Below are positions 1 to 64,000 of a stretch of 64,000 nucleotides of DNA, one piece after another. Source of the stretch: Parachryseolinea silvisoli (GTDB taxonomy: Bacteria; Bacteroidota; Bacteroidia; Cytophagales; Cyclobacteriaceae). The position numbers and the translations under genes are program-made. The stretch is from NCBI RefSeq assembly GCF_021190955.1, contig NZ_JAIOAO010000002.1, forward strand, positions 1,488,001-1,552,000, in the 5' to 3' direction. The stretch's first letter is position 1, and each line of letters begins with the position of its first letter. The notes below the pieces were generated by a model, which worked only from the letters and a program-made list of their open reading frames with translations, ran no database searches and was not told the DNA's origin.

Positions 1-1
1 C

Positions 2-277
2 GACGCCAAGTATTACAAAGATGCTATGGTGTCACGGTACGACCAGGAGAAGTTTCGATCGGCACATTTTTTTCAGGTACATGCCTACGTCAGCAACCTG
101 TTGAACGATGCCAACGCCGGCCGTGTGGTGGAGGGCGTACTGTTATATCCCACTGTAACAGCCGACTTCGATCAAACCTTCCGGGTCCGCGGGCAAACCA
201 TCAGCTTCCGCACCATTGATCTGCGCAAGCCCTGGCACGAATTGGAATCCGACCTGTTAAACCGCATCATCCGTTGA
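2..277 (+). CDS. mcrC: McrC-type 5-methylcytosine restriction subunit, C-terminal part
   Basis: The window opens inside this gene: the frame is already open at base 2 and ends with TGA at 275-277, leaving 91 residues. They begin DAKYYKD, continue with EGVLLYPTV and end near RKPWHELESDLL, the usual layout of the C-terminal end of McrC proteins, whose PD-(D/E)XK nuclease fold carries a D-x-K-Y-Y element. Known role of the family: McrC is the nuclease partner of the GTPase McrB and cuts modified DNA. The partner gene and most of the nuclease domain would lie upstream of this window, so completeness cannot be judged. Confidence 0.75.
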   Translation, partial: DAKYYKDAMVSRYDQEKFRSAHFFQVHAYVSNLLNDANAGRVVEGVLLYPTVTADFDQTFRVRGQTISFRTIDLRKPWHELESDLLNRIIR

Positions 278-319
278 AACAAATAATGTGAATCACTTTT
301 TTGTTGGCCCCGCCGCGGC

Positions 320-934
320 CTAAGATTGCAACCCCCGTAGCTCTGACAGCACAACGTCCCGCTCCCTTGCAAACGCCGTCTGCGACGGATACACACGCTC
401 CCAAAGCCCCGAATAATATACTACCCAACCCTCATCGTCCGTCACCAGGTCAGCGTGAAATTCGAAGTCTAACGTTTTAAAGTGATAGTGGTGATCGCCC
501 ATGCGCGTATACCGTTGCGGAGCCGGGTATAAATCTTCGCCCACAAGGTCGATATAAATAACGTTGATGTCCGCCGACTGATGCTTTTGTAAGCCAAGTC
601 GTTTAATGGGCAGCGTATTGGTAAAAGGTGTTAACGAGAGGTCGATGTCGATGCAGTCGTCAAAGCGGCTCAGGTGCTGGCCCTCGTGGTCAAACCAACG
701 CCCATCGCTCTTTCGGCTGATGTTCAAAAATGGCATACCATTTTTCTTCACGATTGCCTGCAATACTTGCCATTGTGCATCGACCTGCACTTCGTATTCA
801 ATGTGTACAGCCTGTCCATCCGCTTCGCCAATAATAAGCCCTTTCGCCGTGGGTGTCGCCGATACGCTTAATGTAAACTGCTCTGTGGTATGATAGTCCG
901 TGGCATACCAAATGAATGTAGGCGCTATATGCAT
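320..934 (-). CDS. Putative glycolipid-binding domain protein
   Basis: This 204-residue protein matches the glycolipid-binding domain family (PF06475 type) over its whole length. Visible landmarks are the SRFDDCIDIDLSLTPFTNTL block (residues about 92-112), then PIKRLGL, a VIYIDL strand, the Q-R-Y-T stretch, and VVYYSGLWERV near the end. These fit the family pattern of a conserved C-x-D-x-D followed by TPFTN-LP-RRL. The biochemical role of the family is poorly defined. There is no signal peptide, so it is probably cytoplasmic. It is divergent from the ArsR/AHSA1 pair, and the palindromes at 994-1038 lie about 60 bases upstream of its ATG, so shared control is possible. Confidence 0.8.
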   Translation of the reverse strand: MHIAPTFIWYATDYHTTEQFTLSVSATPTAKGLIIGEADGQAVHIEYEVQVDAQWQVLQAIVKKNGMPFLNISRKSDGRWFDHEGQHLSRFDDCIDIDLSLTPFTNTLPIKRLGLQKHQSADINVIYIDLVGEDLYPAPQRYTRMGDHHYHFKTLDFEFHADLVTDDEGWVVYYSGLWERVYPSQTAFARERDVVLSELRGLQS

Positions 935-993
935 GGTTGTAGGGGTTTTAAGTACTCATGCAACGTGATTAAAAAAATATGCCCGTTCCTATT

Positions 994-1038
994 GCGTAAC
1001 AAATTTGTTACGCGTTTATTTGTAACGAATTTGTTACA
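994..1038. promoter_or_regulatory. Two tandem palindromic operators before the ArsR gene
   Basis: A perfect 20-base palindrome (GCGTAACAAATTTGTTACGC, 994-1013) is followed by a near-perfect 18-base one (TGTAACGAATTTGTTACA, 1021-1038). Their centres are 26 bases apart. The second ends 8 bases before the ArsR start codon. A promoter-like box, TTTATTTG (1015-1022, one mismatch to TAnnTTTG), lies between them. Inference: two dimers of the adjacent ArsR protein bind here and block their own promoter. Confidence 0.7.
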
Positions 1039-1046
1039 TATCACCT

Positions 1047-1388
1047 ATGCGCAGAGATGTATTTCAGGCCATTGCCGACCCCACCCGGCGAGAGATTATT
1101 GGTATGCTGGCATACCAAAAGATGAATTTGAATGCTGTTGCGGACCACTTTTCGATTAGCCGCCCCGCCATTTCCAAACACATCAAGATGTTGACGGAAT
1201 GCGGTCTGGTAGTTATCGAGCAGCAAGGGCGTGAACGGTACTGCACCGCAAGTCTCGGACAGTTAGGTGAGGTATCTGACTGGATTGAACAGTACCGGCA
1301 GTTCTGGAACACCCGCCTGGATAATTTAGATAAGTATTTAGCGAAAACACAAAAACAAAAGAAACATGCAAAGCGCAAGTCAGATTAA
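1047..1388 (+). CDS. ArsR/SmtB-family transcriptional regulator
   Basis: A 113-residue winged-helix regulator. The N-terminal part reads FQAIADPTRREIIGML, the hallmark opening of ArsR proteins paired with AHSA1 domains. The recognition helix region is ISRPAISKHIKMLTECGLV (residues about 38-57). There is no cysteine pair of the metal-sensing type, so it probably does not sense metal. It overlaps the next gene by 23 bases (1366-1388), a layout typical of translationally coupled ArsR-AHSA1 pairs. The ATG at 1047 follows directly on the two palindromes, which suggests autoregulation. The C-terminus is rich in lysine. Confidence 0.9.
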   Translation: MRRDVFQAIADPTRREIIGMLAYQKMNLNAVADHFSISRPAISKHIKMLTECGLVVIEQQGRERYCTASLGQLGEVSDWIEQYRQFWNTRLDNLDKYLAKTQKQKKHAKRKSD

Positions 1389-1872
1389 AGAATCCGTGTT
1401 GGCCTTGACGCGTCAATACAACTACCCGGCAGAGGCTGTGTTTAATGCCTTTACAGAAGCGGACGCCCTTGCCGAATGGTGGGCGCCCTCCGACATGTTC
1501 AACGTTTCAGCCCTAAGCCTCGATTTTAAACCCGATGGACTATTCCGTTTTAGAATGGACACCGGGCAGGGATCCCTGTGGGCGAGGTTTGTCTTTGGTA
1601 ACATCCGTCGGCATGACCTGATCGAATTCATTCTCTCGTTTACGGATGAAAACGGTACGGTAACGCGGGCACCATTCTTTGACTCATGGCCCCTGGAAAT
1701 ATTTGTACGCGTTACATTGAAAGAAGAAAAAGGAATAACGACGCTGACGCTCGAAAGCTCTCCTCACAACGCGACACAACAAGAGCTCGATACCTTTGAG
1801 AAAAACAAAGACAGCTTCCGTCAGGGAACAGAAGCATCTTTGCAACGCCTGGAACAAATCCTGGTACGATAA
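1366..1872 (+). CDS. SRPBCC/AHSA1-domain protein
   Basis: A 168-residue protein of the START-like ligand-binding fold. Typical features are the opening YNYPAEAVFNAFTEADALAEWWAP, then FRFRMD, a central FFDSWPLEIFVRVTL strand, and a C-terminal helix ending ASLQRLEQILV that closes the pocket. Family knowledge: such proteins often follow an ArsR regulator and bind small hydrophobic ligands; the physiological ligand is unknown. It is translationally coupled to the ArsR gene and followed by a strong bidirectional terminator. Confidence 0.85.
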   Translation: MQSASQIKESVLALTRQYNYPAEAVFNAFTEADALAEWWAPSDMFNVSALSLDFKPDGLFRFRMDTGQGSLWARFVFGNIRRHDLIEFILSFTDENGTVTRAPFFDSWPLEIFVRVTLKEEKGITTLTLESSPHNATQQELDTFEKNKDSFRQGTEASLQRLEQILVR

Positions 1873-1898
1873 GGCTATTAAGATCTGCAAGCATTAAA

Positions 1899-1933
1899 CG
1901 AAAGAGCCCGGGGCAACTCGCCGGGCTCTTTCG
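1899..1933. terminator. Bidirectional rho-independent terminator
   Basis: Perfect 13-base stem CGAAAGAGCCCGG (1899-1911) with CCGGGCTCTTTCG (1921-1933) around a 9-base loop. It sits between the convergent AHSA1 gene (+) and the epimerase gene (-) and can serve both. Confidence 0.8.
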
Positions 1934-1955
1934 GTGTGAGGTGTGTATACTACGA

Positions 1956-2864
1956 TCAGCAAAGATTCTGTAGCGCCTGTTCAATGGTTGGAAAGCGGAA
2001 GCGATAGCCGGCTTGTAGCAAACGCGCCGGAACAACCCGCCTGCTCTTTAAGATCAATTCGGTCTCCGTTTGAATGAGGCGAGCGCCGATGGCCAGGAGC
2101 CAAGCAGGCAGTGGTATACCAACGGGCATACCTGTCGCCCTGCGCAGCGCACGCATGAAGAGTTTATTCGGAACAGGTTCCGGTGCGGTGACATTGTATA
2201 CTCCTGTGGCTTCCAGATGCCGTACCAAAAAGTCCACGATCTGCACAAAGTCTGTTTCGTGCAGCCAGCTGCAATATTGATTACCGCTACCTTGCCTGCC
2301 GCCAGCTCCCAGTTTTGCCAACATTTTTAAGGGCCGCAAGGGCCCACCCTGATGACCGAGCACAATGCCCGTGCGCAATAGGATCTTGCGTGTTTCGGGT
2401 GTTTCAACACTGTTAAAGACGGCCTCCCATTTTTGGCAAACATCTACCGAAAAGCCTGTTCCTGTTTCGCCTGTGTATTCATCCATCTCGCGATCTTCTG
2501 CATAGCGATAAATTGTGGCAGAAGCAGCATTGAGCCACACCTTGGGGGGAGTCTTCGCTCGCTGTATGGCGGCGCCCAGTATGGCCGTGGCATCGAGGCG
2601 GGTGCTGTAGATCAGCCGTTTATTTTCTTCTGTATAGCGACAGTCGACAGACCGGCCATTCAGGTTTACAACAACATCCGCACCTTCCAGTGTAGTGGCC
2701 CACGGCCCGGGGTTCTTTCCATCCCACGATACATACTGCACCGCGCCCTGTTGCCGTGTGGCTCCTCGTGTCAGGATAGTAACCTGCCATCCGTTGGCTT
2801 CATAATGCCGGGCCAGGCAGTTTCCCAGAAAGCCCGTTCCGCCGGCAATTACAATCTTCTTCAT
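1956..2864 (-). CDS. TIGR01777-family NAD(P)-binding epimerase-like protein (SDR39U1 type)
   Basis: A 302-residue extended SDR. The N-terminus KKIVIAGGTGFLGNCLARHY gives the GxxGxxG nucleotide-binding motif. It contains VVNLNGRSVDCRY, the ASATIYRY segment in place of the classic Tyr-x3-Lys site, and LLRTGIVLGHQGG. The C-terminal 45 residues (RRVVPARLLQAGYRFRFPTIEQAL) are the DUF1731 tail that marks this family. Family members are annotated as sugar-nucleotide epimerases but substrates are unproven. The start is 10 bases downstream of the DCC-family gene, so the two form an operon. Confidence 0.88.
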   Translation of the reverse strand: MKKIVIAGGTGFLGNCLARHYEANGWQVTILTRGATRQQGAVQYVSWDGKNPGPWATTLEGADVVVNLNGRSVDCRYTEENKRLIYSTRLDATAILGAAIQRAKTPPKVWLNAASATIYRYAEDREMDEYTGETGTGFSVDVCQKWEAVFNSVETPETRKILLRTGIVLGHQGGPLRPLKMLAKLGAGGRQGSGNQYCSWLHETDFVQIVDFLVRHLEATGVYNVTAPEPVPNKLFMRALRRATGMPVGIPLPAWLLAIGARLIQTETELILKSRRVVPARLLQAGYRFRFPTIEQALQNLC

Positions 2865-2874
2865 ATAAGCAGCA

Positions 2875-3684
2875 TTAGAAAATGAGTCCGAGTACGATAA
2901 AGCGATATAGCACCCAGGTAAAACACACTACCCAGGGCAGCTCCAGTATTTTAACACGACGATAGTGCTCCAGGAACATCACTGCTACGACCATTAGAAA
3001 ATAGATTGTATAGGGTAGGGGCGTGGTAATGATGTCGCGGAGTAAGAGGGCGGGTAATAACAGCAGTGCACCCAGCAGTGATACGGTCATCATATTGCCC
3101 AGATAGTGTATCCACCGCTGCCGGTTTAACATGCCAACAACAACTCCCTGAAAGACAAGCTGTCCGCCGCATACCAGAAATTCACGTCCGAAAGTAGAGG
3201 CCGGCACCAGCGGTACGAGCAGCCGTGTATAGTTTGTCAGCACCAGGGATGCCACCAGGCAGGTTAGCAGAATATAGACCCAACGATAACCGTAGTGCAT
3301 GGACGGCGTGCACGTATTGATACCTTCAAAGACCTTACCCGGCGCCACAACCTTCCGGTTGTAGGAAATGAAGAAGTAGAGTTTACCGACAAGCCAGCGC
3401 AATGCCCGCACCCGTGTGAACAAGTGAAAAACAGGAAAGCGATTTGCCAGCACGGCCACAACGGCATCCGCACCGTAAGCAACCGTGTGGTCGCGGTGGT
3501 TGACCAGGGCTATTTCATTGCGCGCGCGGTCCCAATCGACACCTTCTATTTTCCCAACAGAATCGTTGTAAGGTTTACGTCCCTTTTCCTCCAGCATACC
3601 TGCCGCCACGAAGGCGCGGGTATAGTTTACGCACAGGGGACATTCGTTGTCGTACAGGATGGTGTGATCTTCAAGCGTCTTCAT
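2875..3684 (-). CDS. DCC-family thiol-disulfide oxidoreductase-like protein with membrane segments
   Basis: A 269-residue protein. The first 110 residues are a DCC domain: ILYDNECPLCVNYTRAF carries the D-x-x-C-P-x-C redox motif, and FHLFTRVRALRWL closes it. The rest is a membrane domain with about four helices (from WVYILLTCLVASLVL to FTWVLYRFIVLGLIF). Single DCC domains are thioredoxin-like; the membrane extension occurs in Bacteroidota homologues. It is cotranscribed with the epimerase-like gene downstream, 10 bases apart. Partner unknown; electron transfer at the inner membrane is plausible but inferred. Confidence 0.75.
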   Translation of the reverse strand: MKTLEDHTILYDNECPLCVNYTRAFVAAGMLEEKGRKPYNDSVGKIEGVDWDRARNEIALVNHRDHTVAYGADAVVAVLANRFPVFHLFTRVRALRWLVGKLYFFISYNRKVVAPGKVFEGINTCTPSMHYGYRWVYILLTCLVASLVLTNYTRLLVPLVPASTFGREFLVCGGQLVFQGVVVGMLNRQRWIHYLGNMMTVSLLGALLLLPALLLRDIITTPLPYTIYFLMVVAVMFLEHYRRVKILELPWVVCFTWVLYRFIVLGLIF

Positions 3685-3873
3685 AAGAATCGGTTTTAAT
3701 ACCGCTGCATCCTTATTTACGATAAAGATATTATTAAAGTTTTGAATTTTCAGACTTTTCTGAAAGTTTCTGAACTTAGGTGACCTGGCAAAATGGTCAA
3801 AATGCCGGCTTTAGGCGATTGGGTGTCTCTGAAAGACCGTCGGTTGGGATGTTACGAGGAAAAATCGTAGGTT
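3685..3873. other. Divergent promoter region between DCC and VOC genes
   Basis: About 190 bases with no convincing ORF. The half nearest the DCC gene is AT-rich (3715-3775) and contains TTTTCAGACTTTTCTGAAAG, an imperfect dyad of TTTCAGA with TCTGAAA. No clear TAnnTTTG box was found for either gene. Confidence 0.4.
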
Positions 3874-4272
3874 ATGATCATGAAAAATCCCTTCAAACCC
3901 GCCGGTTACAATTCCGTTTCGCCCTATTTTGTTTCGAGCGACGCAAAGAAGTTTGCGGACTTGATGCAGCAGCTATTCCAGGCCACCGCGCTGCGCAAAT
4001 TTGATCGTCCGGATGGTACGATCATGCACCTGGAATTGCGCCTGGATGATTCCGTGCTCATGGTAAGCCAGGCCTCTCAACAATTTGGAGCAGTAACCCA
4101 CATGATGCATGTGTACGTCGCGGATGTCGACGCTGTTTATAAAAAGGCGTTGGCGCTGGGTTGCCAATCGCTTGGCGAGCCCGTGCAAAAAGAAGATGAT
4201 CCCGACCGCCGCGGTGGTTTCACGGACTTCGATGGCAATCAGTGGTACGTGTCTACGCAGGTGACCGAATGA
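3874..4272 (+). CDS. VOC-superfamily (PhnB/glyoxalase-like) protein
   Basis: A 132-residue protein with the two beta-alpha-beta-beta-beta modules of the vicinal oxygen chelate fold. PYFVSSDAKKFADLMQQLF opens the first, and THMMHVYVADVDAVYKKALALG opens the second. The end, DRRGGFTDFDGNQWYVSTQ, is the PhnB-like signature D-P-x-G-x-W. It lacks a full glyoxalase I metal set in obvious form, so an enzymatic role is unproven. The start may be the second methionine. It ends 3 bases before the convergent permease gene, leaving no room for a terminator. Confidence 0.8.
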   Translation: MIMKNPFKPAGYNSVSPYFVSSDAKKFADLMQQLFQATALRKFDRPDGTIMHLELRLDDSVLMVSQASQQFGAVTHMMHVYVADVDAVYKKALALGCQSLGEPVQKEDDPDRRGGFTDFDGNQWYVSTQVTE

Positions 4273-4275
4273 CAG

Positions 4276-6927
4276 TTACTCCGATCGAAGCACCTTTACA
4301 GGGTTGACCGTAGCGCCCTTGATCACTTGGACGCTCACGGTAAGGAGTGTTATGCCCGTAAGTGCCACAACCGGTACAACGAACAGATCCCACGGTAGCC
4401 CGATGCGGTAAGCAAATCCCTGCAGCCAACGATCAACGCCCCACCACACCATGGGTACGGCAAGGACGGCGGCCACCCCAATCAATAGTAAAAACTGCCG
4501 GCAGAGTAAATACACAATACTGCCGATGGAGGCTCCCAGCACTTTGCGCACGCCAATCTCTTTTAGCTTTAGGGATGTGGTATACGCAGCAAGTCCCCAA
4601 AGGCCCAGACACGAGATTGCTACTGCCAGGCAGGCAAACACGCCGAAGATATTACCAAACTGACGGTCGCTTTTATACTGCGCGTTAAAGGAATCGTCCA
4701 GGAATTGATATTCGTATGGATCGGCCGGCATCAGCTTTTTATACAGGTCGCCAATCGCTTCGGTTGACGCCTGTATGGAGCCACCCTCCAGGCGAATGGA
4801 AACAGCGCGCGGTACAATAGTGTCGGCCAGGAAGAGGAACGGAACGTGTGCCTGGCGCAGGGAGTTCCAATGGTAATTTTTAAGTACTCCTGTCACCGTG
4901 GCTGTATCCCGATCCAGGAGAATTTGTTGTTGAAGGGCCTCTTCGGCCGTATGAAATCCTAATGCCGACAGTGCTGCTTCATTGATGATAACGGACTGCA
5001 TGCTGGAACGTACGCGTGGATCAAAGTTTTTACCGCTGACAATATCAATGTCATAGGTAGAAATAAAGTCGGGGTCGATCCAGACAATGCTGCTGAGCCG
5101 GGCATCGCCGGCCGGTGTGGAGCGCTGACGGATGCTAGCCCCCCAGTTGTGTTCCTGTCCCGGTACAGCGCCCGAGGTGGCGATAGCGTTTACGCCCGGG
5201 ATCTTTTGTGCTTCTTCTTTAAAGAGTGCCAGTCGTTGCTTGGCTTCCGTCCACGGAAGTGTGCCCGGTCCGGCGACAATTAACATCTGGTCGGTTTGCA
5301 TGCCCTTGTCTTGCGCTTGCATAAAACCAATCTGCCGGTATACGGCCAGCGTACCGGCCATCAGGATAAGCGATGCCGCAAACTGAAAAACAACCAGACC
5401 CTGACGCAGCGAGAACCGTCCCGTGCGGCCCGCGCCTTTCAGGCCTTGCGTTATCCGAAACGACGACAGTACAAATGCCGGATATAGGCCCGACGCCAGT
5501 GTGCCGCACGCGAGCAGAATGCCAAGGGTTAGCCAAACCCGCGGATCATTGAATCGAAACGCAAGCGCTTTACCCGTGACACTCGCCAACGGCGGCATCA
5601 ACAACGTAGCCAAACCAACCGCTAACACCAACGCGATGGCATTGATCACAAACGACTCGATTAGAAACTGCATGACCAGCTCGCCGCGGATAGCGCCAAT
5701 AGTCTTTTTGATACTTACTTCACGTGCGCGTTCCAATGCACGGGCGGTTGACAAATTGATGTAGTTGATCCAGGCTATAAAAAGAATGAAGGCGCCAATC
5801 ACACCAAAGAAATATAAGGTCTGAGGTCCCACAGTTTCGACGTCGTGCCGCAGGCCGGGTGTCAGGTGGATCGTGTGTACGGGTTGCAGATCCATCTCCA
5901 TACGGCCATTAATTTCTTTCACCTTGGGATCCAGGTAGCGATGACAGAAGTCCGGTAGTTTTCGTAACGCGACGTCGCGCGAAATATTCTCGCGTAGCAA
6001 TAGATACGTTTGAAAGTTATTCCAGCCCCACCCGTCTTCCTGACTATATTGCCGGCCGGTAAGCATGTTATGCATCGGGACCAGGATGGTGAAGTCAAAG
6101 TGCGAGTTCTGCGGTATATCTTCCAGAACAGCGGTTACCGTATAGTCACCCTTCATGCGTCCACCCGCCAGCTGGAGTGTTTTGCCGAGCGCCTCGTCGT
6201 TACCAAAATACTTGCGTGCTATCGCATGCGTGATGACAATATTATTCGGAGCATCCAGGGCGGTGGCGGTGCTCCCTTCGATCGTGGAAAATGTAAACGC
6301 GTGCAGAAATGTCGAGTCAACGGCGAGGATATGATTTTCGTGAAAGGCCTGGGACTCACCGGTGGAGGAATGATAGCTTAAGACACCGGCATCTTCATGT
6401 GTGCGGATATAGGTCTCCACTTCCGGAAACTCGTCCGCCAGGGCAGGCCCTAGCCCATACGTCGTCTTCGGGGTGGGGCCCATGGCTTCACCTTCTTTAT
6501 GAAGCTGACGGGTTATCCGGTAAAGAGAGCCTGTGCGGGTGTGAAAGGTATCGTAACTGGTTTCAAAATCAATATAGTGCAGAATCACCAGGCATGCCGC
6601 CACGCCTGTGGCCAAACCCAGGATGTTGATGCTCGAAAAAGTTGCGCGCTTCCATAGGTTGCGAAACGCAAGCGTAAGATAGTTTTGAATCATGGCAAGA
6701 CTGAGGTAAGACCGTGGAGTATGACGACTACGATGAAAGAACTTAATATACTCGGGGCGCAGGTAACGAATTACACACCCCGCAAATTTCCAGCGGGCCG
6801 CGGCAGGCGACTGATCGTGTTGTTTTTCAAAAAGCTCCGTAAGATCCCCTTCCACCTCATCGAGGTAGTCTTCGCGACAAAACCATCGCAGAAATTTTAA
6901 CGGATACCGGGGCGGCAGAACAGGCAT
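4276..6927 (-). CDS. MacB/FtsX-family ABC transporter permease with N-terminal prefix domain
   Basis: An 883-residue inner-membrane protein. Residues about 8-65 (PLKFLRWFCREDYLDEVEGD) form the soluble prefix domain found on Bacteroidota permeases. Then come a first transmembrane helix (about 98-118), a periplasmic MacB-like core, a first FtsX unit (about 370-500, with NYINLSTARALERAREV and KKTIGA), a second periplasmic core, and a second FtsX unit near the end (KEIGVRKVLGAS). It ends VNPVKVLRSE. The family normally pairs with a LolD/MacB-type ATPase; none is encoded nearby. It is one of six such genes in the window. The substrate is unknown. Confidence 0.88.
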   Translation of the reverse strand: MPVLPPRYPLKFLRWFCREDYLDEVEGDLTELFEKQHDQSPAAARWKFAGCVIRYLRPEYIKFFHRSRHTPRSYLSLAMIQNYLTLAFRNLWKRATFSSINILGLATGVAACLVILHYIDFETSYDTFHTRTGSLYRITRQLHKEGEAMGPTPKTTYGLGPALADEFPEVETYIRTHEDAGVLSYHSSTGESQAFHENHILAVDSTFLHAFTFSTIEGSTATALDAPNNIVITHAIARKYFGNDEALGKTLQLAGGRMKGDYTVTAVLEDIPQNSHFDFTILVPMHNMLTGRQYSQEDGWGWNNFQTYLLLRENISRDVALRKLPDFCHRYLDPKVKEINGRMEMDLQPVHTIHLTPGLRHDVETVGPQTLYFFGVIGAFILFIAWINYINLSTARALERAREVSIKKTIGAIRGELVMQFLIESFVINAIALVLAVGLATLLMPPLASVTGKALAFRFNDPRVWLTLGILLACGTLASGLYPAFVLSSFRITQGLKGAGRTGRFSLRQGLVVFQFAASLILMAGTLAVYRQIGFMQAQDKGMQTDQMLIVAGPGTLPWTEAKQRLALFKEEAQKIPGVNAIATSGAVPGQEHNWGASIRQRSTPAGDARLSSIVWIDPDFISTYDIDIVSGKNFDPRVRSSMQSVIINEAALSALGFHTAEEALQQQILLDRDTATVTGVLKNYHWNSLRQAHVPFLFLADTIVPRAVSIRLEGGSIQASTEAIGDLYKKLMPADPYEYQFLDDSFNAQYKSDRQFGNIFGVFACLAVAISCLGLWGLAAYTTSLKLKEIGVRKVLGASIGSIVYLLCRQFLLLIGVAAVLAVPMVWWGVDRWLQGFAYRIGLPWDLFVVPVVALTGITLLTVSVQVIKGATVNPVKVLRSE

Positions 6928-6995
6928 ATTTCCTTAGCAAACGTGAATATAACTCATTAGTTTCACTTTCGTTAAGTAAATAATAACAATCCCAT

Positions 6996-7045
6996 AAAAA
7001 AGCCCGTTTTCGGACATTGCATATCTATGCAAACCCAAAAACGGG
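6996..7045 (-). terminator. Terminator of the DUF4261-Crp-SDR operon
   Basis: On the minus strand, CCCGTTTT/AAAACGGG arms (7003-7010 and 7038-7045) with an inner TGCATA/TATGCA helix are followed by a T-run (7000-6996). It lies 29 bases after the SDR stop codon. Confidence 0.7.
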
Positions 7046-7073
7046 TGATACCTCATTTGGCGCGAGCCTACGA

Positions 7074-7823
7074 TCACACCAACACCCAACCTCCGTCCAC
7101 CACAACAGTCTGGCCCGTAGTATACGGCTGTTTCATCAGGTATAAATACGTCAGCGCAATCTCTTCCGGCCCGGCCACCATCTTCACCGGCAGCGTATTC
7201 GCCGTCGCGGTATACATGCCGTCGCGTTCTTCTTTCGTCATTGCGGACCACAGATCGGTCTTCACGATCCCGGGCGAAACAATGTTCACGCGGATCGGTG
7301 CAAGCTCTACCGCCATTGCCCGGGTAAATCCCTCCATCGCACTACAGATGGAAGCACCGAGTGACCACCCCTTGCCGGGACGTTCCGCCGCTACCCCGCT
7401 GGTGAGTGTAATGGCCCCCCCTTCACGGAGTGAGGCTGCCCCATACTTTATCGACAGGAACGCACCCCAGTAGCGTATAGTAAAGTAGTTGCGGGCAAAG
7501 GATGTATCCGTTTCAGTTATGTTGCTTAGACTAATATTCTCGCCGGCGGTATAGACCAGGTGGTCGAAGGCGCCGATAGTCGCGAAGAAATTTTTAATAG
7601 CCTCTTCGTCCGATAGGTCCAGCGTATAGCCGGTGGCCGTAGCCGGTAACGTTTTTAATGCTTCGTCCACGCGCCTGGGGTTGCTGGAGCCGATCACGAC
7701 GATGGCGCCTTCTGCCGCTGCCGCCTGGGCTACTGCCAGCCCGATGCCGGCGCTGCCGCCCAGCATGATAACCCTCTTTCCCGCCAGTGTAAACCGATTG
7801 GCCTGTTTGTCAGATGTGTCCAT
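7074..7823 (-). CDS. SDR-family oxidoreductase
   Basis: A classical short-chain dehydrogenase/reductase of 249 residues. It has the Gly-rich motif LGGSAGIGLAVAQ, the DHLVYTAGE segment (variant of NNAG), and the C-terminal IALTYLYLMKQPYTTGQTVVVDGGW typical of the family. The catalytic Tyr-x3-Lys is not in its classic form: the region reads GWSLGASICSAMEGFTRAMA, so the active-site Tyr and Lys appear replaced. I chose the ATG at 7823 because AAAGGA lies 6 bases upstream; the frame extends to 7883 but reads non-family sequence. It is last in an operon with DUF4261-like and Crp genes. Confidence 0.85.
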   Translation of the reverse strand: MDTSDKQANRFTLAGKRVIMLGGSAGIGLAVAQAAAAEGAIVVIGSSNPRRVDEALKTLPATATGYTLDLSDEEAIKNFFATIGAFDHLVYTAGENISLSNITETDTSFARNYFTIRYWGAFLSIKYGAASLREGGAITLTSGVAAERPGKGWSLGASICSAMEGFTRAMAVELAPIRVNIVSPGIVKTDLWSAMTKEERDGMYTATANTLPVKMVAGPEEIALTYLYLMKQPYTTGQTVVVDGGWVLV

Positions 7824-7901
7824 GATTGTCCTTTGTTTTGTTTTCACAAAGGTCCGTCGGCACGGGGAGGAAGGATTTACCAAATGGTAAAAACGAAAGG
7901 C

Positions 7902-8474
7902 CTATCGCAGATTCCTGCGAATGCGGCTGAGCGACTGTTGCGTAATTTCCAGATAGGAGGCGACATCGCTCAGGGGTACCTGCAGAGCAATGTCGGACTG
8001 TTGCATCAGAAACAGTTTGTAGCGGGTTTGGGCATCGTGGCCCAGGTAGGTGTTGCGTATGCGGATCTTGTCGAGCAGCGCTTGTTGCCGAATCTGGTCG
8101 ATGAGGCGCTCCAGGTAGGGTATCTTGCTGTATAGATCGAGCAGGGCGGTCTTGCTGATGCTAAAGACTTCGCAGGGGCACGCCGCGATGATATCTTCTT
8201 CGGCTACCGACTCGTTCAGAAAGCTTTCGAGGATGGTACAAAATTGATTTTGCCGAAGGAAGTAGTGGAGCACCCGGGTACCTTTCTCGTTGGTCACGAC
8301 GATCTTCAACACGCCCCGGCGAACAAAAAACATTTCCCTGCATACATATCCGCCGGGGAATAAGACTTCGCCCTCGGCAAAAGACTTTGACGCAAAGGTG
8401 GCTTCTATCAATGCCTGGTCCTCGGGCGAAATGTCGGTGAAGAGCTCCAGAAACGCGATCAGCTCGTTTCTCAT
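7902..8474 (-). CDS. Crp/Fnr-family transcriptional regulator
   Basis: A 190-residue protein with an N-terminal cyclic-nucleotide-binding fold (KSFAEGEVLFPGGYVCREMFFVRRGVLKI, residues about 30-60) and a C-terminal helix-turn-helix (VPLSDVASYLEITQQSLSRIRRNLR). The PRxS phosphate-binding motif of true cAMP receptors is absent, as in most Bacteroidota members, so cAMP binding is unlikely. Its start codon overlaps the stop of the DUF4261-like gene (ATGA), so the two are translationally coupled. The SDR gene follows 78 bases downstream and is the probable target. Confidence 0.9.
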   Translation of the reverse strand: MRNELIAFLELFTDISPEDQALIEATFASKSFAEGEVLFPGGYVCREMFFVRRGVLKIVVTNEKGTRVLHYFLRQNQFCTILESFLNESVAEEDIIAACPCEVFSISKTALLDLYSKIPYLERLIDQIRQQALLDKIRIRNTYLGHDAQTRYKLFLMQQSDIALQVPLSDVASYLEITQQSLSRIRRNLR

Positions 8475-9352
8475 CGTGTTGCTTCTTCGTCGGGGTCTTC
8501 TTCGTCGTCGAATTCTTCTTCCTCTTCGTCGTAAGCCTCTTCATCTGTGGGACTAAGGCGCCAGAGGCCATAGGGGTTCTCGAACAGCTCGTCGCCGGAG
8601 TGTGGTTGGTCGTGTATCGCGTACATGTCAAAGGCGCTCTCCTCCGAGTTCTCGAGCTGCAGCTCGAAAATAAAACCTTCGTCCGGAAATTCCGGTTTGT
8701 CCAATACCTGAAAGGTATTGAACTCAATGGCCAGCTCGGCGCCGCCTTCGAATTCGAGCCCCTGTACCATTACGTCTTTCATGCCGAGATTGTGCATCCC
8801 CCGCGAGTACGTTGTTTGTTTGCCGTCATTGACGGCCGGGTGTACAAACATCGCCATGAGGTCCACATTATTGTCGGCGTATTGATTTTCCGGGTGCAGG
8901 CGCTCAACAAGGTGTTCCCATTCACTTCGGGTAAAGGCTATACCCGACGACTCCACCTTTACGCCCACGCCGCCGCCATTCAGTATCGCGATGGCGGCTG
9001 CGGCGATGGCACCCGCCGTAGTGAAGCTACCGGTCTCGCCAACAACGTAGGTGATATGCGTATGCTGATCGATGATGTCGAGAAATTCATCGTCGACGCG
9101 CCGGTATTCATCGAAGAGCGCAGCCGTCGCAAACGACTCGCGCAAGCCGTCGTTCCGGTCCTGAATCACGACTTCGTAGGTATCGCCGGTCCGGAGGTTT
9201 TTGAGAATACCGTTCTGAAGCTCAAAAGTGCCCTGGTTGGTTGAATGGATTGCGCCAATAAGGGCCTCCCGGCTGTCCCACTTCCCCGGTATACCCAGGA
9301 CGGTTTTAGGCTTACGAATACTCTTTTTTGAACTCTGACGCAGTTGGGCCAT
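8471..9352 (-). CDS. DUF4261-like protein with very acidic C-terminal tail
   Basis: A 293-residue protein of unknown function. The middle (residues about 110-190) reads GETGSFTTAGAIAAAAIAIL, GGVGVKVESSGIAFT, then LMAMFVHPAVNDGK and YSRGMHNLGMKDV, which resembles DUF4261 proteins (a Gly-rich segment followed by a TxGM-x-x-G motif). The last 35 residues are almost entirely Asp and Glu. There is no signal peptide. It is the first gene of a coupled operon with a Crp-like regulator and an SDR. The assignment to DUF4261 is by remembered pattern only. Confidence 0.55.
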   Translation of the reverse strand: MAQLRQSSKKSIRKPKTVLGIPGKWDSREALIGAIHSTNQGTFELQNGILKNLRTGDTYEVVIQDRNDGLRESFATAALFDEYRRVDDEFLDIIDQHTHITYVVGETGSFTTAGAIAAAAIAILNGGGVGVKVESSGIAFTRSEWEHLVERLHPENQYADNNVDLMAMFVHPAVNDGKQTTYSRGMHNLGMKDVMVQGLEFEGGAELAIEFNTFQVLDKPEFPDEGFIFELQLENSEESAFDMYAIHDQPHSGDELFENPYGLWRLSPTDEEAYDEEEEEFDDEEDPDEEATR

Positions 9353-9439
9353 GGGGTAAGGGGGTATACAAACAGATTAACGCCCCAAATAAAATAAACG
9401 CCAGGCACGTATAGTGAGTTGTCGCGATATTTTTTTCTG

Positions 9440-11791
9440 TCAGTCGTGCCGCAGGTGCTGTATGGGGTTGGTGCGGATGGCGGTGATCGCCACCGATCCC
9501 ACGGTAATCCAGGTGATCGCCAATGGCGCCAGCCCCCCGATGGCGAAATACCAGGCGCTCAGCGGTGCGGTATAGGCAAACGTCGCGAGCCACGCGCGTG
9601 CTAACAGGTAGCTTACCGGCAGCGCGAGCACAATCGCCATACATACCGGGCGCGAAAAGCCATTCAATAACAGCAGCATAACCTCCCGTCCGCTGGAACC
9701 CAATACTTTGCGAATACTGATCTCTTTTTTCCGGGTTTCCAGCGTAAAGACCGCAAGGCCCAGTAGTCCAAGGCACGATATAATAATGGCGAGGCCCGCA
9801 AAATATTTGGACAAAACTGATATTCGTTGCTCTGATGCGTATTGCTGCGCATAGACCTGGTCGATAAAATGATAACGAAAAGTAAATCCAGGATTATAGG
9901 TCGTATAGAGCTTCTGCAGATAGTCGATGGTTTGCTCTTCCTTTCCGGGCTGCATCCGAACCCACAGCGTCAGACTTTGGTTGGGCACTAATGCCAGGGC
10001 CATCGGTTTAATCACTTCGTGTAGTGATTGGACGTGGAAATTTTTCACGACGCCGATCACTTCCCTGCCGTCAATGACCTTGCCCACCACATGGTCTTCA
10101 CCCATCGCGTCCACCGCGGCCTCGTTCAGAATCCATCGGTTGGTTTGCCCTGCATCCTGTTGCCGCAAAAAGCTCCGGCCTTCTTTGACTTTTAAGCCAA
10201 GTGTTTCGATCATATCAAAACTTACCTGAAGTGATTGGCAGGTTATTGTCTTGCCCCGGTGGGTAAAGGAACCGGATATGCCCGTGGCTTCGCCGGTAAG
10301 GTACCCCATCATGCCCGAGGCCTGTACAACGCCCGGAAATCGCTTGACTTCTGTTAGAAATGCATCCGTCTTTTCCACCAGCGCCCCGTCGATATCAAAG
10401 TATAACAGATTGTTTTTTTGATATCCCAGGTCTTTGGATTGGACGAAGGCAATTTGTTTGTAGATGATGATGACGGCAATGATAAAAATGATCGACGCGG
10501 TAAATTGGAAAACAACGAGTCCCTGGCGTACCATGTTCCCCGCGCGTGGGCCGATTGCTTTTCCTTTCAGCGCCTTTACAGGGTCGATGCCTGACAGGTA
10601 TAGTGCGGGGTAAATTCCTGCCAATATACCGGTCGTGAAGGTAATGGCCATCAGGCTCAGAACAAACCGATATGTCGGCGCCAGTGTCAGGTGTTTTTGC
10701 GTGACCACGTTAAAGTTTGGAAGGATCCATTTAACCAGAAGCAATGCTACGGCAAGGGAAAGCAGGGTCAGGAATATCGTCTCGCCGAGCTGCTGCACCG
10801 TGAGCGACGTGCGGCTGGCGCCCACCGTTTTTTGAATGCCGATCTGTTTTACACGTTGCGTGGCGCGTGCTGTAGAGAGGTTGATAAAATTGATACTGGC
10901 CACGGTCACGATACAAAGCGCAATGATGCCAAACATGATCACATAGTTAATCCGGCCACCGTCTGGTTTGCCGTTGGTATACTGGCCATAGAGGTAATTG
11001 TCGGAGTATTGCTTCAAAAAAAGAATGCTGGTGGCGGCGTTGTCCTTTGACTGAATATAGGTGCTGAGCTTCTGGTTGACGATGTCAAGGTTGCTGTTGT
11101 CTTTTAGTAATACATAGGTGAAGAAAGGTTCCGGGCGTGTCCAGTTGGGTGGACCAGGTTTTACGATCTCCTGAAATTGCGCAAAGGGCAGCACCAGGTC
11201 AAACTGCTCGGACGAGTTGGCAGGCAGATCCTGAAATACACCGGCCACTACTACGTCTTGTTGTATCGATAGCAGGGAATAAGAAAATGTTTCTCCGATC
11301 GGTGCCGGGTTGTTGCCGAATAACGTTTTGGCCAGCGTTTGGGATATTACAACCGAGTATTTTTCTTTTAATACCTGCCCGGGCGCACCCGCCACCAGCG
11401 GATAGGAGAACATGTTAAAGAAGTCCTCACTGGCGAATTTAACAATACCTTTTACGTGTTGTCCGCGTACAGCGAGCGTGAATTCCGGAAAGAAGTTCGG
11501 AGGCGTGGCCACGGCGGCCATCGCCACTTCGGGTATATCTGCTTTTAACGCTTGCGCCAGGAAGGTGGGCGTCTGCCCGCTGGTTTGAATGCCGTGGTCG
11601 GTCGGTTGGTGGTACATGGCCTGATAGAGCTGGGGTGTATGGTATTGGTCGAACGAGAGCTCGTCGGCAACCCACAGGTAGATCAGGATGACGCTGGTCA
11701 GTGCGGTGGAGAAGCCGATGGTATAGATCAGGAAAGTACTTTTTGAACGCAGGGCGTTGCGATAAAAGACGGTGAGGAACTGCTTGAACAT
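9440..11791 (-). CDS. MacB/FtsX-family ABC transporter permease without prefix domain
   Basis: A 783-residue permease starting directly with its cytoplasmic helix (MFKQFLTVFYRNALRSKS) and first membrane helix (about 18-42). The first FtsX unit contains ASINFINLSTARATQRVKQ and KTVGASRTSL (about residue 295-330). The second contains LETRKKEISIRKVLGSSGRE near residue 690. The C-terminus is TNPIQHLRHD, a variant of the NPVxxLRxE end of its paralogues. There is no ATPase gene next to it; the ABC-F ATPase upstream is a ribosome-acting type and not a transporter partner. Transport substrate unknown. Confidence 0.88.
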   Translation of the reverse strand: MFKQFLTVFYRNALRSKSTFLIYTIGFSTALTSVILIYLWVADELSFDQYHTPQLYQAMYHQPTDHGIQTSGQTPTFLAQALKADIPEVAMAAVATPPNFFPEFTLAVRGQHVKGIVKFASEDFFNMFSYPLVAGAPGQVLKEKYSVVISQTLAKTLFGNNPAPIGETFSYSLLSIQQDVVVAGVFQDLPANSSEQFDLVLPFAQFQEIVKPGPPNWTRPEPFFTYVLLKDNSNLDIVNQKLSTYIQSKDNAATSILFLKQYSDNYLYGQYTNGKPDGGRINYVIMFGIIALCIVTVASINFINLSTARATQRVKQIGIQKTVGASRTSLTVQQLGETIFLTLLSLAVALLLVKWILPNFNVVTQKHLTLAPTYRFVLSLMAITFTTGILAGIYPALYLSGIDPVKALKGKAIGPRAGNMVRQGLVVFQFTASIIFIIAVIIIYKQIAFVQSKDLGYQKNNLLYFDIDGALVEKTDAFLTEVKRFPGVVQASGMMGYLTGEATGISGSFTHRGKTITCQSLQVSFDMIETLGLKVKEGRSFLRQQDAGQTNRWILNEAAVDAMGEDHVVGKVIDGREVIGVVKNFHVQSLHEVIKPMALALVPNQSLTLWVRMQPGKEEQTIDYLQKLYTTYNPGFTFRYHFIDQVYAQQYASEQRISVLSKYFAGLAIIISCLGLLGLAVFTLETRKKEISIRKVLGSSGREVMLLLLNGFSRPVCMAIVLALPVSYLLARAWLATFAYTAPLSAWYFAIGGLAPLAITWITVGSVAITAIRTNPIQHLRHD

Positions 11792-11833
11792 AACACTTGG
11801 TTTAGGTAAGAGATTGCCTGTAACGGGAGTAAT

Positions 11834-11864
11834 GCGGGCCCGGTGAAAAAGTCACAGAGCCCGC
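11834..11864 (-). terminator. Possible terminator after the ABC-F gene
   Basis: GCGGGC (11834-11839) can pair with GCCCGC (11859-11864), with a further GTG/CAC helix inside. There is no T-run after the stem, so termination is uncertain. Confidence 0.35.
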
Positions 11865-11876
11865 AAATAATTGCTA

Positions 11877-13463
11877 TTATACTGCTATTTCGCGCTCCAC
11901 GCGCACCTGTTCCAGGAAATGTTTGTCATGTGAAACGACTATGAGCGTGCCTCGGTAGTCCCGCATCGCGGCAATCAGGATTGCTATATTCTGCATATCG
12001 AGGTTGTTCGTCGGCTCATCCAGGACAATCATTTCGGGGGCCTGGTTGCTGATCGTCAGGCAGCACAACATCAGCCGCATCTTCTCGCCGCCGCTGAGCG
12101 CGCGACACGGTTTATCCCAGGCATCCTTCGAAAACAAAAAACGGTTCAGTCGTATTTTGATCTCGTGCTCCGGCAGCTTACTGTCATTTGCGCGTTGTGC
12201 CTGTTCAAGAACGGTTAAGGAAAGATCAATCAAGGAATAATCCTGGTCAATATAAACCGGCCTGATCGCAGCACGATATAGCGTGCCGGCATTCGGCTGT
12301 ATTTCACCCAATATGATCTTTGTTAAGGTGGTCTTGCCCGAGCCATTGCGGCCTACCAGGGCAACGCGCTCACCACTGGTCAGCAGGAGGCTTACAGGCT
12401 GTTGCCAAAGTGTTCGGTCCTCGTAAGCGAAGTTAATATCATGCGCTTCCAGCAACCGCTTGCCATGGTGCAGATTGGCATCACCCAGGTTTATCTTCAT
12501 CTTATCGATGTCCGGTATTTCCTGCCGAAGCGTTGAAAGCTCCTGGGCAATGTTCTGGATCTTGTCGGCGTGCACATCTTTCATACGCGAGGTGCTCTTC
12601 TCTGCGTTGTTGCGAAACGTATTCATGGAGATGGTGGGCAGGCCGGCCTTCTCCTGTTTCTTTTTGCCGCGGGCATCCAGTCGTTGCTTTCGTTCGAGTG
12701 ATTCGCGCTCGACTTCTTTTGCTTTGCGTAAGGCCTTTTCTTTGCTTTTCAGGTCGTGTTGCAATGCGTCTCCGGCAATCTCCTTTTGTTCGGTATAGAA
12801 ATCATAATCGCCGCCGTAGCGGGTGAGGCCGCGTCGTTCTAACGCATAGACGAGCGGTAACAATCGTAATAATGTCTGATCGTGACTGACTACGACCAGG
12901 CTGTGATCGGTCGTGGAGACATAGTGGTATAATTGTTCGCGGCTGGTAGTGTCGAGGTGGTTGCTGGGCTCATCGAGCAGGACCACGTCGGGTTGATGGA
13001 TGGCAATGCCCGCCAGGAACACCCTGGTCTTTTGCCCGCCACTGAGTGAGCCGATCTTGCGATGTAATAAAGTACCCTCGAGGTCCCAGGCCGCAAAGGC
13101 TTCGCGACAGCGTTCTTCTATCAGCCAGTCGTCGTTCAGCGCTGCCAGATGCTCATCGGTGGCCCGGCCGGCTATGATCTCTTGTAAGGCCAGCAACGGG
13201 CGGTCCACGTGCAGCGCTTCGGCTACGGTCATGTCATTGAACTGTCCGGTGTGCTGCGGTACGTAATAGGGTTTTGTCTCTTGGCGGATGGTGCCGGAAG
13301 CGGGGCGTAGTTGTCCGGCCAACAGCTGTAGTAGTGTTGATTTGCCGGCACCGTTGTTGCCAATGAGCGCGATCTTGTTGTGGGCATGAATGGCGAGATC
13401 GACATTTTCAAATAGACGATCGCCGTTCGGGTGTATGTACGATACACGATTGAGCGTCAGCAT
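11877..13463 (-). CDS. ABC-F family ATPase (ribosome-associated)
   Basis: A 528-residue protein with two ABC domains and no membrane segment. Domain 1: Walker A GNNGAGKSTLL, signature LSGGQKTRVF, Walker B VVLLDEPSNHLD. Domain 2: GRNGSGKTTLTK, LSGGEKMRLML, MIVLDEPTNNLD. The basic linker between them (about 235-310: KEKALRKAKEVERES, RKQRLDARGKKKQEKAGL) is the arm that reaches into the ribosomal P/E site in this family. Members act as translation factors or protect ribosomes from antibiotics; which applies here is unknown. The frame is open to a TTG at 13490, but the ATG at 13463 fits the homologous start MLTLNRVSYIHPNG. Its leader contains an upstream ORF (13408-13512). Confidence 0.9.
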   Translation of the reverse strand: MLTLNRVSYIHPNGDRLFENVDLAIHAHNKIALIGNNGAGKSTLLQLLAGQLRPASGTIRQETKPYYVPQHTGQFNDMTVAEALHVDRPLLALQEIIAGRATDEHLAALNDDWLIEERCREAFAAWDLEGTLLHRKIGSLSGGQKTRVFLAGIAIHQPDVVLLDEPSNHLDTTSREQLYHYVSTTDHSLVVVSHDQTLLRLLPLVYALERRGLTRYGGDYDFYTEQKEIAGDALQHDLKSKEKALRKAKEVERESLERKQRLDARGKKKQEKAGLPTISMNTFRNNAEKSTSRMKDVHADKIQNIAQELSTLRQEIPDIDKMKINLGDANLHHGKRLLEAHDINFAYEDRTLWQQPVSLLLTSGERVALVGRNGSGKTTLTKIILGEIQPNAGTLYRAAIRPVYIDQDYSLIDLSLTVLEQAQRANDSKLPEHEIKIRLNRFLFSKDAWDKPCRALSGGEKMRLMLCCLTISNQAPEMIVLDEPTNNLDMQNIAILIAAMRDYRGTLIVVSHDKHFLEQVRVEREIAV

Positions 13464-13512
13464 AATTTCTTTCGGTAAAAAGTGAAACAAGGAAAGCCCG
13501 GGAGGGCTTCAT
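13408..13512 (-). CDS. Upstream leader ORF overlapping the ABC-F start
   Basis: An ATG at 13512 opens a 34-codon frame, beginning MKPSRAFLVSLFTERNY, that overlaps the first 56 bases of the ABC-F gene in another frame and stops with TGA at 13410-13408. Codons 2-6 overlap a small hairpin AAGCCC-TCCC-GGGCTT. Leader peptides are common before ribosome-protection ABC-F genes, where ribosome stalling controls expression. Translation of this one is inference. Confidence 0.35.
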   Translation of the reverse strand: MKPSRAFLVSLFTERNYADAQSCIVHTPERRSSI

Positions 13513-13566
13513 TTAGAACCGATGGAAGAAATACTGACTACACGCTTATATTAATTCGTTGAGATG

Positions 13567-13574
13567 CAAATATA
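13567..13574 (-). promoter_or_regulatory. TAnnTTTG promoter box for the ABC-F gene
   Basis: On the minus strand the sequence is TATATTTG, an exact match to the Bacteroidota -7 consensus. It predicts a start near 13560 and a leader of about 95 bases before the ABC-F ATG. No clear -33 TTTG was found at the right distance. Confidence 0.5.
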
Positions 13575-13582
13575 CAAAATTC

Positions 13583-14230
13583 TCAAATCAGTTGCAGCTG
13601 GGCTGCCAGGCGGATGAGCGCCGCGGCATTGTTTACGTCAAACTTCTGCATCAGGTTGCGCCGGTGCGTTTCAATCGTAAACGGACTTACCAGCAGCTCG
13701 GCGGCGATGTCGGCGCTGGTCTTGCCGTCGGCAATCAATCGTAAAATTTGCTTTTCGCGTTTGGTGAGCGGTGGCACGGCCTTCACTTGCGCGGCAGAGG
13801 GTTTGGCAATGATCTTTTTGATCTCGTCACTAAAGGCCATCTGTCCGCTCAGCGCTTCGCGCACACATTGCATTAGTTCCCGGGCGCTGACATTCTTCAG
13901 CAGATAACCACTCGCGCCGCTGGATAACATCTGCATGATGAGCGCGCGGTCGTTGTGGTTGCTGAATCCCAGAACACACGTATCGGGTGATTGGCTTTTT
14001 ACTTTCTGACACAGCTCGACCCCATTGGTGTCGGGCAGCGTGATGTCGAGCAACGCCAGGGTTACCACGTGTTGTGCTCCGCGCAGGTGTTGCAGAAAGG
14101 CATCGCCGGTATGAAATTCCAGGAGTGTGGCGTGCGGCATTTCCTGGGCCAGGATGCGCCGGAGCCCTTCAATCACGACGGGGTGATCTTCCACCATGGC
14201 TATGTGCAACGTGTTATCGGGTTGTGACAT
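13583..14230 (-). CDS. NarL/LuxR-family response regulator
   Basis: A 215-residue two-domain regulator. The receiver domain has the acidic pair in MVEDHPVV, the phospho-acceptor Asp in LLDITLPDTNG (about residue 56) and the switch Lys in GYLLKNVSA. The DNA-binding domain is a LuxR helix-turn-helix, LTKREKQILRLIADGKTSADIA followed by LVSPFTIETHRRNLMQKFDV. It overlaps the end of the histidine kinase gene by 17 bases, so the pair is translationally coupled. The ATG at 14230 is preferred to the TTG at 14239. Confidence 0.93.
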   Translation of the reverse strand: MSQPDNTLHIAMVEDHPVVIEGLRRILAQEMPHATLLEFHTGDAFLQHLRGAQHVVTLALLDITLPDTNGVELCQKVKSQSPDTCVLGFSNHNDRALIMQMLSSGASGYLLKNVSARELMQCVREALSGQMAFSDEIKKIIAKPSAAQVKAVPPLTKREKQILRLIADGKTSADIAAELLVSPFTIETHRRNLMQKFDVNNAAALIRLAAQLQLI

Positions 14231-16202
14231 CAAATTCAATGTTTATGGTGGTGCCCTCGCCGGGCGCAGATGTAATATCGAGCTTCCCGTTCAGGTATTC
14301 TACGCGGTTGCGGGCATTCGATAATCCGATGCCCGGTTTCGCTACCGCGGCCGGATCAAAGCCCCTGCCATTATCTTCCAGCGTAATGAAGAATCGCGTG
14401 CTGTTCTGGCTGCACTGCACGAGAATCTCGGTGGCCTGCGCATGGCGCACGGCGTTGGTGAGCAGCTCTTGTACAATGCGGTATATATTTATTTGTATTT
14501 CGGGATGTATGTCGCGGTGTATGCCGAAGGGTTGGAATACGACCGACGTTGTATCGGTGCTGAGGGAATCGCACATGTCTTTCAACGCGGGCTCAAGTCC
14601 CATGAGCAACAATGACTCGGGCATCATGTTCCGGGCAATCCGGCGCAGCTCGTTGGCGGAAACGTCGAGCTGCTCGATGACCTTCTGCAGTTGTGTGTCG
14701 GGATGCGATGTGTTGGTGGCCATGCGTGACAGGTTGATCTTGATACCGGCCAGCTGCCCGCCGAGGCCATCGTGTAGGTCGGCGGCCAGTCGTTTGCGCT
14801 CTTTCTCTTCGCCTTGCATCAGGGCGCGGGCGAGCTGTATCTGCTGTTGCTGCTCGGTGTCTTTTAGTTGCTGGCGGTAGTGTGCGCTACGTTGGCGATA
14901 GAGCACAACACCCAGCACAATGCTGACGAACAGAAACAACGAGAGGGCGCCCAGCAAACCGGCCAGCAGCCGGTTGTTGTGCAACTCGGTCGCCGCACGA
15001 TCTTTCTCGGCTTGCAGCGCCGTGATCTTTCGCTCATTCTCGGCATGTTTGAATTTGTTTTCCAGTTCGGCAATGTCTTGCTGGAGCTGTTGCTCGTGCA
15101 GGCTGTCGCTGAGGGTGATATATTGTTGTGCGTACCGGAAGGCATCCCGGGTGTTGCCCAACGCCGCGTACGTGGCATACAGCTCTTTGTAATAAAGCTG
15201 TTTGTCGACGGTAAATACATGGGGGCTTTGTACCAATGCCGCTAATACAACAGCGGCCTTTTTGTATTCTTTTTGGTTGGACAATGCTTTGTACTTTGCA
15301 TACAGCAACCGGTTGAGCGAGAGCACGGCCCCCAGCCTGGTGGCCAGGTCGATGCCTTTGTCCAGGCTTTTGACGGCTTCTGCGGATTGATTGATTTTAT
15401 ACAGGTAGACGCCTTCGGCAAAATAAAAGATCATGTAGAGGTTTGAGGCCGGGTAGGGCGCCAGGAGTGCGCGCGCATGGCTCAGTGTGTTGCGCGCGGA
15501 ATCGTACCAATGCAGGTTAACAAAGTTCTCGCTGGTGTTGATGTAGGTTTCGATCAGTTCCGTAAGGTTGATCGGGTTGTCGCGTGGTGCCCGGCGTAGT
15601 GCGGCGATGGCTTGTTGCAGATATCCGGCGGCCTTTTCACGTTGGTTGGAGTTCATGAAGATGGTGGCGATGCCTTTGTAGCTTTTGCCTAACGCCAAAA
15701 AGTCGCCGGACTGTATGGCATGTTGCACCGCCTTGTTGGTGAAGGCTTCCAGCGCGCCCTTCTCATCGCCTTTCATTTGTTGCAGGATGCCGTAGTTGTT
15801 CCAGATGATGCTGCGCAATTTGTATGCTTCGGGATCATCGAAAGGCTGCAGCAGTGAGTCGCTGGTGATGAGATTCTTTTCAAGTGCGGCAATGTCGCCC
15901 GGTACGAACTCTACGATTGTCTTGTAGTAGTAGGACGCGGCGTTCAATAGTGGGTATTGCGTTGCGAGCTTGAGGCCTTGCTGCAGCGCTGCTTTACTTT
16001 TCTCCGCGTTGTTGATCCGCCGGTAGAGCAACGATAGCTTCAGATACTTATTGGCTTTGGTGCTGTCGTTGGTGGTGGCGGCGGCTTCCTGTTCCTGGCG
16101 GGCAATGTAGGCGCCTTCGTCGCCTAGCGAGTAACTTACCTGGCCGGAGGCGTGCAGTGTTAACGCGAGGGGTAAGCACAGGAGAAATATTCTGGATGAC
16201 AT
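14214..16202 (-). CDS. TPR-containing sensor histidine kinase (HisKA_3 type)
   Basis: A 662-residue kinase. It starts MSSRIFLLCLPLALTLHASG, a signal peptide; the frame extends further upstream but without family sequence. Residues about 25-420 are a periplasmic TPR array. A coiled coil (QQLQQDIAELENKFKHAENE) leads to one membrane helix (LLGALSLFLFVSIVLGVVLY). The kinase core has the HisKA_3 box RKRLAADLHDGLGGQLAGI with the phospho-acceptor His, then HATPase motifs ELLTNAVRHAQA, LEDNGRGFD and GIGLSNARNRV. It is coupled to the response regulator downstream. The signal is unknown; TPR sensors of this type usually sense protein or envelope cues. Confidence 0.92.
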   Translation of the reverse strand: MSSRIFLLCLPLALTLHASGQVSYSLGDEGAYIARQEQEAAATTNDSTKANKYLKLSLLYRRINNAEKSKAALQQGLKLATQYPLLNAASYYYKTIVEFVPGDIAALEKNLITSDSLLQPFDDPEAYKLRSIIWNNYGILQQMKGDEKGALEAFTNKAVQHAIQSGDFLALGKSYKGIATIFMNSNQREKAAGYLQQAIAALRRAPRDNPINLTELIETYINTSENFVNLHWYDSARNTLSHARALLAPYPASNLYMIFYFAEGVYLYKINQSAEAVKSLDKGIDLATRLGAVLSLNRLLYAKYKALSNQKEYKKAAVVLAALVQSPHVFTVDKQLYYKELYATYAALGNTRDAFRYAQQYITLSDSLHEQQLQQDIAELENKFKHAENERKITALQAEKDRAATELHNNRLLAGLLGALSLFLFVSIVLGVVLYRQRSAHYRQQLKDTEQQQQIQLARALMQGEEKERKRLAADLHDGLGGQLAGIKINLSRMATNTSHPDTQLQKVIEQLDVSANELRRIARNMMPESLLLMGLEPALKDMCDSLSTDTTSVVFQPFGIHRDIHPEIQINIYRIVQELLTNAVRHAQATEILVQCSQNSTRFFITLEDNGRGFDPAAVAKPGIGLSNARNRVEYLNGKLDITSAPGEGTTINIEFDVTTR

Positions 16203-16353
16203 GAAAGGGCAATTGAGATGACTGCGAAGAAACGAAATTTTTGTGTGATCCCCTCTACCAGAAAACCAGTAGAAAAAAACAGTGCTTTTGTGTGATTGAT
16301 GTGGGGCATGTGGGTGCCTTACTTTGAAGGGTTCAAAAAACTCACTAGACAAT

Positions 16354-16842
16354 ATGAAAACATCTGTTCGTAATCTGTTCTTAGGTATGATGCTCACAAC
16401 CGTATTATTGGCGTGTGGCAGTGATGATAGCAACGATCCGACACCGGGTGGAGACGGAAACCTGGGTACGTATGTTGGCAATATTCAAGTGTCGGACGAT
16501 CCACAGACGGACCTGGGATATATTTTGAATGCCAGGGTAACGGTGAGTCATAGCGGCTCAACGGCTACTGTAAAGATCACGGGCGATCCTGGTTTTGATC
16601 GTGAGTATACCGGCACGTATACCTCGCAGGTTGAGGGCTATCATGACATCAATCTGACCAAGCAAACGAAGCCTGTTGAAAAAGTGGCGGGCGATCGTGT
16701 CTCGATTATCGACAATGAACTTACCGTCGTGATCAATCTTGCGGGTGATGAAGTGACCTTACGCGATAGTCCGTCGACAGACGCGACGCTCAAAATTTCG
16801 GGCAAGCTCCAGATGATCGGCACTGATCTGCTGAAGGAGTAA
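16354..16842 (+). CDS. Predicted outer-membrane or periplasmic lipoprotein, unknown function
   Basis: A 162-residue protein with a lipoprotein signal, RNLFLGMMLTTVLLACGSDD: the LLAC lipobox puts the lipidated Cys at residue 21, followed by an acidic linker rich in Ser, Asp and Gly, which in Bacteroidota often favours surface export. The rest looks beta-rich (VTVSHSGSTATVKITGD, LTVVINLAGDEVTLRD). I do not recognise the family. The ATG at 16354 is chosen over the TTG at 16324. The gene is divergent from the histidine kinase and has its own terminator. Confidence 0.75.
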   Translation: MKTSVRNLFLGMMLTTVLLACGSDDSNDPTPGGDGNLGTYVGNIQVSDDPQTDLGYILNARVTVSHSGSTATVKITGDPGFDREYTGTYTSQVEGYHDINLTKQTKPVEKVAGDRVSIIDNELTVVINLAGDEVTLRDSPSTDATLKISGKLQMIGTDLLKE

Positions 16843-16862
16843 GGGTTTACTGCTTTTTAGCG

Positions 16863-16893
16863 AAAGGAGGCGTGAAAACGCCTCCTTTTTTAT
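16863..16893 (+). terminator. Rho-independent terminator of the lipoprotein gene
   Basis: AAAGGAGGCG (16863-16872) pairs with CGCCTCCTTT (16879-16888) around TGAAAA, and is followed by a T-run. It starts 21 bases after the stop codon. Confidence 0.85.
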
Positions 16894-17025
16894 TTACAAC
16901 GGCGCCTGTGTATGTCGGAAATATCTTTAAATGGCCGTAATGGCCGATGAAGCAACAAATTGTGTTTGTTTGTTTGAAATCTTACCTGGCAAAGCGTCGG
17001 GCGTCCCGTAAAACGTTGTTTGTGT

Positions 17026-17033
17026 TATCTTTG
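17026..17033 (+). promoter_or_regulatory. TAnnTTTG box 4 bases before the NlpC/P60 start codon
   Basis: TATCTTTG is an exact -7 consensus match. Only TAAG separates it from ATG, so transcription would begin at or next to the start codon and give a leaderless mRNA. Inference from sequence only. Confidence 0.45.
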
Positions 17034-17037
17034 TAAG

Positions 17038-17571
17038 ATGTTCACATCACTCGCACCTTATCTGTTCCCCCTTTTGCTTGCTTCGGGGCCTGGTCCGTCG
17101 CCCAAAGCACACGCGGGATTTGCACCACAGATCATGAGTCGTGTCGCTGCTGAGACTGTTGGCGCCAGCACCGGCGTGATTGATCGTACAGCGGTGATTA
17201 CGTACGCCAAGACGCTTAAGGGCATTCGTTACAAGTATGCCTGTGCCGACCCGAAAGTGGGATTTGATTGCTCAGGTTTTGTGATGTATGTGTTCAACCA
17301 TTTTCAAATTGACGTTCCGCGCAGCTCGGTTGACTTTACAAACAAAGGAACCACTGTCGAGCTTGCAGACGCCCGCCCGGGTGATGTTATTCTCTTTACC
17401 GGCACAAACAGCAAAGTACGGCGCGTGGGGCATGTGGGAATTGTTACACAAGCCGGCGATAGTTTGACGTTTATTCACGCCAGCTCCGGCTCCGCCCATG
17501 CCATCACCGAAACGAGGCTTATCCCGCATTATCAGAGACGGTTTATGAAGGTAATCCGCGTGCTGGAATAA
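17038..17571 (+). CDS. NlpC/P60-family cell-wall hydrolase
   Basis: A 177-residue secreted protein. After a hydrophobic N-terminus (LAPYLFPLLLASG) comes the NlpC/P60 domain. The catalytic Cys lies in VGFDCSGFVMYVF, the His in RRVGHVGIVTQ and the third polar residue after FIHASSG. The helper segment DARPGDVILF is also present. Family members cut the D-Glu/meso-DAP peptide bond of peptidoglycan. A single catalytic domain without SH3 repeats is common in Bacteroidota. The frame is open to a TTG at 17020, but the ATG at 17038 is the likely start. Confidence 0.9.
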   Translation: MFTSLAPYLFPLLLASGPGPSPKAHAGFAPQIMSRVAAETVGASTGVIDRTAVITYAKTLKGIRYKYACADPKVGFDCSGFVMYVFNHFQIDVPRSSVDFTNKGTTVELADARPGDVILFTGTNSKVRRVGHVGIVTQAGDSLTFIHASSGSAHAITETRLIPHYQRRFMKVIRVLE

Positions 17572-17882
17572 GCAGCCTTCATTTTTTTACCAAAGTATAT
17601 TTCTTAATCCAACCTTGACCGGTTTGTTGTTGTGCGCTGTGCGTCAACAGGCATAATTTTTTAATCTTTTCTTTTCCTGCTGTAAGGGCACGCTCTGTGA
17701 CGTTTGCTATTAGTGTAATTTATAACCAGGCTCTATGGGAGTCTGAAGACTCTCTCCATACCCGGCACGAGTCTCCGCCCCGAGGCGGGGATAAGACTCG
17801 CGGCAGATGCTGGGGACAGCCGATTCATTTATTCAGTTTTCAACGAAAAATAATTAGATGAATAAAATTTACCCCTTTACAA
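17572..17882. other. Intergenic region holding repeat copy A
   Basis: About 310 bases without a gene. The first half is AT-rich and featureless. The second half carries a two-hairpin repeat (17737-17804). The sequence GATGAATAAAATTTACCCC close to the next gene may contain its promoter, but no consensus box is clear. Confidence 0.5.
17731..17810 (+). repeat. Two-hairpin dispersed repeat, copy A
   Basis: Hairpin 1 is GGGAGTC-TGAA-GACTCTC (17737-17754). Hairpin 2 has outer arms CGAGTCT (17768-17774) and AGACTCG (17794-17800) around an inner CCGCC/GGCGG helix. The spacer reads CCATACCCGGCA. Same family as the copies near 33.7, 36.2 and 39.7 kb. Confidence 0.8.
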
Positions 17883-20591
17883 ATGATGAAATCCAACGTC
17901 TTTTTACCGGTGACATGCACGGGTGTGTTACTCTGCGTGATGGCATGCTGCATAAGCTTGTCGCTACGTGCGCAAACTTTTCCTGCCGGCTTTAGCCGGG
18001 TGCAAGTAGCCAGTGTCAGCAACCCAACTGTAATGGCTTTTGCGCCCGACGGGCGAATCTTTGTCGCACAGCAAAATGGCGTCCTGCGTGTTATTAAGAA
18101 TGGAACGTTGCTGGCGACCCCGTTTTTACAGCTTACTGTAAATTCCAGTGGCGAGCGTGGCCTGATAGGCATTGCGCTCGATCCTAACTTTTCCACCAAC
18201 CAATATATTTACTTGTATTATACATTGCCCGATGGTTCGCGCAATCGCATCAGCCGCTTTACCGGCAATGGTGATGTGGTGGTGCCCGGCAGCGAGGTGG
18301 TGGTGCTGAACCTCGATCCGCTCAGTAGCGCGACGAATCATAATGGCGGCGCCATGCATTTTAAGAATGGATTGCTGTATGTGGCGATCGGCGAAAATGC
18401 CAATGGCGCCAATGCGCAGAACCTCGATACTTATCACGGCAAGCTCCTACGCATCAATCCGAATGGATCTATACCGGCCGGTAATCCCTTTACTACTGGC
18501 TCCGAACAACGCCGGCGGGTTTGGGCTTATGGCCTGCGCAATCCGTATACCTTTGATATACAACCCGGCACCGGGCGCGTCTTTTTGAATGACGTAGGGC
18601 AAAGCACCTGGGAGGAGATAAACGACGCCACGACCGGCGGCCGCAACTTCGGATGGCCTACGGCCGAAGGGAACAGCACCAACGCCAATTTTACCAATCC
18701 CGTCTTTGCGTATCCGCATGGCTCCGGCGATGGCACGGGTTGCGCGATTACGGGCGGCGTATTCTTTAACCCGACCTCGACAAACTATCCGGCCCAGTAC
18801 ACCGGTCGTTATTTCTACCAGGATCTTTGCAACCGGTGGATCAATGTTCTTGATCTCTCCGGCGCCACGCCGGTTCGTTCGCCCTTCGCAACAGGGCTGG
18901 GCAACAATGCGCTGAGCATCGATGTAGGGCTGGATGGTAATCTATACTACCTCGAACGCAGCGCGGGCGCTTTGTTCCGGATCATTTATTCGGTGAACAA
19001 TGCTCCCGCGATAGTTACGCAGCCTGCGAGTCAAACGGTAACCGCCGGCCAGCCGGTAACGTTCTCTGTCACGGCCACCGGTACGGCGCCGCTCAGCTAT
19101 CAATGGCAGCGCAACAATGCAAACATTACCGGGGCCACGAGTGCCAGTTATACCATTGCCAATACACAAGCCAGTCATGCCGGTACCTATCGGGTCATTG
19201 TCTCCAATTCCGCGGGCAGCGTCACCAGCAGTAATGCGACACTCACGGTCAATGCCTTTAACGCGCCGCCAGAGGCACAGATCGTTACACCGGCGGCCGG
19301 GGCGTTGTATAGCGGCGGCCAAACCATTCAATTTTCGGGCAGCGCGACAGACCCTGAGCAGGGTACGTTGCCGGCCAGTGCTTTTACGTGGTTTGTGGAC
19401 TTTCATCACGATACACACAACCACGATGGACCTCCGGTGGCATCGGGTGTCACGTCGGGGTCTTTTGTAATTCCTACGAGTGGTGAAACATCCGACAACG
19501 TATGGTACCGGCTATACCTGGTGGTGACAGATGCCGGCGGACTGCGCGATACCGTATACCGGGATATCCTTCCGCGTAAATCGACTATTACCCTGGTGAC
19601 ACAACCGGCGGGCATGCAGGTAACACTCGATGGTCAGCCCGTCACGACACCGATTTCCGATCTGAGTGTAGAAGGCATCGAACGTAGTATCGGCGTTGTG
19701 TCGCCGCAGACCTTCAACGGACAGACGTATGTCTTTGATCGGTGGCTTCATGGTGGGAGCGCCACCCAAACGATCGCTACACCGGTAAACGATGTGACCT
19801 ACACGGCCGTCTACCGTGTGGACACCGGCTTGCGCAATCCCGATAATCCCCCCAGTACGGTGAGCGGTCTGGCGTATGCTTACTATGAAGGTACATGGAC
19901 CGCGCTTCCGGACTTTTCAACATTGACGCCCGTGGAAGTTGGCGGTATTTATTCGCTTACGCTGGCACCCCGCAATCTGCAGTATAACTATGGCTTTCGG
20001 TACACCGGTTTTGTGAATGTGCCAGCCGATGGCAGCTATACATTTTATCTGAATTCCGACGACGGCAGCCGCTTGCTGATCGGCACTACGGTGGTGGTTA
20101 ATAATGATGGTGTCCATACGGCACAAGAAGCCAGCGGCACGATTGGCTTGCGGCAGGGCAAACACCAACTTACGATACTGTACTTCCAGGCCATGAGCTC
20201 GGCTGTACTGACGGCGAGTTGGGCCGGCCCGGGCCTTACCAAGCAAGCCATACCCAACACGGCCTATTCGCGTCTGCCTGTATTACCCTCGCGGGCTATG
20301 GCATCGGTTGACGATGACATGCGTATGGAATCCACGGGCAGCCTGGTGACCTATCCTAATCCAGCCACGCGCGAGCTGTTTGTCGATCTCACGGCAGAGG
20401 AGCCTGGCGCTGTAAGCGTCAGCCTTGTAAGCTTGCACGGCCGCGTGGTGAAGTCACAGCACTTTGCTGAGCTGCCGGCCGGTGCGAAGTCGCTCACGCT
20501 GGAACTGGACGATGTCAGCAATGGGCTCTACCTTTTGCGCGTAGAGTACGCGGGTCAGGTGCGGTCGAAGACAATATCCGTGCTTCACTAA
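17883..20591 (+). CDS. Secreted sugar/sorbosone dehydrogenase-like protein with Ig, PA14 and T9SS sorting domains
   Basis: A 902-residue multidomain protein. Signal peptide at residues 1-30. Residues about 35-370 form a six-bladed glucose/sorbosone dehydrogenase propeller (RIFVAQQNGVLRVI, RGLIGIALDPNF, NHNGGAMHFKNGLLYVAIGE, GLRNPYTFDI), normally using PQQ to oxidise sugars. An Ig-like domain follows (about 375-455, APAIVTQPASQTVTAGQPV), then a beta-sandwich region, a PA14-like carbohydrate-binding domain (about 670-800, YNYGFRYTGFVNVPADGSYT) and the type IX secretion C-terminal domain (about 825-902, TYPNPATRELFVDL to NGLYLLRVEYAG). It is therefore exported to the cell surface, probably for polysaccharide or sugar oxidation. 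Confidence 0.9.
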   Translation: MMKSNVFLPVTCTGVLLCVMACCISLSLRAQTFPAGFSRVQVASVSNPTVMAFAPDGRIFVAQQNGVLRVIKNGTLLATPFLQLTVNSSGERGLIGIALDPNFSTNQYIYLYYTLPDGSRNRISRFTGNGDVVVPGSEVVVLNLDPLSSATNHNGGAMHFKNGLLYVAIGENANGANAQNLDTYHGKLLRINPNGSIPAGNPFTTGSEQRRRVWAYGLRNPYTFDIQPGTGRVFLNDVGQSTWEEINDATTGGRNFGWPTAEGNSTNANFTNPVFAYPHGSGDGTGCAITGGVFFNPTSTNYPAQYTGRYFYQDLCNRWINVLDLSGATPVRSPFATGLGNNALSIDVGLDGNLYYLERSAGALFRIIYSVNNAPAIVTQPASQTVTAGQPVTFSVTATGTAPLSYQWQRNNANITGATSASYTIANTQASHAGTYRVIVSNSAGSVTSSNATLTVNAFNAPPEAQIVTPAAGALYSGGQTIQFSGSATDPEQGTLPASAFTWFVDFHHDTHNHDGPPVASGVTSGSFVIPTSGETSDNVWYRLYLVVTDAGGLRDTVYRDILPRKSTITLVTQPAGMQVTLDGQPVTTPISDLSVEGIERSIGVVSPQTFNGQTYVFDRWLHGGSATQTIATPVNDVTYTAVYRVDTGLRNPDNPPSTVSGLAYAYYEGTWTALPDFSTLTPVEVGGIYSLTLAPRNLQYNYGFRYTGFVNVPADGSYTFYLNSDDGSRLLIGTTVVVNNDGVHTAQEASGTIGLRQGKHQLTILYFQAMSSAVLTASWAGPGLTKQAIPNTAYSRLPVLPSRAMASVDDDMRMESTGSLVTYPNPATRELFVDLTAEEPGAVSVSLVSLHGRVVKSQHFAELPAGAKSLTLELDDVSNGLYLLRVEYAGQVRSKTISVLH

Positions 20592-20620
20592 AAGTTTTTA
20601 CCTTGTCTTAAGTGGCTTCG

Positions 20621-20649
20621 GCCCTGTCAATTTTGGCAGGGCTTTTTTT
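20621..20649 (+). terminator. Rho-independent terminator of the dehydrogenase gene
   Basis: GCCCTGTC (20621-20628) pairs with GGCAGGGC (20635-20642) including one G-T pair, followed by seven Ts. Confidence 0.85.
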
Positions 20650-20666
20650 ATGGTTTATTTTCGGCT

Positions 20667-21110
20667 ATGGACAAACTCATCTGGATCTTTCTGACCTTAC
20701 TGGCGGGTGCTTTCCTGCCGATTCAAGCGGGGCTGAATGCGCGCCTCGGCAAAGCCGCCGACAGCCCTGTCTATGCGGCCATGTTCTCCTTCCTGGTGGG
20801 TGCCCTCGGGTTGATCCTATACATTCTTCTAACACGACAGACCATCTCGTGGGCAGGTGTCAGGGGTGCACCGCTATCGTTGTGGGCAGGTGGCCTGCTG
20901 GGTGCGTTTTATGTTACGGTCATCGTGCTGGCCTTTCCGCGATTAGGGCCCGGGTTGACCTTTGGCCTGGTGGTGGCCGGTCAAATGGTCATCTCGCTGC
21001 TATTGGAGCATTTTAATATCCTCGTGGCAAATCCTTCGCCGATCAACTACATGAAAGTATTGGGCATTGCGTTGATCATTGCCGGTGTAGTTATTCTGCG
21101 GCGTTTTTAG
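20667..21110 (+). CDS. DMT-superfamily YdcZ-type (DUF606) membrane transporter
   Basis: A 147-residue protein with five predicted membrane helices. The opening LLAGAFLPIQAGLNARLGK and the block RLGPGLTFGLVVAGQMVISLLLEHF are the two conserved parts of the DUF606/YdcZ family, a half-size branch of the drug/metabolite transporter superfamily. Such half transporters act as dimers; the substrate is unknown. Its stop codon overlaps that of the convergent epoxide-hydrolase-like gene by four bases. Confidence 0.88.
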   Translation: MDKLIWIFLTLLAGAFLPIQAGLNARLGKAADSPVYAAMFSFLVGALGLILYILLTRQTISWAGVRGAPLSLWAGGLLGAFYVTVIVLAFPRLGPGLTFGLVVAGQMVISLLLEHFNILVANPSPINYMKVLGIALIIAGVVILRRF

Positions 21111-21910
21111 CCGCGTAGCGCACGGAATTTGGTCCGGATGTCATGTACCACGGCGTCAGGATTTTCGATATACCCGAAGTGGCCGTTGCGTTCATGGCTG
21201 TTGTTGGTGAAGTGATCGCGCATGGACGATGCAACCGTGCCTGTAAGCCAGTAGAGCATTGTATTGGTGATTACGTGCTCGTTTGGTTGTGCCCCGACCT
21301 GTAGCCCCTCTGTAAGCCATGCGAGCAGGCCCACAGGCGAGTCGTTAATACCGTAGGCCCATGTTTGCGGGTCCGGTATTTGCACGGTGCGCTGACTTGC
21401 AAGCGGCTCGTGGACCTGGTAGCGCGTATACCCCAGTACGTCGGTCATGAGTGTATGCCACAGGTCGGCGGTCCTCCCGGAATGTATACCCGTATTCGTA
21501 GAGCCTGAAAAGACATGTCCGGGCGGGCTGGGCACGATTACATCAAAGGCATCGTCGGGGTGGCCACCAAAGGCAACGGGGTTTGTCAGTGGTCCAATGA
21601 TGCGTTGCAGATCCCAAAACGATCCGGGCCATCCGTGCGTCAGGATAATAGGAATTGGTTTCGGGCCTATGCCCTTCTGATATAGAAAGTGAATCGGTGT
21701 GCCTTCAATAGGCACCCGGTAATGGGTGTATTGATTCATGGCTGCCTCTATATTGTGCCAGCGGTATTCTGTTTGCCAATAGGCTACCAGGCTTTTGAGG
21801 GAGCTTGCCTGCGCGTCGTTGGGCCAGCGGGTATTCGTCAGTCGGCGTTTGAGATCAGCCAGGGCATGACCAGGTATAGCGATCGTAAACCGGTAGGGTG
21901 ATAGGTCCAT
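21107..21910 (-). CDS. Epoxide-hydrolase-like protein with catalytic core deleted
   Basis: A 267-residue relative of the roughly 380-residue N-terminal-type epoxide hydrolases. The start (YRFTIAIPGHALADLKRRL, TRWPND), HGWPGSFWDLQRIIGPL (oxyanion motif), VPSPPGHVFSG and TMLYWLTGT segments are intact, as is GHFGYIENP with the catalytic His. But GYTRYQVH jumps almost directly to IPDPQTWAYGINDSPVG: the segment with the nucleophile, normally GGDWG, is gone. A second gap lies between SSMRDHF and NGHFGYIENP. Both deletions keep the frame. Hydrolysis by the usual mechanism looks impossible. It is either a decaying gene or a protein with another role. Confidence 0.8.
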   Translation of the reverse strand: MDLSPYRFTIAIPGHALADLKRRLTNTRWPNDAQASSLKSLVAYWQTEYRWHNIEAAMNQYTHYRVPIEGTPIHFLYQKGIGPKPIPIILTHGWPGSFWDLQRIIGPLTNPVAFGGHPDDAFDVIVPSPPGHVFSGSTNTGIHSGRTADLWHTLMTDVLGYTRYQVHEPLASQRTVQIPDPQTWAYGINDSPVGLLAWLTEGLQVGAQPNEHVITNTMLYWLTGTVASSMRDHFTNNSHERNGHFGYIENPDAVVHDIRTKFRALRG

Positions 21911-22031
21911 AGAGAGGTACTCGTGGTATGCTAGATTTCCGACAAATAACGTGTGCGGAAACGACGAAGTAACTATCCATGTCGCCGTGCTGACAAAACC
22001 GGTAGATGTTCTGCCGTGATAGCAGCCGGTA

Positions 22032-24374
22032 TTATTCGCACTTCAGAATCTCTACGGGGTTGGCCACGGCTCCACGGTAGGCTTTAAAAGCCACGACAAA
22101 CGACGCTATACCTATAATGATACTTCCCGGTATCAAAATGAGGGCAATATCAACCGGAATGTGGTATGCAAAGTTTGCCAGCCACCGGTCTGCGACAACG
22201 TAGCCGATCGATAACCCTATTGTTGTATCGGCCAGTACGATCCTGATAAAATCTGTGGACAACAATGTAATAAGCGAGGCCGTAGAGGCGCCGTGCACCT
22301 TGCGGATGCCAAGCTCTTTGGTCCTCCGTTCGACGTGGTGATAGGTTAAGCCCAGTAGCCCCAAAATAGAGAGCGCGATGGTGAGCGTGGTGAAATACAG
22401 GAACAATACCTGAAGATTCTTGTCGGATGTATATTGGGCGTCGAAGTATTCGTCCAGAAAGAAATACTCCAGGGGGTGATCGGGAAACAATTTTTTCCAA
22501 AGCACCTGGATGCTGGCCAATTGGTCGGGTGAGGTCTTTAGGTAGAAGTAGCGTACGTCGGGATTTTTATAGTCCATTTCAAATATTGCCAGGGGCTCGA
22601 TCTTGTTGTGCAGCGACTGGAAGTGATAGTCTTTGAGTACCCCCACGACGGCGCCCTCACCGGCATATGTCTTTACCGTTTGTCCGATGGCGTCGGTCCA
22701 TCCGGCATGCTTTACAAAGGACTCGTTGACCAGTACACGCCGTGTGCCCTGTTCGTTGTTGTCGAACGAGTTTCCTTCTTTTAGCTGAAGATGTAAAAGT
22801 GCGGGATAATTTTTATCTACGATGATGTTGGGAACGATCAGCTCCCGTTTGTCGGCGCCCTTGCCCAACCACAGTGGCGAGGCCAGCGGGTCTGTGGTGC
22901 CGATGTTCGACGCAAAACCGCCCACGCTTATACTCTGCGTGATGCCGCTCTCCAGGAACGCTTGCGTGTAGTATGTCAGGTTCTTCGCAACCAGCGTGTC
23001 GGGCGGCGCGGCGATGGCTAAGATACCTTTCTTCGAAAATCCCAGCTCGTACGTACCCATGAATCGCATTTGTAGGATGACGGCCACGAGGAATACCAGC
23101 AGCCCTGCCGAAAGTGTAAATTGCCCAATGGTAAAAACCTTTTGTACGATAGACTGGTTTGCCATGACCCTTCCTTTCAGGGCTTTCACGGGGCGGAACG
23201 ACGAGAGTATGATGGCGGGATAAAGCGATGCTGCCACCGCAATCAGGATCAGGAATAACAACGCGGCGCCTATGATCCAGCGGTCGGTTGTATTCGAAAA
23301 CTGTATGTGTTTACCGGAAACGATCTCGAATATGACGCCCAGGAGGTTGATAAAGAGAATGCCCAGTACTGCGGCCGACAAGACGGAAACGAAGGACTCG
23401 CTCAGAAATTGCCAAATGAGCTGGGATCGGTATGCCCCCGTCACTTTCCGGATGCCTACTTCGCGGGCACGTTCCAGGGATCGTATGGTGGTCAGGTTGA
23501 TAAAGTTGAAGACGGCCACAACAACCAATACCAGGGCCACGGCGCCAAAGATATATACATAGGATTTGTTGCCCTTGGGGTTGTCCATTTCTGTGCCATG
23601 AAAGAAGTGCAGGCTTGTAAGCGCTTGCATGTCGTAGCCCATCTTCACTTCCTGGCCGGCTTGTTTGTGCAAGCCTTCTGCCGCTGTGGGAAGCTGTGCC
23701 TGGATGAAGCCTGCGTCGCCGGGTGAACGGAGCAGTATATAGGTGTCGTATAAAAAGCTTAGCTCGGACGTTTCTTCACCGTCGAATCCTCCATAGACAA
23801 AAGCGCTTATAAACTTGTCGCTATTTGCCGGCGGATCGGACATGATGCCCGTAATGGTATAACTGTCTCCGTCTATTTCCAGGGTCTCGCCCAGGGCGAA
23901 TCCGTGTGGGAAATATTTATCGGCCAGCGATTTTGACAGTACGATGGAGTGGGGCTGACGCAAGGCGGTATGGGCGTTACCTTCTATTAACGGGTAGGTA
24001 AATACATCGAATACTTGCGGGTCTGTTTTGGTGATGCCTTTTTCTTTTATTTTGTTTTTACCGACCCGTCCATCCATGGTTTCAAGCCGGACGTACTGTT
24101 CCACCTGCGGAAAGTTTCGTTGCAGGTACGGTCCTAATTTCTGATGGGTAAACCGAAGGTTCTGTGTGTTGTCGGGGGTAATGAACGTTTGGGTAAGGCG
24201 GTAGATGCGGTCGGCGCGTTGGTGAAACCGATCGTAGGTCAGCTCGTCGTATAGATAATAAAAGATGAAGAGGAAGCTGGCGAGGCTCAGGGCAAGTCCT
24301 CCGATGTTGATGATCGTGAAGAGCTTGTATTTGCCCATGTTCCGCAGGGCAACGAGTAGGTAATTTTTGATCAT
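22032..24374 (-). CDS. MacB/FtsX-family ABC transporter permease without prefix domain
   Basis: A 780-residue permease beginning MIKNYLLVALRNMGKYKLF; the frame runs on to 24425 but the ATG at 24374 matches the paralogues. First membrane helix about 21-43, first FtsX unit around FNFINLTTIRSLERAREVGIRKVTGA (about residue 285-310), second around VERRTKELGIRKVHGAST (about 675-695). The C-terminus is VANPVEILKCE. The first periplasmic part has DRFHQRADRIYRLTQTF, as in the other family members here. It has no partner ATPase nearby. It ends the minus-strand group with the DinB and SDR genes upstream of it. Confidence 0.88.
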   Translation of the reverse strand: MIKNYLLVALRNMGKYKLFTIINIGGLALSLASFLFIFYYLYDELTYDRFHQRADRIYRLTQTFITPDNTQNLRFTHQKLGPYLQRNFPQVEQYVRLETMDGRVGKNKIKEKGITKTDPQVFDVFTYPLIEGNAHTALRQPHSIVLSKSLADKYFPHGFALGETLEIDGDSYTITGIMSDPPANSDKFISAFVYGGFDGEETSELSFLYDTYILLRSPGDAGFIQAQLPTAAEGLHKQAGQEVKMGYDMQALTSLHFFHGTEMDNPKGNKSYVYIFGAVALVLVVVAVFNFINLTTIRSLERAREVGIRKVTGAYRSQLIWQFLSESFVSVLSAAVLGILFINLLGVIFEIVSGKHIQFSNTTDRWIIGAALLFLILIAVAASLYPAIILSSFRPVKALKGRVMANQSIVQKVFTIGQFTLSAGLLVFLVAVILQMRFMGTYELGFSKKGILAIAAPPDTLVAKNLTYYTQAFLESGITQSISVGGFASNIGTTDPLASPLWLGKGADKRELIVPNIIVDKNYPALLHLQLKEGNSFDNNEQGTRRVLVNESFVKHAGWTDAIGQTVKTYAGEGAVVGVLKDYHFQSLHNKIEPLAIFEMDYKNPDVRYFYLKTSPDQLASIQVLWKKLFPDHPLEYFFLDEYFDAQYTSDKNLQVLFLYFTTLTIALSILGLLGLTYHHVERRTKELGIRKVHGASTASLITLLSTDFIRIVLADTTIGLSIGYVVADRWLANFAYHIPVDIALILIPGSIIIGIASFVVAFKAYRGAVANPVEILKCE

Positions 24375-24439
24375 GGGGCAGGTTATGGCTATATAACGAC
24401 AGGTAACCGGGCTTGTTGCCCCCATGATGGGGTGGGGAA

Positions 24440-24820
24440 CTAACCTCGGGTTTTGTATAAGATATAGTCCGTCGCCAACGGTTCAAGTCCTGTTTGCCTG
24501 AATTCCGTCGCGATCTGGCCGCGGTGATAGGTGGCATGGTTCAGTGCGTGGAACAAAAGATCGCGCACGGGGTGACGGAAGACGTCGCCGCGGAAAGTGT
24601 ACTCGGTGACTTCGTCAGGGTCAATGGTCGTGAGGATGCGCAGTGTGTGGTGGTAGTTTTCGTTATCAATGGTTTGTAACTGGTCCAGGGAATGTACTTG
24701 CCAAACGCCAAACGGATTTGGCTTTTTATCGATCCTATAATTCCATATCTGGTGGGCGTTTAGGATGTGGGAGAAAAGTTTTACGCATTTTTCTGACACC
24801 TGGTCAGCGTGCAGGGTCAT
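24440..24820 (-). CDS. DinB-family protein, conserved N-terminus lacks a start codon
   Basis: The ATG at 24820 gives 126 residues of a DinB four-helix bundle, with LFSHILNAHQIWNYRI, and the metal-ligand His in HALNHATYHRGQIATEF. Upstream in the same frame the sequence still reads family-like, SFLEELFTYNNSVNKALIEA (24880-24821), which is the usual first helix carrying one metal ligand. No ATG, GTG or TTG precedes it in frame as far as the SDR gene. So either a rare codon such as ATT is used, or the start was lost and only a shortened protein is made. Known DinB/YfiT proteins are metal-dependent thiol transferases or hydrolases. Confidence 0.75.
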   Translation of the reverse strand: MTLHADQVSEKCVKLFSHILNAHQIWNYRIDKKPNPFGVWQVHSLDQLQTIDNENYHHTLRILTTIDPDEVTEYTFRGDVFRHPVRDLLFHALNHATYHRGQIATEFRQTGLEPLATDYILYKTRG

Positions 24821-24942
24821 TGCTTCGATTAGGGCTTTGTTTACGGAATTATTATACGTGAAGAGCTCCTCGAGGAAGGAAGGGGATGGTGCGTTCTTGG
24901 GTTTTGAAACGGATGTGTAGGGCGTGGTGTTGCGTTCTAATG

Positions 24943-25695
24943 TTAGAATGCGTAGTGACGTAGCCCGCCGTCGACCGCAGCCACGGTACCTGTGATATAC
25001 CGCGCGCGGGGTGATACGAGAAAGGTGGCCATGTTTGCTACGTCTTGGGGGGTGCCAAAGTCTCCCAACGGGATGGCCTGTGGTGCATATGCTTTACGTT
25101 CTTCGTCGGTAAAGACGCGGCGGATGTTGGCGGTGTCGATCAGGCCGGGTTGCAAACAATTCACGGTAATGCCATGTGGTCCCAGTTGCGCGGCCAGCTG
25201 TTTCGCCCATACGGTTATGCTGGCTTTAAAGACTGACGAGGCGTTGATGGATCGGAGCTCGTATGTGCTGGTGACATTTAAGATGGATCCTTGCCGGCGG
25301 TCGATCATGTGCGGCAGAAGTTGTTGTGTCAGTTGGCGGTGGCGGTCGAAGTCTAACAGCAGCGCCTGTTGCCATTCCTCGTCCGGTCCCGTGACGTCCA
25401 GCGGCCGGCTGCGGCCGGCGTTGTTCATCAGAATGTCTACGTGCGATAATACCGATAACGCTGCCGTGGCAATCCGCTGCGGGGCATCGGGCGCCAGGAA
25501 GTCTTGTATCATTATTTCGGGGACGACGCCACCCGCGGCGGCGACCTCTTCTTGTAAGCTTTTTAACAAACCCTCGTTCCGGGCTACGGCGAGTACTTTT
25601 ACGCCTTCGGTTGCCAGCGTTTGTGTGATCGCCCGGCCCAGGCCCTGACTGGCGCCGGTTACGACGGCGGTTTTTTTATTCAGATATAAATCCAT
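24943..25695 (-). CDS. SDR-family oxidoreductase
   Basis: A complete 250-residue classical SDR. Cofactor motif TGASQGLGRAI (residues 14-24), ILMNNAGRSRP (NNAG motif), the catalytic Ser in LNVTSTYE, and the C-terminal VAAVDGGLRHY. The position of the active-site Tyr-Lys is unusual: after the Ser the sequence reads INASSVFKASITVWAKQLA, so the Tyr of Tyr-x3-Lys appears to be Val-Phe-Lys. It is divergent from an HxlR regulator 100 bases away, its likely controller, and shares its transcript direction with the DinB gene behind it. Confidence 0.87.
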   Translation of the reverse strand: MDLYLNKKTAVVTGASQGLGRAITQTLATEGVKVLAVARNEGLLKSLQEEVAAAGGVVPEIMIQDFLAPDAPQRIATAALSVLSHVDILMNNAGRSRPLDVTGPDEEWQQALLLDFDRHRQLTQQLLPHMIDRRQGSILNVTSTYELRSINASSVFKASITVWAKQLAAQLGPHGITVNCLQPGLIDTANIRRVFTDEERKAYAPQAIPLGDFGTPQDVANMATFLVSPRARYITGTVAAVDGGLRHYAF

Positions 25696-25750
25696 GGGAT
25701 CGAATGATTTTGTGAAATGATGTGCAAAAGAAGCTTGTGCCGTCTAATTT

Positions 25751-25761
25751 TACACTGTGTA
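25751..25761. promoter_or_regulatory. Dyad in the SDR/HxlR divergent promoter
   Basis: TACACTGTGTA is a perfect 11-base palindrome, with a further inverted half site GTGTAA at 25788-25793 paired with TTACAC at 25750-25755. It lies midway between the divergent starts at 25695 and 25796 and is a candidate HxlR operator. Confidence 0.4.
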
Positions 25762-25795
25762 CAGGTCTTTGTATGGTACGAACAAACGTGTAAGT

Positions 25796-26167
25796 ATGGC
25801 AATCCGGAAGAGTACGTCAACCTATAGCCGAAATGAAAAGTGGATCGCTGACTGCGATCTAACGTATGTCATCGCCAAGATCGGCGGACGATGGAAATTA
25901 CAGATCCTAAGTGCCCTGGAAGACAAGACGCTTCGCTTTAGTGATTTAAAGAAGACGTTTTCGATGATGACCGAGCGCATGCTGACGTTGCAACTTAAGG
26001 CGTTGGAAACGGATGGCCTTGTCAAACGTACGGTATATGCAGAAGTACCTGCCCGTGTGGAGTATGAGCTCACACCGTTGGCGGTAGAGCTGTGGCCGGT
26101 GCTGGATCAGCTCAGCGCCTGGGGCAGCAAACACCGGCAGCAGGTTGGTGAAACGACTGCGCAATAA
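25796..26167 (+). CDS. HxlR-family transcriptional regulator
   Basis: A 123-residue winged-helix protein. It carries the family features: an N-terminal Cys (ADCDLTYVIAKIGGRWKLQIL), LRFSDLKKTFSMMTERMLTLQLKALETDGLV for the recognition helix and RVEYELTPLAVEL for the wing. The conserved Cys can sense aldehydes or oxidants in related proteins; that it does so here is inference. The ATG at 25796 is chosen over the GTG at 25757, which lies in the operator region. It is divergent from an SDR gene and 7 bases upstream of an AraC-type gene. Confidence 0.9.
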   Translation: MAIRKSTSTYSRNEKWIADCDLTYVIAKIGGRWKLQILSALEDKTLRFSDLKKTFSMMTERMLTLQLKALETDGLVKRTVYAEVPARVEYELTPLAVELWPVLDQLSAWGSKHRQQVGETTAQ

Positions 26168-26174
26168 TATATTC

Positions 26175-27026
26175 ATGAAGAAGATTCCTGTACGGGCGAT
26201 TGGCTCACCTGGTTCGGCCTCGAAGGCAACAGCGGACTTTCGAATTCGCGACCTGCGCGCGATAACGCTCGGCAAAGAGCGTGTCGAGGATTTTCATCGT
26301 CACGATTTTTATTACATACTCGTCCTGGAAAAAGGCAAGGGGAATCACGAGATTGATTTTGAGTCGTATCCTGTCACTCATCACGTCGTTTTTTTGGTTG
26401 CTCCCGGTCAGGTACATCGCCTGACGCTTGGTGCGGGCAGTACAGGCCACCTGTTACAGTTCCAGGCAGCGTTCGTGCAGCGAAACTCATCGCGTGCGCT
26501 GCTACGCCGCGCGGGATATACCACGTTTCATCCCCTCGATGCAGCGGGTTTCAAAAAGATATCGTTCTCCTTGCAGCAAATGCTGGAAGAGTACACGACA
26601 AAGCAGGAAGGATATGAAGATGTCATTCAAGCGCACTTCGATATCTTCTTCGTGGAGCTTGCGCGGCATCGCGAAGCATCGGGTGATCAGCATACGTATG
26701 CTCATACGCATGAGCGCCTGGCGAGCCTCCAGGATTTGTTGCGCCAGCATATTGGCAAATACAAACAAGTGACGAAGTATGCTGATCTGTTGCATGTTTC
26801 GCCTTACCAGCTTAATGCGCTGACGCGAACGTTCTTAAATAAAACCGCTTCGGAAGTGATTCAGGACTTCGTTGTGCTGGAAGCCAAACGCTGTCTGCTG
26901 GGTACGACGCACCAGGTAAAAGAAATAGCCTTTCAGTTGGGCTATGAAGATGTGTCGTATTTCATCCGGTTCTTCAAAAAACAAACCGGGCATACGCCGG
27001 AGTCGTTCCGGCAAAGCTTCAAATAA
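26175..27026 (+). CDS. AraC-family transcriptional regulator
   Basis: A 283-residue protein with an N-terminal cupin sensor (EDFHRHDFYYILVLEKGKG, and VFLVAPGQVHRLTLG) and a C-terminal pair of helix-turn-helices (LLHVSPYQLNALTRTFLNKTASEVI, then VKEIAFQLGYEDVSYFIRFFKKQTGHTPESFR). The second motif is the diagnostic AraC signature. It follows the HxlR gene by 7 bases and is likely cotranscribed. The start is taken at 26175 because the frame before it reads non-family sequence. Confidence 0.92.
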   Translation: MKKIPVRAIGSPGSASKATADFRIRDLRAITLGKERVEDFHRHDFYYILVLEKGKGNHEIDFESYPVTHHVVFLVAPGQVHRLTLGAGSTGHLLQFQAAFVQRNSSRALLRRAGYTTFHPLDAAGFKKISFSLQQMLEEYTTKQEGYEDVIQAHFDIFFVELARHREASGDQHTYAHTHERLASLQDLLRQHIGKYKQVTKYADLLHVSPYQLNALTRTFLNKTASEVIQDFVVLEAKRCLLGTTHQVKEIAFQLGYEDVSYFIRFFKKQTGHTPESFRQSFK

Positions 27027-27104
27027 GTCTAGTCGCACTGCCCTATTTGCCGCTTCTGGTAGTGAATTCACTTTTACGCTCTCGCTCTCACACTCACTCT
27101 GTTT

Positions 27105-27635
27105 TCAGTTGCCCCAGTTTACGGTGATGTTGTGTTTCGTGGCGTAAGTTTTGCCGAGATCAGTCAAAGCCTGGTATAGGTCGTCGTATTTTTTGTAGTA
27201 CTTGTCGTGGATGGCAGTTATCGAGGCTTCGATGTCGGTGCGGGTGGCGTTGGTGTCGTATTGGCGTGCCAGCTCAGTATATTCATTTTTATAAATAGGC
27301 AGCACATATTCGTACAGGGCCAGGGCGGCATCTTTCATCGGTTTGCCATCGTGGTCATCCGGCAGTCCCTTTATTTTTTCAATGCTACCTTCGATGACCT
27401 GGATTTTGGTCTCCACCACTTGTGCGCGTGTGGACGTGCCGATGGTGTTATCCGCTTTCAGAATAGCCGATGGTTGTTCGAACTCGCGGAAGTCGCCGTC
27501 GTTGGCGAAACCTACTACGAGATTTGAGTTTAGCACCGTGATGTCGAAGTATTGCTCAGGTGTGGTGGTGTTACAGCCGGCTAGTAAGCTCAGCAATGCG
27601 ATGGAAAGAAATGTGGAGAGGGTACGTTTTTTCAT
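27105..27635 (-). CDS. Predicted lipoprotein, helical, unknown function
   Basis: A 176-residue protein with a lipoprotein signal (FLSIALLSLLAGCNTTT, lipidated Cys about residue 21). The mature part looks mainly helical and hydrophilic (KIQVIEGSIEKIKGLPDD, DAALALYEYVLPIYKNEYTELARQYD, IHDKYYKKYDDLYQALTDLG). I do not recognise the family with confidence. It lies downstream-facing between the AraC gene (+) and a permease gene whose end is 38 bases upstream of its own start, so it could share a transcript with that permease. Confidence 0.75.
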   Translation of the reverse strand: MKKRTLSTFLSIALLSLLAGCNTTTPEQYFDITVLNSNLVVGFANDGDFREFEQPSAILKADNTIGTSTRAQVVETKIQVIEGSIEKIKGLPDDHDGKPMKDAALALYEYVLPIYKNEYTELARQYDTNATRTDIEASITAIHDKYYKKYDDLYQALTDLGKTYATKHNITVNWGN

Positions 27636-27673
27636 ACGGTGTTATAAAAAGAGTGCCCGTAAACTTACACAAT

Positions 27674-30289
27674 TTATTCCGATCGTAGACTCTTCACTGG
27701 ATTGGCTATAGCCGCTCGGATGGCCTGATAGCTTACCGTGAGCAACGTGATGGATAGAGCACCCAGGCCGGCGGCGGCGAAGACATACCACGCCAGGGTT
27801 GTGCGTAGCTCAAATTGCTCGAGCCAGTGCTGCATGCCGAAGTAGGCGAGGGGACAAGCCAGGGCGCTGGAGATCAACACCAGTACTACAAAGTCTTTGG
27901 AGAGTAGTTGCCAGACACTTCCTATCGAAGCGCCCAGTACTTTGCGGATGCCGATCTCTTTGGTGCGTTGTTCGGCGACAAAGGATGCGAGTCCGAATAT
28001 ACCGAGGCAGCTGATGAAGATGGCGATACCGGCGAACATGAAGGCCAGTTTGCCGATGCGTTCTTCTTCGGTGAATTTTTTTGCGTAGGCTTCTTCGACG
28101 AAGTTGTATACAAAGGGACTGTCGGGGTCGTGTTTTTTAAAGATGGTTTCGACGGTTGCCAGTGCGGTGGGTAGATCTTGTTGGGGGTTGAGGCGGATGT
28201 TTACTACGCGGCCACCCGTGGCTGAGTTGTCGATCATGTATACGGTGTTTCGAACGGGCATATAGGGTGACTCTTGTAGCATGTCTTTGATGATGCCAAT
28301 CACGGTGAAGTTCGAAGTTTTGTCGAACAGGGTGAGCTGAATGGTTTGGCCGATGGGATCGGGCATGTTCATGATTTTTGCCGAGGCTTCGTTGAGGATG
28401 ATGGCGGCAGAGTCGCTGGCGATGTCGCGGGAGAAGTCGCGCCCGGCGATTAGCTGCCAGCCGATGGTCTTTCCGAACTCACGGCCTACCCAGGCGGTAC
28501 AAAATGCTGTACGTTCGCCGGGTGTCATGCCGGGCCATGTGTAGCCGCCGAAGCGAAAGCCGATGTTGGCGGGTGTATTGACGGATTCTGCCATTTCAGT
28601 GATGGCGCCGGATTGCTGCAGATCGTGGCGGACGGCCTCCCAGTGGTCGTGTATACGTTTTGAATAGGCATCTACCCAAATCAAGCCGTGTTGGTCATAG
28701 CCTACGGGTTGGTCTTTGCCCACTTGTATTTGCCGATAGATCACCACCACGCCGACAATCAGCATGACGGATACCGTGAACTGTAGTACGACCAGCACTT
28801 TGCGTGGCGTTGCCGCTGCGCGGCCTGCGGCCAGGGCGCCTTTGAGTGCTTTTACCGGTTTGAAAGCAGACAGATAGAGAGCCGGGTAGCTGCCGGCCAG
28901 TATACCGGTGATCAGGGTAAAAGCGATGCCGGCCAACCAGAAGTATGGATTGGTCCAGGGCATGATCATTTTTTTGTCGGCTACCGAGGCAAAGAATGGC
29001 AGTGCCAGTTGTGTCAGCACGATGGAAAGGATAAAGGCCACGCCTGCGACGAGTAGCGACTCGCTAAAGAACTGGTGTATGAGCTGACTGCGCAGGGATC
29101 CGATTGATTTGCGGATGCCTATTTCTTTTGCGCGTTTTTCTGACCGGGCGGTGGCCAGGTTCATAAAGTTTATGCAGGCGAGCACCAATACAAAAAGACC
29201 GATGCAACCGTATAGCCAGACGTATTGTATGCGGCCCGTATTTCCTTCGAAGCCGGAGTGCAGGCGCCAGGCATCCATGGGATGCAGGAAGAGTTGTGGC
29301 TGGTCTTGTGCGTCTTCTGGTTTCAGGTTGTTTAGCTCCAGGTCTTTAATGGCGTGTGACACCGCGGGGAGTGATGCGTTGTCTGCCAGTTCTACGTAAG
29401 TAAAGAAGCCGTTTTGACGCCAGTCATCTTTTCGGATCCAGTCGCTCTTTGCCAGGTAGAGCGCCCATGGCGCGATCCATTGGAGCTCGTGGAAGTCGGA
29501 GTTGGCCGGTATATCGGCATATACACCTGTTACCACCAAGTCGGCCTTGTTGGCAAGTCTAACGACTTTGCCCAGTGGATCGGCGGTGCCGAAGAGCTCC
29601 CGGGCGGTGGTGGCGGAAAGCAACACCGATTCCTGGATGGTCATGGTGCGGGTGCCTTGCAGCATGCGTAGGGTTAACATTTCCGGCAAGCCCGGCTCGC
29701 AATAGCCTCCCCGTTTTACCAAACTGGTTTCGTCGTGTAGCAAGGTGGCGTTCGAGGGTCGCGATGCCATGCTTACGTGTTTGAATGAGCTTCCATGCAG
29801 GCTTCGCAGTCCTTCGCCGAACGGTGGCGCGGTAATATCTTGTACCCAGGCGCCGCTGCTGTTGTGGCCACGGACCATGACGCGGGCAATGCGTGCATGA
29901 TTTTCGTGCACGGTGTTGAACGAGAGCTCGTCGTATACCCAGAGGCCGATGAGCATGGCTACGGTCATGCCGACGGCGAGGCCGCCGATGTTGATGCCGG
30001 CATATCCTTTATTTTTAATGAGGTTCCGGAAACCGATCTTGAAGTAACTTTTATACATACCGAATTGGTTTGTGTAGCGATAGGGTTGCGGAGGGCGAAT
30101 GATGCCCGGACGGAAAAGCAGCAGCACGTCGCGTATGAAGGCGAGGTTCGCCCGGCGGGGTGAGTCTGTGCACCGGTCGTTGTATAGCTCCATCAGGTCG
30201 CCTTCGATGTGGTCACGAAGCGAGGGGTGGCAATACCACCGGAAAAACCGGAGGAACAACGATGGTGGTCGATGCTTTTTTGATTGCAT
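27674..30289 (-). CDS. MacB/FtsX-family ABC transporter permease with N-terminal prefix domain
   Basis: An 871-residue permease. The prefix domain occupies about residues 8-65 (SLFLRFFRWYCHPSLRDHIEGDLMELYND) and is clearly related to that of the gene at 4276-6927. A first membrane helix (about 92-112), FtsX unit 1 (ACINFMNLATARSEKRAKEIGIRKSIGS), and FtsX unit 2 (AEQRTKEIGIRKVLGASIGSVWQLL) follow. The C-terminus is IANPVKSLRSE. No ATPase is nearby. The frame opens at a TTG (30304) but the ATG at 30289 is likelier. An imperfect dyad, TTATTTCCTA-AATG-TAGGAATAA, lies just upstream at 30307-30329. Confidence 0.88.
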   Translation of the reverse strand: MQSKKHRPPSLFLRFFRWYCHPSLRDHIEGDLMELYNDRCTDSPRRANLAFIRDVLLLFRPGIIRPPQPYRYTNQFGMYKSYFKIGFRNLIKNKGYAGINIGGLAVGMTVAMLIGLWVYDELSFNTVHENHARIARVMVRGHNSSGAWVQDITAPPFGEGLRSLHGSSFKHVSMASRPSNATLLHDETSLVKRGGYCEPGLPEMLTLRMLQGTRTMTIQESVLLSATTARELFGTADPLGKVVRLANKADLVVTGVYADIPANSDFHELQWIAPWALYLAKSDWIRKDDWRQNGFFTYVELADNASLPAVSHAIKDLELNNLKPEDAQDQPQLFLHPMDAWRLHSGFEGNTGRIQYVWLYGCIGLFVLVLACINFMNLATARSEKRAKEIGIRKSIGSLRSQLIHQFFSESLLVAGVAFILSIVLTQLALPFFASVADKKMIMPWTNPYFWLAGIAFTLITGILAGSYPALYLSAFKPVKALKGALAAGRAAATPRKVLVVLQFTVSVMLIVGVVVIYRQIQVGKDQPVGYDQHGLIWVDAYSKRIHDHWEAVRHDLQQSGAITEMAESVNTPANIGFRFGGYTWPGMTPGERTAFCTAWVGREFGKTIGWQLIAGRDFSRDIASDSAAIILNEASAKIMNMPDPIGQTIQLTLFDKTSNFTVIGIIKDMLQESPYMPVRNTVYMIDNSATGGRVVNIRLNPQQDLPTALATVETIFKKHDPDSPFVYNFVEEAYAKKFTEEERIGKLAFMFAGIAIFISCLGIFGLASFVAEQRTKEIGIRKVLGASIGSVWQLLSKDFVVLVLISSALACPLAYFGMQHWLEQFELRTTLAWYVFAAAGLGALSITLLTVSYQAIRAAIANPVKSLRSE

Positions 30290-30431
30290 GCAGTCCGGGG
30301 ACAATTATTATTTCCTAAATGTAGGAATAACAATTGTGCCAGGATTTAAAAAGGACGTTACGCGAATAGAAACGCGGTAGCGGTGTTTATACCCTGTCCG
30401 GTTTCGGGCGCTGAGCGGACGGTCGACCTGT

Positions 30432-32384
30432 TTAGTGCCAGTCGCGTTCCAGCGGCAACGGCACGACAGGCGTTACTACGACCGGGTATTTTTCGATCGT
30501 AACATTGCTTTCGTCGAGTCCGAAGTTGGCGGCTTCTTTTACGCCGATGGCCTTCAGGTTAAAGTAGCTGCGCACGAGCAGGTTTTTCCAGAAGGGCATG
30601 TCGTTGTCGAACGAGAGGAACGAGTCGAGGATGAGGAATCGGATGTCGCCGATCTTGGTCTGTTGGTATTCCAGCTCTTCGCTGTCGGACAGGTCTACTT
30701 CTTTTGTTTGTACCAGCTCGTGCAATACCTGGCGGAAGTAAAAGTCGATGCGTGGATCTACGCGGAAGCCTAAATTAAACTCGATAAAGTATACATCGTT
30801 TTTGGCGATGGTGTCGACTTTATACCGGAGTGCATAGGGTTCGTCGAGGACGTTTACGTGTACAAACCAATATACGTCGGCGCGCTTGGGGAGCCCGGCC
30901 AGGATCGAATAGATGGCTGTCTTTTCGATCTGGCGATGACTGGCAGAGGTGGTCAGGTATACCAGGTTGGTAGCATATTTCTGGATGTCGTCGTCTTCGC
31001 TCAGCTGTTTGAGTTTAGGAATGTACGCTTCGATATCCACCAGTGTCGTAAGCTCTCGTTTGATCGAACGTCCGCGGTGCCAGATGTACATGACGGTACA
31101 CAGTAATGCGCCCATGAGTATCGTGATCCAGCCACCGTCGCTGAATTTCTGCAGGTTGGCCCAGAGGAAACACGATTCGATCACCAGGAACAGGGTTGTT
31201 ACGAGAAAGACCCACACGAACGATACGTGTTTGACGTACAGGTAGAATGCAATCAGCACGGTGCTCATGAGCATGGTCAGGGTAATGCTCAGTCCATACG
31301 CCGCTTCCATGCGGGTGGACTCGCGGAAGTAGAGTACCATGGCGATACACCCGGTCATTAGAAACCAGTTAATGAACGGTATATAGAGTTGGCCTTTCAT
31401 GCTGCCCGGGAAGATCACGCGCAGACGGGGCCAGATGTCGAGGCGTATGGCTTCGTTGATGAGCGTAAAGCAGCCGCTGATCAGTGCCTGGCTGGCAATG
31501 ATGGTGGCGAAGGTGGCAATGGCTACGGATACGAGGTAGAGTGAGTCGGGTACGATGAGGTAGAAGGGGCTAAGGCCTTCGAGGTGCTGGCCGGTGTGGT
31601 TGAGCAGCCAGGCGGTTTGGCCGGCATAGCTTAGCAGCAGCATGGCCTTTACATAGATCCAGCTGATGCGAATGTTGGCGCGTCCGCAATGTCCCATGTC
31701 GCTGTAGAGGGCTTCGGCCCCGGTGGTACACAGAAAGACACTTCCCAGTAACCAGAAACCACCTGGTATTTCCTGTAACATGACCCACGCGTAGTAGGGG
31801 TTAAAGGCCTTGAGTACGTCGGGGCGACCCACGAGCGACATAAAACCGATGATGCCAATAAAGGTAAACCATACTACCATGACAGGACCGAAGATCTTGC
31901 CAATGCGTTCGGTGCCAAATTGCTGGAAGGTGAAGAGCAACAGCAGGATGACGATGACGATCGGTTCCGTTTGGATGTTGGGATAGATCTTTTGTAAACC
32001 CTCGATGGCGGAGGATACGGAAATGGGGGGTGTGATGATGCCATCGGCGATGAGGAATGCGCCGCCGGCCATGGCCGGGATCAGCAGCCAACGACCCCAG
32101 TACCGTCGGATGAGGGCGTAGAGGGAGAGAATGCCGCCTTCGCCTTTGTTATCGGCTTGTAGTGTAATCAGGACGTATTTGAGGGTCGTCTGGAAGAACA
32201 GCGTCCAGAAGATCGCCGAAAAGGCGCCGAGAGCGACGTCTTCCGTGACCTGGCGTCCGTGAAAAATGGCGTTGAGGGTATAGAGGGGCGAGGTGCCGAT
32301 ATCTCCAAAAACAATACCTACGGCAATGAGGAGGCCGGCTCCCGTGACTCTCTTGTGAAAGTCTTCGGAGGAATGAAGCGTCAT
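30432..32384 (-). CDS. kup: Low-affinity potassium transporter Kup
   Basis: A 650-residue membrane protein with about 12 helices and a 200-residue cytoplasmic C-terminal domain, the standard size for Kup. Hallmarks are AVGIVFGDIGTSPLYTL in the first helix, QADNKGEGGILSLYALIRR in the first loop and IADGIITPPISVSSAIEGL. Kup couples K+ uptake to protons. The end is the usual family tail. It has no potassium-responsive riboswitch that I can see in the 79 bases upstream. It appears to be a single-gene unit. Confidence 0.95.
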   Translation of the reverse strand: MTLHSSEDFHKRVTGAGLLIAVGIVFGDIGTSPLYTLNAIFHGRQVTEDVALGAFSAIFWTLFFQTTLKYVLITLQADNKGEGGILSLYALIRRYWGRWLLIPAMAGGAFLIADGIITPPISVSSAIEGLQKIYPNIQTEPIVIVILLLLFTFQQFGTERIGKIFGPVMVVWFTFIGIIGFMSLVGRPDVLKAFNPYYAWVMLQEIPGGFWLLGSVFLCTTGAEALYSDMGHCGRANIRISWIYVKAMLLLSYAGQTAWLLNHTGQHLEGLSPFYLIVPDSLYLVSVAIATFATIIASQALISGCFTLINEAIRLDIWPRLRVIFPGSMKGQLYIPFINWFLMTGCIAMVLYFRESTRMEAAYGLSITLTMLMSTVLIAFYLYVKHVSFVWVFLVTTLFLVIESCFLWANLQKFSDGGWITILMGALLCTVMYIWHRGRSIKRELTTLVDIEAYIPKLKQLSEDDDIQKYATNLVYLTTSASHRQIEKTAIYSILAGLPKRADVYWFVHVNVLDEPYALRYKVDTIAKNDVYFIEFNLGFRVDPRIDFYFRQVLHELVQTKEVDLSDSEELEYQQTKIGDIRFLILDSFLSFDNDMPFWKNLLVRSYFNLKAIGVKEAANFGLDESNVTIEKYPVVVTPVVPLPLERDWH

Positions 32385-32462
32385 GTGTTGATTAATCTAC
32401 GGGGGCAATATAGCTATTATCGGGAGAATCTTTGCGATCCTATCGGGAGCCATTGCTATAGA

Positions 32463-33209
32463 CTAAATACTTCGGGTTTTAAACGCACGATGTTCATTGC
32501 GCTCGACGTAGCCTAGCGGGTTTGTTGTCAGTATAGTTTGGCCAATGGTAAGATCCTGGAGCGTCTCGTGGGTATGCGCGAAGATCCAGTGTGTTGCGCC
32601 CGAGGTTTCGATCATGTCATGCAGTTCTGTGGCAAATGCTGTGTTGAGCTCGCTGTGGCGGTAGCGTTCCGGGTAGTTTAGAAATGTGGGACGGTGGTGC
32701 GTGATGACGATGGTTTGGTGTGTGGTGGGTGTTAGCTCGGTTTGGAGGAAATTGAGTGCGTTTGCATGGAGAGCGTTGTAGTCGTCGATGTTTATTTTTC
32801 GGCCATTTATGGTAATGAGCTTGAAGTCAGACATTACTTTTTTGATTACCAGTTCTTTTGTTGGATCGATCTGTGACCAGAGCGTGGAGAACACCAGGCG
32901 GGTGCCCTGGTGGATGATGGTTGTGTTGTTGAGTAAGGTGACGTTGCTGCGGATGTTTTCCTGGAAGGAGCCGGTTCGTTGGTGGAAGTCCGACCGATAG
33001 TATTCATGGTTGCCGGGGAGCCAGTAGACATGCTGGAAGTTGTCGGATAGGGAGTCGAAGAATGTTTGTTCGTGTTCGATGTGGGTGAAGGGCATGACAT
33101 CGCCGGCAAGGATCAGGATGTCGCCGACCGGCTCGATGGGATGTTTGCTCAAATGGTTTTTGTTTGCGGGGAATTCGAGGTGGAGGTCGGAGCAGTATTG
33201 GATTTTCAT
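32463..33209 (-). CDS. Metallophosphoesterase
   Basis: A 248-residue calcineurin-like phosphoesterase. All five metal-binding blocks are visible: SDLHLEF (D-x-H), ILAGDVM (G-D), LPGNHEYY (G-N-H-E), VITHHRPT and WIFAHTHE (G/A-H-x-H). It has no signal peptide, so it should be cytoplasmic. The substrate is not predictable. Its Kup neighbour is 79 bases away with the same orientation. It follows the truncated antitoxin-like ORF by 58 bases. Confidence 0.92.
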   Translation of the reverse strand: MKIQYCSDLHLEFPANKNHLSKHPIEPVGDILILAGDVMPFTHIEHEQTFFDSLSDNFQHVYWLPGNHEYYRSDFHQRTGSFQENIRSNVTLLNNTTIIHQGTRLVFSTLWSQIDPTKELVIKKVMSDFKLITINGRKINIDDYNALHANALNFLQTELTPTTHQTIVITHHRPTFLNYPERYRHSELNTAFATELHDMIETSGATHWIFAHTHETLQDLTIGQTILTTNPLGYVERNEHRAFKTRSI

Positions 33210-33267
33210 TGGCGTGTGTCGGATGGGAAAGCTACGATTTTAATTGTGATGTGGCAGGGCTAACTGT

Positions 33268-33480
33268 TTATACGTTTATTGGACTAAGTCCATGTTTTGC
33301 ATTAGACTGATCATAGACCTGCTTAAGGCTGACTTCCATTAGCTCTCCGGTCATAAATTCTTCGCCCGTGTCCTGGCATTTGTAGAAGAATTCTGTAATG
33401 GTGAATTTTTCTTTTCTGAATTCAACTTCTCTTTCGGCGTAGCACAGAATGGCTTGTCCGTTGGTGATGGGGCTTCTCAT
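33268..33480 (-). CDS. Orphan N-terminal domain of an MqsA-like antitoxin, probably truncated
   Basis: A 70-residue product reading VEFRKEKFTITEFFYKCQDTG and TGELMEVSLKQVYDQSNAKHGL. This resembles the N-terminal domain of MqsA/YgiT-like antitoxins in Bacteroidota, which continue into a helix-turn-helix domain of about 60 more residues. Here the frame stops 5 residues after that point, and I see no helix-turn-helix remnant in the next 60 bases. There is no adjacent toxin gene. It could be a decayed antitoxin or a stand-alone domain. Confidence 0.5.
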   Translation of the reverse strand: MRSPITNGQAILCYAEREVEFRKEKFTITEFFYKCQDTGEEFMTGELMEVSLKQVYDQSNAKHGLSPINV

Positions 33481-33772
33481 GTGAGTATTGGTTAACGTAT
33501 ATATGAAGGCAATAATTATTTTAACTGATAACAGATTCTAAAATAATAGCGATAGTCTTAGTCCGGTATGGTAGATGAGGGATTTTTTATGACTTACTGT
33601 GGATAATTTATTTTGTGGTGACTTTGCTTTTTTTTAACCAGCGATCGGTTTAGTAGCCGTGCTCCACGGCAGTCTGAAGACTGTCACCATGCTGGGCACG
33701 AGTCTCCGCCCGTGACGAGCTAAGACTCGCCAGGTTTTGACTTTCTTGTTGATGGCGCGTACTTTTCGGGGT
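33481..33772. other. Intergenic region with repeat copy B
   Basis: About 290 bases without a gene. The first 160 are AT-rich and may hold the promoter of the minus-strand antitoxin-like ORF. The remainder contains repeat copy B and the promoter-like TACTTTTC box (33760-33767), five bases before the VOC start codon. Confidence 0.5.
33658..33734 (+). repeat. Two-hairpin dispersed repeat, copy B
   Basis: Hairpin 1 is GGCAGTC-TGAA-GACTGTC (33668-33685). Hairpin 2 has arms CGAGTCT (33699-33705) and AGACTCG (33723-33729). The spacer CACCATGCTGGGCA matches copies A and C. Confidence 0.8.
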
Positions 33773-34186
33773 ATGAAACAACGCATTGCCCAACTTGCTC
33801 TTGTCGTACGCGATTACGACGAGGCTATTAAATTTTATACAGAGAAGCTTTCCTTCGAGCTTATCGAGGATACGCGTATGCCCTTGGAGAAACGTTGGGT
33901 GGTGATTGCGCCGCCGGGGTCTACGGAGTGTTGTTTGTTGTTGGCGAAGGCAACCAATGAGGCACAGCTGGCCAGTGTTGGGAATCAAACGGGCGGCCGC
34001 GTATTTCTTTTTCTCTTTACCGATGATTTCTGGCGTGATTATCACGCCATGACGGCGAAGGGAATTCGGTTTACGGGGCCGCCGCGGGAAGAGGCGTATG
34101 GTACGGTGGTTGTGTTTGAAGATCTCTATGGCAACTTGTGGGATTTTATACAACCCCGTGACGCCAACAAAAGCAACAGACCGTAA
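33773..34186 (+). CDS. VOC-family (glyoxalase-like) protein
   Basis: A 137-residue VOC protein. RIAQLALVVRDYDEAIKFYTEKLSF is the classic opening of the fold, and the C-terminal VVVFEDLYGNLWDFIQP carries the conserved D-x-x-G-N-x-W-x-[FL]. It resembles glyoxalase/bleomycin-resistance family members of Bacteroidota with a substrate that cannot be predicted. The ATG at 33773 (MKQRIAQLALVV) is preferred over one 36 bases upstream. It ends directly against the convergent DinB gene. Confidence 0.87.
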   Translation: MKQRIAQLALVVRDYDEAIKFYTEKLSFELIEDTRMPLEKRWVVIAPPGSTECCLLLAKATNEAQLASVGNQTGGRVFLFLFTDDFWRDYHAMTAKGIRFTGPPREEAYGTVVVFEDLYGNLWDFIQPRDANKSNRP

Positions 34187-34726
34187 TTAATTCTTCAACG
34201 CAATCTTGATATGCTCGAGGTGATGCTTTACGTGCCATTCCGACATCGCGATGGCCTGGCGTTGATCGAGCGTGATCTTGCGGACAGGGTGATAGTACGA
34301 TACATTCAGTTGCTCTTCGGTAAGCGACTTTGCCAGGAAGACAAAACGCTTTACGAGATTTTCAAACAAATCCAGTGAGTCCGCTATTGGCGAGTTAACA
34401 CCGTCATATGTTTTGGCCCAGCCGTCCATGCTTACTAAAGTGAGCTCTTTGTAGTCGGGTTCGGTGAGGGCTTTCTTCATGCGGAAGAGATGCAGCATTT
34501 GCATGTCGGCTACGTGGGCCAGCAACTGTTGGATGTTCCACGAGCCTGTGCGATATGTCTTTTTTAACTCCGCGGGAGAGAGGTTGGCGGTGAGGGCGCG
34601 GTAACGCGCGGGGGCAGTCGCTATGGTCCCGATCATGGCGTCTAGGTCGGCCGGGGTGATCGTAGGCTTTGGCGTGAAGGGGCCGATGGGAAATTTGAGG
34701 GCGGTGTCGTCGGTGGTGGTCGTCAT
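34187..34726 (-). CDS. DinB/YfiT-family putative metal-dependent hydrolase
   Basis: A 179-residue YfiT-type protein. The N-terminal FPIGPFTPKPTITPADL, the SWNIQQLLAHVADMQM segment with a metal-ligand His, and the C-terminal SEWHVKHHLEHIKIAL with the His-x3-His pair are the family core. Members include bacillithiol transferases and hydrolases. A good promoter box (TATCTTTG on the minus strand, 34749-34756) lies 22 bases upstream. Stop codons of this gene and the VOC gene abut exactly. Confidence 0.9.
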   Translation of the reverse strand: MTTTTDDTALKFPIGPFTPKPTITPADLDAMIGTIATAPARYRALTANLSPAELKKTYRTGSWNIQQLLAHVADMQMLHLFRMKKALTEPDYKELTLVSMDGWAKTYDGVNSPIADSLDLFENLVKRFVFLAKSLTEEQLNVSYYHPVRKITLDQRQAIAMSEWHVKHHLEHIKIALKN

Positions 34727-34748
34727 GGCGTTGGGTTGTCGTTGAATA

Positions 34749-34756
34749 CAAAGATA
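34749..34756 (-). promoter_or_regulatory. TAnnTTTG promoter box of the YfiT-like gene
   Basis: Minus-strand TATCTTTG, exact consensus, 22 bases before the start codon at 34726. Confidence 0.55.
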
Positions 34757-34926
34757 CGGGATTGCGGGTTATTAGGTTGCTGTGATTAACCAGTGATTTT
34801 TACTGGATATCGGTAAAATATTTTCCAGCTAAACGAAAAGTAAGCGGGTTTTAAATATATTTATCGTACGTCAACCTCTTCGTCCGGTCGCTATGAAACA
34901 TTGCGCTGGAAGAAATATATTTTGAA

Positions 34927-36003
34927 ATGAACCAGAAGCGCATTCACCAGGCCAAAGAAGTACTCACCATTGCTATTGTTTGGATGCTGCTGACTTTTTT
35001 GTATGTGTACGTTAAATTCAACGATATTCCTGATTTATACCTGGCAGAGATTTATCACATGAAGCCGGGCCTATCAAAAGCGGATTTGTATCGTATTTCT
35101 TTTTTTGTGTCACTGCCGATTGGGTTTGTATTTGCCTGGCTTCACACTTTTGTTTATCCGACTATTGATCGCACCCAAAGTCTGTTATTTAACATCGGTA
35201 TCAGACTGTGTATTTTTTTTCTGATAGCCGTTGTAGTCTTTTATGCATTGTCATTTATGAATAATGATGGTGGTGAACATGGTGTTGAATTTTCAAGTAC
35301 CATGGTGAGCGGCCCCGTACTCAATATTCTTATCTACACTCTACTGATTGAGAATTTAATTGGAGTATTCATTTTATTGCGGCGAAGTCTCGGCATTAAT
35401 TTCTTTCTAAATACGATTACCAATACGTATCGAAATCCGAAAGAAGAAGAGCGGGTTATGATGTTTCTGGATTTGGAAAACTCTACGCCGATGGCGGAGA
35501 AGTTGGGGCACCTTACTTTCAGTCGCTGCCTTCAGGATTGTTTCCTCGAACTGTCGCATGTAGCCATAGCCCATGGTGGTGAGATTTACCAGTTCGTTGG
35601 TGATGAGGCTGTCATTACCTGGAAAGTATCCGGGCGTTTCAATTACTGGAAGTGTGTTGACTTGTATTTTAATTACATGAAACAATTGAGGGCAAAGGAA
35701 ACTGTGTTCCTTCAAAAGTATGGGTGTGTTCCTGTATTCCGGTGTGCGATTCATGCAGGTGTAGTTTCCACTGCATTGGTAGGAGATTACAAGAAGGAGA
35801 TCGCGTATCATGGCGAGGTGCTCCACTTGTGCTCACGACTGAGGTCTGTTTGCAAAGAGCATGATGCGCACGTTTTAATTTCTGGAGCATTTCGAGCGAG
35901 TGCCGCCCATGTCACACAATACATCTCGCAAAGCGTTCCCTTGTTGGAGCTCAAAGGGATAAAAGGTCCGCAAGTAGCTTACAGAATCCGGGAAGGCGCA
36001 TAA
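34927..36003 (+). CDS. Membrane-anchored class III adenylate/guanylate cyclase
   Basis: A 358-residue protein with four membrane helices (about 12-31, 57-77, 87-111, 128-150) followed by a class III cyclase catalytic domain (about 175-350). The metal-binding Asp residues sit in MMFLDLENST and YQFVGDEAVITW; the transition-state region reads YHGEVLHLCSRL. These agree with bacterial CHD-domain cyclases. Substrate (ATP or GTP) is not predictable from what I see. No signal-receiver domain other than the membrane part is present, so that part is the likely sensor. Repeat copy C lies after the gene. Confidence 0.88.
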   Translation: MNQKRIHQAKEVLTIAIVWMLLTFLYVYVKFNDIPDLYLAEIYHMKPGLSKADLYRISFFVSLPIGFVFAWLHTFVYPTIDRTQSLLFNIGIRLCIFFLIAVVVFYALSFMNNDGGEHGVEFSSTMVSGPVLNILIYTLLIENLIGVFILLRRSLGINFFLNTITNTYRNPKEEERVMMFLDLENSTPMAEKLGHLTFSRCLQDCFLELSHVAIAHGGEIYQFVGDEAVITWKVSGRFNYWKCVDLYFNYMKQLRAKETVFLQKYGCVPVFRCAIHAGVVSTALVGDYKKEIAYHGEVLHLCSRLRSVCKEHDAHVLISGAFRASAAHVTQYISQSVPLLELKGIKGPQVAYRIREGA

Positions 36004-36150
36004 CAATACCCTGCCCGTTCCCTTTCACTTTGCCCGCTTCACCACGAATTGATTATGTGCTTTTCCCGATTCCCTAATGCTCAGGGTAGGCTACGCGTAT
36101 TTGTTGGCTGTTGTTGGGTGTGGTGGGGTTTCGGTACGACGTTGCCGTGT

Positions 36151-36220
36151 GGCGGTCGGGAGACCGCCCCCATACTGGGCACAAGTCTCGCCCGAGGCGG
36201 GCTAAGACTTGCGCCCGATG
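36151..36220 (+). repeat. Two-hairpin dispersed repeat, copy C
   Basis: Hairpin 1 is GGCGGTC-GGGA-GACCGCC (36151-36168). Hairpin 2 has arms CAAGTCT (36182-36188) and AGACTTG (36205-36211), an inner CGCC/GGCG helix and an outer GGGC/GCCC clamp (36177-36180 with 36213-36216). It lies between two convergent gene ends. Stem bases differ from copies A and B in pairs. Confidence 0.85.
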
Positions 36221-36228
36221 TATTCTAG

Positions 36229-37116
36229 TTATTTATAGGCTTGCTTGATGACTTCGGCGGCGGGGGTGGTTTTGCGGCCGAGGATTTTTTCGAGGTCGTT
36301 TGTTTTGTGATCGAACTCGCCGTTGGCGATGCCTTGTCCGAAGCTGGAGACGATGGCGATGATCGGTGCGGGTACGCCGTGGCCGGCGAGGGTCTGCTCG
36401 AACTCTTTTGCATCGGGGGAGATATACGCAATCTTCTCGCCGGTGGTCTCTGATAGGATCTCCGCTATCTGTGCAAAGGTTATGGCCTCGCTGCCGTTGA
36501 ATTCGTAGATTTTATTGACGTGCGGCTGTGGATTGGCAAGGATGTTTGCTTCTGCTTCGGCAAAGTCTTTACGGGGCACAAAGGCTGTTTTGCCGTGGCC
36601 GGTAGGCTGGTATACGGTTTTGCTCTGTAACAACTGTTCTTTTGCGCCCAGGAACAGTGGTACGACTTCGGCGTACAGGTTGTGACGGAGTAAGGTATAG
36701 GAGAGACCAGATTCGAGGATCCACTTTTCGGTTTGGGCATGTGCCTGTACGACCAGGTGCAGTGGGGCAGAGGCCGATTCGTCTTTGCGGACGGTGCTGG
36801 TATAGAGTATATGTTTTACACCGGAGGCTTTGGCCATGGTCACGACGTTTTGGTGTTGTGGCAAGCGGGCGTGTACGTCGCTGCCCGATACGAAGTATAA
36901 AACTTCGATGCCTTGAAAGGCGGCGGCCAGGGAGGCAGGATCGTTGTAGTCGCCACGGCGGACGTCGAAGCCCTGGGCGCGGAATTGCTGGGCTTTTTCG
37001 CCTTGGGTGTCGCGTACAAGTACGGCGATATTTTCGACGGCGATCTTGTTCTTCAGGAAAGTTGCTACGGCGCTGCCGAGTCCACCGGTAGCACCTGTAA
37101 TCAATGTTTTTGCCAT
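36229..37116 (-). CDS. NmrA-like SDR, QorB-type NAD(P)H quinone oxidoreductase
   Basis: A 295-residue atypical SDR. N-terminal TLITGATGGLGSAVATFLKN binds NAD(P). It contains VLYFVSGSDVHARLPQHQNVV, KHILYTSTVRKDES, and the substrate-side ITFAQIAEILSETTG near the C-terminus, as in NmrA and QorB (E. coli YtfG). QorB reduces quinones with NADPH. It is divergent from an HxlR gene, the same layout as ytfG/ytfH of E. coli, so that assignment is supported by context. Confidence 0.85.
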   Translation of the reverse strand: MAKTLITGATGGLGSAVATFLKNKIAVENIAVLVRDTQGEKAQQFRAQGFDVRRGDYNDPASLAAAFQGIEVLYFVSGSDVHARLPQHQNVVTMAKASGVKHILYTSTVRKDESASAPLHLVVQAHAQTEKWILESGLSYTLLRHNLYAEVVPLFLGAKEQLLQSKTVYQPTGHGKTAFVPRKDFAEAEANILANPQPHVNKIYEFNGSEAITFAQIAEILSETTGEKIAYISPDAKEFEQTLAGHGVPAPIIAIVSSFGQGIANGEFDHKTNDLEKILGRKTTPAAEVIKQAYK

Positions 37117-37171
37117 GTTTTTAAGCGTTTTTAGTGATATTCTATGGAATGTTGCTATAAAAAAGTTTATT

Positions 37172-37188
37172 ACTTACTTTTGGTAAGT
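37172..37188. promoter_or_regulatory. Inverted repeat between NmrA/QorB-like and HxlR genes
   Basis: ACTTAC (37172-37177) and GTAAGT (37183-37188) form a dyad with TTTTG between them, 55 bases before the QorB-like ATG and 92 before the HxlR ATG. It is the likely HxlR operator. Confidence 0.5.
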
Positions 37189-37279
37189 CAAAGGTATGTG
37201 CTTGATTTTGAGGGGACAAGAAGTTACTCACACGTCAGGCACTTACCTGCGGGTAACTCTTGTTGATAATGAAGGTGTT

Positions 37280-37651
37280 ATGACGGAAAATATTTTGAAA
37301 AAATATTCGGAGACGGTCGATTGTCCTGTCCGGAATGTGCTGGATCGCTTCGGCGACAAGTGGTCGACGCTGGTGATTTTGATTTTGGGTGATGCGGGGA
37401 CGCTGCGTTTTAATGAGCTGCATCGTCTGATGGAGACGGTGTCGGAGAAGATGCTTACGGTTACGCTCAAGAAGCTCGACGCTGATGGCCTGGTGAAGCG
37501 TACGCTTTATCCCCAAGTGCCGCCGCGTGTTGAGTACGAGCTGACGGAGCGTGGTCGGAGCTTATTGCCTTTGCTGCAAGGTCTTGTGGTTTGGGCCAAC
37601 GAAAATATGCCGGAGATACAGAAGTCGCGGGAGCAATACCAGGCGGCCTAA
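37280..37651 (+). CDS. HxlR-family transcriptional regulator
   Basis: A 123-residue HxlR protein: conserved Cys in SETVDCPVRNVLDRFGDKWS, recognition helix TLRFNELHRLMETVSEKMLT, and wing RVEYELTERG. It probably controls the divergent QorB-like gene; the shared Cys in this family can sense quinones or aldehydes. The reading frame is open to an ATG at 37196, but MTENILKKYSE at 37280 is the usual family start and leaves the operator upstream. Its stop overlaps that of the convergent acyltransferase gene by 4 bases. Confidence 0.88.
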   Translation: MTENILKKYSETVDCPVRNVLDRFGDKWSTLVILILGDAGTLRFNELHRLMETVSEKMLTVTLKKLDADGLVKRTLYPQVPPRVEYELTERGRSLLPLLQGLVVWANENMPEIQKSREQYQAA

Positions 37652-38610
37652 GCTGGTAATAGCAGGTGCCGCAGTGGTGTGAGCACGTGAAGTATGAACG
37701 CCTGGTGAAATAACAACGGTAAGGGTACTATCAACAGGCCCATTACCCATACACGCGAAAACACAGGGTGCTTTAAAAAGCGTTGTAACCCGGTTGACTT
37801 TGCCTCGGCCAGCATGGCGGCAGCGTGTAATGCAAAATAAAGCATAGGGAGCCCGTAGCCGGCATTTACCGGAAGTGAGATGGCTATTTCATGGAGCAAT
37901 CCAGAGAGTAGAAATGAGAGCAGCATGGCTTGCTCGGCACTTATCGTTTGCTTCAAGGGGCGGTATGCTATCTGTGCGGTCATTTCCGAGAAGGCCATGT
38001 TCCAACGCTTGCCCCAGAACTCGCGCAGTGATGCAGACTTATAGGGTGACCGGAAAAGCTCTTGTACATCGACACCTTGCGCACGCCAGGCTGCCGTGGA
38101 TAAATTGAGGATACCGAAATGCAGGATCATGCTGATTCCGACCAGCAACAGAAGCTGCGGAATAAAAAGTGTCGTCGCGATGGCAAAGTGTTCCGTAGTC
38201 ACGGAGAGGTATAATAGGATCAGCCCTATCGCGATACGAATCACTCCCTTTATTATAAGTCTGCTGTGGGGTAGAGTAATGCTGGGAAGCCGCTCGAAGG
38301 GAGCGGCTCGCATGCCGAACCAGCCGAGGGCGAATGCCAGCCACTGAAATACTTTTAGGCGGTTCTCGCCTGAGTATGTTTCTACGACAACCAGGACTTT
38401 CATGGATAACAACTGGAGGAATACGATGACAACCATTCTCAACAGGGCGGACTGATCGGTTGTGATAAAGGAGGAGAACCATACGGTGGTGCATGCGATT
38501 GTCCAGGCCAACGTCCGGGCTATGAATTTCTTCTTTAGAAATGGGAGGTAATAGCCGACGGTGATCAGCAGGAGAATATAGACCGAAAGGAAAATGACGA
38601 GTGTGTTCAT
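37648..38610 (-). CDS. MBOAT/wax-synthase-like membrane acyltransferase
   Basis: A 320-residue protein with about eight membrane helices. LFRSPYKSASLREFWGKRW, WNMAFSEM and the His-containing LLSGLLHEIAIS are the signature of wax-synthase-type (MBOAT_2) acyltransferases, which move acyl chains to alcohols; the His in LLHE is the catalytic residue. The substrate here is unknown. It overlaps the 4-helix protein gene upstream by 4 bases, so the two form a translationally coupled pair. Confidence 0.8.
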   Translation of the reverse strand: MNTLVIFLSVYILLLITVGYYLPFLKKKFIARTLAWTIACTTVWFSSFITTDQSALLRMVVIVFLQLLSMKVLVVVETYSGENRLKVFQWLAFALGWFGMRAAPFERLPSITLPHSRLIIKGVIRIAIGLILLYLSVTTEHFAIATTLFIPQLLLLVGISMILHFGILNLSTAAWRAQGVDVQELFRSPYKSASLREFWGKRWNMAFSEMTAQIAYRPLKQTISAEQAMLLSFLLSGLLHEIAISLPVNAGYGLPMLYFALHAAAMLAEAKSTGLQRFLKHPVFSRVWVMGLLIVPLPLLFHQAFILHVLTPLRHLLLPA

Positions 38611-39029
38611 GCAAGTGTGTGTAAGAATGCTAGGAAATAAATGACCGTGAAACTGGCGAACATGCTGACCAGGCCGATCTCGCCCAGCGTGTATATAAAT
38701 CCCTTCGGGGCTTGTGATCGATCAAAGTACAGGAATTGAATCCCGATCCGGGTGAGCCAATACAGTGCTATAAATAAGGTCATACTTTTGGCCAGGAAGG
38801 AATGTCCTACTAATTCATTTCCTCCCCCTACCGAGACAATCCCGAAACAGAAGTTGATGACCAGGATATAGCCAGCATAGGTCCAAAACATTTGTCGCAG
38901 CAGGGGCTGCAGGTTCTTTAAATGTTCACGCCACTGCAGTGCCTTGGGAACGAACAGGCTGCTGAGGCACAGGATGAAATGGCCGATTCCAGCCCAAAAG
39001 ATCAGTTTTACGAGAAGTGATTCGGTCAT
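38607..39029 (-). CDS. Four-helix membrane protein, unknown function
   Basis: A 140-residue protein with four predicted helices (LIFWAGIGHFILCLSSL, FWTYAGYILVINFCFGIVSV, SMTLFIALYWLTRIGIQFLYF, LVSMFASFTVIYFLAFLHTL). I do not recognise a family. Its stop codon overlaps the start of the acyltransferase gene, which suggests that it is a partner of that enzyme. It is divergent from an SRPBCC gene. Confidence 0.7.
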   Translation of the reverse strand: MTESLLVKLIFWAGIGHFILCLSSLFVPKALQWREHLKNLQPLLRQMFWTYAGYILVINFCFGIVSVGGGNELVGHSFLAKSMTLFIALYWLTRIGIQFLYFDRSQAPKGFIYTLGEIGLVSMFASFTVIYFLAFLHTLA

Positions 39030-39133
39030 GGTTTCGGCGTTTGCTCTAGTACACGAATAAGATTAGCTTAAAGTTTCAATATTTATTGAAACTTTGATAA
39101 CCCGGGATTTTCTTTTTCGTATATTCTGGTAGA

Positions 39134-39709
39134 ATGCCACTGATTGAATTAACGACGGTTATCCATGCACCCATCGAGCGGTGTTTTGATTTGGCGCGCA
39201 GTATTGATTTGCATAAGCTTTCGACAGACGGTACAGAAGAAGAGGTTGTCGATGGTGTAACATCAGGTTTGATCGGTATGGGGCAGTATGTAACCTGGCG
39301 TGCGCGGCATTTTGGTGTTACGCAGACGTTGACGTCTAAAATTACGGGGTATGAGTATCCGATTTATTTTCGCGACGAGATGGTGAAAGGGGCTTTTAAG
39401 ATGATCTGCCATGATCACGCCTTTGAAAGCTCGGGCGATGATACAATCATGAAGGATAGATTTGAATTTGAGTCGCCGGCGGGAATACTCGGAGTGATGG
39501 CGAATAAATTGTTTCTGGAAAGGTATATGCGGGACCTTCTTATTAAGCGCAACGCGGTTATAAAGGAGGTTGCTGAGGGGGGGAGATGTGGCGAGCTGTT
39601 CTGTCGAGAAGATGGTGATTCGTTGTTGGTGGTAGGGGGGTGTGGTGTGAATTCACTAATTCACTACGCCAGTCTGAAGACTGGCATCAGGGCAGGCACA
39701 TTCCGATAG
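39134..39709 (+). CDS. SRPBCC-family protein with an abnormal C-terminal extension
   Basis: A 191-residue product. Residues 1-152 are a START-like domain: IELTTVIHAPIERCFDLARSIDLH, GQYVTWRARHFGVTQTLTSKI and FESPAGILGVMANKLFLERYMRDLLIKRNAVIKEVAE, which is the normal end of this family. The next 39 residues are unrelated to the fold; the last 16 (from SLIHYASLKTG) are encoded by repeat copy D, which provides the stop codon. The gene appears to have lost its own stop and to be read into the repeat. The ligand is unknown. Confidence 0.75.
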   Translation: MPLIELTTVIHAPIERCFDLARSIDLHKLSTDGTEEEVVDGVTSGLIGMGQYVTWRARHFGVTQTLTSKITGYEYPIYFRDEMVKGAFKMICHDHAFESSGDDTIMKDRFEFESPAGILGVMANKLFLERYMRDLLIKRNAVIKEVAEGGRCGELFCREDGDSLLVVGGCGVNSLIHYASLKTGIRAGTFR

Positions 39710-39755
39710 CTATCGGAACGCCCTCCCTTCGGTCGGAAGACTTGCGCCAGGGAAG
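39663..39755 (+). repeat. Two-hairpin dispersed repeat, copy D, with an inserted palindrome
   Basis: Hairpin 1 is GCCAGTC-TGAA-GACTGGC (39668-39685). The right arm of hairpin 2 is present (AGACTTGCGCC, 39738-39748), but in place of its left arm there is an 18-base perfect palindrome, TTCCGATAGCTATCGGAA (39701-39718). Confidence 0.75.
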
Positions 39756-39777
39756 TCACTATAACTATATAATTACT

Positions 39778-40248
39778 TTACGGTGCGATATATGGTCCGC
39801 CGGGGACGCCCCAGCCCCAGGCGGGCATCGGCTCATTGGCATCGATGGGTGACTCTTCGAGGTTTGAGTTTATGACCGCTAAGCGCGTGCCCCATTCCAG
39901 GTAGGCCATGAAGGCGGAGCGGAATTCGGGGTCGTCGGGGAGGGCTAGGGTATCGGCAGTTTCGACCAGCAGTTTTACCCATTGTTTGCGATGGGCTTCG
40001 GTGAGGTGCTTGCCGATGTGTTTCTGGATCATTTTGAAGTGGCTGCCTTCGGCGGTGCTATAGAACTTGGGTCCGCCGAAAACTTCGGCAACGAAATGGG
40101 CCACGTGGACGCGGTGGTCGGGAGACATGTGTTTAAAGACGGGTTCCAACAAGGGGTCTTGCAACACCTTGTCGTAAAATGATTCCATGAGCTTTTCGAA
40201 TACGGGCATGCCGCCGGCCCATTCATAGAGTGTGGGAACTGTCTTCAT
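39778..40248 (-). CDS. Group II truncated haemoglobin
   Basis: A 156-residue protein with a 2-over-2 globin fold: LYEWAGGMPVFEKLMESFYDKVLQDPLLEPVF (helices A-E), HVAHFVAEVFGGPKFY, then the proximal-His region KMIQKHIGKHLTEAHRKQWVKLL and the conserved Trp in RKQW. Group II members bind O2 or NO through haem and are often linked to oxidative or nitrosative stress. The C-terminal PAWGWGVPGGPY is an unusual Gly/Pro-rich tail. The gene runs opposite to the SRPBCC gene, with repeat D between the gene ends. Confidence 0.9.
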   Translation of the reverse strand: MKTVPTLYEWAGGMPVFEKLMESFYDKVLQDPLLEPVFKHMSPDHRVHVAHFVAEVFGGPKFYSTAEGSHFKMIQKHIGKHLTEAHRKQWVKLLVETADTLALPDDPEFRSAFMAYLEWGTRLAVINSNLEESPIDANEPMPAWGWGVPGGPYIAP

Positions 40249-40311
40249 GCAGCTATAGTAAGCCTTGATGAGCAGAAATCAAAATGGCATGATTTGCCAT
40301 GCAGCAAATGG

Positions 40312-41139
40312 CTAGGGCGTAGGCTGATGGTTTCTCTTGATCAGGCTGTTAGGCGAATAGCCGAATTGCTTTTTAAATGCGAAAGAGAAATGGGAAAGAT
40401 CTTCAAAACCGGCTTCAAAATATACTTCTACCGGCCGGCGCTGCTTCTCGGAGAGCTGGTAGTGGGCCAGTTGCAGCCTTTTGTGGGTGAGCCACCTTTG
40501 CGGTGTGGTATCGAAGATTTTCTTGAAATCCCGTTTAAAGGTGGTCAGGCTACGGCCGCTGAGGTAGCTAAACTTTTCGAGTGTGAGGTTAAAGCGATAG
40601 TTCTTTTCCATGAACTCGGCCAGGTTGATTTTGCCGGGTTCTTGGAAGTCGGCGAGTAGGCCGTCGATGTCGGGGTCTATGCTACGCAGAATGGTGATAG
40701 CTTCTTCCAGTTTTACGTCGGCCATTTTCGGTGGCAACGCATGGGCCATATCGAAGTATGGCATGAGCGAGGCAAAGAAGCTAATCAGCAACGGATGCTC
40801 TTCAAAGTGCCGGATCTTGTCGGTGCGTGGTAGCGGTGTTTGAAACGGGTTGCGGGTATAAAAATCTTTTAGTCGCTCGTGCGTGAGCTTCATGGACACA
40901 CTCTGAAAGCGCTGTCCGTCTTTCGGATACTTAATGACGGTGGCGGGCTGGTTACGCGGATATAAAAACGTGCTGCCAGGTCCGAGCAAAAAAGTGCTGT
41001 CGGCCTGGATGATTTTCATCTCGCCGCTGATGACGCGTGCCAGGGAGTGGTGACCGAGTATGATCTCGTCTTTGTAGAATTTGTCGTCAACGCAGGAGAA
41101 AACGATCTCGACGAATTGGTTCTGTTGCTGTTCAGCCAT
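40312..41139 (-). CDS. AraC-family regulator, paralogue of the gene at 43984
   Basis: A 275-residue protein. The cupin-like sensor (YKDEIILGHHSLARVISGEMKI, FLLGPGSTFLYPRNQPATVIKYP) is followed by LTLEKFSYLSGRSLTTFKRDF and the AraC signature VEVYFEAGFEDLSHFSFAFKKQFGYSPN. It shares much of this with the AraC gene at 43984 (PRNQ, SGRSLTTFK, AGFE-LSHFS-AFKKQFGYSP). The ATG at 41139 is chosen over a TTG at 41160. A promoter-like box (CAAAGCTA on the plus strand, 41158-41165) lies close upstream. Its neighbour upstream on the same strand is an SDR. Confidence 0.9.
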   Translation of the reverse strand: MAEQQQNQFVEIVFSCVDDKFYKDEIILGHHSLARVISGEMKIIQADSTFLLGPGSTFLYPRNQPATVIKYPKDGQRFQSVSMKLTHERLKDFYTRNPFQTPLPRTDKIRHFEEHPLLISFFASLMPYFDMAHALPPKMADVKLEEAITILRSIDPDIDGLLADFQEPGKINLAEFMEKNYRFNLTLEKFSYLSGRSLTTFKRDFKKIFDTTPQRWLTHKRLQLAHYQLSEKQRRPVEVYFEAGFEDLSHFSFAFKKQFGYSPNSLIKRNHQPTP

Positions 41140-41216
41140 AACGAGCGGATTGTAATACAAAGCTAAACAAAGACGGACAGCCAGAGATTCCCGCTGCCGT
41201 CCTTGTAAAGAGTGTA

Positions 41217-42245
41217 CTATTTGGTGACATCAAATGTCACACCGGTCATGCGCTCGGTCAGTGTCCAAAGCTGTTGGGCATGCTCCTGGTCAAGGCTGTA
41301 GGCCATCACGCCGCGCAGCGATCCGTTTTCGGGCCGCCAACCCTGGTAGGTTGTATCGATGACCGCTACTTCATTGTCTTCGCAGTACACGCCGCCGAAG
41401 TCTTGCAAGGCCGGACTGGTGGCACACCACACTTGCGTGGAAGCGCCTTGCGCGATGGTCTTCATGCCGCGGGTAGCGTCGTGGATAGTGTTGCCATCTT
41501 TGTCGTGTACACCGAGTTGGATAAGCATCTCGGGCTCGACTTCCCGTTTCAGGTCCGTGTCTACGATGCTGCCTGGGTGTAGGGTGTAGGAGCGTACACC
41601 ATATTGTTTACCGCGCTCATCAAGCGCTATGGTGAATAGGATGTTGGCGGTCTTGGATTGTCCATAGCCTTCAAAGGAATCGTACGCGCGGTTCTCAAAG
41701 TTCGGGTCTTCGAAATTGAAATCAGACCGGTGATGTCCCCACGAAGATACATTCACTACGCGGGCGCCCTTTGCATTTTTAAGGGCTGGCCAAAGTCGTG
41801 CGGTCAGTCGAAAGTGGCCGAAGTGATTGGTGGACAACTGTGACTCGTTGCCGGCTGCATCGCGTCGCAGGGGCACCCACATGATGCCGGCGTTATTCAC
41901 CAGGATGTGCAAGGCTTTGTGTGTTGCTAAGAATTTTGTAGCAAAGGCATCGATGGTAGCGGGGTCCATCAGGTTCATCGTTTCGATGGTCACGTTTTTT
42001 ATACCCTTCAGGTTTGCTTCGGCTTTTTTACGGTCGCGTGCCGGCGCGACCACGGTAGCGCCGGCGGCGGACAATGCCCGCACGGTTTCCAGGCCCAGTC
42101 CGGCATAGCCGCCGGTAACAATGGCGACTTTGCCGGTCAGGTCGATACCTTTTAATACATCGTCGGCGGTGGATTCGGCGGTAAAGCCTGATCCTATAGG
42201 GTGTTGCGGGGCTCCGGAGTAGTTGCTTTTTGTTGCTTGTTCCAT
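41217..42245 (-). CDS. SDR-family oxidoreductase, extended form
   Basis: A 342-residue classical SDR, longer than usual by an N-terminal extension (MEQATKSNYSGAPQHP) and a C-terminal tail. It has TGGYAGLGLETVRAL (cofactor), NNAGIMWVPLRRD, the catalytic Ser in VVNVSSWGHH, and Tyr-x3-Lys in YGQSKTANILF. Similar to retinol dehydrogenase/WWOX-like SDRs. A TAnnTTTG box on the minus strand (TAGTTTTG, 42266-42273) lies about 20 bases before the start. It is followed by an AraC gene, a probable regulator. Confidence 0.9.
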   Translation of the reverse strand: MEQATKSNYSGAPQHPIGSGFTAESTADDVLKGIDLTGKVAIVTGGYAGLGLETVRALSAAGATVVAPARDRKKAEANLKGIKNVTIETMNLMDPATIDAFATKFLATHKALHILVNNAGIMWVPLRRDAAGNESQLSTNHFGHFRLTARLWPALKNAKGARVVNVSSWGHHRSDFNFEDPNFENRAYDSFEGYGQSKTANILFTIALDERGKQYGVRSYTLHPGSIVDTDLKREVEPEMLIQLGVHDKDGNTIHDATRGMKTIAQGASTQVWCATSPALQDFGGVYCEDNEVAVIDTTYQGWRPENGSLRGVMAYSLDQEHAQQLWTLTERMTGVTFDVTK

Positions 42246-42334
42246 GGTGTTTCTGTTTTATGGAACAAAACTAGCGGGAGTTACACCGTCGGACTTTGTT
42301 TAGAAGACGTGATTTTCTTTGTTTAAGAGGCCAC

Positions 42335-42790
42335 TTACCAAACTAGCTCCATCTTTACATTGGCTGTAGTAAAGGGGCTGTCCGTTACGGCGATGTGCTT
42401 GAATCCGTATTGCTGGTATAAAGCGATTGCTGTTTGGAGCTGGTCGTTGGAGAAGAGTACTATCTTTTTAGCGCCCAACGTGCGGGCTGTGTCGATACAT
42501 TTTTCGAGGAGTAGTTTGCTGATGCCTTTGCCGCGCCAGGTAGGTACGACAGTCATTTTGGCGAGCTCGTAGATGCCGTCGTGCTCGTGGATGAGGGCGG
42601 CGCTGCCGATAATACTGCCGTTGTCTTCGGCGAGGTAGATTACGCCGCCGCTATTGATGATCGTGCCGCGTGGGTCATCGAGCATTTGGAGGTCGTGGTC
42701 TTCGAGTAGGTTATATTTTTCGAGCCACTCCACGTTGATATTTTTGAAGTCGGAGGCGTAGGTGTCGGTGTAGTCGATGATGTGGGGCAT
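42335..42790 (-). CDS. GNAT-family N-acetyltransferase
   Basis: A 151-residue acetyltransferase. The acetyl-CoA-binding loop is in LAKMTVVPTWRGKGISKLLLEKCIDTA (R-x-x-G-x-G/A), and the C-terminal half has IALYQQYGFKHIA. Start at 42790 (MPHIIDYTDTY) is chosen over a TTG at 42814. Substrate unknown. It lies downstream of no gene on its strand but is divergent from the epimerase gene. Confidence 0.9.
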   Translation of the reverse strand: MPHIIDYTDTYASDFKNINVEWLEKYNLLEDHDLQMLDDPRGTIINSGGVIYLAEDNGSIIGSAALIHEHDGIYELAKMTVVPTWRGKGISKLLLEKCIDTARTLGAKKIVLFSNDQLQTAIALYQQYGFKHIAVTDSPFTTANVKMELVW

Positions 42791-42905
42791 AAACGTTTGG
42801 GATCGGGTGATCAAAGTCCGAAATCAGGCGCTAAAATCCAATTGCTGCGCCTTTCCAGCAAAGTAATAGCGTCTTTTTAACAAACTCCTCCGACGCGGGT
42901 CGTCC

Positions 42906-42913
42906 TACCTTTG
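42906..42913 (+). promoter_or_regulatory. TAnnTTTG box before the NAD-epimerase gene
   Basis: TACCTTTG, exact consensus, 21 bases before the ATG at 42935. Confidence 0.5.
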
Positions 42914-42934
42914 ATCCAGAAATTAATACATGAT

Positions 42935-43963
42935 ATGAATCAATCGGATCAAGTCCTGGTCACTGGTGGATCAGGTTTTATTGCCAGCTATTGTATTATA
43001 GTGCTTTTGCAACGGGGATTCCGGGTGAAGACTTCCTTGCGTTCGCTCGACCGTATACCAGAGGTTAAGGCGATGTTGGCGACGGCGGGTATCACGAATT
43101 TTGATGCGCTGTCGTTTGTCCAGGCAGACCTGTCGCATGCGCACAGTTGGCGTACTGCTGTGGAAGGATGCAGGTATGTTATCCATCCGGCGTCGCCTAC
43201 GCCGCATCCGGATGCAACGACGGACGATGAGTTTGTCGTGCCTGCGGTGAACGGTGTGCGGTACGTATTGCAGGCTGCGAAGGCTGCGGGTGTGCAGCGG
43301 GTTGTGCTCACGTCAGCGTTCGGTGCTGTCGGCATGGGTACAAACAAGAAAGAGCCTTATACGGAAGAGGACTGGTCTGATGTGAATGCGGGTATTCCGG
43401 CCTACCAAAAATCAAAGACGCTGTCGGAGCGGGCGGCGTGGGACTATATAGCTGGCGAAGGCAAGGGGCTTGAATTGGCCGTGATAAATCCAGTGGCTGT
43501 ATTGGGTCCGGTGTTAGGGCCTGATTATTCTCACTCTATCCGGATGATCCATAGCATGCTGAACGGCGCGACGAAAGGATTGCCTAAAATTCGCTTTGGG
43601 TATGTTGATGTGCGTGATGTTGCCGAACTGCATATACTGGCGATGACTAGTCCCGCGGCGAACGGTCAACGTTTTCTGGCGGTGGCGGGGGACTCCGTAT
43701 CGATGTTAGCGATAGCCCGGATGTTACGTGAGGGGTTGGGGAGTGCTGCCCGGAAAGTACCGCTGAAAGAGCTGCCGAGCTGGCTTATCCGGTTCATTGC
43801 GTTGTTCAATCCCAAGGTGCGACTCATCGTGCCACACCTCGGCATGGAAAAAGAAGCAAGTCACGAAAAGGCCGGCCGCCTGTTGCACTGGCAACCGCGC
43901 AGTACGCGTGACGCTGTCATTGCCACGGGTGAGAGCTTACTCCGGCTGGGATTGGTGAAATAG
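42935..43963 (+). CDS. NAD-dependent epimerase/dihydroflavonol reductase-like protein
   Basis: A 342-residue extended SDR. VLVTGGSGFIASYCIIVLLQRGFRVKTSLRSLD is the Rossmann opening; the segments VVLTSAFGAVGMG, then AYQKSKTLSERAAWDY (Tyr-x3-Lys), and AVINPVAVLGPVLG follow, as in dihydroflavonol-4-reductase/cinnamoyl-CoA reductase-like enzymes. The likely reaction is reduction of a carbonyl group with NADPH. The start MNQSDQ at 42935 is preferred over one 24 bases upstream. An AraC gene follows 20 bases later on the same strand. Confidence 0.88.
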   Translation: MNQSDQVLVTGGSGFIASYCIIVLLQRGFRVKTSLRSLDRIPEVKAMLATAGITNFDALSFVQADLSHAHSWRTAVEGCRYVIHPASPTPHPDATTDDEFVVPAVNGVRYVLQAAKAAGVQRVVLTSAFGAVGMGTNKKEPYTEEDWSDVNAGIPAYQKSKTLSERAAWDYIAGEGKGLELAVINPVAVLGPVLGPDYSHSIRMIHSMLNGATKGLPKIRFGYVDVRDVAELHILAMTSPAANGQRFLAVAGDSVSMLAIARMLREGLGSAARKVPLKELPSWLIRFIALFNPKVRLIVPHLGMEKEASHEKAGRLLHWQPRSTRDAVIATGESLLRLGLVK

Positions 43964-43971
43964 GAATTTGT

Positions 43972-43979
43972 TAACTTTA
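43972..43979 (+). promoter_or_regulatory. TAnnTTTG-like box 4 bases before an AraC start codon
   Basis: TAACTTTA (one mismatch), followed by CGGT and ATG at 43984. Confidence 0.35.
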
Positions 43980-43983
43980 CGGT

Positions 43984-44808
43984 ATGGAGTATCCGGGGGC
44001 ATCGGGCAGGGCGGTGAAGGGTCGCATGTTTATTTCGTGTAAACGCGAGCGTCACTATAGCAAGGAGTTGATTCTTGACCAGCATGCACTGGTGTATATA
44101 TTCACGGGTACGCTGGAGATTGCTTATGCAAACCAGGCACATGAGTTTGGTCCGGGTACAACGCTCCTTATTCCGCGCAATCAATTGGGGCGGTTAACCA
44201 AGCTGCCCGCCAACGATGAGCCGTTTCGTTCGTTGTCGATTATGTTCCCGCATGAGCTTCTGCGAAAATTCTTTGCGTCGCAGGTAGAGAACCCGATGGA
44301 AGGAAAATGGAGGGGACACCTGGCCCTTGGTCCACATCCTTTATTGAAGAGTGTTTTTCATTCGTTGCTGCCATATTTCGAGTTGCAGGATGAGCTGCCC
44401 GAGAATTTAACGGATATCAAAATAACCGAATGTCTGACGGTGCTGGACGCATGCAACCCGGAGGTTAAGCATTTGCTCAGCTCGTTTCATGAACCCGGTA
44501 AAGTCGACCTGGTGGAGTATATGGAGCAGAACTTTATGTATAATTTGCCGCTGGCGAAGTTTGGATACCTGACGGGTCGCAGTCTGACGACCTTCAAAAA
44601 GGACTTTCAAAAAGTGTTTAAGATGACTCCCGGCCGGTGGCTTACGCAAAAGCGTTTGCAGCACGCGCATTATCAGATCTCGGTCAGAAAGCGAAAGCCG
44701 ACCGAGATCTTTATGGATGCGGGCTTCGAGAATTTGTCGCATTTCTCGTACGCCTTTAAGAAACAGTTTGGTTATAGCCCGGCGGCTGTACCGGATGTGC
44801 CTGCGTAA
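43984..44808 (+). CDS. AraC-family regulator, paralogue of the gene at 40312
   Basis: A 274-residue AraC protein with the same architecture as that at 40312-41139: a cupin sensor (LILDQHALVYIFTGTLEIAYA, FGPGTTLLIPRNQLGR) and the DNA-binding motifs LPLAKFGYLTGRSLTTFKKDF and TEIFMDAGFENLSHFSYAFKKQFGYSP. The gene follows the epimerase-like gene and may control it. Its 3' end overlaps the convergent DoxX gene by 37 bases. Confidence 0.9.
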   Translation: MEYPGASGRAVKGRMFISCKRERHYSKELILDQHALVYIFTGTLEIAYANQAHEFGPGTTLLIPRNQLGRLTKLPANDEPFRSLSIMFPHELLRKFFASQVENPMEGKWRGHLALGPHPLLKSVFHSLLPYFELQDELPENLTDIKITECLTVLDACNPEVKHLLSSFHEPGKVDLVEYMEQNFMYNLPLAKFGYLTGRSLTTFKKDFQKVFKMTPGRWLTQKRLQHAHYQISVRKRKPTEIFMDAGFENLSHFSYAFKKQFGYSPAAVPDVPA

Positions 44809-45167
44809 ATAATACGTTTCGTTAGTTCCGGCAACCGCAGGCATGCGCCGATCCATATCAAGCTTTCCAGTATTGCCGGAAACAGGATGCCCTGGTTATG
44901 TAGTAAATGTGTCGTGATGGCGCCGCCCAGGTACGATGAAAGCAAGAGGAGTCCGAGAACGGCGGTTCGGGGAATGACAAACAATATAGCAGAGAGTATC
45001 TCGATGATGCCCACTATGCGATAGGTTTCCGGGGAGAGCCCGAACGATGTTCCCATCTGTATGGCGTGCTGTGATAAAATGATCTTATCCAGTGCAGAAC
45101 CCGCCAGCGCGAGTGCCATGGTGCCAGACACGATCCAGCCTGTTATGTTTTTTACTTTGGAGCTCAT
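44772..45167 (-). CDS. DoxX-family membrane protein
   Basis: A 131-residue protein with four membrane helices: IVSGTMALALAGSALDKII, FGLSPETYRIVGIIEILSAILFVIP and VLGLLLLSSYLGGAITTHL, then a C-terminal helix. This is the DoxX-like fold. Some DoxX proteins work with thiol or quinone-linked systems; the role here is unknown. It is divergent from an HxlR gene. The last 37 bases are also the coding end of the AraC gene on the other strand. Confidence 0.85.
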   Translation of the reverse strand: MSSKVKNITGWIVSGTMALALAGSALDKIILSQHAIQMGTSFGLSPETYRIVGIIEILSAILFVIPRTAVLGLLLLSSYLGGAITTHLLHNQGILFPAILESLIWIGACLRLPELTKRIIYAGTSGTAAGL

Positions 45168-45248
45168 ACCGTTACTTTAGTTTTTAAATGCACTCATATA
45201 TTTTTTACGAATTATGAATGCGAAACTAGCGGGAGGCTTGCTAACTTT

Positions 45249-45289
45249 GTTACCTGTTACAAATAGGTTACTAGTTACAAAAAGGTTAC
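45249..45289 (+). promoter_or_regulatory. 18-base tandem operator-like repeat before an HxlR start codon
   Basis: The pentamer GTTAC occurs at 45249, 45256, 45267, 45274 and 45285, spaced 7, 11, 7, 11. This amounts to 2.3 copies of an 18-base repeat (GTTACCTGTTACAAATAG and GTTACTAGTTACAAAAAG). The last copy touches the ATG at 45291. A consensus TAACTTTG promoter box (45242-45249) overlaps the first unit. Likely binding sites for the HxlR protein itself. Confidence 0.6.
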
Positions 45290-45290
45290 C

Positions 45291-45635
45291 ATGGTAAAAC
45301 ACGCAAAAACCGAATGCGACGATGCTCACTTTGCTGTACAGGATACCTTGTATGTAGTGGGTGGAAAGTGGAAGATGATGATCCTTTCCATTCTTGTCAG
45401 GTTCGGCACCAAGCGCTTTGGGGAGCTGGTAAAGCTCATGGGTATCTCGGCCCGGATCCTTTCGAAGGAGCTGAATGAGTTAGAGCAAAACAAGCTGATC
45501 AGCCGGAAGGTATGTAACACGAAACCGATCACGGTGGAGTACTCGGCCACGGCTTATTCAAAATCTCTGCACGAGGTGCTCAATGCCATGATCAAATGGG
45601 GGAGAAATCATAAGAAGAAGATCCGGGAGAAGTGA
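45291..45635 (+). CDS. HxlR-family transcriptional regulator
   Basis: A 114-residue HxlR protein. ECDDAHFAVQDTLYVVGGKWKMMIL includes the conserved Cys; RFGELVKLMGISARILSKELNELEQNKLI is the recognition helix; VEYSATAYSKSL the wing. It ends in a Lys-rich tail (NHKKKIREK). The neighbours are DoxX (divergent) and an SDR 78 bases downstream on the same strand. The operator-like repeats suggest that it represses its own promoter. Confidence 0.9.
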   Translation: MVKHAKTECDDAHFAVQDTLYVVGGKWKMMILSILVRFGTKRFGELVKLMGISARILSKELNELEQNKLISRKVCNTKPITVEYSATAYSKSLHEVLNAMIKWGRNHKKKIREK

Positions 45636-45701
45636 TAAGCGTTGGCGCTGCCGGCAGAGTCGTTGCAGGTGGAGGAGCGCGTGATTTGTCGGGAGAGATT
45701 G

Positions 45702-45709
45702 TATATTTG
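45702..45709 (+). promoter_or_regulatory. TAnnTTTG box 4 bases before an SDR start codon
   Basis: TATATTTG, exact consensus; AGGT separates it from ATG at 45714. Confidence 0.45.
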
Positions 45710-45713
45710 AGGT

Positions 45714-46367
45714 ATGGAAAATATTCTGCTGACCGGGGGTACCGGTAATCTGGGTCAAACAGTCGTAAAGGTTTTGGCTGATGGAGGCTATCACGTACAC
45801 CTTGCCGTACGAAAGGATGCTGCGGGTGGTGGAAATGTATCGTATTACCCGACGGAGTTAACGGACAGTGCACAGGCCGGGGCCTTTGTGCAGAACGTTA
45901 TCAACGTTGGTAAGAACATCCGGGCGGGTGTTTTTCTGGCGGGAGGCTTTGCGGCGGGCAATCTGGCCAAGACGTCGATGGAGGATATTCAGTCCATGAT
46001 CCAGGTGAATTTTGCGACGGCGTTCAACACGGCCCAGGAGCTGATTGCGTATTATAAGACCGTTGGCGGTGGCAAGCTTATTTTTGTAGGCTCCAAGGCG
46101 GCGATGGATTTTAAAGGCGCGGGTAACATGCTGGCGTATTCTCTGTCGAAGCAGCTGTTGTATAATTTTTCGACGTTGATCAACGAATCAGAGAAGGCGT
46201 CTGGCGTAACTTCTCATATTTTGCTTCCAGGGACCATCGACACGGAGACGAACCGCGGCTTTATGCCGAATGCCGACGTCTCCAAGTGGATTAAACCCGA
46301 GGCTATTGCGGGCGTTATAAAAGACATTGTTTCGGGAAAGGAAACGAGGGCTGTGATTGAGTTTTAG
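45714..46367 (+). CDS. SDR-family oxidoreductase
   Basis: A 217-residue short SDR. The cofactor motif is LLTGGTGNLGQTVVKVLADGG, the segment NVGKNIRAGVFLAGGFAAGNLA replaces NNAG, and YSLSKQLLYNF carries Tyr-x3-Lys. The catalytic Ser lies in FVGSKAAM. Downstream of an HxlR gene, with its own exact promoter box 4 bases before the start codon, so its mRNA may be leaderless. Substrate unknown. Confidence 0.88.
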   Translation: MENILLTGGTGNLGQTVVKVLADGGYHVHLAVRKDAAGGGNVSYYPTELTDSAQAGAFVQNVINVGKNIRAGVFLAGGFAAGNLAKTSMEDIQSMIQVNFATAFNTAQELIAYYKTVGGGKLIFVGSKAAMDFKGAGNMLAYSLSKQLLYNFSTLINESEKASGVTSHILLPGTIDTETNRGFMPNADVSKWIKPEAIAGVIKDIVSGKETRAVIEF

Positions 46368-46449
46368 TTCACTCCCCCAGTTCGTTCGCCGACATGTTAG
46401 GTGAAAACGTGGGCGGTATCAAATAACGATTTGGTCATACCCTTGAGCA

Positions 46450-46457
46450 TATATTTT
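46450..46457 (+). promoter_or_regulatory. TAnnTTTG-like box before the zinc-ribbon protein gene
   Basis: TATATTTT (one mismatch), followed by TAGT and the ATG at 46462. Confidence 0.3.
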
Positions 46458-46461
46458 TAGT

Positions 46462-47457
46462 ATGGACATTTGTCAGTCTTGTAGAAAGAATTCCGTTGAG
46501 GTCATTGATGATTGTGATAACCCTGCTTACCCGTATAAAGTCTGTACAGCTTGTCACGACAGGCTGGTGAACATGTCGTTGCGCCCGCGGGAATATTTTA
46601 ATCTGGTTTCCCGGCACGGCATGACGTTTCTGTTGCATGATGACTTTTACGATGAGAATGGCACAGCCAGCGCTCCTGAAAATGAAGTCGTGTTCGATCC
46701 TGCTTTAGCCTTCCCAGTATTAGCGGAGCTTCGTGACCTGTCGTCGATTGTCGACTATGCCATCGTGGAATGGCAGGTGTCGGACGAAGTGGTGGCAGCG
46801 ATGAAACGATTTGAGTGGAAGGAAGTTCTTCGCGAGCTGGATGAGCGGCTCACGTTGAATGTGGGCCTGACAGAACGGATCTGTCTGCTGGGCGCATTGA
46901 CTTGTGGGAAGCATGCGGAGGCGTGGATGCTCTGGCACTGGGGGGAAAGAACGCACGATAATTTTCCCCTCTATGCCAAGCCGATGGCGACATGTTTACC
47001 GTCGGACGTGGGCTTCGCGCTATACAGTCAGCAGGTTTCGCAGGTGGAGCAATCGAGCAGGTTTGTGGAGACGATGATGGGGCTAATGCACTTCCAATCG
47101 AAATCAACCTTGTCCTGGATCGAGGGGCACATCGGGCGTGTGTCGAATATATCGAGCTCGTGGGGCTACCTGGCGGCGGCTTCTCAGTTTGACTGGGCGA
47201 CGGCGAAACGATGGCTGGAGGGTGGGAGGCCGTTGAGTCTTGTTGCGCTGGATGCGTTGGCTAACTGTGCCGTTACTTCGAAGACACAAAACAGCGTGCC
47301 TTTTTTACGGGAGAATCCACCGCGGTTGTCAGACCCCGACACGGTTGATGCGATGAGCCGCGTGCTGCAGCAGTATGGTGAAACCGACAAGGTGCCCCGG
47401 GTACGGTTGAATATTAGTTATATCCTGGAGAATTGGGACAGGATTTTGAAGCAGTGA
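46462..47457 (+). CDS. Zinc-ribbon protein of unknown function
   Basis: A 331-residue protein. The N-terminus has a zinc ribbon, MDICQSCRKNSVEV followed by VCTACHDRLVNMSL (two Cys-x2-Cys pairs about 28 residues apart). The remaining 290 residues look mostly helical (LAFPVLAELRDLSSIVDYAIVEW, AMKRFEWKEVLRELDERL, AWMLWHWGERTHDNF) and could be HEAT-like helical repeats. No catalytic motif is evident. I do not recognise the family. It stands alone, 94 bases after an SDR gene. Confidence 0.7.
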   Translation: MDICQSCRKNSVEVIDDCDNPAYPYKVCTACHDRLVNMSLRPREYFNLVSRHGMTFLLHDDFYDENGTASAPENEVVFDPALAFPVLAELRDLSSIVDYAIVEWQVSDEVVAAMKRFEWKEVLRELDERLTLNVGLTERICLLGALTCGKHAEAWMLWHWGERTHDNFPLYAKPMATCLPSDVGFALYSQQVSQVEQSSRFVETMMGLMHFQSKSTLSWIEGHIGRVSNISSSWGYLAAASQFDWATAKRWLEGGRPLSLVALDALANCAVTSKTQNSVPFLRENPPRLSDPDTVDAMSRVLQQYGETDKVPRVRLNISYILENWDRILKQ

Positions 47458-47520
47458 TTTTTGCTCCGTTTCGGCCACGACATGCTCCATTTAAGACACT
47501 GACGGTTTTTTAGCGTTCCG

Positions 47521-47540
47521 CTACTTTTGAATAAAAGTAG
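47521..47540. promoter_or_regulatory. Perfect dyad overlapping a promoter box upstream of an SDR
   Basis: CTACTTTT-GAAT-AAAAGTAG is a perfect 8-base inverted repeat with a 4-base spacer. It contains TACTTTTG (47522-47529), an exact TAnnTTTG box, and the SDR ATG lies at 47544. A repressor bound here would block transcription. Confidence 0.55.
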
Positions 47541-47543
47541 AAG

Positions 47544-48284
47544 ATGGAAACGAAACTAACAGGAAAAGTGGTGGCAGTCGCGGGTGCCAGCAGTGGTATT
47601 GGAAAGGCGATTGCGCTGGTACTGGCAAAACAGGGTGCTAAAGTGGTGTTGGGTGCCCGGCGGGCAGAACAACTGGAGGGAGTTGTCGCGGAGATTCAGT
47701 CGGCGGGTGGCGAGGCGATGTATGTTGTAACCGATGTGCGTTCTCGCGCGGACCTCTTGAATTTAGTGAAACAGTCGTGTGACCATTTTGGTCGACTGGA
47801 TGTGATCGTCAACAATGCGGGCGTGGCCCCGCTTTCGCGGATTGACGCCGTGGATGTGGAAGGATGGGAGGCCATGATAGATATCAATCTAAAAGGCGTG
47901 CTGTATGGCATGGCTGCTGCGATCCCGGTATTTCAAAAACAGCAATCCGGTCATATAGTCAATATCATTTCCACGTCCGGTCTTAAACTATCGCCTACGA
48001 TGGGCGTGTACGCCGCCACGAAGAATGCGGTGCGGACGTTAACAGAGGCTTTTAGACAGGAGTCCGATGGTAAGATCCGGATTACGGGCATATCCCCCGG
48101 GGTGGTAAATACGGAGCTTGCGCAGAGTATCCAGGAGTCGAAAACAAGAGACAGCATCCAGGCGTTGATGGATACGATGGCACTATCACCGGAAAGTATC
48201 GCGAATGCAGTCTCGTTTGCCATAGGCCAGCCCGCGGAGGTGGAAATTGGCGATATCACGATCCGACCGTCGGTTCAGAATTAG
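47544..48284 (+). CDS. SDR-family oxidoreductase
   Basis: A 246-residue classical SDR with all motifs intact: TGKVVAVAGASSGIGKAIA, then DVRSR, VNNAGVAPLSR, NIISTSGLKLS with the catalytic Ser, and YAATKNAVRTL (Tyr-x3-Lys). The closest known groups are NADP-dependent 3-hydroxy acid/serine dehydrogenase-like (YdfG-like) SDRs. It is followed by an AraC gene on the same strand and preceded by a strong dyad; the pair resembles other regulator-SDR modules in the window. Confidence 0.92.
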   Translation: METKLTGKVVAVAGASSGIGKAIALVLAKQGAKVVLGARRAEQLEGVVAEIQSAGGEAMYVVTDVRSRADLLNLVKQSCDHFGRLDVIVNNAGVAPLSRIDAVDVEGWEAMIDINLKGVLYGMAAAIPVFQKQQSGHIVNIISTSGLKLSPTMGVYAATKNAVRTLTEAFRQESDGKIRITGISPGVVNTELAQSIQESKTRDSIQALMDTMALSPESIANAVSFAIGQPAEVEIGDITIRPSVQN

Positions 48285-48346
48285 AAGATCACACAGCGGG
48301 CATTTGTACTATAATGGGTGCGAATGCTTGCCTCAATTATTTCACC

Positions 48347-49255
48347 ATGGATAACTCGACATTATACGCTTTCAAAAGTATCGCTGAGCTTATGCGGTAT
48401 TTGAAGCAGCCCAGTCCGGCGCATCCGCTTATTTCCATTATGCAGTACAATTCCGAAAATGTGCAGATCGGCACACCCGGTGATCGTATTTCGTTGGATT
48501 TTTACAAAGTGTCGTTCAAAACAAGCTTCTCCGGGAAGATAAAATACGGACAGAGTCATTATGATTTTGAAGACGGAGGGTTGGCCTTTATAGCACCGCG
48601 TCAGATTGTTTTCACATCCGATACTAAAGAGGCCTATGAAGGTTATTCGTTATTCTTCCATCCGGACTTTCTGAGAAAATATCCGTTGATGAACACGATC
48701 CAGCAATACGGTTTTTTTCATTATTCGACAAGCGAGGCGTTGTTCCTTTCGGCGAAGGAGAAGAAAGTGGTTGAGGCCTTGTTCAATAGTATACAGGAAG
48801 AACTCAATAACAATATTGATGCTTTTAGTCAGGATATACTCATCACGCAGATAGAGCAGCTGCTTGCAGTGAGTAATCGCTTTTACAACCGACAGTTCAT
48901 TACACAACGGGTGGTCAATAATGACTTAATTGCTCGCATGGAGAAGATCTTATCAGACTATTTCGCCAGCGAGCAACTACGCGAAGGGCTGCCTACCGTG
49001 CAGCAGATCGCTGACTCGTTACATGTCTCGCCGCATTACCTGGGCGATATGTTACGGTCGGTGACGGGGCAGAACACGCAGCAGCATATCCATAGCAAGG
49101 TTATCGAGAAGGCGAAGGAAATGCTGAGTGTTGGTAATCTTACCGTTGCAGAGGTGGCGTATCAGCTTGGCTTTGGTCAGCCGCAGTCGTTCAATAAGCT
49201 CTTTAAGCGAAAGACGGGAGTGACGCCGATGGAGTATCGGAAGTCGTTTAATTGA
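48347..49255 (+). CDS. AraC-family transcriptional regulator
   Basis: A 302-residue AraC protein; a longer start at 48314 is possible. The sensor is a cupin of the AraC_N type (IQIGTPGDRISLDFYKVSF, LAFIAPRQIVFTSD, YSLFFHPDFLRKYPL), and the two DNA-binding motifs are LPTVQQIADSLHVSPHYLGDMLRSVTG and LTVAEVAYQLGFGQPQSFNKLFKRKTGVTPMEYR. Its role is probably control of the SDR at 47544, whose promoter has a dyad. Confidence 0.9.
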   Translation: MDNSTLYAFKSIAELMRYLKQPSPAHPLISIMQYNSENVQIGTPGDRISLDFYKVSFKTSFSGKIKYGQSHYDFEDGGLAFIAPRQIVFTSDTKEAYEGYSLFFHPDFLRKYPLMNTIQQYGFFHYSTSEALFLSAKEKKVVEALFNSIQEELNNNIDAFSQDILITQIEQLLAVSNRFYNRQFITQRVVNNDLIARMEKILSDYFASEQLREGLPTVQQIADSLHVSPHYLGDMLRSVTGQNTQQHIHSKVIEKAKEMLSVGNLTVAEVAYQLGFGQPQSFNKLFKRKTGVTPMEYRKSFN

Positions 49256-49328
49256 GGCGGCGTCCATTAGTCGTTTGTGCCCTTTGGGGCGCGAAAATAT
49301 TTATCTGAAAGGCGAATAAAGGGGAGGC

Positions 49329-49350
49329 AGTGAGTTAACGTAACTCGCTG
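49329..49350. terminator. Hairpin after the AraC gene, possible terminator
   Basis: CAGTGAGTTA and TAACTCGCTG form a near-perfect 10-base stem around ACG, 74 bases after the AraC stop. It has no T-run on the plus strand, so its role is uncertain. Confidence 0.35.
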
Positions 49351-49423
49351 CATCGAAGTGACATTCCAGAAGAGGTGATCTTGAACAAGAGTGTAAGATC
49401 GTTTTGTTGAAGAGAATAGGTGG

Positions 49424-50359
49424 TTAATCACCTGTTTGCATCTCGAAATGGCGCAAAACTCTCAAAGCCCTAAGCGTATTCCAGCGGCTGGGCTTACCAG
49501 CTTTTTCCATCTCAAAGTGGGTCTGCCCGGGATGCATTGCGGCTACTTTCCATTGGCCGGATGACATTCTTTTATTCACGATTATGTTTAGCGCCTCCTG
49601 CATTCTATCGTCATAGTTTCTTTTAGCAAAATGAAAGTAGTCCATGGCCTTGAGTATATCATAGTACCACCGGCAGGGATAATATAGCTTCAGGAAATTA
49701 GCATTGATTATTTCTCCCGTTCGGTCGGAGCGAAATAGTTTGTGCATTAGGATAAATTCTTCGGATTCAAGTTTTGCCTTTCTCAATTCTTTTATTCTGT
49801 AGTGGTAACCATTATTTTCATATTCAAGAATTCCCTCCAGAACTGACAGGGTAGAATGTAAAGAACTATGAACAGCTCCCTTTCGGTTGGACTGGCAATT
49901 AAATCCGCCATCACTCATTTGTTCTGATAACAGAAAATCAACAACAGACATCAGGTCCTCTTGTCTTACCTGAAAATAGGACGAATAGTTTAATACCATT
50001 CCGTTGATACAAACATCGCTTTTTTGAACAGTACCGATCGGGTTTATTCCCCCATCCACTGCTTTTTGATTTTTGAAAATGATTTTAAGCGTTTCTCTGA
50101 TCGCCTTGTTCTTGGGAGGGATGCCCAGGTTTTTTAGGTCGAGTAACGTATAATGGGTTGACGTCCATTTAGGTTGATAGAATCCTCTGCCCCAATGACC
50201 GTTACGTTGTCGGCGGGAAAGGAATTTCATTCCCCAGCCTTCGGACTCAATTTTTTTCCGGAGACCGGGTTTGTTGAAACCTAATATATCCCTGTTAGTT
50301 TGATATTGAATCGATACATCACCTTTAAGAAGCCAGGCAATTATTTCCTTGTTCATCAT
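49424..50359 (-). CDS. Terpenoid-cyclase/prenyltransferase toroid-like protein, unknown function
   Basis: A 311-residue protein rich in repeats that recall squalene-cyclase QW and prenyltransferase motifs: NGHWGRGFYQPKWTSTHYTL, DGGINPIGTV, DGGFNCQSNRKGAVHSSLHST and SSGQWKVAAMHPGQTHFEME. They suggest an alpha-alpha barrel. It is shorter than squalene cyclases and lacks the DxDD motif, so an enzymatic role is unproven. The protein is not recognised further. It lies after a broken DUF6629 gene, in a region of low gene density. Confidence 0.65.
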   Translation of the reverse strand: MMNKEIIAWLLKGDVSIQYQTNRDILGFNKPGLRKKIESEGWGMKFLSRRQRNGHWGRGFYQPKWTSTHYTLLDLKNLGIPPKNKAIRETLKIIFKNQKAVDGGINPIGTVQKSDVCINGMVLNYSSYFQVRQEDLMSVVDFLLSEQMSDGGFNCQSNRKGAVHSSLHSTLSVLEGILEYENNGYHYRIKELRKAKLESEEFILMHKLFRSDRTGEIINANFLKLYYPCRWYYDILKAMDYFHFAKRNYDDRMQEALNIIVNKRMSSGQWKVAAMHPGQTHFEMEKAGKPSRWNTLRALRVLRHFEMQTGD

Positions 50360-50489
50360 TCCTCCTGTTGATCAAATTAAGCGGCGTTATAAACAATAAG
50401 TTAAGTCCATCGAGGGGACAATCTAATGACAGTTGTCACTCTTTAAATGGAATTACGTCATGCTGATTTGATAGCCTTTACAGGAGTGG

Positions 50490-50900
50490 CTAGTCGTGCG
50501 CGATATTTGATAATGGTTCCTGCGCTGAGTTTATTGGGAAATTAGGAATCGACTGATTTACTTTTTTCAGGTTGTGCATAATTGCATAAATGGCAATGCT
50601 TATTATTGAAGCGAAGAAGCACCAGACGGAAACGACATAGTCGGTATACAAAATCACAGTGATTACGTATGATGCCAGCACTGTCGCTCCTAGCATCCAC
50701 ATGCGTTTGATGCGAGAGAAGAAGGGTGGCGCTACCGTGGCAATAACGTAGAGCAAACTACCGTAGTGACCAAGTGATGATGGTTAGTTCTGAGTATAAG
50801 AAATGTGATAACCGATTACTTTTCCTTCAACATTATACGACAATAAACAATAGGCCAGGTAGAGCGAAATAAAGGCACCAATTCCGAAAACCTCCGTCAG
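50490..50900 (-). pseudogene. DUF6629-family membrane protein, truncated and interrupted
   Basis: The minus-strand frame reads LTEVFGIGAFISLYLAYCLL to HISYTQN, then a TAA (50786-50784), then PSSLGHYGSLLYVIATVAPP and MWMLGATVLASYVITVILY, YVVSVWCFFASIISIAIYAIM. This is the C-terminal third of a DUF6629 membrane protein; the TAA replaces a codon that is Tyr in relatives. The first 130 or so residues, which should precede position 50900, are absent. The gene is both interrupted by a stop and cut at the 5' end where non-coding DNA begins. Confidence 0.75.
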
Positions 50901-51694
50901 TATCAAATCGTAGGGTTAGGCATGCCGATAAGATCGGGACGCGAGCAATTAGGTTTAGCCCTGCACGAGGGGACGATACGGCAATACAGTGTCCGCGGGG
51001 TGGCCGCGTGGTGCCAATTTACCCTGGGCTCTTGCCTCCCTGGTTTCAGGCTTGGCCCAGCCATGTTCTACTCCTATAAAGCGTAGATCATCCGTGGTTC
51101 ATGTGTGGAACATCTATGGGGGAACCCTGTGGCAGACTCGAAGGATCCCCGGCGAAGGGTGTCTTTTTTTCGTCCTGGCTTCGAACCGTCGCGCAATTCC
51201 TCACCCCTCCCCGGGACCTCCAAATCCCATTTTTTCAAACTAACGAAATTTGTTTCAGAAAGACAGGTCAAACGTGATGCAACAGGTGATTAAGATGTGA
51301 TTTCCAGGTGATGCGCCGGTCCGGGGGCAAGGTCCAAGACCTTGCGTCAGTTGGGCATTTTTTGTCGTTGTCAGCATAGGGCTTTGATAGGGCTTAAGTA
51401 CGGCTTTGGTACGGCTTTAGTAGGGAGTATCCCGCGCCTGCTTTTCCATCCCCCAGGTACTGCGATATGTTCATTTTTTTTGCAAGGCTTTGGTACCCTT
51501 TCCGGGAACTGTTGGGAACATATGGGAACAAATAGGAACCTGTGGGAATTGTTGTTATGGTTTGCCCAGCGTTGCGAGTATGTTTGAATGGCGGCAAGCA
51601 CAGCCGTTGCGCCGGTGGACCTGTGACAGGCGGAGGAATGCTGTGCATAAACAATCCCGTGGCTGGTATGTTATACTCCTGAACGAACGAAGCA
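50901..51694. other. Gene-poor region with atypical sequence and hairpins
   Basis: About 800 bases without a convincing gene. Contents: an imperfect hairpin built from TGGGCTCTTGCCT and AGGCTTGGCCCA (about 51026-51062); a GC-rich run ending CCCCTCCCCGGGACCTCC (around 51205-51225); and a perfect hairpin GCAAGGTC-CAA-GACCTTGC (51327-51345). Short frames on both strands have no recognisable domain. The region begins exactly where the DUF6629 gene is cut. It looks like the remains of an inserted repetitive element; I cannot name it. Confidence 0.5.
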
Positions 51695-53155
51695 ATGAAG
51701 ATATTATTAACCGGCTCTACCGGATATATTGGCCGTCGCCTGCTACCGGTGTTGCTGGATGCGGGGCACAACGTGGTTTGCTTTGTACGGCAGCGACGGA
51801 AATTTGATATCGATGCGTTTACGCCTGCACAACGGCAGCAGATCGAGGTGATCGAGGGCGACTTGCTGGAAGGGCGATCGTTGGATGCCGTTCCGAAAAA
51901 CATTGATGTGGCGTTTTATCTGGTTCACTCGATGGGTGCAGGCGGTGGGGATTTCCAGCAGTCGGAGGCGACGTCAGCCGACAATTTTGTTCGCATGGTG
52001 AATGGCACCGCGGCCCGCCAGATTATATACCTGGGCGGGATTGTGAACGACAGCAGCCTGTCGCAGCACCTTACGTCCCGGAAGGGGGTCGAGGACATCC
52101 TGGCGAAATCGTCGGTGCCGCTGACGGTACTTCGGGCGGCGATCATCATTGGCTCGGGCAGTGCTTCGTTTGAGATCATCCGCGACCTGGTGGAGAAGCT
52201 TCCCGTTATGATTGCGCCGCGCTGGCTGCGGACGCGGTGTCAGCCCATCGCCATCCGCAATGTGCTGGAGTACCTGGTGGGGGTGATGTTGAAGCCGGAG
52301 GCCCTGGGGCAGACGTTCGATATCGGCGGCACGGAGATCCTCACGTACAAAGAAATGCTCCTGACGTTTGCGCGGGTGCGGCAGCTGAAGCGCACGATCA
52401 TTACGGTGCCGGTATTGACGCCCAAGCTTTCGTCGCTTTGGCTGGTGTTGGTGACGTCAACGTCTTTTGCGCTGGCGCGGACGTTGGTGAGCAGCATGAT
52501 GAATGAAGTTGTTTGCCGGGATGCGCGGATCAAAGGTATCGTGGAGACAAAGCTCTTCAGCTATACCGAGGCGTTGCAGCTCGCCTTCGAGAAAATCAGC
52601 CACCGGAACGTGGTGTCCAGCTGGCGCGACGCGAACTATCTGCCCCGGCACAACCACGAGTCGGGCGATAACCTGGAGGTGCCCACGCACGGTGTATTGA
52701 CCGACCGGCAAGAAGTGCCCTTTACGCGGCCGGCGGAAGAGGTGATCCGAAACATCTGGTCGCTCGGTGGCAAGCAAGGATGGTATGCCGGTAACTTCCT
52801 GTGGCGCATCCGGGGCCTGGCCGATAAAGTAGTGGGTGGTGTCGGCTTGCGTCGCGGCCGTCGCAGTGAGCATGACCTGAAGACGGGCGACGCGCTTGAC
52901 TTCTGGCGGGTACTGCTTGCGGATAAGGCTGCGGGCAGGTTGATACTCTACGCGGAGATGAAGATACCCGGGGAGGCCTGGCTGGAGTTTACGATCAAGC
53001 AGCAGGGCAACGAAAAAGCACTGGTGCAGACGGCAACGTTCCGCCCGCTGGGGGTATGGGGACGGTTGTACTGGTATAGCGTCCTGCCCTTTCACGGATT
53101 GATTTTTCCCAGGCTTTCTAAAACACTCGTTACGTTTGAAAAAGAGCATGTGTAG
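51695..53155 (+). CDS. NAD(P)H-binding SDR with C-terminal DUF2867 domain
   Basis: A 486-residue protein. Residues 1-300 are an atypical SDR (KILLTGSTGYIGRRLLPVLLDAGHNVVCFVR, AFYLVHSMGAGG, VLRAAIIIGSGSASFE). Residues about 320-486 are DUF2867: WSLGGKQGWYAGNFLWRIRGLADKVVGGVGLRRGRRSEHDL, then LDFWRVL and FRPLGVWGRLYWYSVLPFHGLIF. This fusion is common among Bacteroidota. The function is unknown; a redox role on a lipid-like substrate is often guessed. It stands alone after the gene-poor region. Confidence 0.9.
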   Translation: MKILLTGSTGYIGRRLLPVLLDAGHNVVCFVRQRRKFDIDAFTPAQRQQIEVIEGDLLEGRSLDAVPKNIDVAFYLVHSMGAGGGDFQQSEATSADNFVRMVNGTAARQIIYLGGIVNDSSLSQHLTSRKGVEDILAKSSVPLTVLRAAIIIGSGSASFEIIRDLVEKLPVMIAPRWLRTRCQPIAIRNVLEYLVGVMLKPEALGQTFDIGGTEILTYKEMLLTFARVRQLKRTIITVPVLTPKLSSLWLVLVTSTSFALARTLVSSMMNEVVCRDARIKGIVETKLFSYTEALQLAFEKISHRNVVSSWRDANYLPRHNHESGDNLEVPTHGVLTDRQEVPFTRPAEEVIRNIWSLGGKQGWYAGNFLWRIRGLADKVVGGVGLRRGRRSEHDLKTGDALDFWRVLLADKAAGRLILYAEMKIPGEAWLEFTIKQQGNEKALVQTATFRPLGVWGRLYWYSVLPFHGLIFPRLSKTLVTFEKEHV

Positions 53156-53331
53156 AAAACTCAAGGCGAAGGGGCCTGGCGGGAGCCATGCCAGATGTTA
53201 GTTTTTGGTTGTTGTTTGAATTGAAGTAGTAAAGATAATTTGAGCGACTGTCCGAGGGCCGAAGTGAAAAAATATTCTTGAAAGGGTGTAACATACTGGC
53301 TTGATTTTAGTCGTGCTATAAATTGCCAGTT

Positions 53332-55704
53332 ATGTTTAAAAGCTATCTGAAAGTTGCCGCGCGGAATATCGCCCGGTATAAATACTTCTCGCTGATAAAT
53401 GCTTTTGGTCTTGCGCTGGGCATGTCTGTCAGCCTGCTATTGATTTCCTTTTATTCGTATGTGAGCTCATTCGATGATTTTCACACGCGAGGGGAAAACA
53501 TCTATAGAATCATTTCTACGATGGAGAAAGGAGGGGACCGGGAGGAGCTTGCCTCTGCTCCTTCTTCTCTGGCTACGAGCATGCGGCATGAAACGGCGGG
53601 CATTGAAGAAATCGTCCGCATCAACGCATCGTTTCGGGGTGATGTGGTTTCGGACAAGGTCAATATTCCCATCCGCCAGGGGTACTACGTTGATTCAAGT
53701 TTTTTCTCGGTATTTGATTTTGAGATGATCCAGGGCAATCCGCAGGTGGCGTTGTCGAAGCCCAACAGCATTGTGCTGATTGAATCGGTGGCAAAGAAGA
53801 TTGAAGCCTCCGGCTACCTGCTGGGCAAGGCGATTGAAATTGACGGGCTCGGTATGTTTGAGGTTGCGGGCGTTATAAAAGATCCCAAGCGAACGCATCT
53901 GTGGTTCGAGGCGCTTGTTTCGTTCAGCACGCTTCCGGCGGATGTGCGCGGCGATGAGCATAATCAGGAACAATGGTTGTCGTACAAAGATCAGTATATC
54001 TATCTCGTTGTCGGGAATGCATCGAACACTGACAAAATTCAACAATCGTTGGATCGTATTGCCCGGGAAGTATACAGCCCATCGAAAGACGCACGTGTTG
54101 CCTTTACGCTTCAGGCGCTCAATGATATCACGCCCGGGCCGGATCTGGAAAATTCCATCGGACCGGACACAGACTATGTATTGATCGTGGTGTTCGGAAC
54201 GATTTGCCTGCTGATCCTTCTCCCCGCATGCTTTAACTATGGAAATATGTCCATCGCCCGGTCGCTTAAACGTGCGAAAGAAATAGGGTTACGGAAAACC
54301 ATGGGGGGTGGAAAGAGGCAGATCTTCCTTCAGTTTATTATCGAGGCGATTGCCATCACCCTGATCTCGCTGGTGGGCGCTGTCATTCTATTCATTCTAA
54401 TTCGACCGGAGTTCGAAAACATGATGCCTGGCGCCTGGCTGGACCTGGACCTCACGTGGGAAATGGTAGGGATGTTTGTACTTTTTGCCGTGGCTGTAGG
54501 TGTTTTAGCAGGCGTGTTTCCCGCGCTGCTCTTTGCGGGTCTCAATCCGATCCAGGCATTAAGAAGCCAGCCGGGTGCCGGCGGCATCTCGCGGATGCGC
54601 GTACGGAAAGTGTTAATCATTTTTCAATTTGCACTGTCATTTTGTTTTATTGTTTTGATGATTGTGCTGGGCCGACAGTACCGATACAACCTGAACTTTG
54701 ATTTCGGATTCAATACCGAAAACATCCTGGATGTCGGGCTTCAGGGCGTTAATCCCACGGCATTCCACTCTGAATTTTCGCGACTTCCCGCCGTTCAGGA
54801 AATCTCGCTGTCATCCGGCATTTTGGGGGCAACGTATTCCAGCACACACGTTCGGGCGGAAGCCGGAGGAGATTCTATAAGAGTTTTTGAGCTCTTTGTG
54901 GATCACCGGTATATAGACAACATGGGTTTACAATTGTTGGCGGGGCGGAATTTTCCTAATGCTTCCGTGCAAACAGAACGGTATATCGTGGTGAACGAAG
55001 AATTTCTTCGCGGGTGGCAAATCACGAACCCGGTCGATGCGCTTGGGAAAACATTCCTGGTAGAGGGGAAAGAGCTTGAGGTCATTGGCGTACTCAAGAA
55101 CTTTCATTTTGCTCCCCTGCAAATACCGATTAAAAGCTTTTTTCTGAGAACGGATCCAACGCGGTTCGCGTACGCGAATGTGAAAGTGGCCTCCCCCGAC
55201 ATTCACGCGACGCTGAAGTCTATGGAAAAAACATGGAGCAGGCTGAACGACACCAGGAAATTCGAAGCACATTTCTTCGATGACGAAATGGAAGAAATGA
55301 ATAAGTTTTATTGGGCGCTGCTAAAGATGATCGGATTTTTAGGACTGATCGCTATTTCGATCTCCATCCTGGGTTTGTTGGGGATGGTGATTTACACGAC
55401 GGAGACCCGGACAAAGGAAGTGGGTATTCGCAAGGTTTTTGGCGCCAATGAGGCCGGCATTATCTACCTGTTATCAAAGGACTTTTTAGCGCTCGTGGTA
55501 TGGGCGGTCGGTTTTGCCATTCCGGTGAGCTTCCTTTCGTTTGATAATCTTCTTTCTGAAATTCAATACTACCGGGTCAGTCTGAACGGGTGGGATATAC
55601 TCATCGGCCTTGTTGCCTTCTCGTTGATTGGCCTTGGTACGATTGCGTCTCAAACCTGGAAGGCCGCGGGAGCGAACCCTGTTGATACACTGCGATACGA
55701 GTGA
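53332..55704 (+). CDS. MacB/FtsX-family ABC transporter permease without prefix domain
   Basis: A 790-residue permease starting MFKSYLKVAARNIARYKYF; the frame begins with a TTG at 53323. First membrane helix about 22-45. FtsX unit 1 has FNYGNMSIARSLKRAKEIGLRKTMGG. Unit 2 has TETRTKEVGIRKVFGANEAGI. C-terminus ANPVDTLRYE. It is the only plus-strand member of the six permeases and closest in layout to the one at 56940. No ATPase partner is nearby. Confidence 0.88.
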   Translation: MFKSYLKVAARNIARYKYFSLINAFGLALGMSVSLLLISFYSYVSSFDDFHTRGENIYRIISTMEKGGDREELASAPSSLATSMRHETAGIEEIVRINASFRGDVVSDKVNIPIRQGYYVDSSFFSVFDFEMIQGNPQVALSKPNSIVLIESVAKKIEASGYLLGKAIEIDGLGMFEVAGVIKDPKRTHLWFEALVSFSTLPADVRGDEHNQEQWLSYKDQYIYLVVGNASNTDKIQQSLDRIAREVYSPSKDARVAFTLQALNDITPGPDLENSIGPDTDYVLIVVFGTICLLILLPACFNYGNMSIARSLKRAKEIGLRKTMGGGKRQIFLQFIIEAIAITLISLVGAVILFILIRPEFENMMPGAWLDLDLTWEMVGMFVLFAVAVGVLAGVFPALLFAGLNPIQALRSQPGAGGISRMRVRKVLIIFQFALSFCFIVLMIVLGRQYRYNLNFDFGFNTENILDVGLQGVNPTAFHSEFSRLPAVQEISLSSGILGATYSSTHVRAEAGGDSIRVFELFVDHRYIDNMGLQLLAGRNFPNASVQTERYIVVNEEFLRGWQITNPVDALGKTFLVEGKELEVIGVLKNFHFAPLQIPIKSFFLRTDPTRFAYANVKVASPDIHATLKSMEKTWSRLNDTRKFEAHFFDDEMEEMNKFYWALLKMIGFLGLIAISISILGLLGMVIYTTETRTKEVGIRKVFGANEAGIIYLLSKDFLALVVWAVGFAIPVSFLSFDNLLSEIQYYRVSLNGWDILIGLVAFSLIGLGTIASQTWKAAGANPVDTLRYE

Positions 55705-55740
55705 TATGCCGTTGGCCTACAGTAAGGGAGGAGGGTAAAC

Positions 55741-55776
55741 CCATCGACCCGCCGAGTTTAATCAGGCGGGTGATGG
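55741..55776. terminator. Bidirectional terminator between permease and eRF1-like gene
   Basis: CCATCGACCCGCC (55741-55753) pairs with GGCGGGTGATGG (55765-55776) apart from one bulged G. A T-run follows at 55785-55790. It serves the plus-strand permease and perhaps the minus-strand gene at 55806. Confidence 0.7.
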
Positions 55777-55805
55777 GGAGAGGGGTTTTTTAATTAAGAC
55801 GGCTC

Positions 55806-56177
55806 TTATGCCTTTGTGCTTCCTGTGAAATGTTCTTTAACAAAGGCGTGTTCTTGATTCTCTGTCATTTTATCAGACGGTTTAACATCAATCTTGATTT
55901 TGGAGAATAGATGGTCGGCTGTGAGAAGATTAAAAAGCTCAGTCTTGGCATCGGTTGGGCCGAAAAGCAAAACAGAATCGTATTGTTTTATGGTTTCTCC
56001 CAATACGTTAAAATATTCACTCTGCTTGTGTTGTTCTTTATTATGGGTGGCGTTTTCATTGGAGGCATGTGTAACCTTCGATTCGATAAGTTTTGTTTCC
56101 ATGGCGTCCGTGGTAAACTCCATCAAGTGGGCGGCCTGGTGATCCATCCAAATTCCTATTTTTCTTTCTGTCTTCAT
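55806..56177 (-). CDS. Conserved hypothetical protein, possible eRF1/Dom34-like fold
   Basis: A 123-residue protein beginning MKTERKIGIWMDHQAAHLMEF. VLLFGPTDAKTELFNLLTAD and DKMTENQEHAFVKEHF are strongly conserved in Bacteroidota homologues. Segments resemble the central domain of translation release factor-like proteins (a host-attachment or eRF1-type fold), but the similarity is remembered, not proven. The frame extends upstream to 56249 without family sequence. It is isolated, downstream of a terminator. Confidence 0.6.
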   Translation of the reverse strand: MKTERKIGIWMDHQAAHLMEFTTDAMETKLIESKVTHASNENATHNKEQHKQSEYFNVLGETIKQYDSVLLFGPTDAKTELFNLLTADHLFSKIKIDVKPSDKMTENQEHAFVKEHFTGSTKA

Positions 56178-56355
56178 GTTATTTTTATAAGTATCGTAGT
56201 GTATATGCAATTGCATGCTCGTTCGATTTATTGTTTTTAACAGTCGCAAGGCGGTGTTTTTGTATCCGCTATTGTTACATGCATTACCTCCTCGCGATGA
56301 CGGCGTGCAGCGTCTTTTTTTTCATGCTGGTTGATTCAATTGTTTTTCGCCCGGT

Positions 56356-56751
56356 TCAGGAACGGCCGTTAAACTTAAAAAGGATGTGCGCAATTTCTTC
56401 GCGAAGTACTGCAACACTACAGCTCTTCTTGATGAATCCGTTGGCGCCGGCGATCCGGGCTTTTTCCCGGTGCCCAACATCAGCCGACAGCATGATGATG
56501 GGTACGGTGTTCATCCAGGGATCTTTTGCCAGAATTAACAAACATTCCATACCACTCATAACGGGCATGTGAATGTCGAGGAAGACGATTCTTGGCGGGA
56601 GGAGGGCCCTATAAAGCCACTCAATGGCTTCTTTTCCGTTGGTGACCAATTCAAACGCGGGAGTATTCTTAATTCCACGTAGCGCGGAAATAAAGAGGTT
56701 CTGATCGTCCGGGTCGTCTTCTACCAGCAGAATGGTCTGCGAAGAATTCAT
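56356..56751 (-). CDS. CheY-like stand-alone response regulator receiver
   Basis: A 131-residue single receiver domain: acidic pair in LLVEDDPDDQNLF, phospho-acceptor Asp in VFLDIHMPVMSG, switch Thr/Ser in IIMLSAD and Lys in GFIKKS. No output domain. It resembles the PleD/CheY-type receivers that Bacteroidota use with phytochrome or PAS kinases. No cognate kinase is adjacent. Confidence 0.92.
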   Translation of the reverse strand: MNSSQTILLVEDDPDDQNLFISALRGIKNTPAFELVTNGKEAIEWLYRALLPPRIVFLDIHMPVMSGMECLLILAKDPWMNTVPIIMLSADVGHREKARIAGANGFIKKSCSVAVLREEIAHILFKFNGRS

Positions 56752-56885
56752 GCAATTGGCATTTAATTTTAGAGGGGACTGCCAAGGTCGACAAAATCGC
56801 TGGTAATAGGATTACAGAGTATTTTTATAAGTTACATCTATTACTGATGTGTTGGGAATAGTCAACGACAGTGTCTGCGATAACA

Positions 56886-56922
56886 ACAAAGGCGCCTCTG
56901 AGTCTCTCAGAGGCGCCTTTGT
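56886..56922 (-). terminator. Strong terminator after the permease at 56940
   Basis: A perfect 17-base stem, ACAAAGGCGCCTCTGAG (56886-56902) with its complement (56906-56922), loop TCT. On the minus strand it is followed by a short TTGTTGTTA run. Confidence 0.75.
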
Positions 56923-56939
56923 TTACAGTTTATGGGGTA

Positions 56940-59357
56940 TTATTCCCCTCGCAAGTTGTCGACGGGTTTGACATACAGCGCGCGCCACGCCTGTGAGCCA
57001 ATCGTGACTATTCCGAAAACGATGAGCGTGAAGATGCTCATGGCAATGGTCAGCATGCCTACGGATACATGATACGCCAGCTGCTCGAGCCACAAGTTGT
57101 TGATGAACCAGGCGGTGGGTACGGCGATCACAATCGCGATGAGTAACATCGAGCCAAAACCTTTTGAGAGCAGGTACAGCAACGCTCCGTCACTGCTTCC
57201 CAGCACCTTGCGAATAGAAATTTCTTTGATACGTGTTTCTGTTGCATAGGTGGCCATGCCCAGCAACCCCAGGCACGAGATGGTGATGGCCAGAAAAGCA
57301 ATCACACTCAGGATGCTGACCAGGTCGCCGAAGAATACATCGTATATTTTGTGAACTTCATCATTAAAATCCTTGTAATCGATTTTTAAAGTAGGGTTGA
57401 TGGTTGCCCACGCTTTTTCAATACTCTTGCCGGCTTCACTATACGCGCCGGTGTATTGTACTTGCAGCACGGTATATTCTTCCTCGCTGGCAGTCAAGGC
57501 CATCGGCTTCATCTTGTCAAACAACATTTGGTGGTTGTAATCTTCTACCACGCCGATGATCTGCTTGCGGGTAGAGTCGTCTTGTAAGATGATTTGCTGC
57601 CCAATAGCTGATGCGGCGGAGCTGAAATGAAACGCGTTCACGGCCATCTCATTCAATACAATATAGTTATTGTTGGCGAGTTGCTCTGCCGGGAAGAACT
57701 CCCCGGCAACCAGGTGCAAATTCATGTTTTTCAGATAGTCCTCGTCGGTAGAGAAGTAGTAAAGCTCGGTCCATTCTTTTTCATCCACGGATTGCTTGTA
57801 GCTTGTACTACGGCTAATCCCGGCTGCGGGTACGTGCGACACCGCCGAAACGTTTTCAATGTTGTTATACTTCAGTAACTCCGTTTTCAGCGCCACATAA
57901 TTGGTATTGCTAAGGCCCACGACAATCTTCTTCTCCATGCTGAAACCATGATCTGCTTTCAGGAATAATTGCAATTGATCATACACGACGATCGCCGAAA
58001 GAATAAAAATAAGCGAGAAAGAAAACTGCGCGACCAATAATGTTTTACGCAACCCGACATGCGAGAATAGCTTGAGGGTGCCCAGTCCTTTCAATACTTT
58101 CACCGGTTGAAATCCACTTAATACAACTGCGGGGAAGAAACCTGCGAGCAGGCCCACCACGAAGGCAAAGACGATAAAGATGCCCACCACAGCATAATTA
58201 ATTTCGAGGTTCCACATCATCAGACGGGCGAAGCTCAGCTGCATCAGCAGCGGCTTCAACAAAAACAAGATCAGGAAAGCTCCCAGCAAGGCGCACATCG
58301 ACGTGATGACCGATTCAGAAATGAATTGCGTAAACACCTGCCAGCGCATGGCGCCTGTTACTTTGCGGATGCCGATCTCGCGGGCGCGTGTAAGCGATCG
58401 GGCGATGGACAGGTTGGTGAAGTTAAAGCACGACGTAAGCATGACGACCGCGGCTAACCCGCCAAAGAAATAAATGAACAGCCAGGGAAGAAACGGGCCA
58501 ATCGGATTGCTCACCAAGGGTCCGGGGGTGATGTTCGTCAACGCTTGCAAGGTATAGGTTACTTTGCTTTGTGTTTCCGGCTTGGGTAACGTGGTAAAAT
58601 ACTTTTTCTGAATACGATCCAGCACCGGCTGGAGCGACGACGGTGTTTCGCCGGGCGCTAATAACACATAGACCCAGCCCTGCGTGTAGTTATACCAGTT
58701 GTCGAGGTTCTTTGTACGTTTACCCGTGGCCTCTAAAGCCCTTACGGTTGCTATACTGGCCAACGCATCAAATGCTATGTGTGATTTGTTGCCGGTCTCC
58801 CGGATCACACCGGTCACGGTATACGGGCCATCATCACCTACTTTGAACGTCTCACCGACGGGATTCTCCTGTTTGAATAACTTGCGTGCAGCTTTTTTTG
58901 TCAGCACGACCGTGTAGGGTTCTGTCAATGCCGTTTCTGCATCGCCGTACTCCAATTCATATTCAAAAAAATCGAGTGCTTCCGGATCTGCATAATAACC
59001 TGCCACGGGAATATTTACATTTTGCGCTAGCTCTACCCACATATTGCCAAAGCCGCGCACCAGGCGCACGGCCTTCTCCACCCCGGTGTGGTTTTCCAGC
59101 AACTCCTGCCGCAACGGCAACGCTGAAGTGGCAACCTCGCCGGATTGCTGTCCTTGCTGCCCGATGGGATTTGTGTTTACCCGGTATATGCGTTCACACG
59201 TGGTAATATGACGGTCGTACGTCCACTGATCCGCCACCAGCATGATGATTACCATGGACAATGCCATGGCGATGGATAAGCCGAATATATTAATGAAAGA
59301 GAAAAAGCGGTGCCGCAACAAGCTGCGTACAGCTGTCTTGAGATAATTCCTGAACAT
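56940..59357 (-). CDS. MacB/FtsX-family ABC transporter permease without prefix domain
   Basis: An 805-residue permease. MFRNYLKTAVRSLLRHRFF starts the protein; first membrane helix about 21-43. FtsX unit 1 contains CFNFTNLSIARSLTRAREIGIRKVTGAMR. Unit 2 contains TETRIKEISIRKVLGSSDGALL. C-terminus KPVDNLRGE. The large periplasmic parts are strongly diverged from the other five. No ATPase partner adjacent. Confidence 0.88.
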   Translation of the reverse strand: MFRNYLKTAVRSLLRHRFFSFINIFGLSIAMALSMVIIMLVADQWTYDRHITTCERIYRVNTNPIGQQGQQSGEVATSALPLRQELLENHTGVEKAVRLVRGFGNMWVELAQNVNIPVAGYYADPEALDFFEYELEYGDAETALTEPYTVVLTKKAARKLFKQENPVGETFKVGDDGPYTVTGVIRETGNKSHIAFDALASIATVRALEATGKRTKNLDNWYNYTQGWVYVLLAPGETPSSLQPVLDRIQKKYFTTLPKPETQSKVTYTLQALTNITPGPLVSNPIGPFLPWLFIYFFGGLAAVVMLTSCFNFTNLSIARSLTRAREIGIRKVTGAMRWQVFTQFISESVITSMCALLGAFLILFLLKPLLMQLSFARLMMWNLEINYAVVGIFIVFAFVVGLLAGFFPAVVLSGFQPVKVLKGLGTLKLFSHVGLRKTLLVAQFSFSLIFILSAIVVYDQLQLFLKADHGFSMEKKIVVGLSNTNYVALKTELLKYNNIENVSAVSHVPAAGISRSTSYKQSVDEKEWTELYYFSTDEDYLKNMNLHLVAGEFFPAEQLANNNYIVLNEMAVNAFHFSSAASAIGQQIILQDDSTRKQIIGVVEDYNHQMLFDKMKPMALTASEEEYTVLQVQYTGAYSEAGKSIEKAWATINPTLKIDYKDFNDEVHKIYDVFFGDLVSILSVIAFLAITISCLGLLGMATYATETRIKEISIRKVLGSSDGALLYLLSKGFGSMLLIAIVIAVPTAWFINNLWLEQLAYHVSVGMLTIAMSIFTLIVFGIVTIGSQAWRALYVKPVDNLRGE

Positions 59358-59550
59358 GTCGGTGCGTAAAATTTACAGTGAGACGCCTGCCTGCCGCCGA
59401 ATGTTGCAACGGGCGGGAAAAAGATTTAAAAGAATGATTTTGACGCAAATCGCCTCTGTTTATGTCACGATCACGACCTCCGTTTTATGTTCGGTCTGCC
59501 GATATTTGTTCTACAACAAGGCCATCACAAAACGTAAATTGTAGTCTACT

Positions 59551-60204
59551 ATGAGTAAAGTTAAAGTAGCCGCATTCTCCATTTCGCTGGATGGTTATGC
59601 GGCAGGCCCCGACCAAAGCAGAGAAGAGCCGTTGGGTAAGAGAGGTGAGGAGCTCCACACCTGGTTCTTCCCCACCCGGATGTTTCAGGGCATGTATGGC
59701 AAAGGAACCGGAACGGAAGGTATAGACAACGACTTCGCTGAAAAGTCATTTGAGAATCTCGGGGCGTGGATCATGGGGCGCAGTATGTTTGGGCCGGTTC
59801 GCGGGCCGTGGCCGGACGATGCGTGGAAAGGCTGGTGGGGAGAAAACCCGCCGTACCATGTTCCGGTCTTTGTCTTAACACACCATGCGCGAGAATCCAT
59901 TACCATGGAAGGTGGAACGGTATTTCATTTTGTTACCGACGGTATCGATTCGGCGTTGGAGAGAGCCAGGAAGGCTGCTAACGGCAAGGACATACGCATT
60001 GGTGGCGGAACATCCACGGTGCGTCAGTACCTGCAGGCAGGGCACATCGATGAAATGCACCTGGCGGTCTCGCCTGTATTTCTGGGATCCGGGGAGAACC
60101 TGTTTGCCGGACTGGACCTGCCCAAGCTCGGGTTTACGGATACGCAGACGGTCTATGGCGAGGGCGCCACGCATGTGATTTTAAAGAAAAGTAAAACAGT
60201 TTAA
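59551..60204 (+). CDS. Dihydrofolate-reductase-family (RibD C-terminal type) protein
   Basis: A 217-residue protein of the bacterial bifunctional deaminase-reductase C-terminal family. It starts KVAAFSISLDGYAAGPDQS and contains GAWIMGRSMFGPV, the FVLTHHARESIT strand, RIGGGTSTVRQYLQAGHIDEMHLAVSPVFLGSGENLF, all characteristic. Many such proteins are oxidoreductases of unknown substrate; some reduce flavin or pterin-like molecules. It is first in an operon of five plus-strand genes. Confidence 0.88.
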   Translation: MSKVKVAAFSISLDGYAAGPDQSREEPLGKRGEELHTWFFPTRMFQGMYGKGTGTEGIDNDFAEKSFENLGAWIMGRSMFGPVRGPWPDDAWKGWWGENPPYHVPVFVLTHHARESITMEGGTVFHFVTDGIDSALERARKAANGKDIRIGGGTSTVRQYLQAGHIDEMHLAVSPVFLGSGENLFAGLDLPKLGFTDTQTVYGEGATHVILKKSKTV

Positions 60205-60222
60205 AACTTAAATAATACGATT

Positions 60223-60669
60223 ATGTCTAACAGTGTTTCATTACATCGAATTCTGAAAGCAACGCCGGAAAAAGTATTCCGGGCGTTTACACAAGCATCG
60301 GCCATTGCGTCCTGGTTGCCACCGTACGGATTTATTTGCACGGTCGACCACTTGAAAGCCGAGAAAGGCGGTACGTTCCGCATGGCGTTCGAAAACTTCT
60401 CCACGGGCAACAGTCATTCCTTCGGCGGCACCTACGTGGAATTTAAACCGGGAGAGTCTTTGAAGTATACAGATAAGTTCGATGATCCGAACCTGCCTGG
60501 GGAAATGATGACGTCTGTTTCGCTTAAGCAAACAATTGCCGGTACCGAGATAAAAATAGTACAGGAGGGAATCCCCGCGGCTATACCTGCCGAGATGTGC
60601 TATTTAGGTTGGCAGGAGTCGCTCGAAAAACTGGCTAAGCTGGTAGAGCCGGTGATTCCGGATGCCTAG
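60223..60669 (+). CDS. SRPBCC/AHSA1-domain protein
   Basis: A 148-residue START-like protein: SLHRILKATPEKVFRAFTQASAIASWLPPYGF, FRMAFENFSTGNSHSFGGTYVEFKPGESLKYTDKF, and C-terminal AEMCYLGWQESLEKLAKLVEP. It differs from the gene at 1366-1872 in the pocket and is not preceded by an ArsR gene. It follows the DHFR-like gene by 18 bases, so cotranscription is likely. Confidence 0.87.
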   Translation: MSNSVSLHRILKATPEKVFRAFTQASAIASWLPPYGFICTVDHLKAEKGGTFRMAFENFSTGNSHSFGGTYVEFKPGESLKYTDKFDDPNLPGEMMTSVSLKQTIAGTEIKIVQEGIPAAIPAEMCYLGWQESLEKLAKLVEPVIPDA

Positions 60670-60752
60670 CGTGGGTAAATTTTAGACTCGTTCCCGGGCA
60701 GTTGCCTGAACTTATTCCCGTTGGAAAATTGTTTCCCTGAGAAATCCCGATT

Positions 60753-61619
60753 ATGGAAGAGGTATTTCATGCTGGTGAAAAAGCAGTTCACGACCTGCTT
60801 GGTGTTTCCGACGAAGCGCATCAGCTTGAAGGAATGATTAAGGGACGGTTGGCGCCCGCGGCCATGCGTATGCTGCCTGCGTTTGGTTTTGCATTGGCAA
60901 CCTCCATTGACAGTTCGGGAAATGTATGGACATCCTTCCTGGCGGGTCCTGCTGGTTTCCTTTCCGTAGTTTCTGATGAGATTATTTCGTTATCGACGAT
61001 TTCCGATACGAAGTTTTTAAACAATATAAAAGGTAATCGTGAAGTCGGGCTACTGTTTATAAACTTTGAAGCACGTGTGCGCGTACGCGTGAATGGTACA
61101 GGTGTGATCGACGATGACGGCGGCCTGGTACTTACGGTCAGGCAAAGCTATTTTAATTGTCCTAAATATATTCAGGCGAGGAAGTTTGAATTTACGCATC
61201 AGAATCATACAGATGGGGAACATGGTGAAGCAAGTCTTGACGATTCTCACATCCGGATCATTCGGGAAGCCGATACATTTTTTATTTCAACGTATGCCGC
61301 GGCGCAAGGTGCAGACTGCTCGCATCGCGGCGGCAGTCCCGGATTTATGGAAGTATTGGATCATCAAACGATTCAATGGCGCGACTATCCGGGGAATAAC
61401 CTGTATAACACGATTGGCAACTTACACGTCAATCCCCATTGTGGTTTACTGGTAATAGACTTTGCCACGAACAGGATTCTGCAAATGACTGGGACCGCGC
61501 GGTTTGTCGTAAAGGACCAGGATAGTCGGTTTGTCGTATTTACGTTGAGATCGATGAATGACATCTTCGATGCCACACCATTCAGCTGGAAATTTCTGAG
61601 TTATTCGCAATTTAATTGA
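60753..61619 (+). CDS. Pyridoxamine 5'-phosphate oxidase-family flavoprotein
   Basis: A 288-residue protein with the split-barrel FMN-binding fold. FALATSIDSSGNVWTSFLAGPAGFLSVV and the characteristic FNCPKYIQARKF motif (also seen in members fused to ferredoxin reductases) are visible, then GADCSHRGGSPGFMEV. It probably binds FMN or F420-like cofactor; its reaction is unknown. Part of the operon 59551-63300. Confidence 0.87.
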   Translation: MEEVFHAGEKAVHDLLGVSDEAHQLEGMIKGRLAPAAMRMLPAFGFALATSIDSSGNVWTSFLAGPAGFLSVVSDEIISLSTISDTKFLNNIKGNREVGLLFINFEARVRVRVNGTGVIDDDGGLVLTVRQSYFNCPKYIQARKFEFTHQNHTDGEHGEASLDDSHIRIIREADTFFISTYAAAQGADCSHRGGSPGFMEVLDHQTIQWRDYPGNNLYNTIGNLHVNPHCGLLVIDFATNRILQMTGTARFVVKDQDSRFVVFTLRSMNDIFDATPFSWKFLSYSQFN

Positions 61620-61626
61620 GTTTCGG

Positions 61627-62505
61627 ATGCAAGACACGAAAGGGTTACTGAATAAGTTTAAGCACCATACTACGTTGCCGCTTACGGTGAACGAGAACTG
61701 TAAGGTTGATGTGCCCGAAGATCTGTTGCAAATCTTTCTTCGGCCGCATACGCTGGGCTTTTATTATTTTGTTTTTATGGACGAGGGGATTGCTACCTAT
61801 CACGCCGACCAGCAAGATATCACGCTTGCCGGTAGTCAAATGGTGTGTGGTTTTCCCAATCAGGTGTTCTACAATTCACCGAAAGACAAGAACAACCGGT
61901 ATAATAATTTCGGATTTGATGAGAAGATGCTGTCATACCTGCCGCAGTTCTACCCCTTCTTGTTAAATCCGTTAAATTCAAACCTTGTTACGTTTGATCC
62001 GGCATCCAAACAACGGGTGAAAACTATTTTTAGCGTTCTATTTCAGCTGGTTCATTCTCCTGAGAAGCAAAAAAACACGGAGATCATTTTAGCGTATTTG
62101 AATATTCTGCTGTTCGAGTTTAACAAGGCTTACTTTCAACAAGGCGATGTTGGCATCATCTCCAGTTCCAGGCTGTCGAAGTATATAGAGTTCAAGCTTG
62201 CTGTAGAAACACATTTGACCGAGCAGCAGGACGTCCGTTTAATCGCTGAAAATTTGTCCGTCACCACCGGTAGGCTTTATGCTATAGTAAAAGAGTTTTC
62301 GGGCGTGTCGCCCAAAGAATGGATTACGAATCGGCTGATACAGGAAGCCCAACGGAAGTTGCAGCTCGCGCATATATCAACGAAAGAGCTGGCGTACGAC
62401 CTGGGCTTTAATGACCCTGGCTATTTCTCCCGGCTTTTCAAGAAAAATACGGGCAAGACCGTTCGTGAGTTTTTAACAGACCTAAGGGATTTGTCCCCTA
62501 AATAG
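61627..62505 (+). CDS. AraC-family transcriptional regulator
   Basis: A 292-residue AraC protein. Sensor domain with GFYYFVFMDEGIATYHADQQDI; DNA-binding motifs VRLIAENLSVTTGRLYAIVKEFSGVSPKEW and ISTKELAYDLGFNDPGYFSRLFKKNTGKTVREFL. It begins 7 bases after the flavoprotein gene and ends 60 bases before the SDR. Inside the operon it likely controls these genes. Confidence 0.9.
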   Translation: MQDTKGLLNKFKHHTTLPLTVNENCKVDVPEDLLQIFLRPHTLGFYYFVFMDEGIATYHADQQDITLAGSQMVCGFPNQVFYNSPKDKNNRYNNFGFDEKMLSYLPQFYPFLLNPLNSNLVTFDPASKQRVKTIFSVLFQLVHSPEKQKNTEIILAYLNILLFEFNKAYFQQGDVGIISSSRLSKYIEFKLAVETHLTEQQDVRLIAENLSVTTGRLYAIVKEFSGVSPKEWITNRLIQEAQRKLQLAHISTKELAYDLGFNDPGYFSRLFKKNTGKTVREFLTDLRDLSPK

Positions 62506-62565
62506 AAAGATTTGTCCATGCCCACCGGTTTTTCGCTGGCTAGTTTTGCTTCAAACCAAGAAGCA

Positions 62566-63300
62566 ATGAAGACAGCATTAGTGACCGGCGCCAACAAGGG
62601 CATTGGCTTTGAAGTAGCAAAACGACTCGCACAACAAGGATACTTTGTCTACCTGGGGTGCCGTAATCTGGAAAGAGGTTTGTCTGCTGTGCAACGTCTC
62701 CAGGCTGACGGCCTCGGCCATGTCGCCGCTGTACAACTGGACGTTACCAGCCCGGAGTCGGTCCAATCAGCCTATGAGGCAATACATGAAAAGTCATCGG
62801 TGCTGGATGTACTGGTGAACAATGCCGGCATTTCGGGGCCGTTTCAGCAATCTACACTCGGATCAACCGTTGACCAATTTAAAGAAGTGTATGAAACCAA
62901 TCTGTTTGGCGTCGTACGCGTTACCCAGGCATTTATAGATCTGTTAAAAAAATCAACGGCACCCCGTATTGTGAATGTGAGTACGAGTATGGCTTCGCTG
63001 ACGCTGGCGGCCGATCTAACCGGGAGTAATTATCCAACAAGATTTGCGCTATACCAGTCGTCCAAGTCTGCGCTGAACATGTATACGATTAACCTCGCAT
63101 ACGAGCTCAAAGATACCCCCGTCAAAGTAAATGCGGTTTGTCCTGGATATACACAAACCGATTTTACCAACCATCAAGGTACAAGCACGGTACAAGAAGC
63201 GGGTCAACGCATTGTTAAATATGCTCTACTCGATGATGACGGACCGACCGGGAAATTCTTCAGCGAAGAATATTTTCCGGCGACAGTTTGTCCGTGGTAA
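62566..63300 (+). CDS. SDR-family oxidoreductase
   Basis: A 244-residue classical SDR: MKTALVTGANKGIGFEVAKRLAQQGYFVYLGCRN, VLVNNAGISGPF, the catalytic Ser in VNVSTSMASL and Tyr-x3-Lys in YQSSKSALNMY. The C-terminal end PTGKFFSEEYFPATVCPW closes it. Similar to carbonyl reductase-like SDRs (CBR1-like). A longer start at 62512 (MSMPTGFS...) exists but does not match the family; MKTALV at 62566 is preferred. Last gene of the operon. Confidence 0.9.
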   Translation: MKTALVTGANKGIGFEVAKRLAQQGYFVYLGCRNLERGLSAVQRLQADGLGHVAAVQLDVTSPESVQSAYEAIHEKSSVLDVLVNNAGISGPFQQSTLGSTVDQFKEVYETNLFGVVRVTQAFIDLLKKSTAPRIVNVSTSMASLTLAADLTGSNYPTRFALYQSSKSALNMYTINLAYELKDTPVKVNAVCPGYTQTDFTNHQGTSTVQEAGQRIVKYALLDDDGPTGKFFSEEYFPATVCPW

Positions 63301-63323
63301 TATGTCAATGGCCAATGTCGGAA

Positions 63324-63989
63324 TCATTGATTAAACAGTTTCCAGTTTCCTTCGGAGATGATTTCGACCTGGCCATCGGTTACTTTAATAGCGGTCTGAT
63401 CGTCGATGGCATAAGAGGGCACGGGGATCGTGGCGGCCACCTTTTCCAGGTTGGCTAACGAGTTCTTTGGAAACCACGCGTGATCCAAATGCGGATGAAT
63501 CGCAAAGTCAACCAGTCCGAGTGATTTATCGGTTTCGACTGGCAGCGTATGATTGCTGTAGGTCGTTCCATAGCGGGTCAACACCATGCTCCCGGCGCTC
63601 AGGCCCACGTAGACCGTCTTGCGGAGCAATGATGGCAACAGGTCAGTCAGTCCGGATTGCTGCATCCAGTAGCATAGATACTGGCAGTCGCCACCGCCTA
63701 CCAGCAGGGCGTCAGTCTCCAGGAGCGTGGGCACCCAAAGCTCTTGTTTCATGGTGGGCAGTGCGGTGAGCTCCAGCAGTCCCAACGACTTCCAACCCAA
63801 ATCGCAAAAGGGGTCGCCAAGCGATCCGCAAATCACCCGTCGCACGATGTCGCCACCGTTCGGTATACCGTATATCGCGGTGGGAACAAAAAGGGCGCTG
63901 GCTTCGGCGATGGGTTTTCCCAGGAGATCAACCAGTGCATTGTGAATGCTTGTGTTGCTGATGCCGGCGGAAGTGAGCAGAAGCTTCAT
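63324..63989 (-). CDS. Peptidase E-like (S51) protein
   Basis: A 221-residue protein similar to peptidase E/cyanophycinase: KLLLTSAGISNTSIHNALVDLL, ALLVGGGDCQYLCYWMQQSGL, and the nucleophile Ser in YVGLSAGSMVLT; the catalytic His likely lies in FAIHPHLDHAWFP. Peptidase E cleaves Asp-X dipeptides. The protein is complete; its start is near the window end. Confidence 0.85.
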   Translation of the reverse strand: MKLLLTSAGISNTSIHNALVDLLGKPIAEASALFVPTAIYGIPNGGDIVRRVICGSLGDPFCDLGWKSLGLLELTALPTMKQELWVPTLLETDALLVGGGDCQYLCYWMQQSGLTDLLPSLLRKTVYVGLSAGSMVLTRYGTTYSNHTLPVETDKSLGLVDFAIHPHLDHAWFPKNSLANLEKVAATIPVPSYAIDDQTAIKVTDGQVEIISEGNWKLFNQ

Positions 63990-64000
63990 GATTTTCTTTG

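Follow-up and report, generated by a model that had tools for sequence, protein, structure and literature searches.

Dispersed two-hairpin repeats of Parachryseolinea silvisoli are very probably REP elements of a Bacteroidota RAYT

The two-hairpin repeats present in the analysed stretch of the Parachryseolinea silvisoli genome (64,000 nucleotides, hereafter the window) are, with high confidence, REP elements of a Bacteroidota RAYT, and a RAYT locus on another contig, C7, is their REPtron. Of the three candidates in the original prediction, the analysis bears out the REP-like element with a remote transposase, as a RAYT gene flanked by the same element is present on C7 and would be the source of its mobility. 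REP repeats with a RAYT are already known, and the kind is not new because Bacteroidetes subclass 2.6, with atypical flanks, has been published (PMC6006769); the Bacteroidota form studied here has an anatomy of its own.

The repeat sequence is seen at all four places originally given for it, and each copy is a covariance-model match on the plus strand. Copy A (17734..17806, 74.1 bits) consists of hairpin 1 at 17737-17754 (GGGAGTC/GACTCTC, loop TGAA) and hairpin 2 at 17764-17804, which has the foot GGCAC/GCGGC and the arms GAGTC/GACTC, followed by the tail CAG; the minus strand, CTG end first, is predicted to be the substrate. Copy B (33665..33733, 73.1 bits) has hairpin 1 at 33668-33685 and hairpin 2 at 33695-33732 (GAGTC/GACTC, tail CCAG), the right side of the foot being shortened. 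Copy C (36148..36217, 68.7 bits) is of a different subtype, with hairpin 1 at 36151-36168 (GGCGGTC/GACCGCC, loop GGGA) and hairpin 2 at 36178-36215 (foot GGCAC/GCGCC, arms AAGTC/GACTT). It is preceded on the same strand by a 5' extension at 36119..36147, approximately GTGTATGGTTNCNCAGGTTACGACGTTACCG by eye, which an upstream comparison of 95 copies reveals to be common to a minority of the family. Copy D (39665..39750, 46.1 bits) contains hairpin 1 at 39668-39685 (GCCAGTC/GACTGGC, loop TGAA) and hairpin 2 at 39695-39748 (foot GGCAC/GCGCC, tail CCAG). The layout thought to be shared by the four copies holds overall, except that the loop of copy C is GGGA and not TGAA, and the arms CGAGTCT/AGACTCG ascribed to hairpin 2 are lost from copy D because its left arm is replaced by the palindrome TTCCGATAGCTATCGGAA (39701..39718, no strand assigned). 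Copy D also departs from the claim that all copies lie between genes, since an ORF (39134-39709) that weakly resembles Polyketide_cyc2/SRPBCC (21.5 bits, below the cut-off of 27.4) extends into it and has its TAG stop within the palindrome.

A covariance-model search of the 7.9-Mb genome extends the family far past the window, to at least 95 matches, a lower bound because 150 of 2121 candidates were scored and at least two further copies are known (one at C9:475240, one in stretch L191). Two of the 95 matches overlap another match on the opposite strand. Both hairpins exceed chance: genome-wide, the hairpin-1 core AGTCTGAAGACT has 39 occurrences against one for the reversed pattern, and the hairpin-2 pattern has 13 against none. 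Most copies are single, and eight of the nine non-overlapping neighbours less than 100 nt apart form inverted doublets (BIME/REPIN). According to a rough gene caller, 92 of the 95 copies overlap predicted genes by at most 10 nt, compared with an overlap of 84.5% for random places in the same stretches (window excluded). By gene neighbourhood, 34 copies lie between convergent genes, 50 between tandem and 5 between divergent ones (3 at an edge, 3 overlapping), with a median of 39 nt to adjacent gene 3' ends, and many stand just behind stop codons. The family is therefore what a REP is understood to be, a short imperfect palindrome with many intergenic copies (95 matches, 92 off predicted genes). 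Near-identical copies were compared without gaps and at equal lengths only. T-runs directly behind the unit are occasional by eye (for example at C5:2164982). Sixteen of the 95 copies matched by the model carry a GATAGCTATC palindrome. It was rejected as an independent dispersed repeat, as 16 of its 18 occurrences in 304,947 bases of this genome lie inside catalogued copies, and the other two belong to the uncatalogued copy of L191 and to a catalogued copy clipped at the edge of stretch L205.

On its other strand, the unit opens with CTGG and a long stem in which one G·T wobble is fixed, and a spacer separates this stem from a second hairpin. Among 90 parsed copies the foot is GGCAC/GCGCC in 55, GTCAC/GCGCC in 16 and GGTCC/GAACC in 11, and for the GGTCC subtype no matching RAYT remains in the genome. 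The fourth foot pair is A·C in 76 copies, C·A in 11, G·T in one and A-T in two, which makes it non-Watson-Crick in 88 of 90; the flip between A·C and C·A accompanies a change of the neighbouring pair, and on the CTGG strand these pairs read as G·T and T·G. The CTGG strand is the more stable fold in 88 of the 95 copies with DNA parameters and in 90 with RNA parameters. The tetranucleotides GTAG and GTGG are absent from the 5' foot, the best-folding strand carrying CTGG. No report of a CTGG foot in REPs was found in the literature searched (mostly without subscription papers and without supplements, hence not proof of absence), and CTGG at the start of a word has no occurrence in the RAYT papers turned up by one literature search.

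The RAYT gene is situated at C7:1173387-1173935, on a contig separate from that of the window, with an inverted copy of the element on each side (model matches at C7:1173298, minus strand, and C7:1174013, plus strand). Its protein matches NF047646 (REP_Tyr_transpos) with 104.4 bits against a cut-off of 80. PF01797 and NF047646 have one match each in the genome, both on C7, which agrees with the earlier statement that the window holds no such gene; the proposed search for a REP-associated tyrosine transposase thus yields this one RAYT. The HxH, W and Y..NP motifs, including residues H60, H62, Y145, N149 and P150, are invariant in 15 aligned sequences, its own among them. The predicted structure of a relative's RAYT (L077, 69% identical) has a pLDDT of 92.2, and its first PDB match is 4er8, a RAYT bound to a REP hairpin (E 6.8e-08); a sequence search of the PDB (phmmer) gave nothing at 0.001. 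Judged by its sequence, the C7 gene encodes a single-stranded-DNA transposase of the REP-associated (RAYT/TnpA-REP) family. By motif, length and phylum it may belong to subclass 2.6, but it has SHVH where that subclass has NH.H.

Within the genus, the distribution of the element follows that of the enzyme. Seven genomes were compared: the five in which the element is present have a close RAYT, intact or as a broken remnant, and the two from which it is absent have neither. Across the family, the element was recovered from 8 of the 10 other genomes whose RAYT is at least 62% identical, versus 17 of the remaining 137. Two genomes with a close RAYT (G121 and G132) gave no model match under stricter filters, 17 genomes have matches without a close RAYT, and G084 has five matches and no RAYT-search match at E 1e-10. 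One genus member, the relative G149, carries three close RAYTs, and the two of these that were examined are flanked by different subtypes. At the sites orthologous to copies A, B and D in G149, which is syntenic, no element is seen, while the site of copy C holds a unit of a different subtype (GGTCC-GAGTC/GACTC-GAACC); the intergenic regions of the two genomes have diverged, so a missing copy could reflect decay and not an empty site. Further afield, 49 of the 104 related RAYT loci in Bacteroidota have hairpins with a CTGG foot at their flanks, compared with 0-1 in five letter-shuffles. The other 55 loci have no CTGG hairpin under the rule used, and many of them have other inverted repeats. 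In these relatives, 24 of 86 CTGG hairpins are perfect and lack the wobble, and when a strict rule is applied, 21 of 64 are followed by a second hairpin. Foot types cluster on the RAYT tree, with 8 changes against a shuffled mean of 23.3 and none of 200 shuffles as low. The hairpin of another RAYT has 12 copies in the genome that encodes it, G033, four of these flanking that RAYT, and none in the genome studied here.

The paired changes of the stems were analysed in an alignment of 30 copies (27 picked by a pattern, plus window copies A-C), the pattern constraining the tail and some positions of hairpin 1 while leaving the outer hairpin-1 pairs and the inner arms free. Standard pairs make up 97.9% of the 476 pair cells, and pairing falls to 24-36% when one arm is slid by 1-3 columns. 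Two-sided changes are present at 7 of 16 pairs (shuffled mean 3.8, 2 of 500 shuffles as high) and in 40 cells (shuffled mean 11.7, 0 of 500 as high), with 15 and 5 of them in the outer hairpin-1 columns 5-20 and 6-19, which upholds the observation that the arms change together. The number of further pair types shows no excess in these copies (11 versus 10.4 in shuffles), and counts of pairs made genome-wide lean to structure since the model search itself favours paired stems. The further claim, that paired changes imply selection on structure, survives in part. The data are best read as a structural constraint on the unit, since 88 of 90 copies keep one non-Watson-Crick pair in the foot although the pairs beside it change on both sides; the paired differences themselves, however, come largely from coexisting REP subtypes and not from steps within one lineage.

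Paired changes may also arise without structural selection if replication switches templates within a hairpin (quasi-palindrome correction). Half-changed pairs (G·T or A·C) are indeed few, with 12 among the 637 cells of hairpin 1 and 7 among the 675 of hairpin 2, although whole-subtype copying also accounts for the missing intermediates, and these pairs carry no strand signal (G·T/A·C 6/6 in hairpin 1 and, with the foot position set aside, 4/3 in hairpin 2). Template switching should moreover repair the fixed foot mismatch, which instead persists and flips with its neighbour. We consider it improbable as the whole explanation, though it may contribute. Slightly less probable still is that the hairpins, whatever their origin, persist because they end or protect transcripts as host-useful terminators or mRNA 3'-end stabilisers. 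The gene neighbourhood fits such a role, with 34 of the 95 copies between convergent genes, 5 between divergent ones and a short median distance to gene 3' ends. But the same siting is expected if insertions survive only where harmless, T-runs behind the unit look occasional, and the sites differ between related genomes. Such a role can hold as a side function of REPs.

A dispersed small RNA or mRNA element, its fold kept by compensatory changes for RNA function, is very unlikely. Stem covariation, the stability of the CTGG strand with RNA parameters and the copies right after stop codons would suit it, yet orientations are equal (48 plus, 47 minus), the copies adjoin gene 3' ends on both strands, and the 50 tandem sites divide into 20 with and 30 against gene direction (in the orientation first read). 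The same unit also flanks the RAYT, and its presence in the genus tracks that gene. Rfam gave 0 matches at the gathering score in the whole window, and a search of 33600-39850 (copy A lies outside) with E values of up to 10 likewise gave 0, and the small-RNA and riboswitch candidates were dropped. The short, dispersed, intergenic copies might recall a miniature inverted-repeat element derived from a DDE-type insertion sequence, but this is highly improbable given the unit's place beside a RAYT and the frequency of CTGG hairpins at RAYTs of the phylum.

We therefore return to the RAYT on C7, which most likely spreads the repeats. The strand 5'-CTGG-stem-spacer-hairpin-3' would fold once single-stranded, for example on the lagging-strand template; the HUH/Tyr enzyme would recognise the foot CTGG together with the stem that the G·T interrupts, cleave, and join the unit or a doublet at another place. 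Several past RAYT/REP pairs may have left several subtypes, which would explain why the differences look compensatory. More generally, and tentatively, Bacteroidota RAYTs might use a bipartite single-stranded substrate of their own, in which a CTGG-footed stem, with a near-foot G·T (or T·G, T·T) marking the processed strand in many lineages, is combined with another hairpin beyond a spacer; subtypes of RAYT and REP would co-diversify, and paired changes would record switches of enzyme specificity and not RNA selection. The anatomy of a Bacteroidota REP is described here in its foot, its likely strand, its fixed wobble and its second hairpin, and in how it varies along with the enzyme, in a genus where some members have neither close RAYT nor element and one has three close RAYTs. 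This makes the recognition rules testable by stem and foot swaps. The case also cautions that compensatory-looking changes in dispersed repeats can stem from REP subtypes and not from RNA selection.

In our judgement, and from the parts of the literature considered here, REP biology derives mainly from GTAG repeats of Proteobacteria, the Bacteroidota kind being noted as atypical. With the E. coli REP/BIME/REPtron system (TnpA-REP group 2), as portrayed in the sections consulted of PMC8266576, our system shares REPs around a RAYT, intergenic copies, inverted doublets, an imperfect palindrome and, by prediction, both a role of unpaired positions in recognition and a strand-specific substrate. 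Its foot is CTGG instead of GTAG, the regularity of its stem is broken by one G·T pair, fourth in the foot, where the E. coli REP has a mid-stem bulge, and, unlike that REP, it has a second hairpin; the same sections give CT as a common cut site among other RAYTs. The GTAG- and CGTC-tagged REPs and TIRtrons, on the portions used of Di Nocera et al. 2013 (PMC3733652), likewise form families with alternative complementary stem residues and occupy sites downstream of genes and between unidirectional and convergent ones. Our foot carries neither tag, unlike theirs; CGTC repeats are reported there in Bacteroidetes among other phyla, apparently without a dedicated transposase. Closest is TnpA-REP subclass 2.6 (group 5 of Bertels) of Bacteroidetes, whose flanking structures Quentin et al. 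2018 (PMC6006769) describe as "atypical". By its main-text description, it resembles the studied RAYT in phylum, in the HUH, WQ and YIH.NP motifs and in a length of about 180 residues, and its flanking hairpins likewise lack GTAG and have copies elsewhere in the genome. That text calls the structures weaker and describes no foot motif, second hairpin or fixed wobble; on this main-text comparison, it is possible that our unit is identical with structures in its Table S1.

The two-hairpin repeat predicted at four places in the window (copy A, 17734–17806; B, 33665–33733; C, 36148–36217; D, 39665–39750) is borne out by the sequence at each site, and covariance-model matches at 95 or more places in the P. 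silvisoli genome, 48 on the plus and 47 on the minus strand, show that the copies extend beyond the window. The model was built from 30 copies and applied at E up to 0.01; with 150 of 2121 candidates scored, the count of 95 is a minimum, and two of these matches overlap another on the opposite strand. The 7.95-Mb genome holds 39 occurrences of the hairpin-1 core AGTCTGAAGACT and one of its reversed form; for the hairpin-2 pattern the corresponding counts are 13 and none.

Each window copy combines two hairpins separated by a spacer of about 8–12 nt. The shorter one has a full-length stem of 7 bp and a loop usually of 3–4 nt; the longer one, with a foot and arms, has CAG or CCAG at its end, replaced by CCCG in copy C. 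The layout originally described as common to all four copies holds for the two-hairpin form, but the loop of copy C is GGGA, and in copy D the palindrome TTCCGATAGCTATCGGAA (39701–39718) has taken the place of hairpin 2's left arm. In 16 of the 95 copies, copy D and 15 others, this arm is replaced by a perfect palindrome, either TTCCGATAGCTATCGGAA or TCCCGATAGCTATCGGGA, which is itself altered in pairs and is confined to such elements in the stretches of this genome examined. An open reading frame for a 191-aa SRPBCC-like protein (39134–39709) extends into copy D, where the palindrome supplies its stop codon; at the corresponding place in G149, a syntenic relative of the same genus, the frame (L232:1903–2379, minus strand, 158 aa) ends earlier and no element is present. 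About 30 extra nucleotides 5' of hairpin 1, by eye GTGTATGGTTNCNCAGGTTACGACGTTACCG, are common to a minority of copies (window 36119–36147, C8:408705, C9:286493, C5:1931144, C5:1870848, C5:1221837, C5:1871921, C9:58709 and C13:148482) and might fold as a small third stem containing a T·T mismatch.

The original prediction had allowed for a distant transposase, and a single REP-associated tyrosine transposase (RAYT) gene is present on contig C7. Pfam Y1_Tnp and NCBIfam REP_Tyr_transpos each match the genome once, in this same gene (183 aa; REP_Tyr_transpos score 104.4 bits, cut-off 80). It is flanked by two inverted units (C7:1173298, minus, 76.5 bits; C7:1174013, plus, 65.9 bits), with hairpin 1 facing the gene and the CCAG/CTGG end outward. 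A sequence search of the PDB with the RAYT gave no match. The predicted structure of the L077 protein, a 69% identical relative from Chryseosolibacter histidini (mean pLDDT 92.2), has as its best PDB match 4er8 (E 6.8e-08), the structure of the REP-associated tyrosine transposase in complex with a REP hairpin.

According to a simple codon-usage gene caller, 92 of the 95 copies share no more than 10 nt with any predicted gene, whereas overlap is seen at 84.5% of random positions drawn from the same genome stretches (window left out). The copies lie between tandem (50), convergent (34) or divergent genes (5), at edges of the analysed stretch (3) or overlapping predicted genes (3), at a median of 39 nt from adjacent gene 3' ends (n = 118) and 153 nt from 5' ends (n = 60). 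Eight of the nine pairs of non-overlapping neighbours less than 100 nt apart are inverted, six of these with CCAG ends outward as at the RAYT locus. Among equal-length copies compared without gaps, eight pairs are 93–96.5% identical across the unit, their 30-nt flanks just 10–43%.

In 30 aligned copies, 97.9% of cells are paired (shuffled mean 88.2%), and structures slid out of register pair only 24–36%. Two-sided changes affect 7 of 16 pairs (shuffled mean 3.8) and 40 cells (11.7); further pair types show no excess over shuffles in this alignment (11 versus 10.4). The hairpin-2 arms of 75 parsed copies without palindrome are AAGTC/GACTT (19), GAGTC/GACTC (12), AAGTT/AACTT (10), AAGAG/CTCTT (9), AAGTA/TACTT (8), AAGTG/CACTT (5), AGGTG/CACCT (3), AGGTC/GACCT (2) and seven other combinations once each. 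The original prediction took such changes as compensatory. The pairing stands, but most changes are differences between subtypes rather than steps. The syntenic contig of G149 is 75–85% identical across aligned pieces, and the unit was not found at its sites orthologous to copies A, B and D; at the site of copy C, the window sequence GGCACAAGTC...GACTTGCGCC corresponds in G149 to GGTCCGAGTC...GACTCGAACC, which is another subtype. Flanking units were compared at two of the three RAYT loci of G149. Both sides of L247 carry hairpin 1 GGCGGTC/GACCGCC, and their hairpin-2 arms are CCGGTC/GACCGG and CCGGTG/CACCGG, respectively; both sides of L241 carry GGCAGTT/AACTGCC, with AAGTC/GACTT and AAGTT/AACTT. 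The supposed compensatory steps therefore largely reflect subtypes associated with different RAYTs. In the same contig, 58 and 9 bases stand where the window has 34778–36186, which includes a guanylate-cyclase-like gene (34927–36003), and 37650–39120; neither stretch has a counterpart at that place.

The foot could be parsed in 90 of the 95 copies (five unparsable): GGCAC/GCGCC in 55, GTCAC/GCGCC in 16, GGTCC/GAACC in 11 and eight others once each. Its fourth pair is A·C in 76, C·A in 11, G·T in one and A-T in two, one of the latter judged by reading to be a parsing error in a copy whose tail is shortened. On the complementary strand A·C and C·A read as G·T and T·G, and with DNA parameters this strand, which starts with CTGG, is the more stable fold in 88 of 95 copies (mean −20.6 versus −18.4 kcal/mol). 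Neither strand is favoured by the few other half-changed pairs (six G·T and six A·C in hairpin 1, four and three, respectively, in hairpin 2). Hairpin-1, foot and loop types occur in many combinations among the 95 copies, as if modules had been exchanged between units by recombination. The 11 GGTCC/GAACC copies match the GGTT foot at RAYTs of Algoriphagus and kin, the only RAYT of this genome carries another foot, and these copies are apparent orphans of a lost REPtron.

The CTGG foot recurs at RAYT loci across Bacteroidota. We retained 104 of 110 loci from two collections (30 + 80; six incomplete), with 101 different proteins and at least five pairs that look like one locus in both collections (identical or near-identical on the tree). 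CTGG is the commonest outward-facing foot, found within 300 nt of the gene at 49 of the 104 loci, flanks under 100 nt being skipped; five letter-shuffles gave 0, 1, 0, 1 and 0. With at most one irregularity allowed, 24 of 86 CTGG hairpins are perfect; in the remainder the irregularity lies at position 4 (G·T in 30, T·G in 11), position 3 (T·T in 11) or position 6 (T·G in 6), or is one of four rarer ones. Of 64 examined, 21 have a second perfect hairpin within 50 nt towards the gene (outer side 6; shuffled mean 2.45), so under this strict rule the two-hairpin form is common, yet not general. On the RAYT tree the 49 labelled loci cluster by foot type, with 8 changes (shuffled mean 23.3; none of 200 shuffles as low), helped by near-copies. 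The RAYT of L149, from a MAG labelled Thalassovita (Pseudomonadota), nests among those of Bacteroidota, the explanation being either horizontal transfer or mis-binning of the contig. In G033, the CTGG hairpin of a different RAYT is present in 12 copies, four of them beside that RAYT; overall it occurs in 9 of 148 genomes and was not found in P. silvisoli (all at up to 2 mismatches).

Across seven genomes of the genus (E up to 0.001, best RAYT match per genome), matches number 88 in P. silvisoli (RAYT 100%), 134 in G149 (three RAYTs, 70–72%), 15 in G148 (70%), 14 in G150 (73%), 8 in G127 (broken RAYT pieces only, 57% and 46%) and none in G074 and G151 (best RAYT match 32% and 34%). With stricter filters, 26 of 148 family genomes have matches: 8 of the 10 others with a RAYT at least 62% identical, and 17 of the remaining 137. 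Matches lie directly beside the RAYT in several relatives (e.g. G085, G053 and G039). Against the REP–RAYT reading count G121 and G132, with a close RAYT yet no match under these filters, and G084, with five matches and no RAYT found by the RAYT search. Association and co-occurrence of these REP units with the RAYT, their dispersal and their structure are observed.

E. coli TnpA-REP, as described in PMC8266576, recognises a folded single strand strand-specifically, needs an unpaired stem position and cleaves at CT. By analogy, the RAYT would recognise the folded single strand of the unit strand-specifically, would require an unpaired stem position and may cleave at CT; the CT inside CTGG sits exactly at the stem edge, and the G·T pair of the foot would be expected to take the part of the bulge in E. 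coli REPs. In the available text of PMC6006769, subclass 2.6 is a Bacteroidetes RAYT group with atypical flanking structures that lack GTAG and have copies elsewhere in the genome. Motifs, length and phylum are the features by which the P. silvisoli system appears to agree with this subclass. RAYTs with atypical flanks are thus already known; the CTGG foot, fixed wobble and paired hairpin of P. silvisoli do not figure in that text for subclass 2.6, so that what is apparently new here is confined to these variant features.
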